Shown here: one piece after another, positions 1-64,000 of the stretch
Layout: every line of letters starts with the position of its first letter
Position numbering within the stretch: position 1 is the first letter of the stretch
DNA from: Microglena sp. YARC
Lineage: Eukaryota; Chlorophyta; Chlorophyceae; Chlamydomonadales; Chlamydomonadaceae
Direction: 5' to 3'
Length of the DNA stretch: 64,000 bases
Assembly: GCA_022414725.1 (NCBI GenBank)
Contig: CM039464.1
Coordinates: 26,825,566 to 26,889,565, forward strand
Notes under the pieces: generated by a model
What the model saw: the letters and a program-made list of their open reading frames with translations, nothing else
What the model was told of the DNA's origin: nothing
Databases searched by the model: none
Translations under genes and position numbers: made by a program

Positions 1-197
1 AGTTTTGTCCCAGGTACGGTGACTACTGCTAGCTCCGGCTTACTCGGTGGTGTCCTCAATTTCATGTCTTGTGAGTAACTGCATAACACGGATGTAACAA
101 TTTAAATTCCAATTTCAATTGTCCCAGGTCTTCTCGTCCGACCCAATGGCAAGGCTTGTAGCCTCTAGATGTCTGACGACACTGAGGAAGCAGTCTT

Positions 198-322
198 CGT
201 CTCAGGTAAAACGATAGTTTAGGATTCAGTTCATCAGTGCTTTTTCGTTTTGGAGCCCCTCCTGTCACAATTGGGCAAGTCTCTTGAGCTTATTTGGCCT
301 ACCCCTGGACTGTGACAACAAT
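198..322 (+). repeat. Family-5 interspersed repeat, partial copy
   Basis: The stretch matches the 3' half of a repeat seen about ten times in the window. Shared blocks are the 'gttcagttcatcagtgc' core, a 'tttttcgtttt' block, 'agcccctcctgt' and the end 'ggcctacccctggactgt'. Other copies are near 1517, 31689, 32325, 36086, 52200, 53931, 56622 and 60121, in both orientations. No coding potential is visible. The element class is unknown. Confidence 0.6.
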
Positions 323-348
323 ACAACATACACAGAAGATGGGGTGAT

Positions 349-349
<1 letters not shown>

Positions 350-381
<32 letters not shown>

Positions 382-448
382 TTCTGGTTGTTGGCTCCAG
401 TGAAAGCAAACGGGCAGACCCCTCAACCTCACGCCTCGTAATAAGCGT
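350..448 (+). repeat. Poly(C) tract plus family-4 repeat
   Basis: A run of about 30 C is followed by a short interspersed sequence ('ccagtgaaagcaaacggg' ... 'cacgcctcgtaataa'). The same sequence recurs near 1862-1920, and in reverse near 17088-17165, 35636-35700 and 40305-40385. It ends 20 bases before the acceptor of the first visible exon of the neighbouring gene. Confidence 0.55.
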
Positions 449-469
449 GCTATTTATCTATTTACGCAG

Positions 470-3400
470 GAGATGAGGTTGTGCAAGGACGTGGGAGCTC
501 CTGGAGTCAACAAAAGGGCTTTTAGTGCCTGGCTTCGTGGGCTTGCATACTTCGCTGCAGGGAACAACGCCCAAGCGATGAAGGTCAGGCCCCTATCTAC
601 AGCACTCTGACAACGATCATTTGTTTTAGTAAACTCTTATTACCCGTACACAATACGAAAAGCCTCTTGCGCTGGCTTTTGACTCCTTTCTCGCTTTTCT
701 ACATTGATAAGTACAAATTCCTGCCGCTTGAATTATCCCCCCCCCCCCCCACACACACACCCCACCTCACCCCGGGTATTCACCCTGGCGCCCACTTCTT
801 CTCATGTGCCAATTATCATTTACTCTTATGTTTACCGATATTTACTTGGCTACCGTAGTTTACATACACATTGTCATACATATATTTACCAGCTTTTTCC
901 TATCTTTCTACAGCTTCCTAGCTTATTATAGCTAGAATCCTAGCTATTTCTTAGTCATTACCTAGCTTCCTAGCCAAGTGCGTTCCATGACCAAATGACA
1001 ACATGTAAGTTACTTAATTCACGCAAGTAAGAACATCAGCAATCCGATATACTTCCTAACGAATGTCATAGTACGTGGTCACTAAGTAGCGCATGTCTTG
1101 CAGTATGGTGCATACTTGCCTATTTTATTTTAACGGTAGCTATTATTCGAGCTATAATTATATTATATTGTATTTTATTTGTTTTTGCCTCGCTTAGGCA
1201 ACAGGCGGAGAACAAATAATCCAGCCAGTCCATTGTCGGTTACCAACAGAAACCAACCAACCCAACGGATACCAACAGAAACCCAAACAACCAACCAACC
1301 CAGGTAGTCCATTCTCGGATACCAATATAAATCATGTATCCTGGATACATTGCAGGATGCTCGATATGCCACTGCATACTTGCCTCCGCCCTGCAGCGGC
1401 GGAGGACAAATGGCCCATGTGATACATACACAGTCCTCAACAGAGGCTCCCCCCCTTGGGCAACAAATGGGGCGTGGGCCAGAGCTAGGTGAGTGGAAGT
1501 CAAATCAGAGCCAGGTTTGTATGATTAAATTATCCCTATAGCACGAACTCAGACCCCCCCCCCCCCCCCCCTCCTTCCCGGTCGGACTGTAAAACGATTG
1601 TTTGGGGTTCAGTTCGTCAGTATTTTTTCGTTTTAGCCCCTCTTGTAGTCCTGTCAAGGTCAGTTAAGTCCCCTCAGCCTATTTGGCCTCCCCCTGGGCT
1701 GTAACAACTTCTGTACGTATGCAGGTTCCCAGGAAACAGCAGTCTCCAGCGCCCTGAAGCCTGCTGTCATGGCACTGCTCTCCGCCACTCTCGAGTGTGC
1801 AGACAACCTTTCTCTGGCAGCAGTCTACATGAGCAAGGTATCGTAATGGTCTATATGGTGGTTGGCCCCATTGAAAGCAATCGGGTTGGCCCCCTCAACA
1901 TCACGCCTTGTAATAAAGCGGGAGGTTGAGGACGTTGCAACTCCTAGAAAGAGTAGGCGCACTAATAAACGAGTTGATGCAAATACCTTCAGTTATAGAT
2001 AGGTCCCTATTATGGGCTTTGCCATTTAAAATAGAGGTTTGATTTTATTACAACGATAATGAAATTTGATGTGGCGGGCCTTATAACTTGAGTTCATAAC
2101 TTTCCGGTAATCATGGAAGTATGTTACAAAACCATGTAAAAATTCAAACTCAAATCTAAATGACCATACGAGCAGGCATTAGAAGAGGACGAACAGGAGA
2201 TTTCCTACAAGCTGAAACTGCAGAGGCTGGCAACTCGCCTGCAGCTGCGGCAGCAGCTTGCTCTTGCAGATGGAGGCAGCCGGGCCCTGGAGGAGCTTCT
2301 GATGATGGAGGATGAAGAGAAGCTACCCGAATTCAAGAGGAAACGTCCCAAGGTGATGAGCGAGTATATTCACAGGATATATGAAGAGATCGGATCAAAT
2401 ATTTTAATAGGAATAATTAGCTTTTTGTAGTTTTTTATCGTTCAGAAGAAGAAGCAAAACATATATCAGTCGGCCGTACGAAATATCATCTGCAAACGGT
2501 TAAACACCCAGAGCTGCACCATATAAAATCCTCTTCTTCTTGTGCTACAGTTTTACTACTACGACAAGTGGATGCGAGGACGCATCGCCGAACAGCTGCG
2601 CATTGGGGATGGTCATGGCATGAAGATAGACGACCCTGACAGGACTTCACTGCCTCTTCCTTCGATTCCTGAGGATTGCCAAGAACATGAACAGGGGCAT
2701 GTCTGTTTGCCAGCCGGGCACCCGACTCCGATGACTTCAGAGTTAAGCCCTTTCAAGCAGGCCTTGGTGTATGCCCTGCAAGGTCCTACCGAGGCAACGG
2801 ATGGGAGCTATCGGCAGAGCACGAGGGTCGATGCTGCTTGCAACGCTGTGGTTGACAAGCTACTTGCAATGGATGCAGATGACCTTGACCTCATGCTCAG
2901 CTATCCATCCGGCTTGAAAGGGCAGGTACATCATGATAGGTGGTAATGATGTGGATGATGGGTCGTGATGACGGGTGGGTGATGGTGATGGTGCTGATGC
3001 TGCTTGCAATGCTGTGGTTGACAAGCTACTTGCGATGGATGCAGATGACCTTGACCTCATGCTCAGATATCCTCCAGGCTTGAAAGGGCAGGTGCATCAT
3101 GATGTGTAGTGGTGATGGTGATACTGCTGCTTGCAATGCTTTGGTTGACAGTATACTTGCGATGGATGCAGATGACCTTGACCTCATGCTCAGATATCCA
3201 TCAGGCTTGAAAGGGCAGGTACATCGTGATGTGTAGTGGTGATGTGGATGATGAGTGGGTGATGGTGATGATGAGTGGGTGATGGTGATGATGGGTGGGT
3301 GATGGTGATGATGGGTGGTGGTGACGATAGATGGGTGATGGTGATGATGGGTGGCGATGTGGATGATGGGTGGTGATGTGGATGATGGGGGGGGTGATGG

Positions 3401-5570
3401 GGGGCGATGGTGATGATTGAGGCGAAATCCTTTTTATTTACAAACAAACTGATGCTTCTGGCTGTGGCGATAATAACGGTGGTGGATATGGTGATGGATG
3501 CAGATGACCTTGGCCTCATGCTCACATGCCCAGCAGGCTTGAAAGGACAGGTGGATCATGATGGGCTGGTGGTGATGGTCGTGATGGGCTGGTGGTATTA
3601 ACGAAGCTGTCAACACAACCAATATTTAATATGGCTTACACATGTCCACACACAGGCACTGGAGATGATAGTTGCAATGAAGGCGAATGGACTGGAGCAC
3701 TTTGTTCAAGAGTATCTACCAAGGAGGATGACTTGGGAGGAGACGCAAGCATTGACTGGATCAGGACCGGTGAGCACGGGTTGGTGGGTGGGTGAGCACG
3801 GTTGGGTTGGAAGGTTGGTGGGTTAGCACGGGTGGGTCGGTGGGTGGGCATGGGCGGGTGGGTTGGTGGGCGAGCACAGGTGGGTTGGTGGGTGGGGAGC
3901 CATCTACCCTGGTGTGTTAAACTGTCAGTGTAGACACCTGGTGATGTCTATTATCGGTCTGTGTTCGAACCCTGTCACAGACTACTAAGGAGGATGATTT
4001 GGGAGGAGACGCAAGCATTATCTGGATCAGGACCAGTGAGCAGGGATTGGTGGGTGGGTGAGCACAGGTGGGTTGGTGGGGAGGGGGCCATCTACTCAGG
4101 TACATTAAACTGTCGGTGTAGACACTTGGACATGTCTATAATCGATCTGCGTTTGAGCCCTGTCACATCCTCAGTGCGCCTACTCTTTTGTAGGAGTGGC
4201 AACGCCATTCTAACTGAATCCTCAGTGTCGCTGGTTTGTGTAGGGAGACTCACCTCCTGGGGTGAAAACCCTGTCAAAACTAAAACTAAAAAAACTCGCT
4301 GTTTTCCGTGGCTGTCGCACGGGAGGAAGTATTGCATTCTGCAGATAGTTAGATGCCGAGTTGCGGGCGTATAGAACCTTGTAACAATTATTCTTATTCT
4401 ACTCTGGTGCAGGGCAACAGAGAGCTGTTAGGACCCAATAGTGAAGGCCATGCTGGCAGAGAGGGGCAACTGCCCGGTGCTCATGGGGATGGTGGGCAGC
4501 CGGCTCTGCTAGCGATCTACAGTCACCTGATGGCGGAGGCTGCTGGCCAGTCTTTCAATGAGGAGATATCGAGCTGGGGCAACGTGCTCTGTCTTGAAGA
4601 CGGTGATGGTGCTAACTGGGGCAAGGTCCTCAGTCTTGAAGACGGTGATGGTGCTAGGGGGAGCAACGTCTGCTGTTTTGAAGACAGTGATGGTGATGGA
4701 GCTACAAGAAGGACCCCCGCCCCCATCATCATCAATGGCGATCGTGCTTCAACCTTGAGCGGGTGCATGGTGGCAGGAGATGAGGCCACTACGGGCAGGG
4801 TACAGCATACTCAACACAGGCACCAGGGCGACGACAAGAAACCAAACATGGAGGCCGTGGCATGTGCACAGCCATCAAGAGACAAGCAAGCGCCCAACAG
4901 GCAAGTGCCCAAGCCGGGTGAGGCCATGCCATGCGCACAGCCATATGGAGACAAGCAATCACCCAACAGGACAATGCTCAAGCCGGGTGAGGCCAGGAAA
5001 GCATTTATTCTACAGGCAGCTGGATCAGCATTGACTGCCTTGCGAGGGAGAGCCTTAGGGGAAGAAGTGGCTACTCATGTGGTATCTCACACACAGCAAG
5101 ACCCACGGGTGATAACACATCGTGGGCGCCTGGCTGAGTCTCTTATTAACCCCAGGGGTTCTCACCTAGTTTCAGCCCAGGATGAAGAGGAAGATGTGGC
5201 TAACGATCTCGTCTCTCACACACAGCAAGACCCACAGGTGATTACAAATAGTGGGCGCCTGACTGAGTCCCCTATTGACTCCAAGGATTCTCACCTAGTT
5301 TCAGCCCAAGATGAAGAGGAAGAAGCGGCTCATGATATTGTCTCCCACACACCTCAAGGCCAACACATGACTCCAGATAGTGGCCGCCTGACAGGCTCCT
5401 CAATTAGCCCTAGGGATTCACACCTAGTTTCAGCCCAGGATGAAGTACATGCACTTAAGCAGGACAACGTGTGCGTACATCAGACAGAGGTCTCATTGGG
5501 GAGGGACATCTCTGAAGTACCAGGTCGATTCCATGTCGCCACCATGGAAGAACTCACTGCTTTGGACTAG
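470..5570 (+). CDS. Uncharacterised protein, 3' six exons, acidic repeat-rich C-terminus
   Basis: The family is not recognised. Six exons join in phase 0 with GT-AG borders: 470-583, 1733-1837, 2176-2352, 2551-2925, 3656-3769 and 4413-5570 (TAG stop). They give 680 residues; the 5' end is unassigned or outside the window. Early exons are alpha-helical (GLAYFAAGNNAQAMK, then LKPAVMALLSATLECADN), suggesting a repeat or helical-bundle scaffold. Exon 3 is charged and coiled-coil-like, ending FKRKRPK. Exon 4 opens FYYYDKWMRGRIAEQLRIGD. Exon 5 contains EYLPRRMTWEETQAL. The last exon (385 residues) is low complexity, with three internal repeats: LEDGDGA units, two CAQP...DK...PNR...KPGEA units, and three units of about 40 residues ending SHLVSAQDE. 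The terminal-exon frame follows from phase continuity only. Donor-side copies of exons 4 and 5 lie in the following introns. The phase consistency and conserved-looking early exons argue for a real gene. Confidence 0.6.
1517..1708 (+). repeat. Family-5 interspersed repeat, long copy
   Basis: It runs from 'tgattaaattatcc' through a C tract and 'gattgtttggggttcagtt' to 'cccctgggctgtaacaac', about 190 bp. It ends about 25 bases upstream of the exon starting at 1733, so it contributes much of that intron's 3' end. Confidence 0.6.
2981..3552 (+). repeat. Three partial copies of the 3' end of exon 2551-2925, each with its donor
   Basis: The exon end (coding NAVVDKLLAMDADDLDL... to GLKGQ, then the donor gtacat) is repeated at about 2998-3092, 3126-3222 and 3490-3552. 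Each copy keeps the GGCAGGTRCATC or GGACAGGTGGATC donor context. The spacer is GATGGTGATGG-rich minisatellite. The copies diverge more with distance from the intact exon. They are intronic and need not be used for splicing. Confidence 0.8.
3983..4050 (+). repeat. Partial copy of exon 3656-3769 donor end
   Basis: The last ~50 bases of the upstream exon (coding RRMTWEETQAL) are copied, with changes, 270 bases downstream, including the 'ggatcaggacc(g/a)gtgagca' donor. The surrounding intron is a GGTGGGTTGGTGGG-type repeat. Confidence 0.75.
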
Positions 5571-6950
5571 GTTGCTCCTGCTGACTTGTCATGGTATTTG
5601 AATATATTTCTGCCGCTTTCTAATCCTGGCACTTGATGCTGCTGCTACTGCTGAGTATTCCTGGCGTTAAACTAGGTTGCTACTGCCGACGGCTCCTGGC
5701 ATTGAATAAGCTGCTACTGCTGAGTATTCCTGGTGTTGGACGAGGTTGCTATTGCTGACTTGTCATGGTATTGGAGAAAGCTTCTGCCGCTATCCATTCC
5801 TAGCACTGGATAAGCTGATAATGCTGACGTGTCCTGGCATTGGATAAGCTGATACGGCTGACGGCTCCTAGCACTGCATGGAGCTGTTGCTGCTGACGCG
5901 TCCTAGCACTGCATGGAGCTGTTGCTGCTGACGCGTCCTAGCATTGGATGCTGCTGATACTGCTGAGCATTCCTGGCACGGCTTGTAGCTGTTGCTGCGG
6001 ACGCGTCATGGCATTGGATGGATGCTCATGATACTGCTGACTTGTTATGGTATTGGTGTATACTTCTGCCACTTTCTATTCCTGGCACTGGATGCTGCTG
6101 ATACTGCTGACGTCTCCTAGCACAGGATAATCTGATAATGCTGACGGCTCCAGGCAGTGGATAAGCTGCTACTGCTGAGTATTCCTGGCGTTGGACTAGG
6201 TTGCTACTGCTGACGCGTCTTGCTGCTGCTGTTGCTGATTGGATGCTGCTGATACTGATGAATATTCCTGGCCCTAAATAAGCTGATACTGCTGAGTATT
6301 CCTGGCGCTGGATAAGCTGATTCTGCTGAAGGCTCCTGGCACTGCATGGGGCTGTTGCTGCTGACGCGTCATGGAATTGGATCCTGCTAACTATTCCTGG
6401 CATTAGATAAGCTGATACAGCTGGCGTGTCCTGGCACCGCATGGAGCTGTTGCTGCTGATGCGTCCTGGCATTGGATAAGCTGCAGCTGCTGACAGCTCC
6501 TAGCACTGCACAGGGCTGTTGCTGCTGACGCGTTGTGGCATTGGATAAGCTGCAACTGCTGACGGCTCCTGGCACTGCATGGAGCTGTTTCTGCTGACAT
6601 GTCCTGGAATTGGATAAGCTGATACTGCTGACGGCTCCTAGCACTGCATGGAGCTGTTGCTGCTGATGCATCTTGGCATTGGATGCTGCTGATATTGCTG
6701 ACTATTCCTGGCATTGGGTGCTGCTGATACTGCTGATGTGTCCTGGCATTGGATAAGCCGATACTGCTGACTATTCCTGGCACTGCATGAAGCTGTTGCT
6801 GCTGACGCGTCCTGGCATTGGACGTGCTGATATTGCTGAGTATTCCTGGCATTGGATAAGCTGATAATGCTGACGGCTCCTGGCACTGCATGGAGCTGTT
6901 GCTGCTGACGAGTCCTGGCACCGTACCAGGCTGTTACTCCTGACCTAATG
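5571..6950 (+). repeat. Minisatellite of ~35-45 bp units
   Basis: The tract begins right after the stop codon at 5570. Units combine 'ctgctgac' or 'ctgctgagtattcctgg', 'cactgcatggagctgttg' and 'cattggataagctgata'. The many open frames on both strands come only from this composition. No gene is supported here. The rest, up to 7040, is unremarkable. Confidence 0.85.
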
Positions 6951-7041
6951 AATCGAGTTGTCCCAGTCTGTCATGTAAGCAACTATGAGTCAAGCTTAGT
7001 GTCTACCAGGTAACTTCAGGAGGACTCAGGTTACTTCAGGA

Positions 7042-7240
7042 GGATCTCTGCTGCCTGAGACGCAACCAATTGTATAGCCTGCGTCCTGCGACGCAACGGA
7101 CCCTTCCTTCTAGTCAATGGACTTTCCTCACAGGACACAACAGACCCTTCCTTCTGGTCAACGGACCCTCCTCACTGGACGCAACGGACCCTTTCGACGT
7201 TGCGTCTGCGACGGAGGATGCAGCGTCTTGAACAACCCTG
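7042..7240 (+). mobile_element. Family-8 TIR element, 'gacgcaac' type
   Basis: The sequence is rich in 'gacgcaacggacccttcc' motifs and ends 'gcagcgtcttgaacaaccctg'. This is the inverse of the start of the copy at 42407 ('cagggttgttcaggacgc'). A fragment also lies at 16838-16925. The left boundary is not clear. Non-autonomous; no ORF. Confidence 0.55.
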
Positions 7241-7593
7241 GTGCCTCCTCCCTCGTTTTGAGCAGGAAAGGCTCCACATCACATACAATCCTTCCAGTCT
7301 AGGACTAGTGCAAGGAGAGCCACCCTTGGCGAAGGCGTAAATCTGTTCGCCTCCCACCCCCACCCCACACCCCGCAGAGTTGGCTGAACAAAATTGTAAC
7401 AATTCAAATCCAAATTCTAGATTTCAATAGCATGTCTACCCCCAAATGAAGTGAGGATGGTTGCAACTATTACGCTTAGTGGCATGTGGCTTTCCTGATC
7501 ACGTGCACAGTTTGTAAGAACATCGACCAATTGAATGGGTGGGAGGATGGGGGGAAATGGGAGAGAAGGGGGCGGTGTTTGTGTGTGTGGCGG

Positions 7594-7596
<3 letters not shown>

Positions 7597-7649
<53 letters not shown>

Positions 7650-7880
7650 CTCAGCACGCGGGCGGATGCACAGGGAGGCTGGTGAGATAGGCAATAAACT
7701 GTCTGCGCGTATGTTATTGCATTCTGTAATAACGATTGTGGTGTAGTGGTGTTTGTGCTGCCCATGTGATTGCATTCTGTACGTTTGTTAGAATGTGGTG
7801 TAATAGTTTTAATACTGCCCATGTGATTGCATTCTGTACTAACGAGTGTGGTGTAATAGTTGTAATACTACCCATGCTTA
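7597..7880 (+). repeat. Poly(G) tract and ~58-bp tandem repeat
   Basis: About 50 consecutive G are followed, from 7700, by three units carrying 'catgtgattgcattctgta' and 'gtgtggtgtaatagttgt'. From 7880 to 8230 the sequence has three loose repeats of 'agtcagaccagac..ctggactgtaaca' and no supportable gene. Confidence 0.75.
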
Positions 7881-8230
7881 TTACTCCACCCGTAGACGGT
7901 GAGCAGCCTGCAGGCTGATAGACAATGTTATCAGTCTAAGAGACTGGAGATATGCCAGGCATTGCTAATCCATCAAGTTACAGTTGTTGTCTTCACGGTC
8001 ATCAGCCAGAGAAATCAGACACAAGAAGTGATTCCAGCCAGACACTGGACTGCAACACACGCACAGTCAGACCAGACCCCTGGACTGTAACATTCATACA
8101 TAAAGTCAGACCAGACTGCTGTACTGTAACATACATAGATACATACGGTCAGACACTATTCAGTAATCAGTCTAAGTGAACAACAAGCTTTCTACCCATA
8201 AGAAGGTTGGTCTTGGTACCTCACCGGGAC

Positions 8231-8427
8231 TGTTTCTCTTGGGGGCTATGCGTAGCAGCTTCTAGGCAGCTCCCTTTCCCTGTCCTTGAGCCAAACCTGC
8301 ATCTAGCTAGTGCGTCTGAACACTGACATGGCGAGCATTCCGATGCAGCTGATAGTTATGGGATTGGCACAGTGACTGGCCAATGGAGCTGGCTGGAAGC
8401 TGCCATGCGTAGCCCCAAAAAGAAACA
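8231..8427 (+). mobile_element. Family-2 MITE (AGCAGCTTC TIR)
   Basis: Terminal inverted repeats are 'tgtttctctt...gcgtagcagcttc' and the reverse-complement-like 'gaagctgccatgcgtagcc...aagaaaca'. Related copies are at 19312-19494 and 43677-43855, with a deletion derivative at 36930-37019. About 190 bp, no coding capacity, so a non-autonomous DNA element. Confidence 0.7.
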
Positions 8428-8589
8428 ATGCTCACCGGGCTACGTCCAACAGCTATTACGCATTGTAATGGCCAGTCGAATTAGAAGCACTCCTGCAAAC
8501 ATATGGGGGACGAAAATACATAAGAATGAGCCTGGAGAGACAGGTGAATTCATACTACCACACAATATCTTCAAGTGGGTACCCCGTGT

Positions 8590-9053
8590 CTAGATTTGTC
8601 TAGCTGCGGGCGTGTTAGGAGTCCAGTTGGGCACCAGGACTAATCAACCATCATCATCATCATACAGTCTGAGAGTGTTTGGCACTACTTTCCTCATCCG
8701 CATCACTACAGCTCAAAATTTTACCATCATCAATGCATCTACCCAAACCAGCAGAAAAACTTGATAGTACCACCATCACCACCAATTCAGTTCCCTGAGG
8801 CACCACCACCACCACCATGATCATCAGTGAAGCTCCTCATAGCACCATGCTACCACCATAGCACAACCACAGATTAAAACAGGTCCCACCCCATCCCACC
8901 CCACAGATCAGCTTTCCCACACCATTCCACTCTACAGGTCACCACCCCAGGTCTCACCCCACCCAACCCCAAATCCGACACAGCTCCCCACACCAGCCAA
9001 CAAAGTTGGCGAGCTAGGCTAGTCCCCACAACTCACAGTGGTAAGGCAACACC
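8590..9053. other. Intergenic CAC/CCA-rich stretch, no gene seen
   Basis: Trinucleotide 'atc' and 'cac' runs (8650-8820) and 'accccac' repeats (8880-9000) fill this stretch, which lies at the 3' side of NDUFA2. I see no RNA gene or ORF of note. Confidence 0.5.
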
Positions 9054-9955
9054 TCATGGAGCCTGCATGAGAGCATCCAGCTTGCTGGCAATAGCTGCTG
9101 GGCTATCTCCCTGAATGGACACAGTCTTCTCCACTCCCAGGTCTGACACATGAGAAGAGGGGAGGAGCAGTTTGAGTTGGGATAAAACATTGCGTTGTTA
9201 TGGACAGGCCATTTTTGACAAGCCAGCTCCAGAGCATCCGGAGGGGTCTCCCAATCATCCTCCCTGCCCCTGTCCCCTACTGCCCCCTGCATAGAAAATC
9301 ACAGGGCACGCAGGCGTGGGGAATAACCCAGGGGCTATCAGCCTGGATGAAGCGCATTGAATGAAACAGGTGCACTGAATATACATGCATCATACATGCA
9401 GGCGGCATCTCACGATGAGGCAACCAATGACTCCAATAAGCTTTTATGACAAGCTGGGCATTGGAACTGTGAGCTTCTGTATGGCTTAGTTGATTGGAGA
9501 GATAAAAGTGAGACAAGGCTCGTCTACTCTAGGTGCACTAGCTTGAAAACGTCATTAGTGCCTGCTTCGATGAAGAGGAATGGCTCACCGTATCTCGCTA
9601 TAAGCTTGGCCTCAACACCACCAGACTCGCGAACCAGAAAAGGAAAGCCGGGATTAACCTTCTTGATTGCGGCGTAATTGCTCAGGATGAACTCCCTGAA
9701 AGAACAAATGGCATCGACATCAATGCTGGGTCTGGCCATTTGATAACACAGGCCTGAATCAAGTAATCCGAGACGCACCTTGCGCCTTGGCTAGCGGGGG
9801 AAGACTGGCATACATGGACCCTGGGACGATGGAAGAGAGGTTTGAAGTGGATGAAGGAATGGGGACAGAACGGAGCACCCTGGCCCGCGATGGTGCTGGC
9901 TCTACCTCAACTCTTGCAGAGCCTTGGTCAAAGCGCCTGCTGCCTTAAACGACAT
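9054..9955 (-). CDS. NDUFA2: NADH:ubiquinone oxidoreductase subunit NDUFA2/B8
   Basis: This is a small accessory subunit of mitochondrial complex I with a thioredoxin-like fold; in known structures it sits on the matrix arm. Four exons on the minus strand are 9906-9955, 9779-9820, 9589-9695 and 9054-9142. All junctions are GT-AG and the phases fit, giving 95 residues, normal for the family. Diagnostic segments are LRVHVCQSSPASQGAR, then NPGFPFLVRESGG, then ARYDLGVEKTVSI, which follow the plant/animal pattern (CQ.SP.S.G.R; NP..P.L.RE; ARY..G.E). The first of the two family cysteines is present (C21); the second, normally in REC, is Ser55. Introns are 85, 83 and 446 bp. The start ATG lies 303 bp from the FCF1 start on the opposite strand. 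No targeting peptide is apparent, as usual for this subunit. Confidence 0.93.
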
Positions 9956-10258
9956 TTCTCAAGCGACACAGGTGATACAAACTGGTCGTTACAAGCGGTC
10001 GAGGTGCCTGCAAATTTTGAAGCCCCAAAAGCGGCAGTACACTCGAGTACACGGTCCAAACCCCGCCCCCTAAAAAGGGTTCCTTCGTACCAGGGTACCC
10101 TGCTTCGTACATAGGCGCTGGCTGCTGCGCCTCCCAAGTCTGACAACAGTAACTGCGAAGCAGGTCTATTCATTCGCCCTCTGCATCATCCACCCGCTCC
10201 TTCCTCTTCTTGTAAAGGCGTTGCCACCTCCATAGTCGTTTTTGTTTAGCGCCGTACC
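9956..10258. promoter_or_regulatory. Shared divergent promoter of NDUFA2 and FCF1
   Basis: Only 303 bp separate the two start codons, so both 5' UTRs and promoters must lie here or overlap. No clear TATA box is seen. It contains the fused-TIR remnant at 10083-10110. The role is inferred from geometry; no element was tested. Confidence 0.6.
10083..10110. mobile_element. 12-bp hAT-MITE remnant between perfect 8-bp direct repeats
   Basis: CTTCGTAC is repeated exactly at 10083-10090 and 10103-10110, around the 12-bp palindrome CAGGGTACCCTG. The palindrome equals the two terminal tips of the hAT-like MITE family in this window (start CAGGGTACT, end GTACCCTG). It is either an extreme internal deletion or an unusual excision product. 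Confidence 0.7.
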
Positions 10259-10574
10259 ATGGGCAAGCAAAAGAAGACGCGGAAATTCGCCGAAGTGAAG
10301 CGCATGATGAATCCAAAAGAATTGAAAAAGTGGGTGCTGCTCATGAAATGCGCGAATTTTCGAGGACCACCCGTCATGCATGAAACACAACTTGCTCTCC
10401 ACGCAGGCCCGACGAGAGGAAGCCAAAGGGTGACAAGAAGAAGAAGGAAGACGAAGTCAGATATGTGTAAGTGACACAGGGATGTGAGAATTATATTCCG
10501 TCGCATGCACACCCACACCCATACCCTTTCCCATACCTACCCCCCCACACCCATACATGTACCCCCCCCCACAC

Positions 10575-10626
<52 letters not shown>

Positions 10627-10727
10627 ACCACCACCACCACCACCACCACACACACTCACACTCATACACACTCACACTCCTCTCCCCTGCCCCCCCCCCC
10701 CCCCCTCCCCCCATACACACACGTGCC

Positions 10728-10758
<31 letters not shown>

Positions 10759-13700
10759 AACACACACACACACACACACACACACAGGGTTGTCACCTTG
10801 GGCTTTGAGCTTCCCCAGGATGTCAAACTGACACACATGGCAGTCAAAATTACTTTTTGTATAGCCCCCCTAGCCCCCCCCCCCCCCCCCCTACCCCGTT
10901 CGCTGGTGTTTTCGAGGCCCCTTTGGACAGCTTCCTAAATCAAGCCGACTTCACGTACTTTTTTTTTTAACCATGAAGATTTACCAGCTCATGATATCAA
11001 CACCACACATTCACATGTCTGTTCCTGGTGCACTTTTTGTTCTGGTGCTATTGGTGCTGTTTGACATACACTTTTGTTCTGGTGCTTTTGGTGCTGTTTG
11101 ACGTACGCTTTTTCTTCTGGTGCCATTGGTGCTGTTTGACATACACTTTTTCTTCTGGTGCTATTGGTCCTGTTTGACATACACTTTTTCTTCTGGTGCT
11201 ATTGGTCCTGTTTGACATACACTTTTTCTTCTGGTGCTATTGGTGCTGTTTGACATACACTTTTGTTCTGGTGCTATTGGTGCTGTTTGACGTACACTTT
11301 TTCTTCTGGTGCTGTTGGTGCTGTTTGACATACACTTTTGTTCTGGTGCTCTTGGTGCTGTTTGACGTACACTTTTTCTTCTGGTGCCATTGGTGCTGTT
11401 TGACGTACACTTTTTGTTCTAGTGCTATTGGTGCTGTTTGACATACACTTTTTCTTCTGGTGCCATTGGTGCTGTTTGACTTACGAGGGGTGCTCTAATG
11501 TAGGGATCGGCATATCATATGATGTTGGCCAAAGAAGGGTATGATATCATATAATATCATACAAATTGCATCATATGATATTGTATTTAAATGGTAACTT
11601 GTGCCTAGTCAGACTGCCGACATCATATGATATTATATGATGACATGATATCATATGATACCATATTGCCGTTCCCTATGTATGTGCCTCGTTATGCGGT
11701 GTATGTACACTTATATGTATATAATATGTATATTTTATTTCACCATAATACGTATATTATTCATGTGTCTCTCTTGACGGGGTCAAGCCACAGGCATATT
11801 TATAGGGAACGGCAATATGATATCATATAATGCTGGGAGTCTGACTAGGCTCAAGTTACTATTATACACAATATCACATGATGCCATTTGTATAGTATTA
11901 AATGATATCATACTCGCCTTAGGTCGACATCATATGATATGCCGGTCCCTACATATTTGGAGCCCAATAGGGCACCAGGCTGGTGGAATCATCATCAACA
12001 TTATCAACATCAACATCAACATCATTATTGTCATCATCATCGTCACCATCCGCATCATCAACATTATCACCATCATTACCATGAGCATCATCGTCATCAA
12101 TATGATCACCATCAACATCGTCATCACCACCACCATTGTCATCCGCACCATCATAATTATCAGCAGCAGCACCACCTCCACCATTATCTTCATCGTCATC
12201 AACATCATCAACATCAACATCGTCAACATCAACATCATCAACATCAACATTGCAACATCAGCATCATCACAATCACCATTATCTAAATCCATTGCCTGTT
12301 AAATCATTGTGTTACAGGGAGAAAGCTTCGTCAGCGTTGTTCTTCAAGCATAACACCCAGCTTGGACCTCCTTACCAAGTGTTGATCGATACCAACTTCA
12401 TCAACTTCTCCATTAAGAACAAGGTACGTTGATGACTCCTCAACCTACCTCCCCAACCTGCCAAGTGCTGTTAGATACCAAATGCATCACCTTCTCTATC
12501 AAGAACAAGGTATGTTCGTGACTCCCCAGCCAACGAAGTGTTGATCGATACCAACTTCATCAACTTCTCCATCAAGAACAAGGTACGTTCATGACTCCCC
12601 AACCAACCAAGTGTTGATAGATACCAACTTCTCCTTTAACAGCAAGGTATGTTCATGACTCCCCTACCTACTAAGTGCTGATAGATACCAACTGCATCAC
12701 CTTCTCCATCAACAACAAGGTTCATGACTCCCCAACCAACCAATTGCATCACCTTCTCCATCAACAAAAAGGTAGGTTCATGATAACAAAGGAACAGCAC
12801 AGTACAGTACAGCAACTTTCTAACTATTTGGCTTACATGACTTCAGTAATTTTTTATTTTGTTGTCATTTTATTAAGCAACGCAATAGCATAGGAATATT
12901 ACTCCTCGCCTCACCATCACCATCATCACTACCACCATCACCACCATCACCATCACCACCACCATCACCATCACCGCCACCACAACCATCACCGCCACCA
13001 CCACCACCACCACCACCATGACCGCCACCATCACCACCACCATCACCGCCGCCGCCACCATCATCACCACCACCATCACCACCACCAATACTAATTCTTG
13101 ATGCAATGCAGTGGGTGTGGGCCTCGTGATTGTTCAAGGTTTCTTCACAGTCTTCGCTTCGAGAAGTAACTGTTTTTCAAAACCTAATTACGTTAGCCAA
13201 AATCTAGTTCCAACGAGCCATAATTTTGTTAGCAACTTGAAACCTCTCAAAATCTGTTTTTTGAGGTGTGAAATAGAACGTTTCAACAACCTTGTTGGAA
13301 ATTTTAGATGTTGTACACCAAGAGGTCATATAAACAAACATTGAACAAGCTTGGTGGGAGTTGTAGATGTTGTACACCAAGAGGTCATGTAAACAAACAT
13401 TGAACGACCCCGGTGGGTGATTTGTTTCAGCCCTATCCTGGTTGAAACCGACCTCTTATATGGACCCCCCACCCCCCTTCCTAATCTGGACCCTCCCTTC
13501 TTTATCTGGATCCCCCTTCCTTATCTTGACCCCCCCCCCCCCCCCCCTTCCTAATCTGGACTCCCCGTCTCCCCCCCCTCCTTCCTAATCTGGACCCCCC
13601 CCCTTCCTAATCTGCCCCCACCCCCTCCTTGCATGACGCCTCCAGATTGATTTGGTGCAAGGCATGGTGGACTGCTTGTATGCTGAGTGCCGCCCATGCA

Positions 13701-14950
13701 TTACAGATTGCGTGATGGCTGAGTTGTAAAAGCTTGGCTTTATCTGGACACCCCCTTCCTTGTCTTGACCCCCTCCCCCACCCCCACCCCACCCCCCTTC
13801 CTAATTTCCCCACCCCTTCCCAACCCCCACCCCTTCCTTCCATGACACCTCCAGATTGATTTGGTACGAGGCATGGTCGACTGCTTGTACGCTGAGTGCC
13901 GCCCATGCATTACAGATTGCGTGATGGCTGAGTTAGAAAAGCTGGGAGCCAAGTATAGAGTGGCTTTGAAGGTAAGCGACTAAGCGAGGTTGGAGAGCTT
14001 TTGGGGTTGGGTGGAAGGTGTGGCTGTGGTTGTATGGTGGGGTTAAGGGGTAGCGGTGGGGTTGTTTTAGGGGGGGGGGGGGGGGGGGGGGGGGAGTTTC
14101 ATCATAGCCAGAGCTTGTTATACAGATGGACATTCATCCTACGTACAATTTAGACTGGAGAGGACTGTCCCAACCCTCCTCCCAGACGCCCCTGTATCAG
14201 TTTTTTCGGGCTGTTGTGCTGCCCCCCCCACCCCCACTGGAGAGGACTGTCCCAACCCTCCTCCCAGACGCCCCTGAATCAGTTTTTCGGCTGTTGTGCT
14301 GCCCCCCCACCCCATAGTGGAGTACTCTAGGGATGGACTTACATGGGTATGGTGGACTGTTTTTGCTCAGGGTTTAGGGTTTGAATATGGGTTTTAGGGG
14401 GTAGGGTTTGAATGAGTGCAGCCCATGCATAACTAGGGAACAGCTATGTGTTATCCTATGGTATTATATGATGCCGGCAGTCTGACTATGCTAAGTTACC
14501 ATGTATATACAATATAATGTGATGCCGGCAGTCTGACTATGCTAAGTTACCATGTATATACAATATAATGTGATGCCGGCAGTCTGACTATGCTAAGTTA
14601 CCATGTATATACAATATAATGTGATGCCGGCAGTCTGACTATGCTAAGTTACCATGTATATACAATATCATGTGATGCCGGCAGTCTGACTATGCTAAGT
14701 TACCATGTATATACAATATCATGTGATGCCGGCAGTCTGACTATGCTAAAGCTACCTTGTAGATACAATATCGTGTGATGCCGGCAGTCTGACTCCGCTA
14801 AGTTACCATGTAGATACAATACCATATGATGCAAAACTGAAGTAACTTACCGGTAGTATTTTTGATAATAGTATTTTTTAGTACTTCGGGAACAACTTGA
14901 GTGACGAAAGTAGTGGAGAGCTCTTGGTGCTTGGTGGTGTGTGTGTGGGG

Positions 14951-14987
<37 letters not shown>

Positions 14988-16763
14988 CTGAAAGGAGTTG
15001 AAGTGAGTCGGCATTCACGTATGAATGGATTTTTCAGCCCAGGGATAGCCAAATAGGTTTGATCACATCCCTTGGACTGTCAAATCCATCCCTCTGTGCA
15101 TTCAGACTGACTGACTGACAGACTGACAGCATCTCATACCCTTCATTCCAGATTGCCAAGTACCCCAGGTTTGATCACCTCCCATGGACTGTCATATCCA
15201 TCCATGCTTACTGACTGACTGACTGACTGACTGACTGACTGACTGACTGCATCCCATACCCTTAATTCCAGATTGCCAAGGACCCCAGGTTTGATCACCT
15301 CCCATGCATGCACAAGGGCACCTACGCTGATGACTGTATCTGTGAGCGAGTGCGGCAACACAAATGCTACATCGTGGCCACCTGCGATCGCGATCTTCGG
15401 AGAAGGATCCGAAAGGTGGGTGTTGTTTATGTATGTGTATGTGTACATGTATTCGTAAACCTGTGTATGTAAACCTATATATGTAAATCTGTGTATTTGT
15501 ATCTGTACTTGTAAACCTGTACATGTAAACCTAAGTATGTAAATCTGTGTATTTGTATTTGTAGATGTAAATCTATGTATATGTTAACCTGTATATGTAA
15601 ACCTGTGAGTCCTGTTTTACTGGGACAGTCCACTATTAGTGTTGTTTAGACGAAAAAGACACCCCAAACCTGTTACAACATCTTGGCCACATGCAATCGC
15701 GATCGTCAGAGAAGGATCCAAAAGGTGGATACCGTACTGTATCTGTGTATGTTAGAGCCCGGGGACAGTCCATTGTAAGTATTATATAGACCAAAGGAAG
15801 TAGCCCGCCCGATTGCTACATCGTTGCCACCAGGGCACTACACTTTTGGCGGAGCCCCCCCCTTCTGGGGGGCAGGAGCACCCTGGGTCACCGCGTTGTC
15901 CGTTTGGAACATGAAGCCCCGTAACCCTGGCTCTAACTGTATTGTAAACCCTGGCTTCGGTCCGCTGCGCTCGATTCCTGTGCCACCTGTCGCTCCAATA
16001 GCCAACACTCTCCGCCAATTTTCCGCGTCCCTTGCAACGCCTATAACTTGTGCCATTTTGAGTTACGTGGAAAACATAGATGGGGGTCTTCAAGTTACTT
16101 GCTCGCAGTGCCTGGCACGGATTTTTGGGACTCCAGGCTTAGTGGGTTTCTTTTTTTACGTGTTTCACGTAGTGAGGTCCAAAACCTTACATGCTAGCAC
16201 GTCAGCTCGCGCAATTTGTAGTACCCTGGGGGCCAGGTGAAATCGCGATCTTCGTGTATGCAAAAAACATGACATGATATATATATTTTTTGGGGAGAGG
16301 GGGGGGGGGGGGGGGGGGGGGGGGGGATTTGTCTGGGATTTATCGAAGGTGCTACATATAGCATTAGTGCTAAATTATTTACCTTAGTGTTGTGGGGGTG
16401 CTGTGTTTGAGTCTTCTGGATTTGCCTTTACTGCCAGAAATGGTGCTAATCACACTCAAAAAGCTACTACGATGCCACTATGGTGCTACGTAAAGGCACT
16501 GGTTCCTCTTTTTTGGGGGGGGGGGGGGGGGGGGTCACCCCAGGAGTGGGTTTCCGGACACTAACTAGCAGCACATGAGAATTCAGTTTTGAATGGTGTT
16601 GCCACTCCTCCAAAAGAGTAGGCGGAAAAGAAAAGTTGTCTAACACAAAAACCTGACTGTCTTCCTGCAGATCCCTGGAGTGCCGATCATGTACATCCAG
16701 TCACACCAGTACTCCATCGAGAGGTTGCCGGAGGCTACTGTTGGTGGTGCCCACGCCGGGTAG
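10259..16763 (+). CDS. FCF1: FCF1/UTP24 PIN-domain nuclease, pre-rRNA processing
   Basis: Nucleolar endonuclease of the small-subunit processome; family members cut pre-18S rRNA at sites A1 and A2. Six exons are 10259-10329, 10407-10466, 12318-12423, 13855-13971, 15272-15415 and 16671-16763 (TAG). They join in frame with GT-AG borders to 196 residues, against about 190-200 in the family. The start [16 protein letters not shown] matches the conserved N-terminus, and exon 2 is Lys-rich. The PIN core includes [12 protein letters not shown] (Asp68), [21 protein letters not shown] (Asp138, Asp139) and [14 protein letters not shown] (Asp157, Asp159), so the acidic metal-binding residues are retained. 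The C-terminus [13 protein letters not shown] is plant-like. The last four introns (about 1.3-1.9 kb) carry partial copies of their flanking exons, a tandem array and MITEs, yet the reading frame is intact. Divergent from NDUFA2. Confidence 0.96.
10505..10785 (+). repeat. CA/CCA/poly(C) microsatellite in FCF1 intron 2
   Basis: Long (CA)n and (CAC)n runs alternate with poly(C). Proline/histidine-rich ORFs here are composition artefacts. It lies just downstream of the exon 2 donor gtaagt at 10467. Confidence 0.9.
11020..11482 (+). repeat. 37-38 bp tandem repeat in FCF1 intron 2
   Basis: About 12 units of the form 'ttctggtgctattggtgctg' plus 'tttgacatacacttt'. It forms open frames on both strands that I treat as shadows. 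Confidence 0.9.
11501..11678 (+). mobile_element. Family-3 MITE (TAGGGAACGGCA TIR), copy 1
   Basis: It starts 'tagggatcggcatatcatat' and ends with the inverse 'atattgccgttccct(a)'. The interior is AT-rich with many CATATGAT palindromes and a 'gtctgac' / 'gtcagac' motif pair. Non-coding. Confidence 0.75.
11803..11951 (+). mobile_element. Family-3 MITE, copy 2, with near-perfect 8-bp TSD
   Basis: TIRs are 'tagggaacggcaatatgata' and 'catatgatatgccggtccct(a)'. The flanks CATATTTA (left) and CATATTTG (right) match in 7 of 8 bases, which fits an 8-bp target duplication and hAT-type transposition. Confidence 0.75.
11985..12285 (+). repeat. (ATC/CAT)n trinucleotide tract
   Basis: Imperfect 'atcatcaacatcaacatc' repeats end ~30 bp before the exon 3 acceptor of FCF1. 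The His- and Ile-rich frames are artefacts. Confidence 0.9.
12470..12775 (+). repeat. Five partial copies of the FCF1 exon 3 donor end
   Basis: The 3' half of exon 3 (coding [15 protein letters not shown]) plus its gtacgt-like donor is repeated at about 12470, 12538, 12608, 12674 and 12743, separated by 'tgactccccaaccaacc'. The second copy is nearly identical to the exon; the others are decayed (e.g. TNCI.FSINNK). All lie downstream of the true donor at 12424. Confidence 0.85.
12905..13090 (+). repeat. (CAC/CAT/CCG)n tract in FCF1 intron 3
   Basis: Imperfect trinucleotide repeats. Gly/Asp- and Val/Met-rich minus-strand ORFs here are artefacts. Confidence 0.9.
13641..13739 (+). pseudogene. 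Truncated duplicate of FCF1 exon 4 with in-frame stop
   Basis: The first ~85 bases of exon 4 with its 'cctccag' acceptor are copied 209 bp upstream of the real exon (13855). The frame matches through the CMAEL-like region (CVMAEL), then has TAA where the true exon has GAA. No donor follows. If its acceptor were used, translation would stop here. The flanks are C-rich 'tcctaatctggacccccc' repeats. Confidence 0.85.
14434..14835 (+). repeat. 51-bp tandem array grown from a family-3 MITE
   Basis: It starts with the TIR-like 'tagggaacagctatg', then has seven units beginning 'gatgccggcagtctgacta' at a 51-bp period (14471, 14522, 14573, 14624, 14675, 14726, 14778). The unit is the internal part of the family-3 MITE; only the left end of the element is recognisable. 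Confidence 0.85.
15151..15195 (+). repeat. Partial copy of FCF1 exon 5 acceptor end
   Basis: 'agattgccaag.accccagg' and 'tttgatcacctcccatg' repeat the acceptor and first ~40 bases of exon 5 (15272), 120 bp upstream of it. An older copy is visible at 15040-15080. Between them lie (ACTG)n runs. A copy of the exon's 3' end with its donor also lies downstream at about 15676-15726. Confidence 0.8.
15831..16228 (+). mobile_element. hAT-like MITE, 398 bp, FCF1 intron 5
   Basis: Ends are CAGGGCACTAC and GTAGTACCCTG. The flanks gttgccac/ggggccag match in only about 5 of 8 positions, so the target duplication is worn. Internal frames show no transposase. Confidence 0.65.
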
Positions 16764-18679
16764 TGTTGTTTGTTTGTGGTTGATGGTGGTGGTGCCCACG
16801 CCAGTGGTGTTGCCCACCAGGTTTGTTCGGGGGGGCTCCAAGATCTGCATCTGAGACGCAACAGACCCTCCCAAATCAGTGTCTTGAGACGCAAGATGCA
16901 GCGTTTTTAACAACGCTGTTTCCAACTGATTCTTTTGGGGGCTGTGCAAGCCCGCCTCAAGCTTCAGGACTGTCATCAAGCTCTGGTTTAGGCTTAGTTT
17001 TGAGTACATAGCCTATCAGCCTATGGGCTGCTCATCCTGAGCGGGCGGAAGCTCGAGACTCTATCCTATCAATAAAATAAATAAATCATTAGTGCGCCTT
17101 ATTACGAGGTGGAGGGTGCGTGAGGATGAGGTGGGCAGCGCGTTTACTTGCACTGGGCCCAACCGCCAAACAGATATTGCAATATATATAAGCACAGATT
17201 CATGGTACATGGGTAGCCAGGTATTTTTAATGGGCATCTCTGGTTAGTTGATTAATCGTAAGTCGAGAATGAGGCACGCCATCCTGTGATCCTTTTCATT
17301 CGATTGGATTATATAGTTACATGGTTTCTCAGCCAACTCTGAGCTTCTTGCGCCTTACAACTTCTCCAATACCCACGGAAACCAGGGAGTATACTAGGTA
17401 TACTTTGGTGAAGAGTACTGAATTACTATTACGTCAGCAGTATTAATGATAACGTGCACGAAAACTGTCTCAACTGTAAATGCATCAAAATACGGCAACA
17501 CGGAGCAACCGATGATGGTGAGGCCGTGTAAGGCTGACTGGAATAATACGTTACACAGTACCTCTAACGAGCTTGGAATTGAAGTTGGCTCCATAGCTTC
17601 AGCTAGCAATTTGGCTGCACTCCGCCTTCGTTCAGCAGTAAAAAAACTCTTTACCAGGGAATTGTACCTGTAACGAGGACGGCGCCCTTTGACCAACTAG
17701 GGCACGTACTCCCCATTTACAGCCTGAGAGTAATTCTTAGGCTGGGATATATGGACAGCCTGAGAGTAAGAATTAACTAACATGGTAGTAGGTGAGAATA
17801 AGTACCGGTACTCCGTTGGCTCAAAGGTTGAGTAATTAAATATACCGATATGCAAGAGAGAGGACAAAAAACTATGACAGCAGAAGAGGGAGATACCGGT
17901 AGTCAAAACAAGGTTAGAGAAGAAAGAAGAATGATAACAATTAAGAACGAGAGGAACATAGCATGCTGCCAGCAGGAGCTTGGACTGGGACTTGGAGAGC
18001 ATGTCACTAGGGTTGCTCCTCGTTGGTGTCCAGTCCAGGGAGATGAGGCCGGCAATAGTAGTAGACTTCGATCCAGCTTTGTTTTCATGCCTTTGAGCCT
18101 GTGTGAAAGCACATCATTACAATTCAAATTTGAAATCAACCTGGCAGGTTGATTTCAAATTTGAATTGTAATGATGATACGGGTAAATAAGCAAGGTGGG
18201 TGTGTAATGTGTATGTGTATGATGTTACGGGGTTGCATGATGTGAAGTGGGGTGGGGGTGGGGTGGGGGTGGGTGGGGGTGGGTGGGTGGGTGGGTGGGG
18301 GGGGGCACGGGCAGGAATCCACCCACCGGCCCATGTCCAACTTTCGCGCGCGCCTCGATCCTTTCAATCTAATTAGAAAAGTCGCTTCGATTGTATCCCA
18401 TTCAGAATATGCGGTGCATCTTTCCTCTCTGGACATTCTCTGATCCGAAACCTCAAAAACTAGCTTTCTCCTGCGGGGGGGCGGGGTACGCTCTTCCATA
18501 CTAGGTTTCCGGCAGTACAGCTGTTTGCAGGGCTGTTTGGTTCTTACCTGTCCCATACCAGTCCCTGGTGTACTCTTTCTTTCTGAAATTGCGAAGGTTC
18601 GAACTCGATCTTCTCTCTTGTCAATCGACTAGCTGATGTTAAATAGCACTTAATTATCTGTAGAACGAGCTTAGAAGCC
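16764..18679. other. FCF1-RBR1 intergenic region
   Basis: It holds a family-8 fragment (16838-16925), a reversed family-4 repeat (17088-17165), a copy of a widespread 'aagttcaa' retro-tail-like motif near 17580-17640, a 65-bp palindrome (18112-18176) and a 'ggggtggg' run (18247-18305). A 100-codon minus-strand ORF (17394-17696) overlaps the repeat motif and resembles no family I know, so I do not call it a gene. Confidence 0.5.
18112..18176. repeat. Perfect 32-bp inverted repeat with 1-base loop
   Basis: The left arm (18112-18143, starting catcattacaattc) and right arm (18145-18176, ending gaattgtaatgatg) are exact reverse complements around a single G. It would extrude as a 32-bp hairpin 504 bp upstream of the RBR1 start. 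Confidence 0.9.
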
Positions 18680-21600
18680 ATGGAAGATTCAGGCGAAGAG
18701 TATGAGTACGGTTCAGACGAGGACAATAGCGGGGGATGCAATGATAGCGCGAGTGAGCAAGACGACGGCAGCGACTTTGGCTTCGACGACGGGGCTGAGA
18801 TCATCACTGCGAAAAGGGTGCGAGTATTGCTTCCTCGACCATGCACACGAGCATCTCGTCGTGACTCTTTTATTGGCACTGCAGGTTCCTTACGTGGTCT
18901 TACCCAAGGTGGAGCTGATACGAAGGCAGAATGACGCTATCAAAGAGGTCACCTCCATCTCGGGGATCTCAGATGAAGCTGCCTCAAGGGTCCTCAGAAA
19001 GTATAAATGGTGTGTTTTCATTGTGTCTGTAGATGCTACCTTTAAATTTTGCATCTTGAAATATTTCCTCATCTATGATCTCACTTCACTGTCACAGGGA
19101 TGTAAGCCGGGTGCATGAGGAGTGGTTCTCCGACATGAATGCTGTGCAAGAGGCTGTTGGCTTAGCAAAGGAAGACGCAGATGAGCCTTCTTCATCTGGC
19201 GAGGTGCGTTGTGGATAAGTGCATGTATATCTGGTCCATGGTAGCCATGGCCCCAAGGCAGGCCAGGGTTTTCTTTTCAGGCCATGGCCATGGCCCCAAG
19301 GCAGGCACAGTGTTTTTCTTTTCAGCTACAAGCAGCAGCTTCTAGGCAGCTCCCCTGACTGGCTATTCAGCCAAACTTGGCCCAACCTCGAGCACCTTGA
19401 AGCTGTCATAACCAGCTTTCCAGAACTGCTGAAATAGTTCTGTGTAGCCAAGTGATCGGCTCAAGGAGCTGCTATGAAAAGCCAAAAAGAAAACCCTGGC
19501 GTGACATGAAAGAGGATCTAGGTTGTTCTATGCCTCCTTCCTACCCACACAGGGACACCCATGGGCACATGTGCTAACCTAAGACACTCAGACAATGGCT
19601 GTCCGAGGATGGCAAGCAGCAAAATTGCTGGCTGGGGCCATGTTACCAAGTTCAAGTTCAAGTTCAATGGCTCTCCCCTATCTCAGCCTCCCTTCTCCTC
19701 TACCCCTCCTCCCCCAGTACACATGCTCACGTACACTTGCTCTGGATCATCTATTCCAGCAGACCTGCACAGTTCAAGCTCTAATTTGCCCACTCTCAAA
19801 CCCATGACTGAATCCCTCAGGATCGATGCATGATTTGCTTTGACACATTTACCAAGAAGGCCATGCGTGCTGCCTCCTGTGGGCACTATTTCTGCACAAC
19901 TTGCTGGCAGGGCTACCTTACAGCCGCAATTGCCTCGGGACCTTCCAGCTTGGACCTACGTTGCCCGCTGCCTGACTGCACTGCCTGTGTAAGTACCCTT
20001 ACTTCTGTTTTCCGCATTCCCTGTCACAGTGAGCCTTCTTGCAATAGTTCTTGCAAAAGATCACTCAGCAGTTTTAAACACACTGCTTGTGTAAGTATCC
20101 TTACTTCTGTTTTCCGCATTCTCTGTGCCCTCTTACAATTTATTTTTCAATAAACATAGATAACGCCTGGAGGGGCTTGGTTTTAAGGGCTGAGGGCGTT
20201 TTCCGCGTCCCCCATGCCCCTCGACATTCTCTAAATAACTTAGTATTTTTTAAGCCTCGGGTGTTCATGCACTGAGCCTGTGATCTGGTGGATATTGGTG
20301 TTAGCGTTGGACTGGTAGATCTTGCTGTCAGTATAGGATCTTGTCGCTGGGAGATATGAGACAGTGTGGGACACTGGAGATGATCGACTGGACAGAGGTT
20401 CTAGATTGAGAACGAGACAGATTTGAAACTTAAAATGCTGACAGATCTGTGATCATGTGTGAATCTTTTGTGATTAAAATGCTTGATTTGAATTTGTTAT
20501 GTTACTGCCGGTCATGTTACTGCCGAAGACAAGAGCAGCTGATTGCTAGTTACATCGTTTCGGTCAGCATCAGCTTCTGATCGCTAGTTACTGCTGATTG
20601 CTAGTTACTGCCGATTGCTAGTTACAGTGTTTTGGTCAGCATCATCTTCTGATTGCAAGTCACTGCTGATTGCTAGTTACAGCGTTTTGGTCAGCCTTAG
20701 CTTCTGATTGCTAGTTACTGCTGATTGCTAGTTACAGCGTTTTGGTCAGCATCAGCTGCTGAAGGCTATAATTGCGGGTCACTTGTAGGGATAGGTGGTT
20801 TGCTGGAATAGATGCTGAATCTATTACTCTAGTTACTTTTTCTCAAGGGGGGGGCAAGAAAAAAGCTGCCGTATTGCATCTTCGCTTTGGATAGAGCTTA
20901 TCCTCAACTAAATAAAAAAACAGTTTTTTTAGCCAAAAATAAAGTTGTACAAAAGTTAGAGGGGTCCAAAGTTTTTTTCACCCAAAGCGGCCCAAATCTG
21001 AACTATGCGATAAATCACTTTTGAGCCACCTTAAGAAAGATGTAAGGGCATAACTGGAATGGGCATGAAAAGATCTTTCTAATGACCCCCATCTAAGGGG
21101 GGGTAGGGTGAGGCAATCGGGTTTTATGAGGGGTGGTGGGGTGGGTGGGGGGTAAAAAAACTTTTCCCTAACTTTATTCCCCCCCTCTTTTTGTATGAAC
21201 CTTCCACAATTCCAACTCCCATCTGAATCGGACACTGTATTGAATATGCGGTCCAAAATCTGTCTCTCTGCCCCCCCCCCCTGCTTCTTCTATAGAAAGT
21301 TGAAGTTAGAAGAACAAACTTGTGAAAAAATACGATTCTAGTCCTATTAACAAGGATATTCCTACCAACAAATCTGGGTTGGGTTTTAATTTCAAGAGTC
21401 TGACCCCCCCCCCCCCCACCCACCACCACACACACACACACACACACTGACCCCCCCACCCCACCCCCACAAATACTGAATCTCTCCCCCCCTGGTATAT
21501 GGTATGCATATATGTATTTATATATACCCACGATACCGATATTGTACTTGACAACCCTAATTATTTCTCATCGTCACTCATGCAGGTGCCTGTGAAATTT

Positions 21601-22633
21601 GTCACTGAGGTCGCCAGTCCTGCGGATCAGGCCAAGTACAAGGAGTTTGCCCTGCGGAGTTTTGTGGAGGATAACCGGAAGATATCATGGTAGGTCTGGG
21701 TTTGGGTTTGGGTCTGCGTCTGTGCGGGTCTGGGTTTGGGTCTGGGTCTGGGTAAGTCTGTGTAGGTCTGGGTCTGGGTCTGTGTAGGTCTGGGTTTGAG
21801 TCTGGGTCTGGGTCTGGTCTGCATAGGTCTGGGTTTTGGTCTGGGTCTGTGTAGATCTGGGTTTGGGTCTGTGTCTGGGTCTGGGTAGGTCTGGATTTGG
21901 GTCTGGGTCTGCGTAGGTCTGGGTTTTGGTCTGGGTCTGTGTAGGTCTGGGTTTTGGTCTGGGTCTGTGTAGGTCTGGATCTGTGTAGGTCTGGGTTTGG
22001 GTCTGGGTCTGCGTAAGTCCTGGTCTGGGTCTGTGTAGGTCTGGGTTTTAGTCTGGGTCTGTGTATATCTGGTTTTGTGTCTAGTTCTGGGTAGGTCTGG
22101 GTCTGCCCGTCTGGGTCTGCATATGTCCTGGTCTGGGTCTGCATAAGTCTGGGTACTTTGATTCAAGCAAATTCAATCCTTCTCCAATTTGATTGAAGTG
22201 TGCATACCATGCTCTGTGCCTTAGACACCACTGTATTTGTTTTTTAAACCCTAAGGCTGTGAGAATGCTATGGATCTAAACCCTAAACCCCAACCCTACC
22301 CCCTACACCCTGATGAGAAGCCAAGCCAAGTCGCGTCTCTGTTTCTGTCTTGCCCCTTCATATGTGTCTGAACCTCTTGCCCCTTCACATGTTTGTGACC
22401 CTCTAGCCCTTTCACATGTGCGCTGCAGGTGTGTGGGCAAAGGCTGTGAGAATGCTGTGGAGTGCCGCATTGACCGCGCTGCAGATGATCCCTTGGATGT
22501 CATCTGCACCTGCTCAGCAGCCTTCTGCTTCAATTGTAAAGAAGAAGCACACAGGCCGGTACGTGTTACGCTATGCTTCGCCCTAATAATAATAATTATA
22601 ATTATAATTATAATAATAATAATTATTATTATT

Positions 22634-22672
<39 letters not shown>

Positions 22673-22693
22673 GTAATAGTAATAGTAATAATA

Positions 22694-22732
<39 letters not shown>

Positions 22733-25270
22733 TAATAATGATAATAACAATTATAATAATGAAAGCCCTGTCAGCTCTGTCCTGCGGTACTCTGCCCTTC
22801 CCTGCCCTTCGCAAGGCGCAATTTGCGATCAGGCTCCCCCTTGCACATTGTGCCTGTCAGAATTTGAAATGTGTGCCAATCCTTTGTCAACGTCTTCCTT
22901 AACAAACACCAGCTTGCATGACTAAAAGCATACAACCTATTGCTTATTGTGGCCTGCATGTTCCCGCAGCAGCAAACAGCGATATTATATGTCAGAAGAG
23001 CTGCTAATACTGCCAGCCCAGCTTGCAAAGCGAGCTTGCCTGAGCGTTGAGGAATATATCAAATTACTGCTAATTTGGAGGGTTGCATTTAATTTGTTGG
23101 CTTGAAAGAATGCATTATATGCAAGGAACGGCAACTAATATTAGTGTTTGAAAAACCAATATTAACTAATATTGTTAAAGTGTCACAATATTATTAGATG
23201 TTTTAATAAATTCAAAATTCTGGTGAGACGGCTCGTCCGTCTAATATAAACTAACTAACATTCGCTATTATTGTGAATTCATTAATATTAACTAACTTAG
23301 CCTGTCCCTAATTATATGTGCAAGGGGTGCTGGAGGGGTACAGTAAAGGGTGCTGAAGACCCTACATTTGCAGTGCATGTATCACCATAATAAGTCCCAA
23401 CCCAACCTAACCTAACCCAACCTTACCCAACCTTACCCAACCCAACCCAACCCAACCCAACCCAACCCAACCCAACCCAACCCAACCCAACCCAACCAAC
23501 CCAACTCAACTCAACCCAACCCAACCCGACCCAACCCAACCCAACCCAACCCAACCCAACCTAACCCAGCCCAACCCAACCCAACCAAACCAAACCAAAC
23601 CAAACCAAACCAAATCAAACCCTACCTAACCCAACTCAACCCTACCCTACCCAACCCTACCCAACCCAACCCATCACCATAATCCTTTCGTTTGTCTCTT
23701 TTGGGAACTTCTTAGTGGTTTACCCAGACATTCTCAAAAGAGACAAACAAAAGGATTACGTGGGTTACCCGATTAAGCCCCCCCCCCCCCCCCCGCCTCA
23801 ACCTCTCACTACCCAACCCAACCTAACCTAGCACAACCTAACCCAACCCAACCCAACCCATCACCGTAATCATTACCTAGGACTCTTGTGAGACTGTTAG
23901 TACGTTTCTTACCCAATGAAGCCCTCCGCCCACTCAACCTCTCCATACCCACCCCCAGCTAACCTAGCTCAACCTGACCCAGTTCAACACATCACAGTAA
24001 TCCTTACCCAGTTATTTTGTGAGACGGTATGCATGTGGGTAACCCAATTAAGCCCTCTGCCCCGCCCCAACCTAACCTAACCTAACCCGACCCAACCTAA
24101 ACTAACATTATCATCCTTGCCATTTCTCCTGTGAGACTGTGCGCATGCTAGTCATCCAGACAAGCCCCATGCCAAGCCAAGCCAACCCTGCCCACCCTTC
24201 AGGTCTCTTGTGATACTGTGTACATGCTAGTCACCCTGATAATCCCCAAACCAAACCAAGCCAAGCCAAGCCAGTCATGTTCACCCTTTAGGTCTCCTGT
24301 GATACTGTGTGCATGCTAGTCACCCTGATTAGCCCCATGCCAAGCCAAGCCAATCCTGCCCACCCTTTAGGTCTCTTTTGATACTGTGCGCATGCTAGTC
24401 ACCCTGATAATCCCCTAACCAAGCCAAGCCAAGCCAACCCTGCCCACCCTAAATGTCTCCCGTTATACTGTGCGCATGCTAGTCACCCTGATAGGCCCCA
24501 AGCCAAGTCAATCATGGTTACCCTTTAGGTCTCCTGTGATACTTTGCGCATGCTAGTCACCCTGATAATCCCCATACCAAGCCAAGCCAAGACAATCATG
24601 TTTACCCCTTAGGTCTCCTGTGATACTGTGTGCATGCTAGTCACCCTGATAAGCCCCATATCATGCCACTCCAAGCTAATCATGTTCACCCTTAAGGTCT
24701 CCTGTGATACTGTGCGCATGCTAGTCACCCTGATTAGCCCCATGCCAAGCCAAGCCAATCCTGCCCACCATTTAGGTCTCTTGTGATACTGTGCGCATGC
24801 TAGTCACACTGATAATCCCCTAACCAAGCCAAGCCAAGCCAACCCTGCCCACCCTAAATGTCTCCCGTTATACTGTGCGCATGCTAGTCACCCTGATAGG
24901 CCCCAAGCCAAGCCAATCATGGTTACCCTTTAGGTCTCCTGTGATACTGTGCGCATGCTAGTCACCCTGATAATCCCCATACCAAACCAAGCCAAGCCAA
25001 TCATGTCAACCCTTTAGGTCTCCTGTGACACTGTGCGCAAGTGGATCACCAAGAACAGTGCCGAGTCTGAGAACCTGAACTGGATTCTCGCCAACACCAA
25101 GCCTTGCCCCAAGTGCCACCGCCCCATTGAGAAGAACCAGGGCTGTATGCACATGACATGCTCTCAGTGCAGCTTCCAGTTCTGCTGGCTCTGCAATGGT
25201 GACTGGAAGGAGCATGGAGAACGCACTGGGGGCTTCTACAACTGCAACAGGTATTTTATCGTACTATTTA

Positions 25271-25310
<40 letters not shown>

Positions 25311-25436
25311 CTGTCTGTCCTGTCCTGTCCTGTCCTGTATGTCTATCTGTCTGTCTGTAAGTGCAATATTCATGGAGCATATGTAAGCATATTTATATAT
25401 GAATGTTTGTACACCATTCATGGAGTATATGTACAT

Positions 25437-25490
<54 letters not shown>

Positions 25491-28400
25491 TGAATGCATG
25501 TACAACATCCATGGATTATATGTATATATATTTATATATGAAGGCATGTACAACATTAATGGAGTGTATGTATATATATTTATATATGAATGCATGTACA
25601 ACATTCATGGAGTGTATGTATATATATTTATATATGAAGGCATGTACAACATTCATGGAGTGTATGTATATATATTTATGTATGAATGCATGTACAACAT
25701 TCATGGAGTGTATGTATATATATTTATATATGAATGCATGTACAACATTCATGGAGTGTATGTATATATATTTATATTATATATGAATGCATGTACAACA
25801 TTCATGGAGTACATGTATATATATTTATATATGAATGTATGTACAACATTCATGGAGTATATGTATATGTATGGTGGTTATATGCATTGCCTAGCTTACC
25901 TCACGTCCTCACTTTCAACCTGGAGACCCATGGTGCAGTGTTGGTTATATTGTTGTCTGCTGGGTGAGCCGGTACACCATAGGAAGCAGACGACTAGGAC
26001 AGGTCTTACCAATGGGAGCGCCTCAGGAACCACTCATCTTTGTTAGGCTCATGTTTCACTGCTGTATGAAAACACTTGCTGTGTATTGTTCCACCTATTC
26101 AAATGTATGTACGCACAACATACATGGAGAGTAGATGGTCCTACCTATTGAACCAGCGCCCTGCAGCGGGTAGGACCGATACCAGTCTAGTCTCACTCAA
26201 GCACCTCTTCCATGTGACCATTTTCCCTTTCCCCTGTGTCCATGTTCCCCTTGTCATGCGCCCCGTGCGATAGCCCTGTGCCAATAACTGGTTGCCTTGT
26301 CGTGCGCCCCATCTTGTCCCCTTGCCATGCGCCCCCCGCAACAGTGACCATCTTCCCCGTCCTTTTCTCCTGTGACCATCTTCCCCTTCCCCTGTGTCCA
26401 TGCTCCCCTTGTCATGCGCCCCCCGCAATCGGCATGAGACCGCCAAGAAGAAAGGCGACCTGGAGGTTGTGTAGTTCAAAAAGACATAGCTTTTTATTGC
26501 ATATTCGGATTTGTCTTGAAATTCTATTATGCGTATGTGTAGCACTAAGGAAATCATGTTTTGACCACATGTAAGTAAAGTAAAGTGTGGTACAAAGCGG
26601 GTACTAAGTACGAATAGACCTGGGAAGAGACGGTTGAGTCAAAACATGAAAAATCTCAAGTCTATTTTTATTGCATAACGGATTCGTTTTGAAATTCTAT
26701 GACTTGCAGTGGAGGGGAATCATGTTTGACCGACATATAAGCACTGTAAATTGCGGTACAAAGTACGGAATTTTGGGTGAAAAATATGTTTTCTCCAAAC
26801 TTCATTTTTTGATCCCGATGATTCCAAATTCGGATTCCTTGCGAAATTCTATTACCTTTTCAATACAATTGAGTTGTTTGAGCAAGATATAAGCATAGCA
26901 ATCTAGCTTGCGGTGTAATTATTACACTAAATTGCTAATTCGTCGGTGTTGCACTCTTCCTTCTCGTGACAAGGGGAAACATAGTATATCATGTAGCAAT
27001 TGTGCAACTTATTTACTTATGTCAAATTATCATGAGAGCACACGTCAGTATCACACCCTCCAGCATAGGTATGAGACCGCCATGAAGAAGGGCAAGCTGG
27101 ATGATGAGGCTGCCAGGCGAGGCAACCCTAAACTGAAGTGTAAGCTCCCTCCCCCCCCACCCTCCCGCATAGGTATGAGACTGCCAAGAAGAAGGGCGAC
27201 CTGGATGAAGAGGCTGCAAGGCGAGACAACAATAAACTGAAGTTTGAGCTCACTTCCCCCCCCCCCCCCCCCCTGCCCCCCGCCCCCCGCATAGGTACTA
27301 GACCGCCAAGAAGAAGGGCGACCTGGATGACGAGGCTGCAAGGCGAGGCAACCCTAAACTGATGTGTGAGCTCACTCCCCCCACCCTCCCGCATAGGTAT
27401 GAGACCGCCAAGAAGAAGGGCGACCTGGATGACGAGGCTGCAAGGCGAGACAATGCCAAGCAGTCTCTTGAGCGCTACATGCACTACTTCGAACGCTGGG
27501 ATGCTCATCACAAGGCCAGAGACAAGGTTGGTTTCCATCTCTTCTATTTTGTGCATCTGTTCTATTATGCATGTTACGATCTTTTGCATTTGTGCATGTT
27601 CTATTTTGTACGTTGTGCTATTTTGTATTGTGTGCATCTGTGCTATTTTGAATTTTGTGGATGTGTGTTCCTTTGTATTTAGTGCTATTATCACGGTTCA
27701 CAGTTATGATGACAACTTGAAGGAAAAAGAAAAGCGAAACCAGGGTCTTTGTTTACCTCTTCAACCAGTCTGTTCCTTCGCTGCGTGCTTGAAAACACGC
27801 GATATTTGCATCGTTTTTATCCAATCTTTGTCAATCCACTGTTATTCGCGCATTTGCTCAGGGAGGAAGGCTTCCTCTGCTCTAGAGTTCTCGCCGTGCT
27901 ACTAATATCTGTTTCGTCACAGCTCCATAAGTTCATTCTCTGGCCTGGAGGAGAAAGCAAGGTTTTCTGCCCGAGCAAATGCGTGAATAACAGTGGATTG
28001 ACAGATATTGGATAAAAACGATGCAGATATAGCGTGTTTTCAAGCCTGCAGCGATGGAACAGACTGGCTGGCTGGCACGCAATCAAGTGGGTCGAAGTGG
28101 GTTAAAGAGGTATACGAAGACCCTTGTTTCGTAATTCTTTTTTCTTCAAGTTGTCTTCATAACTGTGAAACGTGATAAAGCATGTTACGATATTTTGCAT
28201 TTTGTGCATGTGCTATTTTGTATTTTGTGCATCTGTGATATTTTGCATTTTGTGCATGTGTGTTGCTTTGTATTTATTTTATTTTGCTATTATGCATGTA
28301 ACGATATTTTGCATTTTGTGCATTTATGAACGGCTTAATGCGTGTCTTGAGAGAGAGAGCTGTTACCACTGTGATTGGTTAGGCTTGCAAAGTTATAGTC

Positions 28401-31400
28401 AGGACCTGATCCCTCCCACTATCTTCATCTCAAACCAACCATACTGTTGATCCACTCAAGATCAAGCTGATCCACTCACGATCAAGCTGATCCACTCAAG
28501 ATCAAGCTGATCCACTCAAGATCAAGCTGATCCACTCAAGATCAGGGTCTAAACACACACTGCGTTGCCGTTAACACAAGGCGCCTCACTTTTACTCAAC
28601 GCCACCGTATTGAACTGGTTTGGATTTGTGCACGCCTCTCCACGAAGTCCCTGGTTTCCGTGGGTATCGGGCACTGTTTTTTGTCACCAAACTATGCTGA
28701 CCCATATCTCATAGAAAACTTGCTCAATTGAAAAGTTACGAACAGCTGCGAGTTAGTTACGCTTTTCTCTTTCCGCTGTCAAAACGGCAATTTTTTCGGA
28801 GGGGGTCATTTTGTCTATGAAACGCCCTACCCTGTTTTCCGTGGGTATCGGGTACTGTTTTTGTTTTCGATGACGCCTCGCCATTCCGTCGCTGCATGGG
28901 GACGCATGGGTCTGACTAAACTAGTCAGACATTGCCCTCTTAGCCCCTCCGTGGCGTTCAGGGGGCAGCGCGTCGCACTGGGGGCCCACCGTGCCGCTCA
29001 ATCTGCGACGCCACGCACACAACAGAGTGTATTGGGTGTAGTACAGGGAGACCCGGAGTGGAAATCGGTGAGCAGCCCACAGTAGCTTGCGAAATCATGT
29101 AACAATGAAGTTCAAAAAATTAAATTCAAATTCAGTTCAGATCAATTTACGCACGCCATGCTGATTTAAGTCTTGTTGTCAGTAGTCCTTGTGTGTGTGA
29201 GGGTGGTGGTAGGAGGGTGTGGGGTTGGTTGTGGGTGGGTGGGGTTGATGGTGTGGGTGTGTGTGTTGTGGTGTGTGTGTGTGGTGGTGTGTGTGGGGGG
29301 TTGGTGGTGATTGGGTGGTGTGTGTGGGGTTGGGTTGGGTTGGTGGTGTGTGTAGGTGTGGCGGTGTGGGTGGGTGGGGTTGGTGGTGGACCTCAACGAT
29401 CAAGATTATGCTGTTTCTTTGGTGTTCTTTACGGGAAAAGCTCTACTCTGCACTTCACCCATAGGAGTGTGTTTGGTTGGGGGTGTGTGGGTGTTTTGGG
29501 GGTGGGGTTGGTGGTGGACCTCAAGGATGAGGAGAAAGCTGTTTCTTTGGTGTGTTTTTCGTGTAAAGGTCTACTCCGCACTCCTCCCACAGAAGCATTC
29601 ACCCACAAAACAAGACCCTCCACCCACACCATGCTATTCCAATGCAGGCCATTGTTGATGCCGGCAAAGTCTGCGGTGCCACATTAGAGAAGCTGAGTGA
29701 GACAAGCTTAACGCCTACCTCGCAGCTCAAGTTCATCTCAGACGCCTGGAACCAGGTGAAACCTCTTTTTGGCTCACATTTGGCACACCTTTGGCACATT
29801 TGACACACCTTTGGTACCTTTGTCACACCTTTGGCACCTTTGTCACACCTTTGGCACATTTGTCACACCTTTGGCACCTTTGGCACACCTTTGGCACATT
29901 TGGCACCTTTGGCACATTTGACACACCTTTGGTACCTTCGTCACACCTTTGGCACCTTTGGCACACCTTTGGCACATCTTTGGGACATTTGGCACTCATT
30001 TGGCACACTAGGGAAAGGCAATATGATATCATAAGATGTCATGTCATCATATGATGCCGGCAGTCTGACTAGGCCAAAGTTACCATTTATATACAATATC
30101 ACGATGATATCCTGCAATATCGTATGATGCAGTTTGTATGATATCATATGATATCAAACTCGCCTTTTGTCAACATCATGCGATATGCCGTTCCCTACAC
30201 ATAACACCCCCACAACACCCCCTCAACCACCAATGATAGCCTCAAGACTTAGTAGGCAGCTGGAGGGCATCCATGTCTGTCACTTAGGTTATCCATATGA
30301 TGGTCAGTAAGGTCATCCATACATCATAACACGACACCCCTCCACATAGCACCCCACAACACCCCCTCAACCACCAGTGATAGCCTCAAGACTTGGTAGG
30401 CAGCTGGAGGGCATCCATGTCTGTCACTTTGGTTATCCATATGATTGTCAGTAAGGTCATCCATACAACATAACACGACACCCCTCCACATAGCACCTCA
30501 CAACACCCCCTCAACCACCAATGATAGCCTCAAGACTTTGTAGGCAGCTGGAGGGCATCCATGTCTTATGTCACCTCAGTTATCCATGTGGTGGTCAGTT
30601 AGGTTATCCACATGGTGGGAGTTGCTAGGTCAGGGACTGTTTAATTCTACCGCCTACCTCGTTGCTCAAGTGTCACAGGTGCCTGGAACCAGGTTAACAG
30701 TTGGGCTGTGTATATCTACAAGAGAGAGAGAGAGATTTTTCTCTCTGTCAAAACTTGTGACATGACAGTCCTGCACAGACTGATGTGCCATGCCCTAGCT
30801 GTCTTTTCATGCACTGTTTGTTTTTGAACGACACGTCGCAAATCGAGCGACTCAGTGCGACCCCGGTTTGACGCACTGCCCCCCGAACCCCAGGGGCTCC
30901 ACGCAGAGCGCGGAGCCCCGAAGGTTCTGTGTGTGTGGGGGGGGGGGGGGGCATTTCTGACTAGTTTTGCCGGACCCATGCGTCGCTATGCATTCAAAGT
31001 CCTTGAATGCCCAGCCTGCCATATCAAACCTAGCCTGTCTTGTCCTACTCAGCCTGTATTGGCATTCTCAGGCTGTTCCCAAAACGCTACATTCACCACC
31101 TCAGCTGCCACCCCATTCACTACCACCACCGCTCACCACCACAACCACCACCACCACCGCTGCCTCCCCATTTACCACCTCAGCTCCCTAAACGCTACAT
31201 TCACCACCTCATCTGCCACCCCATTCACTACCAACCACCACCACCACTGCTGCCTCCCCATTCAGCACCACATCTACCACCGCATCCATCACCACCGCAT
31301 CCACCACCCAATCCATCCCATCCCTCCCTCTCTCATTCGCCACGACATGCAGATCATCGACTGCCGACGCATCCTGTCATGGACCTACACCTTTGGCTAC

Positions 31401-34400
31401 TACCCCATCCACCACCCCATCCATCCCATGCTCACCCTTCTCATTCTCCACAACATGCAGATCATCGACTGCCGACGTATCCTGTCATGGACCTACACCT
31501 TTGGCTACTACCCCAACCACCACCCCATCCATCCCATGCTCACCCTTCTCATTCTCCACAACATGCAGATCATCGACTGCCGACGTATCCTGTCATGGAC
31601 GTACACCTTCGGCTTCTACGGCTTCCAAGAAGAGGGGGAGCGCAAGGAGGAGGCTGGGCGTCAGCGTACATTCTTCGAGTTCCTGCAGGTACAATTAAAT
31701 TATCACTGTAGCGGGCACTCAGGGACCCTTCGGTAAAACAACTGTTTGGGGTTCAGTTCACCAGTGTTTTTTTGTTATAGTCCCTCCTGTCGTTGTTCAG
31801 TAAGTCCCTTTAGCCTATTGGCCTACCCATGTACTATAACAACGTACAAACATACACACTTTCCTAACAACATACGTACGTACATGCATACATTCCTAAC
31901 AAGATACGTTCATACATACATACATACATACATACATACATACATACATACATACATACATACATACATACATACGTACATACATACATACATACATACA
32001 TACATACATACATACATACATACATTCCTAGCAACATACATACATATATACATACATTCCTAACAACATACATACATTCTTGCAGGGTGATGCTGAACGC
32101 AGCTTGGAGCGCTTGCACGAATCAGCTGAGAGCGACCTCCAGAAGATCGTTGACAGAAGTCCCAAGGCACCGAACTTCCAGGTATGTTTGTTTGTTACAG
32201 TCCAGAGGGTAGCTGAATAGTCTAAACGAAGGTATGCAGGTAGGCAGGTAGGTAAGTATGTAGGTATGCAGGCAGGATGGTATGTAGTTAGGTCGCCCCG
32301 ATGCACCCAACTTCCAGGTATGTTCGTTTGTTACAGTCCAGGGGGTAGCCTAGTAAGCAAACGGGACGTGCCCAATATTGGAATTAGGAGGGGCTAAAAA
32401 GAAGAAGAAACTGATGAGCTGAACCCCGAACAAACTTCCAGGTACGTAATTACACCCTTGCATGTGTGGTACATTGGACTGCTGGCAGGCGAGTAGGTTG
32501 GTAATTTTTTTTTTACCTGGTAGGCAGGTAGGTAGGTAGGCAGGTAGTTAGGTGGCCCAGATGCACCCAACTACCAGTTATTTGGTCGCCTTATTGTATG
32601 TATTCTAGATTGCTCCACTGGCAGGCAGGTTGATAGGTCGGCAAGTAGGTAGGTAGCTAGCTAGGTAGCGCCAATGTACCCAACTCCCAGGTATGTGGCT
32701 GCCCTGTTGTGTAAGTGGTAGATTGGTCCGCTGGTAGGCAGGTAGGCAGGCAAGTAAGTAAGCTTAATGGGCTCGCCAAATTTGGAAAAATCAAGATAAT
32801 TCTAGTGTACAGACTGTTCTCAAAATTTAATGGTCCCAAAATTTGACGGCTTTTTGGGGGGGGGTTATTATAAAATGACGGTTTACATTTGACATTTTTT
32901 TAATAGGAATATAAATTGACGTTACGCATTTGACGGTTTCCATTTTAATAAATTCCATGTATGCAACTGAAAGTTTCTACTTAATCATGTTACACTGGTT
33001 CATGGTTCATGGCACTACATTTGGGTACACTGTTCTAGGAGGTACACTACGCTCAATGCTTCCCCAATGGAACATTTCAATGGAAGGTCTGAGCAACCAG
33101 TTGGAGTTGAGAGTTGTGTGCCTTTGAATGGCCAGAAGCTTATGAAAGGGCTCCCAGGTCACAGACTTCTTCTTGTGGGGTCTAGTTTTTAGCTCATACC
33201 CGTCTAGGAGGTAACCCAGCGTTTGCATGCAATTCACTGCCCTCTTCGTGAAATACTTGCTGCTCGTCTTCGCGGAGGTAGTCGATGGGTTGCGGACGAC
33301 AGCAGCTCGAGCTACGGCTGCAACTTTATTCACCTCTTTGTTGGTGGCGGTAGTCTGGGCTCTAGCCGGTCGAAAACCCCCCACAGGGTCCTTTGCTGCT
33401 TGTGAGTTGGAGCTATTAGAGGGCGTAAATGTCCCTCTGGGGATCTGTCGAGGGGCTGAGCCATGAAATGAGAAAGGCAGCCTTGTCGAGCACTGCTGCG
33501 ATTTGTCTGGTCGGGAGGAGCCTAGGTTCGTTGCGGGTAGCAAGCCCTATGTATGGTCGAAGCCCTACCCAAGTAATATCGCACGTGATTTGAGGTTGAC
33601 GGCTTCTTCATTTTTTTGTACGCCAAAATTTGAAGGGTGTTCCCGTCAAATTAAACTGTTAAGTTTTGAGAACAGAACAGTATCAGGAGGGGCTGGAGTG
33701 AAAAGTACTTGCTGACCTGGTCTCCAACAAATAGTGAGAGTGTGCCAGAGGATCTGAGATCATTTGATCAATTACTATTTAAATCAATACATTTTTCCTC
33801 TAGTGTCAGTCCGAGCTCAGGTGCAGTCGCGGTCTGCAAAAACAAATACCCAAGTTAGCCTTCCCCAGAGGAATTGAACGGGAAGGTTACCTTCAAGCAA
33901 TTCAGCGGTTTTACATATTTCGAAACTGGTAATAGTTCGTGGTTAGAACCTCGGATGTGGCCTGGAATTCTGAGGATTCTGGGAGAATTGTCATAAATGT
34001 GACCTGAAAAAGTCTAGGTAGGAAGTACGACCTATGACTGTCGATTCCAAATCATGCGCTGAATTGCTAAAACTCCACGCCCCATCGCAAGGCGTCAGAA
34101 TGTTCAATTTGTAATCTTGAATGTGTGAACTACTGATTTTTGACTGCCCCTGAATGTGTGAACTCTGATTGTGGACTGCCCCTGAATGTGTGAACTCCTG
34201 ACTGTGGACTGCCCCTGAATGTGTGAACTTCTGATTGTGGACTGCCCCTGAATGTGTGAACTCTGGTTGTGGACTGCCCCTGAATGTGTGGGCTCCTGAT
34301 TGTGGACTGCCCCTGAATGTGTGAACTCCTGATTTTCTGTCCTTCCCCTGAATGCTCCAACTTCCCGTTGTGCATTGTGCAGGAGTTCCGCAAGAATCTG

Positions 34401-36387
34401 ATTGGCTTGACCGACGTCACCCATGGCTTTTTCGACAAGTTGGTAAAGCAGCTCGAGAAGGGCTTTGATGACATGGCGAAGGACTACGCAGCAGATCGCA
34501 TGGGTAATGTGAGTGGCTTGGGTTGGGGGAATTGTGTGTGGGGGTGTGGGGTGTGTGGGGGGGAGTAACTGACCTGAGCATGTGAAGGGCTTCGGTTGGA
34601 AAATATCACTGACCTGAGCTTGTGCGTGGCTTTGGTTGGAGAAATTGCTTCTTCGACAAGTTGGAAAAGCGGCTTGAGAAGGGCTTTGATGACATGGTAA
34701 AGGACTACGCAGCAGATCGCATGGGTAATGTGAGTAAATATACACATATATGAAATATAAAATATACACAAAATATACCAATACACATAAATATACACAA
34801 TATAAACCAATACACATAAATATACACAATATACACCAATACACATAAATAAAATAGACATAATATAAAATATACACATATAAACGTATATTATACGTTT
34901 AAACGTATAAATACGCCGTTTAGTTTTTCACAAATCGACCTTATTTACGTCGTATACACAACGTATAGTCTGTACTTCGAGAAGTACCGCACACGTCCTG
35001 GCACTTAACTTTCTTGGTTTTCATTATATTTTTGATTTAGATAGCTCATTGGAAAGCTTTTTATGTCCTCTCAATTTGCAATACAATTCACTGTTCACTT
35101 GCACAATTTTATAACCATTTGGCCTAAAGGTTTATCTGGATAGCCAAGATGGCACACATATCAGAGCGCCACCTAGCCTTCCATTCCACAAGCTGTGTTC
35201 GTATGTGAGCTTGAAGGATTGATGTTGCAAGCCTAGTGCAATGTGAACATGGATAATATTTCAATACCGTTATGTATTTATATTATTATACACTTATACA
35301 GTTATATAATAGACCAACTGGCATTAAACGGCTCCCTTAGATTGGCACCGCCGCACTTCTTGGCCGACGCGCTTTCTGGTCGTGTTTTTTTCCTGAGATT
35401 TCGACAACCTAAACTTGCCAGATTATTTTTCTGACAGTTGATATGTGATGCCAATGAAATTAGCTACGCGGGAATACCTCTAAACCCATGTAAAAGTATT
35501 TTCTCAAGAAGGGCCTAATTTGTATTTACGTTTTTATACGTTTATATGCATACATTTATACGTTTACACGTTTATACGGCTTAAACAATTAAAAATATAC
35601 GTTTGCTTCCCAACCCTATATATATGTCTGTAAATCAATAAATGCTACGCCTTGTGACGAGGTATGAGGTTGAGGGGGGGGCAGCCTGTTTGCAGTTTTT
35701 TTTTTTCAAATCTGAAAGTGGGATTCTTCTAGCTTCATGGTTTTAGGCCTCCTCCGGGGACAGCGTTTTAGTGCTTTCTATAGCTTTTTATAGCTTTTTA
35801 GGGCCATTGAGGGCAAAACAAAAAATCTTCTTCTTTTTATATCGATAATTTCGCCAAAACGGGGTTGGAACTAGTGATCGCTATATGTAGCAGAAATAAA
35901 AATCCCTGCCTGTTCGGTCTTGCCTAGATCCGCAGAGTGGTCAGGATGAAGTGGGTGGGATGAAATGGATGGGGTGTACTATCGGTAGCTGCATTGTTGG
36001 TTGCTATCTCATATGGTTTGACTGCATGGAGTGTTGTTATGTAGTTATTTTTATTATATTATTGTAGACCCAAGTGGGATGACGATTAAATTATAATTGT
36101 AGACAGGTTGTAGAATTCAATTTTCAGCAAGAACTTAGGGCCCCCGTCGGTAAAACGGTTGTTTGGGGTTCAGTTCATGAATGCTTTTTCTTGTTAGCCC
36201 TTCCTGCCACGGTTGCGCAAGTCTATTTGGCCTACCCCTGGACTGTAGCAGGGGCTGAAACGAAAAAGCGCTGATGAGCTGAACCCCAAACGATCGTTGT
36301 ACTGACAGGGGCCCTTAGTTAGCGCTATCATGAGACGTTACAATAATCTGGATTGTCTTGCTGAGTATATAACAAGTGATGTGTGCG

Positions 36388-36423
<36 letters not shown>

Positions 36424-38793
36424 GGCTTGCTGGCTTGCTGGCTTCCTTGCCTGCTTGCCAGAACCAAAGTAATTGTGTTTGTCCTGGTAGGCTGTGTATT
36501 ACAAACGTTATAATACGGTAATATACAAATTCTATAAGGCAAAGGTGGAACAAAGGGTCATACCTGGGGGGCGGCAAATAGATCTATATTGCCCTTACAT
36601 ATAGATCTATATAGATCTGTATATAGCAACATGTATCTATATCTGGTATATCGGTACCTCAAGGAGGCCTCTGTCAAATTTGAGATTTATTTTACATGTA
36701 GTCTGCATCATATTAAGGTGCCTTGCGCCTTCAAAACAAATACAAGATTTATTTTGAGTTCAGTAATCACTTGTGAAGCTCGCTGCCAGCGCGGTCACCT
36801 ACTAAACGGTCACGATATAGCCTCCAAACCAACCCAGGCCTAGTCCCCCCTATCCCCATTATCAGTTCATCACCATCAGCAGTTCAGCATACATCAGGTC
36901 CTCGAAAAGTTTTTAAACTGTCTAATTTGTGCAGCTTCTAGGCAGCTCCCCTGGCTGGCTATTCAGCCAAAACTAATGCCAGCTAGTTCACAGGGAGCTG
37001 CCTAGAAGCTGCTACTTGTTCAGCAACATCATCAATTCATCATCATGCCGCAATTGCTTTGCTAGGGTAGAAGACTAGTAGGATTACATGGACACATTGT
37101 GCAGCCCACCAGATGCGACCCCAAGCTTGGGCCCAGGCTGCCGAGCTTGTTGTTGGCGAGTGTTCTTAGAAGAGCTATCCAGGTCCAGTTCCACAATGCA
37201 GCCGGCTCGGTTGTTGAGCCCCCCTTGCATGCCTTCATGTGCGCGTTCGTTGAGTTGCTAATGTTGTTGGGACAGACGCCAATGTCATAAGCGCAACAAA
37301 ACAACAGGCAAGGTCCACCTTCTTCAATCCGCTAATCGAAGTTTGCTCTCCATTTAGAAGCTGGTGGGGCTTTCTCAAGAATGGCCAAGACCGATGCAGG
37401 CGACTTCCGATTGCTCTTATAATTTTATAAGCCGGTTTCATTCAGAAAAATAATTGCCGTTTGTATTTGGAACAATGCGAAGAAAGCGAATAGCAAGTTC
37501 GAGGAACAATTGACAGCTCAAATAGATCTATATATATATATCGGGACCGGGGGGGGGGGGCTCGGACAAGGGATATCGATAGATATATCGGATTGGCGAA
37601 TATAGGTATATATAGATCTATCGGTCTTTGCCTCTCCCTAGTCATAGCTGGCTCAAACTGCATGGGTATTTCTCCCAGCACGACACATGTATTTCCCATA
37701 GTACACACCCACGTTTTTCCAATGACGCCTCGCCCTTCCTTTGCTGCATGGCGACGCATGGGTGTGACTAAACTATTCGGAAATAACCCCTAACCCCTTG
37801 GGCGGGCGCGGGGTTCAGGAGGCTGTGCGTAGCACCGGGGTCAATGAGTCGCTCAATTTGCGATGCATCGCACACACACAAATGATTGACAAAACAAAAA
37901 ACCAGTGACCCAAGACTAACAATAGGGTAACAGAGAACCCTGCACCTGAATCGCTTCTTGATCACCCTCTGCCTCCCATTTTTAGGGAAAAGGCATAGTA
38001 ATTTAATATTAGTGGATGAATAATATAAGTGAATGATCCGGAATGATACTTAATATTAGACGGACAAGCCGACTCACCAGAATTTTGAATTTATTTAAAA
38101 AACTAATGTGATTGCGAGACTGTAGTACTATTAGTTTATAAGAGTTTTTCAAACACTAATATTAGTTGCCGTTCCTTACCCATTTGCAGATGGAGACCCT
38201 GATCAGTCAGATGGAGATGGATGGTGCTGGGCCCACACAAGTGATGGACAAAACCAACTCACGATTGACAATAAAAAAACAGTGACCCAAGTACCCCCAA
38301 CAATAGGGCGACAGAACCCTGCACCTGAACCGCTATTTGCCCACCCTCTGCCTCCCTTTTTCAGATGGAGACCCTGATCAGCCAGATGGAGGTGGATGGT
38401 GCTGGTCCCACACAAGTGATGGGCAAAACTATATCACGATTGACAACACAAAAAGTGACCCAAGACTAACAATCGGGTGACAGAGAACCCTACACCTGAA
38501 TCGCTCCTTGACCACCCTCTGCCTCCCTTTTTCAGATGGAGACCCTGATCAGTCAGATGGAGGTGGATGGTGCTGGTCCAAGTGGCAGCGCCCCATCAGT
38601 TGAGCTGGTGGGGGATGTTGATATGCGCAGGGCTGGCTGTGGAAAGCGTGCACGAGGTGCTGGAACGAGGGCTGGAACTAGTGCCATTGATGAAAGTGGT
38701 GTGTGGGCTTGCGACAAATGTACGTTCAACAACACCGACCTGGGAGCCACAGAGTGTTCCGTCTGCCAGCAGCCACGAGGCCCAGCAGCATGA
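18680..38793 (+). CDS. RBR1: ARIADNE-type RBR E3 ubiquitin ligase
   Basis: Transfers ubiquitin from E2 through a RING2 cysteine thioester. Thirteen exons (GT-AG, phases consistent; 613 residues, TGA): 18680-18817, 18885-19009, 19098-19203, 19821-19988, 21586-21689, 22429-22558, 25018-25250, 27397-27526, 29648-29755, 31569-31688, 32086-32181, 34383-34508, 38536-38793. The acidic N-terminus (1-46) is typical of ARI proteins. RING1 is residues 126-179 (Cys126, 129, 143, His145, Cys148, 151, 171, 176). The IBR spans about 180-257. RING2 is 287-316, with [15 protein letters not shown], where Cys300 is the expected catalytic residue, then HMTC and FCWLC. The Ariadne helical domain runs about 336-528. 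The C-terminus (585-605, [10 protein letters not shown]...ECSVC) is a RanBP2-type finger, also found in plant ARI1-3. It sits tail-to-tail with the paralogue RBR2. Most introns exceed 1 kb and are filled with junction copies and MITEs, but the ORF is intact. Confidence 0.94.
19312..19494 (+). mobile_element. Family-2 MITE in RBR1 intron 3
   Basis: TIRs are 'tttttcttttcagctac' ... 'agcagcagcttctaggcagc' on the left and 'ggagctgctatgaaaagcc...aaagaaaa' on the right. Just upstream, 'catggccatggccccaagg' is repeated twice. The copy starts ~108 bases after the exon 3 donor. Confidence 0.75.
20083..20135 (+). repeat. Copy of RBR1 exon 4 donor junction
   Basis: 'cactgc.tgtgtaagta' and 'cttacttctgttttccgcat' repeat the last bases of exon 4, its gtaagta donor and the first ~35 intron bases, 100 bp downstream. 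The cryptic donor remains strong. Confidence 0.8.
20520..20770 (+). repeat. ~60-bp tandem repeat, 'gattgctagttac' type
   Basis: Four to five imperfect units of 'gattgctagttac', 'gcgttttggtcagcatcag' and 'cttctgattgc' in RBR1 intron 4. The rest of that intron (20770-21585) contains G/C homopolymer tracts and no gene. Confidence 0.8.
21690..22150 (+). repeat. Donor-seeded minisatellite at RBR1 intron 5 start
   Basis: The intron begins with the true donor gtaggtctggg at 21690. It continues as units of 'gtaggtctgggtttgggtct' and relatives, so the donor sequence itself is reproduced about a dozen times. The Asp/Pro/Thr-rich minus-strand frames are artefacts. Confidence 0.85.
22585..22745 (+). repeat. 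(AAT/ATT)n microsatellite
   Basis: Begins 26 bp after the RBR1 exon 6 donor. Asn-, Ile- and Leu-rich frames are artefacts. Confidence 0.95.
23123..23312 (+). mobile_element. Family-7 MITE (GGAACGGCAACTAATATTAG TIR)
   Basis: The left end 'ggaacggcaactaatattag' and right end 'taactaacttagcctgtccc' are degenerate inverted repeats. 'attatatg(.)gcaagg' flanks both sides. A second copy, in the opposite orientation, interrupts an exon 13 junction copy at 37983-38178. Its TIR resembles that of family 3. Confidence 0.7.
23400..23670 (+). repeat. (CCCAA)n pentanucleotide satellite
   Basis: Long runs of cccaa with ccaaa variants in RBR1 intron 6. The complementary ggttg repeat occurs at 48740-49020 near RBR2. 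Confidence 0.9.
23681..23759 (+). repeat. Short hairpin, ~23-bp arms
   Basis: 'aatcctttcgtttgtctct' and its near-complement 'agagacaaacaaaaggatt' enclose a ~35-bp loop. It is likely a small hairpin element or a degenerate MITE. Confidence 0.7.
23870..25017 (+). repeat. ~13-copy array of the RBR1 exon 7 acceptor junction
   Basis: Each ~80-bp unit has a pyrimidine tract and 'ttag', then 'gtctcctgtgatactgtgcg', 'catgctagtcaccctgat' and a 'ccaagccaagccaa' spacer. The exon 7 start is gtctcctgtgacactgtgcg..., so units copy the acceptor and first ~35 exon bases. Copies near 24200-24933 are close to each other; those at 23881, 24022 and 24126 are decayed. A ~405-bp higher-order duplication relates 24291-24528 to 24697-24933. 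Confidence 0.9.
25265..25870 (+). repeat. (TGTC)n then ~48-60 bp AT-rich minisatellite
   Basis: Tetranucleotide repeats (25265-25350), a (TA)n run, then ~8 units of 'atgcatgtacaacattcatg' plus 'gagtgtatgtatatatattt'. It starts just after the exon 7 donor at 25251. Confidence 0.9.
26425..27396 (+). repeat. Four or five partial copies of RBR1 exon 8 acceptor end
   Basis: 'cgcatag' plus 'gtatgagaccgccaagaaga' and 'agggcgacctggatga' recur at about 26430, 27067, 27171 and 27292, before the intact exon at 27397. The three nearest retain ~60 exon bases ([16 protein letters not shown]) and then diverge. The 26430 copy is oldest (no acceptor). Confidence 0.9.
27691..28175 (+). mobile_element. Family-6 hairpin MITE in RBR1 intron 8
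   Basis: TIRs of about 35 bp: 'tcacggttcacagttatgat' on the left, and 'atcaca-cgtga' like 'cataactgtgaaacgtga' on the right. The long inner arms also pair ('tatttgcatcgtttttatcc' with 'ggataaaaacgatgcagata'), making the whole a ~480-bp imperfect hairpin. TA flanks both ends. Confidence 0.8.
28450..28545 (+). repeat. 20-bp tandem repeat 'tgatccactcaagatcaagc'
   Basis: Five near-perfect units in RBR1 intron 8. The sequence from 28550 to 28860 contains two 'tttccgtgggtatcgggc' motifs and no gene. Confidence 0.9.
28869..29030 (+). repeat. Family-9 repeat, 'gctgcatggggacgcatgg' type
   Basis: A ~165-bp unit with 'tgacgcctcgcc', 'gctgcatggggacgcatgg', 'gactaaacta' and 'gctcaatctgcgacg'. Copies are at 37720-37885 (same strand) and 30836-30995 (reversed). 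GC-rich against an AT-richer background; probably a mobile element. Confidence 0.65.
29190..29400 (+). repeat. GGTGTGTGG-rich tract of RBR1 intron 8
   Basis: Imperfect G/T repeats. The complementary tract at 61826-62010 lies at the matching place in RBR2, next to the shared 'ctttggtgttctttacggg'-like block, so it predates the duplication. Confidence 0.75.
29770..30000 (+). repeat. ~20-bp 'tttggcacacctttggcac' tandem repeat
   Basis: Begins ~15 bp after the exon 9 donor of RBR1. Frames here are artefacts. Confidence 0.9.
30009..30197 (+). mobile_element. Family-3 MITE, copy in RBR1 intron 9
   Basis: Ends 'tagggaaaggcaatatgata' and 'gatatgccgttccct(a)'; the interior carries 'gccggcagtctgactagg'. 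It is followed (30200-30610) by three ~145-bp units with 'agcctcaagacttagtaggc' and 'ggagggcatccatgtctg'. Confidence 0.8.
31346..31516 (+). repeat. Two partial copies of RBR1 exon 10 acceptor end
   Basis: 'acatgcagatcatcgactgc' plus ~45 further exon bases ([15 protein letters not shown]) occur at ~31346 and ~31454 before the intact exon at 31569. The ~108-bp period includes the 'caccaccccatccatcccat' spacer. The copies then read into Pro/His-rich repeat. Confidence 0.9.
31689..31842 (+). repeat. Family-5 repeat abutting the RBR1 exon 10 donor
   Basis: The donor is gtacaattaaattatcactg, the terminus of the family-5 repeat. The element runs to 'cctacccatgtactataaca'. The same arrangement exists at the RBR2 exon 10 donor (54084 downward). 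Confidence 0.75.
32290..32700 (+). repeat. Four partial copies of the RBR1 exon 11 donor junction
   Basis: 'gatgcacccaacttccagg' plus a gtatgt-like donor recurs near 32298, 32430, 32566 and 32670, amid 'aggtaggcagg' repeats. A family-5 repeat (about 32325-32430) separates the first two. The matching junctions in RBR2 are similarly repeated. Confidence 0.85.
32814..33675. mobile_element. ~860-bp TIR element carrying a 178-codon ORF
   Basis: Ends are ctgttctcaaaatttaa and the inverse ttaagttttgagaacag; 'aaaatttgacgg' and 'ccgtcaaatt' motifs lie inside them. The minus-strand ORF 33007-33543 is basic ([20 protein letters not shown]) with no recognisable transposase catalytic motif. It may be a transposon gene fragment or captured host sequence. 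Confidence 0.55.
34120..34350 (+). repeat. ~37-bp tandem repeat upstream of RBR1 exon 12
   Basis: Six units of 'ctgaatgtgtgaactcctga' plus 'ttgtggactgcccc', ending ~40 bp before the acceptor at 34382. A remnant of this array and of the exon start is displaced to 50892-51010 in RBR2. Confidence 0.85.
34645..34740 (+). repeat. Copy of RBR1 exon 12 3' end with donor
   Basis: About 90 bases coding [20 protein letters not shown] and the GGTAAT|gtgag donor are copied ~230 bp downstream of exon 12. The frame stays open across it. It could act as a cryptic 3' exon piece only if an acceptor upstream were used. Confidence 0.85.
34876..35610. mobile_element. AT-rich element bounded by 'acgtttata' palindromes
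   Basis: The left edge has 'aaacgtatattatacgttta' followed by 'aatacgccgttta'. The right edge has 'acgtttatacggcttaaac'. Inside is non-coding sequence without similarity to the families described here. The boundaries are approximate. Confidence 0.4.
36086..36310. repeat. Two family-5 repeats in head-to-head arrangement
   Basis: The left copy reads forward to 'cctacccctggactgtag'. The right, shorter copy repeats 'gatgagctgaaccccaaacg' in reverse. A (TTGC)n run follows at 36388-36460. No gene is seen in 35640-36840. Confidence 0.65.
36930..37019. mobile_element. Deletion derivative of family-2 MITE
   Basis: 'gcagcttctaggcagctccc' and its inverse 'gggagctgcctagaagctgc' face each other across ~40 bp, so only the termini remain. 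Confidence 0.75.
37720..37885 (+). repeat. Family-9 repeat, second copy
   Basis: Shares 'atgacgcctcgcccttcc', 'gctgcatgg.gacgcatggg' and 'gctcaatttgcgatg' with the copy at 28869. A homopolymer G tract and AT-rich sequence precede it in RBR1 intron 12. Confidence 0.65.
37983..38178 (-). mobile_element. Family-7 MITE inside an exon 13 junction copy
   Basis: Ends 'tagggaaaaggcatagtaat' and 'attagttgccgttcctta'. The flanks cccattt(t)/cccattt(g) look like a 7-8 bp target duplication. It split the pyrimidine tract of the first exon 13 decoy. Confidence 0.75.
38190..38430 (+). repeat. Two partial copies of RBR1 exon 13 acceptor end
   Basis: 'cagatggagaccctgatcag' followed by ~40 exon bases ([14 protein letters not shown]) occurs at 38190 and 38364 before the intact exon at 38536, at a ~172-bp period. 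The copies turn into intron sequence at 'cccacacaagtgatgg'. Confidence 0.9.
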
Positions 38794-38819
38794 AGGAGTG
38801 TGGTATACTGTGTGAACAG

Positions 38820-39750
38820 CCTATGCCCACTGCGTGTACAACAACACCGACATAGGTGCTACAGAGTGTTCCATGTGCCTGCAGCCACGAGATACGGCAG
38901 CATGAGGGAGTGTTGTACCTGTGTGAACAGCCTGTGCTCACTGCGTGTACAGCAACACCGACATAGGTGCTACAGAGTGTTCCATGTGCTTGCATCGACC
39001 CAGGCCAGTGTTCCATGTGCCTGCAGCCACAAGACGCGGCAGCAAGAGGAAGTGTGGTACGCTGTGTGAACAGCCTGTGCCCACTGCATGTACAATAACA
39101 CAAATGCTACGAAGGGCTCAGTCTCCCTGCAGCCACAGGTGCGGCGTGAGGGAGTGCGGCATGTAGGCAGCACGACTGGCACAAACGCTACCGAGTACCC
39201 AGTCTGTCAGCAGACTGCAGCCACCGGGCGCGGCATGCGGCGTGAAAGGGCTGCAGCTAGGTGGTGTGTGGGCTTGCGTCCACCATGTAGACAACAAGGC
39301 TGGCCCGGTTGCTGTTTAAGTCCAGGTCTGTTAGCAGGCTGCAGCCGCCAGGCGCGGAATGCGGCGTGATAGGGCTGCAGCTAGGTGGTGTGTGGGCTTG
39401 CGTCCACCATGTAGACAACAAGACTGGCCCAGTTTCTACCCTAGTCCAGGTCTGCCAGCAGGCTGCAGCCACCAGGCGCGCCATGGGAGGTCGCGGCATG
39501 CGGCGTGAAAGGGCTGCAGCTAGGTGGTGCGTGGGCTTGCGCCCACCATGTAGACAACAAGACTGGCCCAGTTTCTACCCTAGTCCAGGTCTGTCAGCAG
39601 GCTGCAGCCACCAGGCGCGCCATGGGAGGTCGCGGCATGCGGTGTGAAAGGGCTGCAGCTAGGTGATGCGTGGTTTTGCTTCCATCATGTAGATAATAAG
39701 ACTGGCCCGGTTGCTGCGCAAGTCAGCAGGCTGCAGCCACCAGGCGCGAC
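38820..39750 (+). repeat. Array derived from the RBR1 zinc-finger coding end
   Basis: After the stop at 38793, two ~110-bp units copy the finger end (NNTDIGATECSMC...QPR, from 'acaacaccgacataggtg'). From 39170 four ~130-bp units combine 'gtgtgtgggcttgcgtccac' with 'gtctgccagcaggctgcag'. Frames are broken, so this is 3' flanking repeat rather than coding sequence. Confidence 0.85.
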
Positions 39751-39826
39751 ATGCAATTTGTATGATATCATATGATATCATACTCGCCTTTTGTTAAAAT
39801 CATATGATATGCCGGCCCCTAGATAT
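39751..39826 (+). mobile_element. Family-3 MITE, right end only
   Basis: 'tgatatcatatgatatcata' ... 'gatatgccggccccta' matches the right half of family 3; the left half is missing. 39827-40060 has no gene; a family-2 terminus lies near 39840-39900. Confidence 0.65.
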
Positions 39827-40059
39827 GGTTAGTGGCACTGTTTATTTTTTTGCGCTACGCATGGTAGCTTCCAGGTAGCCCCATTCTCCAGCCATTTGTA
39901 CAAAACCAAAGCGTTCAGATGCGTTGGAATGCCTGTCATCACAGCTTCCAGAAGCACTCGCAGAGTGGATGCCGCATCAAGCGTGTGGTATGGTATAGAA
40001 GGGATATTTAAGGAATAGTATGTGGAATGATTAGGTTCCACCTATATTGGATGCTGCAT

Positions 40060-40330
40060 GAAGCATGCAGAATGAACAGCATGTGGCACGAATAGCACGT
40101 GGCAAGAAAGGTATGAATGATGGAGCACGAACTGCATGTGGCATGAATAGTATGCGACATGAACAGCATGCGCCACGAAGAGCATGTGACAAGAAAGGTA
40201 TGGAGCACAAACTGTATGTGGCATGAGGAGGTTCCACCAATAATGGATGCAACGTGTCAGCATGTGGCATGAATAGAATGCGACATGAACAGCATGTGGC
40301 ATGAATAAATAAATAGTACGCCTTATTACG
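40060..40330 (-). repeat. 'catgtggcatgaacagcatg' short repeats
   Basis: Imperfect 20-30 bp units recur here and at 41190-41440, on both sides of the LINE fragment. They give His/Cys-rich minus-strand frames that I do not consider genes. A family-4 copy (40305-40385) and poly(C) (40485-40509) follow. Confidence 0.7.
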
Positions 40331-40798
40331 AGGTGTGACGATGAGGGGGTCAGCCCGTTTGCTTTCACTGGGGCCAACCTCAAGCTCTGCATCAAACTTC
40401 ACATCCATGCCACTGTCTCCTTCCAGTCAAGTGCGGACGACACATTGAACAGGCAAAAAAAAAACTCCCCCAGGGGGATGATAGCCCCCCCCCCCCCCCC
40501 CCCCCCCCCTATTGGTGGGCGGCTACTTCGGAGATACCTCAGTGGGTGAAGTTCGGAAGTGCATTGGTGGGTATGGTCCCTATGGTACCCAATGTAACAA
40601 CTGAGTATATCACTATATATCCCTGATCTTCCGGAGCCAGTGAAAGGGTCTTATTCTGATTCCTTTTTCACATATTTAAAAGAGTGGTTGGTGTAGGAGC
40701 AGTACCCGACTATGTGGATGGGGATACACGAGGTTGGATTGGAGCATGCTTGTTGATCCGGGGTCAAGAGGAGGGCTGGTCTGAGTTTGTCCGGGTGG

Positions 40799-41190
40799 TT
40801 AGGGCCGTGTTAGGGGGGTACATCCACGAGGGAGGCCTGTTCCCCAGTGGGAACTGGGGAGGACCTCCAGTTTGCCAGCGTCCATATGCATGAGTTCCCC
40901 CGCTTGATCCCCTTCGGACACTGCTTTCTGTATTAATTTTACTGCAAGGTTGTGCCGATTGATATACCCAATAAATCCCAGTAATAGGTTGGGTGCTTGC
41001 AGACCATTGTGACTAGCCCCATCTTGGCATGTGTGACAGATGGGGCAGGTGTCTGACGAGGGTGGGCGGGGGGTACTGCCATCTGGCATTTTCCATTGAT
41101 AGGCCAGCTTCTTTTTCCATAGGCGGCCCCACCTAGCCTTATGGATTTGTATCTTCTGCCACCAGGGGACGGATGACTGCAGCCAGAAGT
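40799..41190 (-). pseudogene. LINE-type reverse transcriptase C-terminal fragment, frameshifted
   Basis: The minus-strand frame reads KARWGRLWKKKLAYQWKMP, then DTCPICHTC and, after a frame change, CKHPT and INRHNLAVKLIQKAVSEGD. This is the Cys/His-containing tail typical of LINE-like polyproteins in algae and plants (C..C...H...C...RHN.A). At least one frameshift splits it, and no RT core is present. Assignment is from motif memory only. Confidence 0.55.
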
Positions 41191-41550
41191 GCATGTGGCA
41201 TGAACAAGACAGGTTTGAAGCTCAAACTGCATGTGGCATGAGCAGGTTCCACCAATGATGGATGCAGCGTGTCAGCATGTGGCATGAACAGTATCTGACA
41301 CGAACAGCATGTGGCACGAATACACACCATTAATGGATGGGGGCTGGGGTAAGACAATTATGTGCCATAAATGGCATGTGGCATGAGCAGGCTTACGCTA
41401 ATCATGGATGTGAATGGCATGTGCCACGCACAAGCACGAACTCCGTCTAAAATAATTGATCAGAGCAAATATATCGTCTCGGCCTCATACTCGGCAGAAA
41501 CTCGCGAGACTGAAACTATCTAGAGATGAAAAATGAAATCGGGCACTTAC

Positions 41551-41621
41551 TGGAACACGAATCGAGGCTCCGAAATGGCCTCAAACCCCATGTCGCCTGA
41601 TTTAGAGCGCGAGGTGTTCAT
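41551..41621 (-). CDS. Possible first exon of an unidentified minus-strand gene
   Basis: An ATG at 41621 opens 23 codons (MNTSRSKSGDMGFEAISEP..) followed by a consensus donor gtaagt at 41550. The flanking 41450-41880 sequence is unique-looking, unlike its repeat-rich neighbours. No following exon could be matched in phase. This may be a gene start cut off by repeats, or chance. Confidence 0.25.
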
Positions 41622-42406
41622 CCCCAAACAAGATAAGTCGAAGCCTTCGTAGAACGTTCAAAAGGTCATCCGTAAGAATTCCAAATCCAAGGTTGCGCAC
41701 CCATGAAAGCCAACGTAGACTACCTCATAATGCTGACTCACCTTAATCACTTATGAGCGAAGAATCTACAGAGCCCGCACGACAAAGGAGCTTCCTGGGC
41801 TCGTCAGCCCCTGTATTTTTGTCACACTCATTCTGGCGATATCGTCTGTATGGCAAGAATATAAGCTGAAATACAATAGATCATCAAATCATCAATGCCT
41901 TATCAGGTTTCATGCATTGACAATGGGTCTACCCATGCCCCCCCCCCCCCCCCAGAGCAGCTTAATTCCTGCAAAACGGTATCAGCGTTGTGGGAATCAA
42001 TGCGATGCCTGTTAGGTTTGCTCGAAGTGAGAGGGCAAGGGGAAACAGCATCTAGTAAGCATTGGGGAGCAGCACCTCGCGAGCGCACATCCCCCACCCA
42101 CCCACTCATCAACCCAAGAGAAGATTCGGGTGACCAATTCGACTTTTGTTTTGTTTTATTTTGTTTTCCACAATGTCCCATGTAGGCGGGCTCATGCAGA
42201 TCCTTGATAATGTCCTTTCTAAAGGCTTCATCATTTGGAACACATATGAGATAAGTAGCAGGGTAAAAAACATGAAAGAATGAAAACACGAAAAAGTGAT
42301 TTGTTCGGGTTTACATATTCCTAGTAATAAAGTTTTTACTCCTGAAACCGGCGAGCAGCCAATTTGCTGGCTGAAGCTATGTAACCAAGTTCAAGTTCAT
42401 AATAAG

Positions 42407-42649
42407 CAGGGTTGTTCAGGACGCTGCATCCTTCATCCTACGTCACAGACGCACCGTCCAAGAGTCCGTTGCGTACTGAGATGCAACGTGGGGAGGGTCC
42501 ATCGTGTCGCAGACGCAGCTTCAGTGGGTTGGTTGCGTAGCGGGACGCAGGCTATGGGTCGGTTATGGATCCATTGTGTCTCAGGACGCAGGCTGTAAAA
42601 TTGGTTGCGTCTCAGGACGCAGTGCAGGGCGTCCTCCTGGACAACCCTG
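42407..42649. mobile_element. Family-8 TIR element, 243 bp
   Basis: Ends are cagggttgttcaggacgc and gcgtcctcctggacaaccctg, with 'gttgcgtctcaggacgca' motifs inside. It directly follows the 'gtaaccaagttcaagttca' motif at 42380. Confidence 0.8.
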
Positions 42650-42739
42650 GAGAGCTGGTCCTCGCATGAGGCCCCTAGGTAGATATATCCTGACCGTGGT
42701 TTGATATTACAAATACCTGACTTTAAAACCCTGACTTCA

Positions 42740-43450
42740 ACTTGTTCTTACTAACCCCTGTTCAACTTATTATAACAAACCCCTGTTCTCCCTTAGTTTT
42801 ACAAACCCTGGTTCAACTTGATCTTACTAACTCCTGCTCAACTTATCATTACAAACCCTGGTTCAACTTGTTCTTACTAACTCCTGCTCAACTTATCATT
42901 ACAAACCCTGGTTCAACTTGTTCTAACTAACTCCTGCTCAACTTATCATTACAAACCCTAGTTCAACTTGTTCTTACTAACTCCTGCTCAACTTATCATT
43001 ACAAACCCTGGTTCAACTTGTTCTTACTAACTCCTGCTCAACTTATCATTACAAACCCTGGTTCAACTTGTTCTTACTAACTCCTGCTCAACTTATCATT
43101 ACAAACCCTGGTTCAACTTGTTCTTACTAACTCCTGCTCAACTTATCATTACAAACCCTGGTTCAACTTGTTCTTACTAACTCCTGCTCAACTTATCATT
43201 ACAAACCCTTGTTCAACTTGTTCTTACTAACTCCTGCTCGACTTATCATTACAAACCCTTGTTCAACTTGTTCTTACTAACTCCTGCTCAACTTATCATT
43301 ACAAACCCTTGTTCAACTTGTTCTTACTATCTCCTGCTCAACTTATCATTGCAAACCCTTGTTCAACTGGTTCTTCATAACCCCTGCTCAACTTGTTCTT
43401 ATTAACTCCTGCTCAACTTATTATTACAAACCCCTATTCAACTTGTTATT
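42740..43450 (+). repeat. 50-bp tandem array, ~14 units
   Basis: Units 'acaaaccctggttcaacttg' + 'ttcttactaactcctgctca' + 'acttatcatt' recur at exactly 50 bp through 42840-43340, with few changes, and fray at both ends. It is the most homogeneous array in the window and lies between the convergent gene ends. Confidence 0.95.
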
Positions 43451-43676
43451 ACTAACCCCTAAGAACTTCAACACAACAACAACAACAACAACAACCAGGG
43501 AGCCAACGTAGAGCGGGGGAAACGCTTGTAATGCCCGAAACCAAAGTCTACGCTAGGGAACACAGCAAACCGGCTTAATGGCAGGGGTTAACCAGCTTGG
43601 GCCTGAACCACTTGGGCCTGAACCGCTTGGGCCTGAGCCTCTTGGGCCTGAACCGCTTCCATTGTGGGGGTAATTA

Positions 43677-43855
43677 TTTTCAGCTATGAGCAGCAGCTTC
43701 TTGTCAGCTTCTTGGGCTCTTTCTTCATCCAAACCTAAAGCAACCTAGGCAACTGGATATCGTCAGCTTCCAAGTGCTCCTGGAATCTTGGGGTTTGGCC
43801 CAGTGGCTGGCTCGGGAAGCTACCTATAAGATGCTGCTCGTAGCTGAAAAGAAAA
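43677..43855 (+). mobile_element. Family-2 MITE near the end of the minus-strand gene
   Basis: TIRs 'ttttcagctatgagcagcag' and 'tgctgctcgtagctgaaaag'. It lies 45 bp from the stop codon of the Ala/Pro-rich exon, so it may be in that gene's 3' UTR. Confidence 0.8.
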
Positions 43856-43899
43856 ACAGCGGTGCCAACCGTTGCAAAACAGTAATACAGAAACCGATA

Positions 43900-45096
43900 C
43901 TAACTCATGTTGAATCGTCGACGTACACTTCTGTCAGGATTGATCTGTAGTGGTGGTGGTTGTGGTGGTGCTGTAGCAGATTCTGTTGCTGACGCCGGAG
44001 GAGGCAATACCGCTGAAGCTTCAAGTGCCCGTGCCCGTGTTCGTGCAAGTTTTGTTACAAGTGCCGTTGCTGGTGCCGCGGCCGTTGCTGCTGTTGCTGT
44101 TGCCGGTGCCAGTTCTGCTTCCGTTGCTGTCGCTGCTGCTGCTGTTGCGCTTCCCGGTGCCACTGCTGCTTCCGTTGCTGTTGCTGCTGTTACTGTTCCC
44201 GGTGCCAATTCTGCTTCCGTTGCTGAAACTGCTTCCGTTGCTGTTGCTGCTTCCGTTGCTGTTGCTACTGTTGCTGTTTCCGTTGCTGGTGCCGCTGCCA
44301 TTGCTGCTGTTGCTGTTCCTGTTGCTGCTGTTGCTGTTGCCGTTGCTACTGTTGCTGCCCCCGGTGCCAGTGCTGCATCTGTTGCTGCTGCTATTGCAGT
44401 TTCTGGTGCCAGTCCTGCTGCCGTTGCTGCTTCCGCTGCTGTTGCTGTTGCTGGAGCGGATGGCAGTGGTGGAATTACTGCCCTTGCCCCTAATGCGGAA
44501 GGAGATTCTGCTGGTGTTCCTGACTGAATTGGTGGTGCTACAGCTGCTATTGAATTTGAATATAAATTTGAATTGAAGGCTGCTGCTGCTCCTGATTGAT
44601 TTGGTGGTGCTACAGCTGCTGTTGAATTTGAATTCAAATTTGAATTGAAGGCTGCTGGTGGCAATGTTAGCAGTGGTGGTGGTGGTGGTGGTGCTGTTGT
44701 TGCCGGTGTTAGCGCACCAGGTGGTGGTGTGGGTGCGCCAGGAGGCCGTGTGGGAGCGCCAGGTGGCGGTGTGGACGCGCCAGGAGGCGGTGTGGGTGCG
44801 CCAGGTAGCTTGATACTACCATGGGGCATGATTCGGGGCAGGAGGCCAGATCTGGCCGGCGGGGAGAAGTGCAGCTGCCGGCCAGAGGAGGAGAAGGCGG
44901 CGGAGGGCATGGGCATAGATCTTAGCTGATCTTCCCACACACCGTCGGGGCGCCGTTGGGCAACAGTTGTCGGGGCGCCGTTGGGCAACACTGTCGGGGC
45001 GCCGTAGGGCAACGGTCGAGCAAAGATCCGGGATCGGAGAGATGACGGCTGATAGCTGAGAGGTGGGGCAGTCTCACCAGCAGCTTGGGACATTGC
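43900..45096 (-). CDS. Ala/Pro-rich terminal exon, low complexity
   Basis: An open frame of about 398 codons follows a good acceptor (cccctatag, exon from 45096) and ends in TAG. The first ~90 residues are mixed (SYQPSSLRSRIFARPLPYG, RRPDGVWEDQLRSM). Then come GAPTPPPGA-type repeats, two FNSNL.SNS.AAVAPP.QSG units and a long ATATEA-type tract. It ends basic (INPDRSVRRRFNMS). The frame survives a GCT-rich repeat without stops, which supports coding, but codon-repeat tracts can do so by chance. It probably belongs with the GATA-finger exon upstream. Function unknown. Confidence 0.45.
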   Translation of the reverse strand, partial: AMSQAAGETAPPLSYQPSSLRSRIFARPLPYGAPTVLPNGAPTTVAQRRPDGVWEDQLRSMPMPSAAFSSSGRQLHFSPPARSGLLPRIMPHGSIKLPGAPTPPPGASTPPPGAPTRPPGAPTPPPGALTPATTAPPPPPPLLTLPPAAFNSNLNSNSTAAVAPPNQSGAAAAFNSNLYSNSIAAVAPPIQSGTPAESPSALGARAVIPPLPSAPATATAAEAATAAGLAPETAIAAATDAALAPGAATVATATATAATGTATAAMAAAPATETATVATATEAATATEAVSATEAELAPGTVTAATATEAAVAPGSATAAAATATEAELAPATATAATAAAPATALVTKLARTRARALEASAVLPPPASATESATAPPQPPPLQINPDRSVRRRFNMS

Positions 45097-45179
45097 CTAT
45101 AGGGGTTGGAGTGGTGGAGGTGGGTCAGAGTTGTGCATTCACTGCATTAAAAACATGTGTGGTTGTGTGTGTGGGTATG

Positions 45180-45182
45180 AGT

Positions 45183-45228
<46 letters not shown>

Positions 45229-46130
45229 GGGGGGGGTATGTGTGGTGTGTGTATGTGTGTGTTTGGGTGCATGCGTGTGGGGGGGGGGGGGGGGGGGGGG
45301 GGTCAGAGTTGCGCATTAAACTTTACAGACACTACGACTGTTATTATAAATAGGATTTTTATTTCTATTATCAAATTGTATGATGATGATTACATTTTTC
45401 CTGGTTCCCTACTGGACTCCAAATGTGCCCTCGGCTTGACGGAGTTAAGGGGGACTTATGGACATCATGCACAAAGAAGAAAAGAAAAAGAAAAATAATT
45501 ATGCAATAAGGAAAAGACTTGTGTGTTTGTGTGTGTGCGGGGTGTGGGGGTTTCGGGGGTGGGCTGGGGGGAATACATGGGAGAAGGGGGAGGGGGAAGG
45601 CTAAATACCGGGAATGGGATCTTCTAGGAGCCAGGTGATATTGCCTGGTCAGTAGAAGGTGTGTGTGTGTGTGTGTGCAGTTGTGTGTTATATGTGTGTG
45701 GAGTGTGTGGAGTGGGTGGGGTGGGTGGGGGGAATACAGGGGAAAAGGAAGGGGGAGGCTAAATACCGGGAATGGGATCTTCTAGGAGCCAGGTGATATT
45801 GCCTGGTCAGTAGAGTTGTGTGCGTGTGCATGTGTGTGTACATGTGTGTAGGGAGTGTGTGGAGTGGGGTGGGGTGGGGTGGGGTGGGTGGTGGGTGGGG
45901 TGGGGGGAATACAGGGAGAAGGAAGGGGGAGGGCTAAATACGGGAATGGGATCTTCTAGGAGCCAGGTGATATTGCCTGTCAGTAGAGTTGTGTGCGTGT
46001 GCATGTGTGTGTACATGTGTGTAGGGAGTGTGTGGAGTGGGGGTGGCGTGGCGGTGGGGTGGGTGGGGGAAACAGGGGAGAAGGGGAAGGGGGAGGGCTA
46101 AATACCGGGAAATACAGGCTCCCCAAAGTC
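45180..46130 (+). repeat. (GT)n/poly(G) and three ~190-bp repeat units
   Basis: (GT)n and poly(G) (45180-45302) are followed from 45590 by three units bearing 'aaataccgggaatgggatct' and 'ggagccaggtgatattgcct'. If the minus-strand exons are one gene, this is intron. 46130-46690 contains a family-5 fragment, poly(G) and a block shared with 35700-35820 ('aggcctcctccaggg'). Confidence 0.75.
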
Positions 46131-46689
46131 TTCTAGTTGATATGGATATTGCCTGATTAGTAGATGTATGTGTATGTTACAGTCCAGGGGTAGGCCAAAT
46201 AGGCTAAAGGGACTTGCCCAACCGTGATAGGAAGGGCTTAAAAAAAGTTAAGCAAAAAGAGTTAAGTAGAGTTGGATCGACTGGGGTAGGGTGCTGGTCA
46301 CAAAGGCCCTCAGGAAGTTGCTCGTGTACAGCATGTCGGAATCGGGGCCTAAAGGGGTCGTAAGCCCCGAAACCATCGAAAAAAGTCAAAAAAATGTGTC
46401 GGGGGGGGGGGGGGGGGGGGGGCAGGCGGCTTTCAGAAATCTCCCCTGGTGAAAACTGTTAGAGGCCAAAACTTCCGTTGGATTATCTGGGGTTAGTGTG
46501 CTGGTCAGGGCTTTTTTTAATATCTGAAAGTGGGTTTTTTCTAGCTTTAATGGTTTCAGGCCTCCTCCAGGGACAGCTTCTTAGTGCATTTTATAGCTTT
46601 AATAGGCTTTACAGCCTTCTGTAGCCTTTTAGGCAAACAAAACTATAGTTTATGGGTTAGACATGGTTTCACTCTTCTGAAAGCTGTCT

Positions 46690-47640
46690 CACTCACTTGG
46701 GCAGCAGCTGCAGCTGTAGCAGCGGGAGGCATGCCAACTGGGGGCATAGCCCCCCCAGCAGCCGCTTCCCCTGGAGCTTTGGGTCCTGCCCCCCCAGTGA
46801 CAGCTGAGGAGGTAGAGGGGGTTGGACCCCCCCCAGGGACAGTTGAGGAGGTAAAGGGGTCTTGTGACCCCGTCCAGGACAGCTGAGGAGGTTTAGAGGG
46901 ATTCGACCCTCCCTAGGGACAGCTGAGGAGGAAGAGGGGGCCCGCCCCCCCCCTGAGGCCCAATAGATGGGAGGGGGCACAGCGCTAAAAGCTTGGCCAG
47001 GTAACCTCAAGCTTCCCCAGTCCTCCCCAGCCGCCCCAGGTCCTCCCCCCAAGCCTCTCCGGTCTCCCGCCAGGCCTCCCCGGTCTCCCCCAGTCCCACC
47101 CCCAGGCCTCCCTCCCAGGCCTCCCTGCTCTTCCCCCAGGCCTCCCCGCATAGGCCTTCCCGGTCTCCTCCCCAGGCCTCCCCCCAAGGCCTCCTCCAAA
47201 TGCCTTCTTGGTCTCCCCTCTAGTCTTCTCTCCGGTCTTAAAACTCCAATCTCCTCCCAGTCCTCCACCCATTCCACCCCGGTCTCCCCCAAGGCCCCCC
47301 TTCCTAGGCCTCCCCCCCAGGCCTCCCTCCCAGGCCTCCCCGCTCTTCCCCCAGGCCTACCCCAAGTCCTCCATCCACTCCTCCTCCTCCTCCATCCACT
47401 CCTCCCATTCCTCCATCATCTCCTCCCAGTCCCCCCCCCAGCCTCATCCCCAGGCCTCTTCCCCAATCCTCCCTCCCAGCCACCCCCCCCAGGCTTCCCA
47501 GGTCTCCCCCCGGGCCTCCCTTCCAGGCCCCCCCCCAAGCCTTCCCGGTCTCCCCACCGGGCCTCCCTCCAATGCCCCCTCCATTCTCGGTCTCCCCCCT
47601 GGGCCTCCCCGGTGCCCCCCGAAGGCCTATACACTCCTCT
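46690..47640 (-). repeat. CCTCCC-rich minisatellite downstream of the GATA exon
   Basis: The plus strand reads 'aggcctcccagg' and 'ggtctcccccc' units; minus-strand frames are Gly/Arg-rich. The last ~70 codons of the GATA exon frame run into this tract, so the true exon end is probably near 47640. Confidence 0.7.
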
Positions 47641-48222
47641 CTGAGCGTCGTCTACGAGGCCGGCCAGGTGTGGGCCGAAGGGAAACCTTGGGGGGGGCAA
47701 GTCCTGCGCAGTGTCAGCTTGGTAAGCAGCTAGCGCCTCTAAATAAGCCGAGGCCCTGGGAATGCTGTCCGGCATGGGCATGCCTGGGATGGGACGGGCC
47801 CCCCCTAATGTTCCGTGCCCAGGGCCTAGGTCCCTCACGCCCGGGGGGCCCACAGGGGGGCGGATGCCGCCATGCATGCCAAGGTGTGTGGCTCCCATGA
47901 GACGATGGGGGCGAACCCGCCCTAGGGCTTCGAAGGGATCGGAGTAAAGGGGCCTGGGAGGGGCAGGCCTTCCGTTGGGATGCAAGTCAGCTGCCGCCGC
48001 CATTTGCGTTCGTGGCTGGCCCACGGCGGCAGAGGAGGTTGGGTTGCACAAGCCCCCCTCGGGCATCGTTGTACTGCCTGCTCCTCCCTCCGCTGCCTTC
48101 CAGAGTTCCTTGGGACGTGGGACACCGTTCTTGGATGCGTACTGCTCACATGTGTTGCACATGGGTTGGTCGTCGTTCTCTTCCAGGAAAGGGGATGTCT
48201 GGGTGCCGCAGTTCTTACACAC
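47640..48222 (-). CDS. GATA-type zinc finger exon
   Basis: After the acceptor ttgtag the frame reads VCKNCGTQTSPFLEENDDQPMC..., then CNTCEQYASKNGVPRPKELW. That is C-x2-C-x16-C-x2-C with the CNTC/YxxK/RP features of a GATA finger, though the usual W of the loop is replaced. GATA fingers normally bind DNA or mediate protein contacts. A Pro/Gly/Ala-rich tail follows (about 150 residues) with no further domain. The frame stays open to 47416, but the last part is repeat. It lies 1.5 kb downstream of RBR2 on the same strand and is phase-compatible with it. It could be a separate GATA-like gene whose 5' end I have not identified. Confidence 0.55.
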
Positions 48223-48424
48223 CTACAAGCACAATGAAGGGTTTGGGATGGGATGGGATGGGTTGGGATGGGTTGGGATGGGATGGGATGGGATGGGTTG
48301 GTTGGGTTGGGTTGGTTGGGTTGGGTTGGGTTGGGTTGGGTGACCTGTGTGCAAGTGGTTTGTGTGTAGATGGGTGGGCGGTTGGTTAGCGTGTAGGTGG
48401 GTGGGTGGGAGGGCGGTTGGTGAA

Positions 48425-48721
48425 CTTTTGCCATCTGGGAGGTGTCGCATCGTTCTTGGATACAATGTGTAAAGTCCACATGTGTTGCACAGGGGTTGGC
48501 CAGCAATCTTGTACTTTGTCCAGAAATGGGTGGTCTGGGCAGGGTACTACATGACGCATGCTATTGTGCGCTAGCGCGCTAGGTTTTGGAGCCCGACTGC
48601 GCTTATTTTGAACCCCTCTCTGGGCGCAGCGCTCAGATTTGCGTTTTCAGTTGAGTCAAAAGCGCAACCCAAAATGACAAAATGTAGTACCCTGGGTCTG
48701 GGTGCCACAGTTCGTACACAC
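48425..48721 (-). pseudogene. Second GATA finger exon, split by a MITE
   Basis: After the acceptor 'cttagtag' comes VCTNCGTQT, then the 155-bp MITE, then HFWTKYKIAGQPLCNTCGLY. Without the insertion this is a textbook GATA finger (C-x2-C-x18..20-C-x2-C, with W and CNTCGLY). Nucleotide similarity to the exon at 48222 suggests the two arose by tandem exon duplication. The MITE adds stops unless it is spliced out. Confidence 0.65.
48540..48694. mobile_element. hAT-like MITE, 155 bp, perfect 8-bp TSD
   Basis: Ends are CAGGGTACTACAT and ATGTAGTACCCTG, with GGTCTGGG exactly duplicated at 48532-48539 and 48695-48702. The 8-bp duplication and CAGGG tips indicate hAT-type transposition. Confidence 0.88.
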
Positions 48722-48739
48722 CTACTAAGGGGGGGGAGT

Positions 48740-49020
48740 GGAGTGGGGTTGGGTGAGGTTGGGTTAGGTTGGGTGAGGTTGGGTGAGGTTGGGTGAGGTT
48801 GGGGTAAGGTTGGGTGAGGTTGGGTTGGTTGGGTTGGGTTGGGTTGGGTTGGGGTTGGGTTGGGTGAGGTTGGGTTGGGTTGGGTTGGGTTGGGTTGGGT
48901 TGGGTTGGGTTGGGTTGGGATGGGTTGGGTTGGGATGGGTTGGGTTGGGTTGGGTTGGGTTGGGTTGGGTTGGGTTGGTTGGGTTGGTTGGGTTGGGTCG
49001 GGTCGGGTCGGGTCGGGTTA
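48740..49020 (+). repeat. (GGTTG)n pentanucleotide satellite
   Basis: Near-perfect ggttgg repeats, complementary to the cccaa satellite of RBR1 intron 6. A smaller stretch lies at 48240-48345. Confidence 0.95.
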
Positions 49021-49145
49021 GGTTTGGTGATGCACCCTATAGACTTTTTTATATGTTTTTTACTGCCGAAGACAGCGAGCAGCAAAAATTATGGATGAAG
49101 CAATGTAACCAAGTCTTAGTTCAAGTTCAGAGCATTGATCGCACT

Positions 49146-49341
49146 CAGGTACTACTTTTGATCGAATTGGTCAGTGCGTAAAGCGAACCAACGTCAAATT
49201 GGTCCGCGCTTTTTAGCGCAAAAAACGAAAAATGCGCGCTGCGCCCACAGGGGGTTGAAAAAACTGCGTGAAACGAGCAGTGGGGCTCAAAAAGCGTGCA
49301 CAAAATCGCGCGCTGCCGCGCGCGCGCTTTGTAGTACCCTG
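49146..49341. mobile_element. hAT-like MITE, 196 bp
   Basis: Ends CAGGTACTAC and GTAGTACCCTG. The flanks ATCGCACT and ATCACACT agree in 7 of 8. The interior has 'gcgcgctgc' palindromes and 'caaattggtc' motifs shared with the copies at 50299 and 59399. Confidence 0.85.
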
Positions 49342-49719
49342 ATCACACTCTGAATTTACGAAGATATTGGAACAAGGATATGTTGATAAGAATACTTAAT
49401 AGATTTAAATAAATTTAATTTATTTAAATATATTTTGATTCTTGTTAAAACGTTTACATTTCCCTGGTAAATAGTGTTTCTGCTGAAGACGACGGGCAAC
49501 ACAATTACTAGCTAAAGTCATGTAACCAAGTTCACGTTCAAGTCATTGATGGCTCTCTGGCGGCGAGCGCCACTGTCACCTCCCCCCCCCCACCCCCCCC
49601 ACCCACTCACAGCTCCCCCCCACACACACACACACCACAGCTCTTCCCCGCCCCCCCCCCCCACACACACACACCCACCACACCCCCTTCACACACACAC
49701 AAACAGATCACGATGACAC

Positions 49720-52700
49720 CGATTGTCCCCTGCATAACTCCTTGGGGTTCAACAACAAGTCAAAGGCTTGCTTGTGAAAGGCTTCATCAGCCCTAGCTCG
49801 GGCCCACGCGGCGGGCCACTTCTCTTGGTTGCCTCCCTTACCAACCTGTATGTATATATTTATAAACATTTCTGTATTTATATACTCACATTCCCCTCGC
49901 CACCTGTTGCGTAGTCCGTTGCCATGTCATCAAAGCCCTTCTCAAGCTGCTTTACCAACTTGTCGAAGAAGCCATGGGTGACCTCAGTTAAGCCAGTCAG
50001 ATTCTTGCTGAACTCCTGCACGGTACAGGTTGTATGTAAAAGGTACAACCTGTGCTACAAAAAAGGTAATGATAACGCCGGATGGGACGTGGTGTTAAGG
50101 GAGCCCGTCGTACGCGGGTGGGGAGCGGTCTCCTACCTCAACTGGACAAGCTACCATCGCGATTGACGACGACCTGCACCGCCAAGAGCGACCGAAGGGG
50201 GAGTCGAACCCCCGACTCTTCATTCTTAAAGTGAATTAGTCTACCACTAGACCAATATATATCACTGAAAGAGGCTTGGTTGTATATAGTATGTATACCA
50301 GGGTACTAAATTGGTCAGCGCTTAAAGCGCACTAACATAAAAATGGTCAGCGCTTAAAACGCACTAATATCAAATTGGTCAGCGCTTAAAGCGCACTAAC
50401 ATCAAATTGGTCAGCGCTTAAAGCGCACTAACATCAAATTGGTCAGCGCTTAAAACGCACAAACATCAAATTGGTCAGCGCTTAAAGCGCACTAACATCA
50501 AATTGGTCAGCACTTTGTAGTGCAAAAGGCGCAAAAACTGCGTGCTGAGCCCACAGGGGGTTGAAAGAACAACAAAAAGCGTTCGCGCGCGCTTTGGGTT
50601 TCGTGTAGAGTGGCGGTAGAGTGGCGGTAGAGTGGCGGTAGAGTGGCGGTAGAGCATAGGCCTCCAAGCATCACCCTTTGGGGGGGGTGAGCTAGTACCG
50701 CCCCCCCTTTGGGGGGGGGGGTGGTAACTCCAGGTACCTTCAAGTGGGCCACCAAGTGGCCCTTCCCTAAGGGAAGGTACTTGAAGGGAGGGAAGGAAGG
50801 GAGTAGTACCCTGCTGTATACAGGGTGTATGTGCACGAATTAACCTTTTAAAAGGGTATATAGGGTGCACCACCAAAATCACCCAAACCAACTCAGTCAG
50901 ATTCTTGCTGAACTCCTACACAATGCATTACGGGAAGTTGGAGCATTCGGGGGCAGTACACAATTGGGGAGTTCAAGCCTTCAGGGGCAGTACACAATCA
51001 CGAGTTGTATCATACAAGGTTCCAAATTGAAAATTCCTACGCCTTGCGACGGGGTGTGGATTATAGTAATTCAGTGTGAGTGTGGAGGTCACTGTGGGTG
51101 GGTGGATGCGTAGGTCAGGTACGAGTCAGGGTGGGTGAGTGGGTAGGTAGCATGAATTGGAATCGACAGTCCTAGGCCGCACTTCCTACCTGGACTTTTT
51201 CAGACCCCGTTCAGGCCCCATTTATGACAATTCTCCCAGAATTCTCACAATTCTCGGAATTCCAGACCTTATCCCAGGTATGTTCCACGATCTATGACAA
51301 GTTTGGAAAAACGAAAATCCAAATCATCAGCTGTATTGCTCTAGTTAATGCTCAAAGAGCGAGTGAGTTTGTTTGGTAGCTTGGCTTTGGCTTGGCTTTG
51401 GCTTGCTCTAGTTAATGCTCAAAGAGTGAGAGAGTTTGTTTGGTAGCTTGGCTTTGGCTTGGCTTTGGCTTGCTATAGTTAATGCTCAAAGAGTGAGTGA
51501 GTTTGTTTGGTAGCTTGGCTTTGGCTTGGCTTTGGCTTGCTATAGTTAATGCTCAAAGAGTGAGTGAGTTTGTTTGGTAGCTTGGCTTTGGCTTGGCTTT
51601 GGCTTGCTATTGTTAATGCTCAAAGAGTGAGTGAGTTTGTTTGGTAGCTTGGCTTTGGCTTGGCTTTGGCTTGACTTTGACCTTGGCTTGGCCTTTCGAA
51701 ACATGAAAATCGAAGTTGGGAGCATCGGGGCTACCTACCTACCTACCAGCCTATCTACTTGCCTGCCTGCTTACCTACCAACCTTCCTGCTCACCTACCA
51801 ACCTACTTGCCTGCCTGCCTACCGACTTGCCTGCCAGCGGACCAACCTACCAAACATAGAATAAGGCAATCACATACCTTGAAGTTGGGTGCATTGGGCT
51901 ACCTACCTACTTGCCTGCCTACCTACCAACCCACCATCGTACTTGCCTGCCAGCGGACCAATCTACCACAAACACAATAGGGGTAACCACATACCTGGAA
52001 GTTGGGTGCATCGGGGCTACCTAGCTACCTACCATCCTGCCTAACTACCTACATACTTACCTACCTGTCTACTTACCTGCCTGCCGATCTACCAACCCAC
52101 CTGCCTACCTACCATCATACTTGTCTGCCTACCTGCCAACCTGCCTGCCAGCGGACCAATCTACTATGCATACAAGGAGGCAATCGCATACCTGGAAGTT
52201 CGTTTAAAGTTCAGTTTATCAGAGTTTTTTTTAATTATTTACTGTTTATTTTTATTTTAGCTCCTCCTAATTCCAAGGTTGGGTATGTCTCTTTAGCCTA
52301 TTCGGCTACACCCTGGACTGTAACGAACAAACATACCTGGAAGTTGGGTGCGTTGGGGTGTCTGCCAACGACCTTTTTGAGGTCCCTCTCAGCTGATTCG
52401 TGCAAGCGCTCCAAGCTGCGTTCAGCATCACCCTGCAGGAATGTATGTATGTATGTATGTATGTATGTATGTATGTATGTATGTATGTATGTATGTATGA
52501 ACTAGTACATTGCCCGTGTGGCCTGTGGCCACACATACACACATCACCCCCACCCCAATCATAATAGGGTGGGGCTGGGTTACAGAATGGGCTACACATG
52601 TGTCCTCACCTCCACCCCTCTCATAAACACATTCATCATGTTTCCCCCACTTCAAATGCTGACTCATCTGTACCCCCCCACACACCCCCCCCTTCAACTC

Positions 52701-53804
52701 TGCCCAAACCTTGACCCACGCCCACTGTCAAATTAGCCTCACCCCTTAACCCGCTAACACACTCGTACTTCCCTACATCTCCTTTCCATTATTGATCTCC
52801 ACTCGGCCACTTTAGCAGTTGGGTTTAACAGATGCAATTATGATGTTTCCAGCTGAGTTCCAAACCTCGCAGACGTTAGGAAATGCGAAGACTTTTGGCA
52901 AATGCAAATGAACGTCTGCACGGTTTCAGACTGAGCTGGAAACATCTGAACTTGCGCAAGAACAAAGCTGCTTACCTGTAGCTTCCTCTTCGCACATAGA
53001 TACCTGGTTGGGCGTGCAAGCTGTTTCCCGAAAGGGCATTCGTTCAGTCAACTCAGTCACGCACTCGCTACGGCTCAGTGCGACGATAACCTTATCGTTG
53101 CATGGTGGGAGTGGTGTGGTGTGGGGGGGAGATCTTGAAGAGGCACTGCAAGCGGTGCAAGGAGCACACAGCAAGAAGGAAGCCGGAAGATGGTCGTAGG
53201 GTTGCAGGGACTTAGATCGTGCAGAGATACCATGAGCCGTGCGTGTGTCTTAGCTCGCAGGAAGATAAATGTATCAATACAGCCTGCAGAAAGGCTGGAG
53301 AATGGAAGTCAAATACCTTCAATCACGAATCAGGCGATGCGATAGCATAATGAGGTGACAAATATAAAAGATAGAATGAGCACTCAGGATACATGGGCGC
53401 TCAGGATGAATGAATAAGCGCTCAAAATGAATAAGCGCCCGGAATATGATGAGCGATCAGAGCAGATCGGGCGATGAGAACGAATGCGTGCTGGAAAAAT
53501 TGGATAGCACTCTATACAGCGGTAGTCTGACGCCTATGTCAGTGCGTCGGCGTGGCGCACCTCGTGGAACTGCCAGAAAATGCGTACAGTGCTGCAATTG
53601 TTAGGGGGGCCCCCCAACGAACGAACAAACGAAAAGTTCGCAAACTTTTTGCCTAGCAGCCATGTATTTTTACATATATATAGATGTATAGATGTATGTA
53701 TGTATGTATGTATGTATGTATGTATGTATGTATGTATGTATGTATGTATGTATGCATGTATGTATGTATGTATGTATGTATGTATGTATGCATACATGTA
53801 TGCA

Positions 53805-53853
<49 letters not shown>

Positions 53854-53856
53854 GCA

Positions 53857-53911
<55 letters not shown>

Positions 53912-56900
53912 ATGCATGCATGTATGCTGCACCAGTCCAGGGTCAGGCCAAATATGCTAAAGGCAATTGCCCAACCATGGGGATGGGGGTGCAAAAACAA
54001 AAAAATCCTGGTGAACTGAATCCCAAACAATTGTTTTACTGGCGGGGGTCCTGAGTGCCCGCTGCAGTGATAATTTAATTATACCTGCAGGAACTCGAAA
54101 AATGTACGTTGGCGTTCAGCCTCCTCCTTGCCCTCCCCCTCTTCTTGAAAGCTGTAGTAGCCGAAGCAGTAGGTCCATGACAGGATACGTCGGCAGTCGA
54201 TGATCTGCAAGCCGTGGTTCATGAGGAGGGGGAGGATGGGATGGGTGGGTGTTGCTGGGGTGTTGCATGGGGTGGGGTGGGGTGGTGCATGGGTGGTAGG
54301 TAGGGTGGTAGATGAGTAGGTAGCTGAAGGTGCAGGTTCTTGACAGGATACATCGGCAGTCGAGGATCTGCAAGCCGTGGTTCATGAGGAGGGGGAGGAT
54401 GGGATGGGTGGGTGTTGCATGGGGTGGTGGAAGGGATGGTGAATGGGGTGGGTGGGGTGGTAGATGAGTAGGTAGCTGAAGGAGCAGGTCCTTAACAGGA
54501 TACGCCGGCAGTCAAGGATCTGCAGGTCGTGGTGAATGGCAAGGGCTAGGATGGGATGGATGGGGTGGTGCATGGGGTGGATGGGGGTGTCGGATGGGGT
54601 AGGTGGGATGTGGCATGGGGTGGTGGATGGGGGTGGGTGGGGTGGTAGATGAGTAAGTAGCTGAAGGAGCAGGTCCTTAACAGGATACGTCGGCAGTCAA
54701 GGATCTGCAGGTCGTGGTGAATGGCAAGGGCAAGGATGGGATGGATGGGGTGGTGCATGGGTGGATGGGGGGTGTCGGATGGGGTGGGTGGGTGGTGATG
54801 GGGTGGTGAATGGGGTTGCAGCTGTAGTAGCCGAAGCTATAGGTCCATGACAGGATACGCCGGCAGTCGATGATCTGTAGGTCGTGGTGAATGGCAAGGA
54901 CAAGGATGGGATGGATGGGGTGGTGGCATGGGGTGGATTGGGGGTGTCAGATGGGGTGGGTGGGGAGGTGCATGGGTGGCAGCTGAGGTAGAAGCCGAAG
55001 CTATAGGTCAATGACAGGATACGTCGGCAGTCGATGATCTGCAGGTCGTGGTGAATGGCAAGGGCTAGGATGGGATGGATGGGGTGGTGCATGAGAGTGT
55101 TGGATGGGGGTGGTAGATGAGTAGGTAGCTGAAGATGTAGGCTGTGGAGAATGGCAAATGGCAAAGGATGGGGTGGATGGAGTAGTTCATGTGGTGGTGG
55201 ATGGGGTGGTCAAAGAGTCGGATGGGGGTGGTGGATGGGTGGGTGGGTGGGGTAGTGGATGGGGTGGTGAATGAGTCGGATGGGGGTGGTGGATGGGGTG
55301 GTGAATGAGTCGGATGGGGTGGTGGGATGGGGTGGTGAATGAGTCAGATGGGGGTGGTGGATGGGGTGGTGAATGAGTCAGATGGGGTGGTGAATGGGGT
55401 GGATGGGGTGGTGAATGAGTCGGATGGGGTTGTGGATGGGGTGGATGGGGTGGTGAAAGAGTCGGATGGGGGTAGTGGATGGGGTGGATGGGGGTGGGGT
55501 GGTGGATGGGTGGGTGAATGAGTCGGATGGGGGTGGTGGATGGGGTGGGTGGGGTGGGGTGGTGCATGGGGTGGTGAATGAGTCGGATGGGGGTGGTGGA
55601 TGGGGTGGGTGGGGTGGGGTGGTGCATGGGGTGGTGAATGAGTCGGATGGGGTGGTGGATGGGGTGGGTGGGGTGGAGTGGTGGATGGGGTGCGTGAATG
55701 GGGTGGATGGGGGTGGTAGATAGGTGGGTGGGAGTGGTGGATGGGGTGGTGAATGAGTCGGATGGGGGTGGTGGATGGGGGTGGTGGATGGGGTGGGTGG
55801 GGTGGGGTGGTGGGTGGGGGTGGTGAATGAGTCGGATGGGGGTGGTGGATGGGGTGGTGCATGTGGTGGTGGATGGGGTGGTGAATGGGGTGGATGGGGG
55901 TGGTAGATAGGTGGGTGGGAGTGGTGGATGGGGTGGTGAATGAGTCGGATGGGGGTGGTGGATGGGGTGGGTGGGGTGGGGTGGTGCATGGGGTGGTGAA
56001 TGAGTCGGATGGGGGTGGTGGATGGGGTGGGTGGGGTGGGGTGGTGGGTGGGGTGGTGAATGAGTCGGATGGGGTGGTGGATAAGGTGGTGCAAGTGGTG
56101 GTGGATGGGGTGGTGGATGGGGTGGTGAATGAGTCGGATGGGGGTGGTGGATGGGGTGGTGCATGTGGTGGTGGATGGTGGTGGTGAATGGGGTGGATGG
56201 GGGTGTGGATGGGGTGGTGAATGGGGTGGTCCATGTGGTGGTGGATGGGGTGGTGAATGAGTCGGATGAGGGTGGTGGATGGGGGTGGTGCATGTGGTGG
56301 TGAATGGGGTGGATGGGGTTGGTAGATAGGTGGGTGGGGTTGGTGCATGGGTTGGTGGATGGGGTGGCAGCTGAAGCTGCAGGTCCATGACAGGATACGT
56401 TGGCAGTTGATATGTTGATACCACGTTAGGCTGAACCTGCCCGGTGTCCCCCAGAGGGGGGAAGCTAGCACCCAGTGAGCCAGCACCCACAAGCCAGATC
56501 TCCTATACACTAAACCCTAAACCCTATAACCTAAACCCGAGGAGATCTGGCAAGTGGGTGCTGGCTCACTGGGTGCTAGCTTCCCCCCACCGGTGTCCCC
56601 CTAGCCTCCACCGACGTCCCGACTTGCAGGCTAAAGGGAATAGCCCTACCGTGACAGGAGGGGATTCAAACGAAAAAGCTCTGATGAACTGAACCCCAAA
56701 CGATCGTTTTCTTGCAGGGGCCCTGAGAGTGTTCGTACCGCCAGGGCAGCGAAGTCAGGATTCCTGCTGAGTGGGACGGCTACTTGGATTCAACCTCAAT
56801 TTGGACCCACTTCATGTTCGCAAACGGAGAGAGAAATTACTAATATCGAGCCTGTTGTGGACGAAGCCCTCCCATGTGGGGATGCTGAAATGATCTTGAA

Positions 56901-59900
56901 AGGGAAACACTTCCCCGACCTGCGCACCATGTTCACAAACCCTACAGCAGCCTGCACTCTGTTCAGGTTGTTAAACAGGTGTTAAGGGTGTTCAACACCT
57001 GTTTCCGTACAACATTGGTTAAACATGTAGTTGTCGAACAGGTGTTTAACAACCTGAGCACCTGTTTAACAACCAGAACAGGTGCAGGCTGCCGTAGGGA
57101 CGTGCCTGCGGCATTCAGGTTGAGATTGACATCCGAACTGCTCCCTCCTCCATGCAGGTGAAACTGACTGGACATATGACGTTTAACAGTTATGATGACA
57201 TCTTGCGAAACGCTAAGCACTCGGCACCAGGGCTTGAGTAAACCTCCGACATGCACCAACATGCACCAACATGCCGGCCAGGAGGTAGTTCCGGCATGTT
57301 CGTGTTCTGAGTGCTTAGCGTTTTGCAGGATGTCATCATAACTGTTTAACGTGAAAATGGGCAACAACGGGCAACGGCCAACTTTGGTTGGACTGACAAG
57401 CAACAACGAGCAACGGGCAACGGACTGACGGGTTTAGGGTTTAGGGGTTTAACGGGCAACGGCCAACAAGCAACAAGCAAACTGGGGGGCACCAGAAGCA
57501 GCATCAGAAGGGCAAGGGCTACCTTCAGCCCTACGGACCAGATTGAGCTGGTCCGTCTCAGGCTGGGGGGGTACGCCTTGCGGCAGCCTGCAACTGTTCA
57601 GGTTGTTAAACAGGTGTTCAGGTTGTTAAACACCTACATATTTAACCAATGATGTACATAAACAGGTGTTTAACAAGCTGAACAGGGTGCAGGCTGCCGT
57701 AGGGACGGGCTGGCGGGTCACATGCTGGTGGGTCACATGCTGGTGGGTGATATGCTGGTGGGTTGCAAGACCTCACTGCGCACGCTGACCATGCCTATGC
57801 TACATACCAGTTCCAGTACAAGCAAAAGTCTGGCCAACCCTTATCGAGGGAGACCACTACCGAGCTTAGAACCTGTGCTACAAGTGCCATGGCCTCGTGT
57901 ACCCAAGCAGAGTTGTGTACACTAGGCCCATGGCATTTGTAGCACAGGTAGCCTCTTTCAGTTATATACATTGGTCTAGTGGTAGACTAAGTCACTTTAA
58001 GAATGAAGAGTCGGGGGTTCGACTCCCCCTTCGGTCGCTCTTGGCGTTGCAGGTCGTCGTCAACCGCGATGGTAGCTTGTCCAGTTGAGGTAGGAGACCG
58101 CTCCCCACCCGCGTACGACGGGCTCCCTCGCCCCATCAGGCGTTATCATTACCTTTTTTGTAGCACAGGTTGTAAGCTCGGTAGTGGTCAACCGTCTCCC
58201 TCGGAAAAGCGTGGCCATCGTTCTGCGTGTACTGGTACTGGTACTAAGTACTGGTACTTAGCTTAGGCACGGTCGGCTTGAGCTGTGAGGTCTTGCGACC
58301 CACCAGCCTGTGACCCGCCAGCCCGTATCCCCCCAGCCTGCGACAGCCCAGCTCGATCTGGTCGGTAGGGCTTACAGTAGCCCGTTCCCTGATGAAGCTT
58401 GGTAGTGGTCAAACGACTCCCTCGGAAAGGGATGACCATCGTTCTGCTTGTCCTGGCCTTCAGAAAGAAAGCATTGGCGCGGTCGGCTTGCGCAGCCCAA
58501 CTCTGCTCGGGTACACGAGGCCATGGCACTTGTAACGTAAGTTGTAAGCTCGATAGTGGTCTCCCTCGTGAAGGGCTGGCCATACTTCTGCTTGTACTGG
58601 TAATTAGCATAGGCGCGGTTGGCTTGCGCAGCGAGGTCTTGCGACCCACAAGCATGTGACCCACCAGCATGTGACCCTCCAGCTCGTATTCCCCCAGCCT
58701 GCGACAGTCCAGCTTGATCTGGTCCGTAGGGCTTACGGTAGCCCGTTCCCTGATTAGGCTCGGTAGTGGTCAAACGTCTCCCTCGGAAAGGGTTGACCAT
58801 CGTTCTGTGTGTCCTGGCCCGTCAGAAAGAAAGCATAGGCGCGGTCGGCTTGTGCAGCGAGATAATGCGACCCACCAGCATGTGACCCACCAGCCCGTCC
58901 CTACGGCAGCCTGCACCCTGTTCAGCTTGTTAAACAGGTGTTCAGGGTGTTCAACACCTGTTTATGCACATCATTTGTTAAGCATGTAGGTACTTAACAA
59001 TCTGAACAACTGTTTAACAAGCTGAACAGGTGTAGGCTGCCGTAGAGCGTATCCCCCAAGCCTGCGACGGACCAGCTCAATATGGTCCGTAAGGCGTAGC
59101 CCCTTTCAGTGATATACAATGGTCTAGTGGTAGACCAGATAGCTTGAGGATGAAGAGTCGGGGGTTCGACTCCCCCTTCGGTCGCTCTTGGCGTTGCAGG
59201 TCGTTGTCAACCGCGATGGTAGCTTGTCCAGTTGAGGTAGGAGACCGCTCCCCACCCGCGCACGACGGTCTTCCTTAACACCACGCCCCACCAGGCGTTA
59301 TTATTACCTTTTTCCGTAAGGCGTAAGGTAGCCCTTGCCCTTCTGATGCAGCTTCTGGTGCCCCCCAGCACGCTTGTTGCCCGTTGGCTTATCACGGTCA
59401 GGGTACTACTAAGCACGCGCGGCAGCGCGGTGCCTCACTGCCTTTTTGAGCCCCTCTGCGCGTTTCGCGCAGTTTTTTCAACCCCCTGTAGGCGCAGCGC
59501 GCAATTTTTGCGCTTTTTGCACTAAATAGCGCTGACCAATTTGACGTTTGAGCGCTTTTTGCGCTGGCCAATTTGGCAAGAAATGGTACCCTGATCACGA
59601 TTCCCCTCTATGTTGATATCTTGAAGAAAAAAGGAAAAGCAAAACCAGGGTTTTCGCAAACCTCTCCAACCCTCTTCAACCCTCTTCGTTGCGCAATGAT
59701 GAGGGTCGAAGAGGTTAACGCAGACCCTGGTTTTGCTTTTCCTTTTTTCTCCAAGATATCATCGGAAGGGGAAACGTGAAAAGCCCAATCTGTTTCACCT
59801 GCACAGAGGAGGGAGCAGTTCGGATGCCAGTCTCAACCTGAGTGCCGTTGCATGTGTGACGTTAAACAAATGATCACGTTTAACAGTTATGATGATATCT

Positions 59901-60609
59901 TGCGAAACGCTAAGCACTCGGAACCAGGGCTCGGGTAAACCTCCGACATGCACAAACATGAACAGACATGCACGAACATGCCGGCCAGGAGGTATTTCCG
60001 GCATGTTTGTGCATGTTCGTGCATGTTGGAGGTTTACCCAAGCCCTGGTTCCGAGTGCTTAGCGTTTCGCAGGATGTCATCATAACTGTTTAACGTGATC
60101 ATACAGTATGTATTTATGTATGTTACAGTCCAGGGGTAGGCCAAATAGGCTAAAGGGACTTCCCCAACTGTTAGGAAGAGCTTAAAAAGAAAAAACACTG
60201 ATGAACTGAACCTAGACAATCGTTTAACCGACTGGGGCCCTGAGTTTGTGCTACAGTGATAATTTAATTCTACAATCATCTCATAATTTATTTCTACAAT
60301 CATTTAATTATACATACAGTAGTCGCAATACCCCCTTGTGGTCCACTACTCTGTCAATCCCACAGACCGTTATCACGTTGGTCAAAAAATGGGAAGCGAT
60401 GCCGAAGGGGGGATGCCGAAGGGATCCTGACGAGACAATCTTCCCTGACCTGCGCACCTGCCCTACAGCAACCTGCACCTGCTCAGGTTGTTAAACAGGT
60501 GTTCAGGTCATTAAAGGATACATATACATATATATATATATGTATATATATATATATGTATATATATACTCCTGAGGAGTTTGTCCTTCGTGTTGTGGGG
60601 GTGTTATGT

Positions 60610-60657
<48 letters not shown>

Positions 60658-63600
60658 CGGGGGGGGGGGGGGGGGGGGGGGGTATTGTGTTTATGTTTTA
60701 TGTCAAAAAGTAAGTTTTACCTGGTTCCAGGCGTCTGTGATGAACTTGAGCTGCGAAATGGGCAATGAGCTGGTCTCACTTAGCGACCCTAACGTGTCAG
60801 CGCCGACATTGCTGGCATCTAGAATGGCCTGCAGTGGAACAGCATGGTGTGGATGAAGGGTCTTGTTTTGTGGGTGAATGCTCCTGTTGGTGTCTTCTCC
60901 TGTTGATGAGGGGTCTTGTTTTGTGGGTGTGTGTGCTCCGGTTGGTAAGAAGCAGAGCTCTGTCTCACGCAGCTTCTCTACCGTGTCAGCACTCACTTTG
61001 CTGGCATGTAGAACGGCCTGCAGTGGAACAGAATGATATGGATGAAGGGTCTTGTTTTGTGGGTGTATGCTCCTGTGGGTGTGTGCTCCTGTTCGTGAAG
61101 GATCTTGTTTAGTGGGTGTATACTCCTGTTGGTGAAGGATCTTCGGGGCGGGGCGGGGCGGCGGGGCGGGGTGGGGTGGATGGAGGGTCTTTTTTAGTGG
61201 GTGTGTGCTCCTTTTGGTAAAGTGCAGAGCTCCATCTCACGCAGCTTCTCTATCGTGTCAGCACTCACTTTGCCGGCATCTACAATGGCCTGCAGTGGAA
61301 TATAATGGTATGGGTGGAGCTGGGGTGGAGGGTCTTGTTTTGTGGGTGTATGCCCCTGTGGGTGAAGGGGGAGGTTTGCATCACTCAGCTTCTCTAACAA
61401 GTCGGTGAAGTGCAGAGTAGAGCTTTACTCAGCGTTCCTAACATTTCAGCACTCACATTGCCGGCATCTAGAATGGCCTGCAGTGGAACATAATGATACG
61501 GATGAAGGGTCTTGTTTTGTGGGTGTATGCTCCTATGGTTGAAGGATCTTGTTTGGTGGGTGGGTGCTCCTGTGGGTGAAGTGCAGAGCTTTGCCTCACT
61601 CAGCTTCTCTAACAAGTTGGTGAAGTGCAGAGTAGAGCTTTACTCAGCGTTCCTAATGTGCCGGCGCTGACTTTGCTGGCATCTAGAATGGCCTGCAGTG
61701 GAACAGCATGGTATGGCTGGAGGGTCTTGTTTGTGGGTGTATGCTCCTGTGGGTGAAGAGAAGAGTAGAGCTTTACACATAAAGAACACGAAAGAAACAG
61801 CTTACTTTTTATGAAAACCCTTGATCTTTGAGGTCCACCAACAACCAAACAAACCCCCACCAACAACCTGACCCCCACATCGCCACATCCACACCCACAC
61901 TGCCAACCCGACCCCCACACCGCCACACCCACACCACCAACCCGACTCCCCCACTGCCACACACACCAACACACCCACACAACCACCCACACCCACCCAC
62001 CCAACCACATTATTCATCATAGAGGTCAAGGACTACAGACTACCCAGACCTAGATAAGCATGGTGTGCGTAAATTGAATTGAACTAAATTGTTACATGGT
62101 TTTGCAGCTTGTTCTGTGCTGCTCACACCGTCCAATTATATAGTATATATTATTATTCGAATACCCCCCACCCCCCCCTTCCAATTCCAACTCCCCCGTC
62201 CCGTCCCATTCCGTCCCGTCCCATCCCCTCTCCAATTCCAAGTCCCCCGTCCCGTTCCGTCCCGTCCCGTCCCGTCCCTCATCCAATCCCCCCTCCCGTC
62301 CCGTCCCATCCCCTCTTCCAATTCCAAGTCCCCCATCCCGTCCCGTCCCCTCTCCCAATTCTAAGTCCCCCGTTCCTTCCCGTCCCGTCCCGTCCCGTCC
62401 GGTCCCATCCCCTCTTCCAATTCCAAGTCCCCAGTCCCGTCCCGTCCTGTCCCGTCCCGCCCCTCTTCCAATTCCAAGTCCCCTGTCCCGTCCCGCCTTG
62501 TCATGTCCCCTCCCTCTTCCAATTCCAGGTCCTCCGCCCCGTCCCGTCCCGCTTCCAATTCCAATTCCCCTGTCTCGTCTCGTCCCGTCCTGACCCCTCC
62601 CTCTTCCAATGCTAAGTTCCCTGTCCCGTCCCGTCCCATCCCGTCCCCAACCCCCTCCAATTCCAAGTCCCCACCTCTTCCAATTCCAAGTCTCCCTGTG
62701 CGATACCCGATACCCACATAAACCAGGGAGCAGACTTAGTGGATAGGCATGCACAAATCCAAGCTTGCTCGAGCAAGTTTCATTACAATCAGCTTGTTAA
62801 TGTGTTCTTGAGTGTTATTAAAGTTTGATTCAAATTACCAGGAAACCAAAACAGCAAAGATGCATAAAATATAACAGAAGCACAAAATAGCACAGAAGCA
62901 CAAAGTACAAAATATCATAACATGCAAAATATCACAGATGCACAAAATAACACAAATGTACAAAATGCAAAACAGCAAAGATGCACAGACAAAAAATAGC
63001 ATAACATGCAAAATAGCACAGAAGCACAAAGTACAAAATATCATAACATGCAAAATAGCACAGATGCACAAAATAACACAAATGTACAAAATGCAAAACA
63101 GCAAAGATGCACAGACAAAAAATAGCATAACATGCAAAATAGCACAAATTCACAAAATAAAAAATATCATAACATGCAAAATAGCACAGATGCACAAAAT
63201 AAAACAGATCTACAAATGCAAAATAGCGAAGATTCATACAATATAACATACGGACAAAATAGCACAGAAGCAAAAAATGAAAAATAGAACAGATTCACAA
63301 AATAGAACAAATGTTCTAAATGCACAATAGCAAAGATGCACAAAATATAACAGATGCAAAGATGCGCAAAATGCAAAAAAGCAAAGATGCACACACACAA
63401 AAACAGAAGCACAAAATAACACAAATCTACAAAATGCATAACAGCAAAGATGCATTACATAGCACAGATGCACAAAATGCAAAATAATACAAAATATAAC
63501 AAATGCACAGATGCTAAATAGCACAAAATATAAGAGATGCACAGATGCACAAAATGCAAAAAAACAAATAGCAGCGATGGAAACCCACCTTGTCTCTGGC

Positions 63601-63756
63601 CTTTTGATGGGCATCCCAGCGTTCAAAGTAGTGCATGTAGCGCTCAAGAGACTGCTTGGCATTGTCTCGCCTTTTTGCGGCCACGATATCTAGGTTCTTG
63701 GCGGCATCATACCTATGCGGGGTTGGATGTGTGGGGGCGTATGTGTGCATGTGTGT

Positions 63757-63807
<51 letters not shown>

Positions 63808-64000
63808 GGGGGGGGGGGGGCTCGCCTTGCAGCCTTAATATCTAGGTTCTTGGCGGTATCATACCTATGCAGGGTTGGGTGGGGGTGGGGGTGGGGTGGG
63901 GGTGGGGGGGCTCCCCTTGCAGCCTTAACATCGAGCAGCAAGCATCTACATATTGTAATAACTTGGACTACACTTGTTTACCTGTTGCAGTTGTACATCG
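49720..64000 (-). CDS. RBR2: paralogous ARIADNE-type RBR ligase, 3' half
   Basis: The gene enters from the right edge, so only the end of RING2 onward is seen. Exons: 63982-64000 (YNCN, R split), 63589-63712, 60721-60828, 54085-54204, 52337-52432, 49890-50015 and probably 49720-49845. They correspond one-to-one with RBR1 exons 7 (end) to 12, with equal lengths except exon 8 (two codons shorter). Examples: [78 protein letters not shown]. All frames are open and splice sites intact, so it looks functional. The next exon (VGKGGNQEKWPAAWARARAD.., after a 44-bp intron) has no counterpart in RBR1, and no RanBP2 finger is found. The protein may continue into GATA-finger exons. Introns hold junction copies, a SINE, MITEs and a 1.1-kb minisatellite. 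Confidence 0.85.
50036..50275 (-). mobile_element. tRNA-derived SINE, copy 1
   Basis: The tRNA-like head (50190-50262, minus strand) has an A-box-like TGGTCTAGTGG and the B box GGTTCGACTCC. The ~150-bp body ends 'accttttttgtagcacaggt'. The acceptor stem does not pair, so it is not a working tRNA gene. It lies ~20 bp upstream of the RBR2 exon 50015 acceptor. Confidence 0.75.
50299..50813. mobile_element. hAT-like MITE, 515 bp, with internal 32-bp amplification
   Basis: Ends CAGGGTACTAA and GTAGTACCCTG; flanks ATGTATAC and CTGTATAC (7 of 8). Seven 32-bp units ('ttggtcagcgcttaaagcgc' + 'actaacatcaaa') enlarge the left end. Downstream (50892-51010) lie remnants of an exon 12 acceptor copy. Confidence 0.85.
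51340..51690 (+). repeat. 67-bp tandem repeat, 5 units
   Basis: 'gttaatgctcaaagagtgag' + 'tgagtttgtttggtagcttg' + 'gctttggcttggc' at a 67-bp period within an RBR2 intron. Confidence 0.92.
51715..52200 (-). repeat. Partial copies of the RBR2 exon 52337-52432 donor junction
   Basis: Minus-strand 'gatgcacccaacttccagg' + tatg recurs near 51990-52012 and 51870-51895, and in decayed form at 51715 and 52190, among 'cctacctaccaacctgcctg' repeats. It mirrors the RBR1 arrangement after exon 11. Confidence 0.8.
52200..52325 (+). repeat. Family-5 repeat next to an RBR2 donor
   Basis: 'aagttcagtttatcagag' to 'ctacaccctggactgtaac'. It sits between the true donor (52336) and the first junction copy, as in RBR1 (32325-32430). 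Confidence 0.7.
52436..52498 (+). repeat. (ATGT)n at the RBR2 acceptor
   Basis: 'atgtatgtatgtatgt' directly precedes (minus strand) the acceptor of exon 52337-52432. RBR1 has the same (CATA)n tract (31910-32080) before its exon 11, so it predates the duplication. From 52500 to 53690 I see only C-rich and unique intron sequence. Confidence 0.8.
53690..53930 (+). repeat. (GTAT)n and (TGTC)n microsatellites
   Basis: Perfect tetranucleotide runs; Met/Tyr/Cys- and Ser/Val-rich frames are artefacts. A family-5 repeat (53931-54084) follows and abuts the exon 10-equivalent donor. Confidence 0.95.
54320..55145 (-). repeat. Five or six partial copies of the RBR2 exon 54085-54204 acceptor end
   Basis: Minus-strand 'ctgcagatc(a/c)tcgactgc' followed by ~40 exon bases (ILDCRRILLRTCSFSYL and similar) occurs near 54365, 54520, 54703, 54875 and 55033, and once more at 56370-56412. 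The period is ~150-180 bp. The copies vary between IID and ILD and merge into the 'ggatggggtggt' satellite. Confidence 0.9.
55180..56330 (+). repeat. 1.1-kb 'gatggggtggtgaatgagtc' minisatellite
   Basis: Units of 'gtggtggatggggtggtg' and 'aatgagtcggatgggg' repeat through the tract. The long Pro/His/Ser/Thr frames (up to ~390 codons on the minus strand) are repeat shadows. It lies between junction copies, in an intron of RBR2. Confidence 0.93.
56455..56588. mobile_element. Hairpin element with telomere-like loop
   Basis: Arms of ~48 bp ('gaagctagcacccagtgagc' ... and its inverse 'gctcactgggtgctagcttc') enclose a ~35-bp loop with ctaaaccctaaaccctataac. 'ccggtgtccccc' occurs on both sides (56441 and 56591), consistent with insertion. 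Confidence 0.8.
57179..57353. mobile_element. Family-6 hairpin MITE, 175 bp
   Basis: TIR 'acgtttaacagttatgatga' and inverse 'tcatcataactgtttaacgt', extended to ~48 bp ('cgctaagcactcgg'). Interior 'catgcaccaacatgc' repeats. Same family as 59874-60098. Confidence 0.85.
57950..58175 (+). mobile_element. tRNA-derived SINE, copy 2
   Basis: tRNA-like head 57966-58035 with the same A and B boxes as copy 1, preceded by 'ctctttcagttatatacatt'. The body runs to 'attaccttttttgtagcaca'. Confidence 0.75.
59101..59318 (+). mobile_element. tRNA-derived SINE, copy 3
   Basis: tRNA-like head 59112-59183; the anticodon-arm region differs from the other copies while the B box and body are conserved. It ends 'gcgttattattaccttttt'. 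Confidence 0.75.
59399..59593. mobile_element. hAT-like MITE, 195 bp
   Basis: Ends CAGGGTACTACTA and ATGGTACCCTG; flanks ATCACGGT and ATCACGAT (7 of 8). Shares the 'gcgctgaccaatttgacg' interior with other copies in inverse orientation. Confidence 0.87.
59595..59779. mobile_element. Hairpin MITE related to family 6
   Basis: Arms 'tgatatcttgaagaaaaaag' and 'cttttttctccaagatatca', then 'gcaaaaccagggtttt' and inverse, with outer tips tcacga/aacgtga. It begins within the target duplication of the adjacent hAT MITE. Confidence 0.75.
59874..60098. mobile_element. Family-6 hairpin MITE, 225 bp
   Basis: TIR 'tcacgtttaacagttatgat' and inverse 'catcataactgtttaacgtga'-type end, arms extended through 'cgctaagcactcggaacc' and 'aacctccgacatgca'. 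Nearly complete self-complementarity. Confidence 0.88.
60121..60275 (-). repeat. Family-5 repeat
   Basis: From 'ttacagtccaggggtagg' via 'ctgatgaactgaacc' to 'ctacagtgataatttaatt'. It is followed by (TA)n and GT/poly(G) (60530-60682) just before the RBR2 exon 60721-60828 donor. Confidence 0.75.
60950..61700 (-). repeat. Four partial copies of the RBR2 exon 60721-60828 acceptor end
   Basis: Minus-strand 'ctgcaggcc.ttctagatgc' + 'cagcaaagt.agtgctgaca' and up to ~60 exon bases lie at about 61018, 61290, 61477 and 61692. Spacers contain 'acccacaaaacaagaccct', which also precedes RBR1 exon 9. Each copy has gained a GTGAGT inside the exon-derived part. Confidence 0.9.
62160..62700 (+). repeat. 'cccgtcccgtcccgtcc' / 'tccaattccaagtcccc' minisatellite
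   Basis: About ten ~45-60 bp units in RBR2 intron 8; Arg/Gly-rich minus frames and Pro/Ser-rich plus frames are artefacts. Confidence 0.92.
62850..63570 (-). repeat. 'ttttgcattttgtgcatctg' repeats next to the RBR2 exon 8 donor
   Basis: Many 18-25 bp units, including two near-identical ~120-bp blocks. RBR1 intron 8 has the same type at 27540-27680 and 28175-28330, interrupted there by the family-6 MITE. It is therefore ancestral to both paralogues. Confidence 0.88.
63818..63935 (-). repeat. Partial copies of the RBR2 exon 63589-63712 acceptor end
   Basis: Minus-strand 'cataggtatgataccgccaa' + 'gaacctagatattaaggctg' lies at about 63825-63868, and an older copy at 63915-63935, upstream of the intact exon. 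GT/poly(G) runs separate them. Confidence 0.85.

Follow-up and report, generated by a model that had tools for sequence, protein, structure and literature searches.

The splice junctions of several genes in a 64,000-nucleotide stretch of the 568 Mb genome of the green alga Microglena sp. YARC (hereafter the window; G000:C3:26825566-26889565) recur, as partial copies, inside their own introns. A first-pass annotation of this DNA proposed that introns here expand, perhaps genome-wide, by tandem copying of their own splice junctions. The locus thus raises the question of whether junctions are a special target of duplication or the places at which a more general process crosses an exon border. We find that the copies are direct, face the border from which they derive, occur at a frequency like that of the surrounding DNA, and seem to drift in a largely neutral manner. 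Tandem duplication proves at least as frequent elsewhere as at splice sites; junctions are therefore no special target, and their copies are border crossings of a widespread process.

Gene models and junction copies in the window

The exon borders of three genes were set from homologues: FCF1, whose identity was fixed from homology to solved Utp24/FCF1 chains, and the paralogues RBR1 and RBR2. Among the best 120 of 1434 homologues, the nearest named relatives of RBR1 belong to chlamydomonad algae, which puts the genome close to Chlamydomonadales. Protein-to-genome spliced alignment recovered 12 of the 13 hand-set RBR1 exons with borders within one base and missed exon 13, which is for that reason outside the wider-sample counts given below. 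A Pfam search with the fourth, unnamed gene at 2-5 kb returned no match; its exon numbers are those of the first-pass annotation, and its borders come from GT positions and open frames alone.

Direct copies were recovered by blastn at all 15 of the 15 junctions named earlier, bearing out the claim of at least eleven copied junctions (Table 1). The copies lie in the intron facing the copied border and contain both exon and intron bases. Both strands were searched for the junctions of RBR1, RBR2 and FCF1, except for the RBR2 exon 8 acceptor, and only direct copies were found; one strand was searched for those of the unnamed gene.

Table 1. Genes and junction copies in the window, by window position ("additional" marks copies absent from the first-pass annotation)
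Feature	Position	Strand	Basis
Unnamed gene, putative exon 4 (exon's GT at 2926), donor copies	3046..3588	+	
Unnamed gene, putative exon 5, donor copy	3982..4045	+	
FCF1 exon 3 (first-pass numbering), donor copied downstream	12318..12423	+	homology to FCF1/Utp24, border set
FCF1 exon 3 donor copies, five, 33-57 exonic bases each	12461..12783	+	blastn
FCF1 exon 4 acceptor copy, 92 exonic bases, in-frame stop inside	13571..13737	+	blastn
FCF1 exon 5 acceptor copy	15060..15186	+	blastn
FCF1 exon 5 donor copy, additional	15678..15728	+	blastn
RBR1, Ariadne-type RBR ubiquitin ligase gene, 13 hand-set exons	18680..38790	+	homologues, spliced alignment
RBR1 exon 4 donor copy, 10 exonic and 36 intronic bases	20081..20126	+	
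RBR1 exon 7 acceptor copies, ten	24125..24955	+	blastn
RBR1 exon 8 acceptor copies, four (three without overlaps)	26419..27351	+	blastn
RBR1 exon 9 donor copy, additional	30648..30697	+	blastn
RBR1 exon 10 acceptor copies, two, in frame and open up to the true exon	31291..31511	+	
RBR1 exon 11 donor copy (second, weaker copy at 32671-32696)	32297..32349	+	blastn
RBR1 exon 12 donor copy, 86 exonic and 6 intronic bases	34644..34735	+	blastn
RBR1 exon 13 acceptor copies, two	38179..38408	+	blastn
RBR2, RBR1 paralogue, convergent with RBR1, 5' exons outside the window	49890..64000	-	homology
RBR2 exon 12 acceptor copy, short, additional	50894..50921	-	
RBR2 exon 11 donor copies, two, short, additional	51872..52016	-	
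RBR2 exon 10 acceptor copies, five	54320..55109	-	
RBR2 exon 9 acceptor copies, four	60962..61755	-	
RBR2 exon 8 acceptor copy, one	63821..63891	-	

RBR1 and RBR2 have the same exon layout, with 6-14% exon mismatch depending on codon position, and their copied junctions are only partly in common. In a tree of the exon 10 copies, which bears on an origin before the RBR1/RBR2 split, the RBR1 copies cluster and the RBR2 copies are mixed. The FCF1 exon 3 copies have variants in common that are absent from the exon, as seen in a homogenisation check of two arrays only.

Duplication at junctions and in the surrounding DNA

The sample was widened with E. coli GltB, GcvP, ClpB and CarB as genome queries, whose choice did not depend on the feature. 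Including the window's three, the sample comprises 15 genes on six contigs, eight of them ClpB/Hsp100 paralogues from a single query; 174 introns were modelled and 39 excluded for a poorly aligned neighbouring exon (score under 35), which leaves 135 introns and 270 junctions. Two random regions, from thirteen drawn, were also used. A point was called duplicated when spanned by a direct match with E<=1e-4 to a sequence at most 3 kb away, with 12 or more bases flanking the point on either side and microsatellites masked. The genome also holds rbcL matches on six contigs (G000:C996, C1833, C2356, C2018, C764 and C2110), four uninterrupted and several with many stops; two of the uninterrupted matches lie in opposite orientation on C996, and the set looks like plastid DNA plus fragments elsewhere. 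Among the best 120 of 7886 database entries matched by rbcL, none exceeds 91% identity, probably owing to a clustering of that database at 90%.

Direct local duplications span 97 of the 270 splice junctions (36%), namely 47 acceptors and 50 donors out of 135 each, compared with 44.2% of 114,480 points within introns and 12.3% of 19,449 points in exon interiors. The identical search puts the chance level at 0.2% of points for block-shuffled sequence and at 0.6% for eleven E. coli stretches, and inverted duplications reach 5.2% of intron points but none of the 270 junctions. The ratio of junctions to intron points is 0.81 (gene bootstrap 0.66-1.00). A count on 115 introns gave 38 acceptors and 39 donors versus 40.9% of intron points, and, with RBR1 and RBR2 removed (nine genes), 31 and 37 of 93 versus 42.1%. 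Points 50, 100, 200 and 300 bases from the border are spanned in 34-44% of cases, and in the two random regions 92.7% of 4,593 and 54.9% of 8,974 non-microsatellite points are spanned. One of these two, a 10 kb region (L037, G000:C1:49500242-49510241), is 54% masked as short-period repeat, with 93% of the rest spanned. A second count that allowed no overlaps, made on 117 of the 135 introns, found 232 copies, which belong to 95 of the 234 junctions (46 of them acceptors and 49 donors), so that the copied share of sampled junctions is 36% to 41%, depending on the counting method.

Within the window, duplications span nine acceptors and two donors out of 20 each; the background is 34% of 28,664 intron points outside microsatellites and 28% of 24,560 points in unassigned sequence. 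Taken together, junction duplication there is far above chance and not above the local background; the two kinds of border are unlike each other, which we count against our main explanation. The proposal of a genome-wide mode is borne out in so far as many loci are affected (15 genes on six contigs), but not as regards its specificity (36% of junctions versus 44% of intron points). The further claim that introns grow specifically via their own junctions is not supported, given the ratio of 0.81 and the two random regions, which are still more duplicated.

Introns do grow by local duplication, because the later members of local pairs of copies account for 25.9% of 145,662 intron bases (microsatellites account for another 16.0%), and to this extent the idea of intron expansion stands, shorn of its preference for junctions. 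The later-copy share increases with intron length (Spearman 0.47). The median intron is 811 bases long; medians of 198-343 bases are given for six core-Reinhardtinia species in the passages cited from PMC8226300. In four of 129 introns (0.11 expected), both ends carry the same run of 10 or more bases in register; these introns, which may be recent births, lie in GOGAT1 (L017:4920-5671), GOGAT2, RBR2 and a ClpB gene, with runs of 10-20 bases. CarB-like exon matches extend over 42 kb at G000:C5:5331353-5373463 and over 14 kb at C6:4050077-4064341, a pair suited to comparing intron growth.

Origin and fate of the copies

The geometry of the copies is informative about their origin. Among 321 matches of exon sequence in flanking introns with at least 20 exonic bases (overlapping matches of one array each counted), 274 reach the border that faces the intron and 43 are exon-internal; three cross both borders, one reaches the far border and none is inverted. 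The prevalence of border-spanning over exon-internal copies, a check that the first-pass annotation had set for itself, is thereby confirmed, as is its derivation of the geometry from tandem duplication across a border (274 facing versus 1 far, 0 inverted). A control in which one intron of another gene was drawn at random for each exon side (270 sides) yielded no exon copies; the control intron was taken from a differently named gene, which for RBR1 may be RBR2. Direct copies at the facing border, with none inverted or in the other-gene introns drawn, point to tandem duplication.

We consider it very probable that a widespread process of short direct tandem duplication is at work, in which the cases that fall on a border leave drifting partial copies in introns. 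Such a process would produce units of about 20-200 bases, mostly in two to three copies, in introns and between genes alike. A unit straddling a border would keep an intact exon at one end and place a partial copy in the intron, upstream for an acceptor and downstream for a donor; as the copies drift, introns would lengthen and decoy sites accumulate. Tandem arrays with a period of at least 20 occur at 10.7 per 10 kb over 276 kb, with a median period of 58.5 and 2.55 copies. In ten young two-copy arrays the overhang is 2-24 bases (median 12), compared with a median of 0 in simulated blunt duplications, which suggests, from few arrays, that duplication occurs between short direct repeats; slippage or microhomology-mediated copying could start it there.

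Once formed, the copies look largely neutral. In the 117 introns, to which the drift and site-use figures also refer, the splice dinucleotide is intact in 206 of 232 copies (AG 107/121, GT 99/111), and decoy splice sites are indeed left behind, as had been claimed. Mismatch between exon and copy is 8.9, 6.5 and 15.6% at codon positions 1, 2 and 3, and among intron-side bases it is 15.2%, a pattern that fits a neutrally changing copy and an exon that changes mainly at third positions. The GT/AG dinucleotides mismatch in 6.2% of cases versus 7.7% at codon positions 1 and 2 (p=0.28). In a stricter subset with at least 20 bases on each side, GT/AG changes are below expectation (14/328 versus 438/5866, p=0.029), also with one copy per junction (3/150 versus 233/3025, p=0.006). 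Either some copies could be kept or alignments could end at mismatches; the result speaks against strict neutrality, though border-crossing alignments favour matching borders. Selective loss of GT/AG in the copies was also sought and not found, the trend being if anything the opposite.

That the copies are functional, as alternative or recursive splice sites under selection, is unlikely, although it ranks first among the four alternatives that we weighed. The intact dinucleotides and the GT/AG deficit of the stricter subset would fit it, and donor copies score level with real sites (median difference 0.00; 64 of 107 equal or exceed the real site). Acceptor copies, however, are weaker than real acceptors (median -1.16, with 41 of 121 equal or higher), and predicted use of the placed intact copies would shift the frame or add a stop in 183 of 204, leaving 21 with an open in-frame extension. 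By type, use of 65 acceptor copies would shift the frame, use of 32 would add a stop and use of 10 would leave an open in-frame product (14 lack AG); the numbers for donor copies are 58, 28 and 11 (10 lack GT and 4 were not placed). Offsets are not clearly biased towards multiples of three (remainders 0/1/2: 35/29/26 for acceptors and 21/30/21 for donors), indels are common (80/164 copies) and 15 of 164 carry a stop. Functional copies might also be read from a database protein, P0001, which is evidently this genome's own model of RBR1, because several RBR1 exons in the window match it at 100%. Five of its segments derive from RBR1 junction copies (exons 8, 10 twice, 12 and 13; window 25018-38790), but it lacks part of exon 7 and therefore looks mispredicted. 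Together, the five segments and the missing part of exon 7 make it seem that decoy copies mislead gene prediction, and P0001 serves as a warning for annotation.

The view that junctions are the preferred target, with copying linked to splicing or to exon ends as the main route of intron growth, comes next in rank and is likewise improbable. It draws on the border-spanning majority of the exon-copy matches, the 232 copies at 95 of 234 junctions, and the window's acceptors (9/20, against 34% of intron points). Yet any tandem duplication reaching an exon from an intron must span the border, the rate at junctions is slightly below that at intron points, positions 50-300 bases inside the intron are equally duplicated, and the random regions reach 55% and 93%; the conserved exon half even makes junction copies easier to detect, a bias in favour of this view that still leaves it without support. 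We hold it very unlikely that the copies arose through misassembly: assemblies are known to be error-prone at tandem repeats, a single assembly was used, and two RBR2 donor copies match the exon end at 96-99% identity, but most copies are 5-25% different from it and many have indels and private variants, where false duplications would be near-identical, and they are present in 15 genes on six contigs. Least probable of all is the insertion of exon fragments by RNA-mediated copying or a mobile element. The four introns with matched ends are what target-site duplication would also give, but the copies sit in their own intron, direct, with adjoining intron sequence and facing the right border, and were absent from the other-gene introns drawn.

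Splice-site recognition and known systems

Under widespread tandem duplication, the remaining question is how splicing copes with the copies. Acceptor copies precede the real site and donor copies trail it, and across the 135 introns the two are about equally common, which argues against simple first-come site use. Our best guess, weakly supported and preferred but unproven, is exon definition, under which a lone copied site without a partner across an exon would be ignored. Whole-exon copies are present for 2 of 113 exons versus 16.4 expected from same-length intron stretches of the same gene; no such depletion is seen for one-border copies (65 versus 45.5 expected). Both whole-exon cases involve short exons (38 and 71 bases) in repetitive stretches with doubtful models. 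Exon definition is only suggested, because the deficit shrinks to 2 versus 4.5 without multi-copy arrays and to 0 versus 0.1 in single-pair regions. A study of splicing in Volvox, in the passages cited, argues for intron definition in Volvox and Chlamydomonas, with shorter introns (PMC4378016). It is possible, if rather doubtful, that one-sided exon-end copies, even those with full-strength sites, are in effect invisible to the spliceosome and copies with both sites are selected away, which would amount to a natural saturation experiment. If true, sites would be recognised only as pairs across an exon, in a lineage argued to use intron definition.

If a third of junctions are copied nearby, mostly with the dinucleotide intact, local site sequence cannot by itself separate real from false sites, and the rule that does so should be readable from counts of RNA molecules. 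Local duplication would also offer a neutral route for intron growth and raw material for new introns and exons.

Literature searches that covered few subscription journals showed no genome-wide report of junction copies in an alga among the titles listed. The scale and the green-algal host look new; the structure itself has already been published for amphioxus, whose "mirages" are tandem repeats across exon-intron boundaries; their units measure 150-160 bases in globin genes and 10-72 in Adh3 (PMC3087553). As described in the sections cited, mirages concern few loci, are spliced regularly as judged by RT-PCR and differ in copy number between haplotypes; their traits also include inner units homogenised relative to the edge unit, and unstable length between alleles and in somatic cells. 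The Microglena copies resemble them in being direct repeats with exon and intron bases (here 274 of 321 matches at the facing border), in affecting both 5' and 3' borders (here 47 acceptors and 50 donors of 135 each), in unit size, and in that many but not all copies keep AG or GT (here 107/121 and 99/111). They differ in their green-algal host and in involving 36-41% of sampled junctions, and are known here from the sequence of one assembly.

Two further systems, again as far as the cited passages describe them, connect such duplications with changes in intron number or position. In Drosophila, novel intron positions arose through intron sliding or exon duplication, and 5 of 31 were ascribed to duplication within coding sequence (PMC2891723); there too tandem duplication offers alternative splice sites in or near exons, but the cases are few and introns were shifted or created, whereas here they are lengthened. 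In the potato RdRp gene, a tandem duplication across an intron-exon boundary produced a new intron (PMC4974935). The duplication is of the same kind as in Microglena, with splice signals copied from the parental junction; unlike the potato case, an existing intron lengthens here, and the four introns with matched ends are candidate gains.
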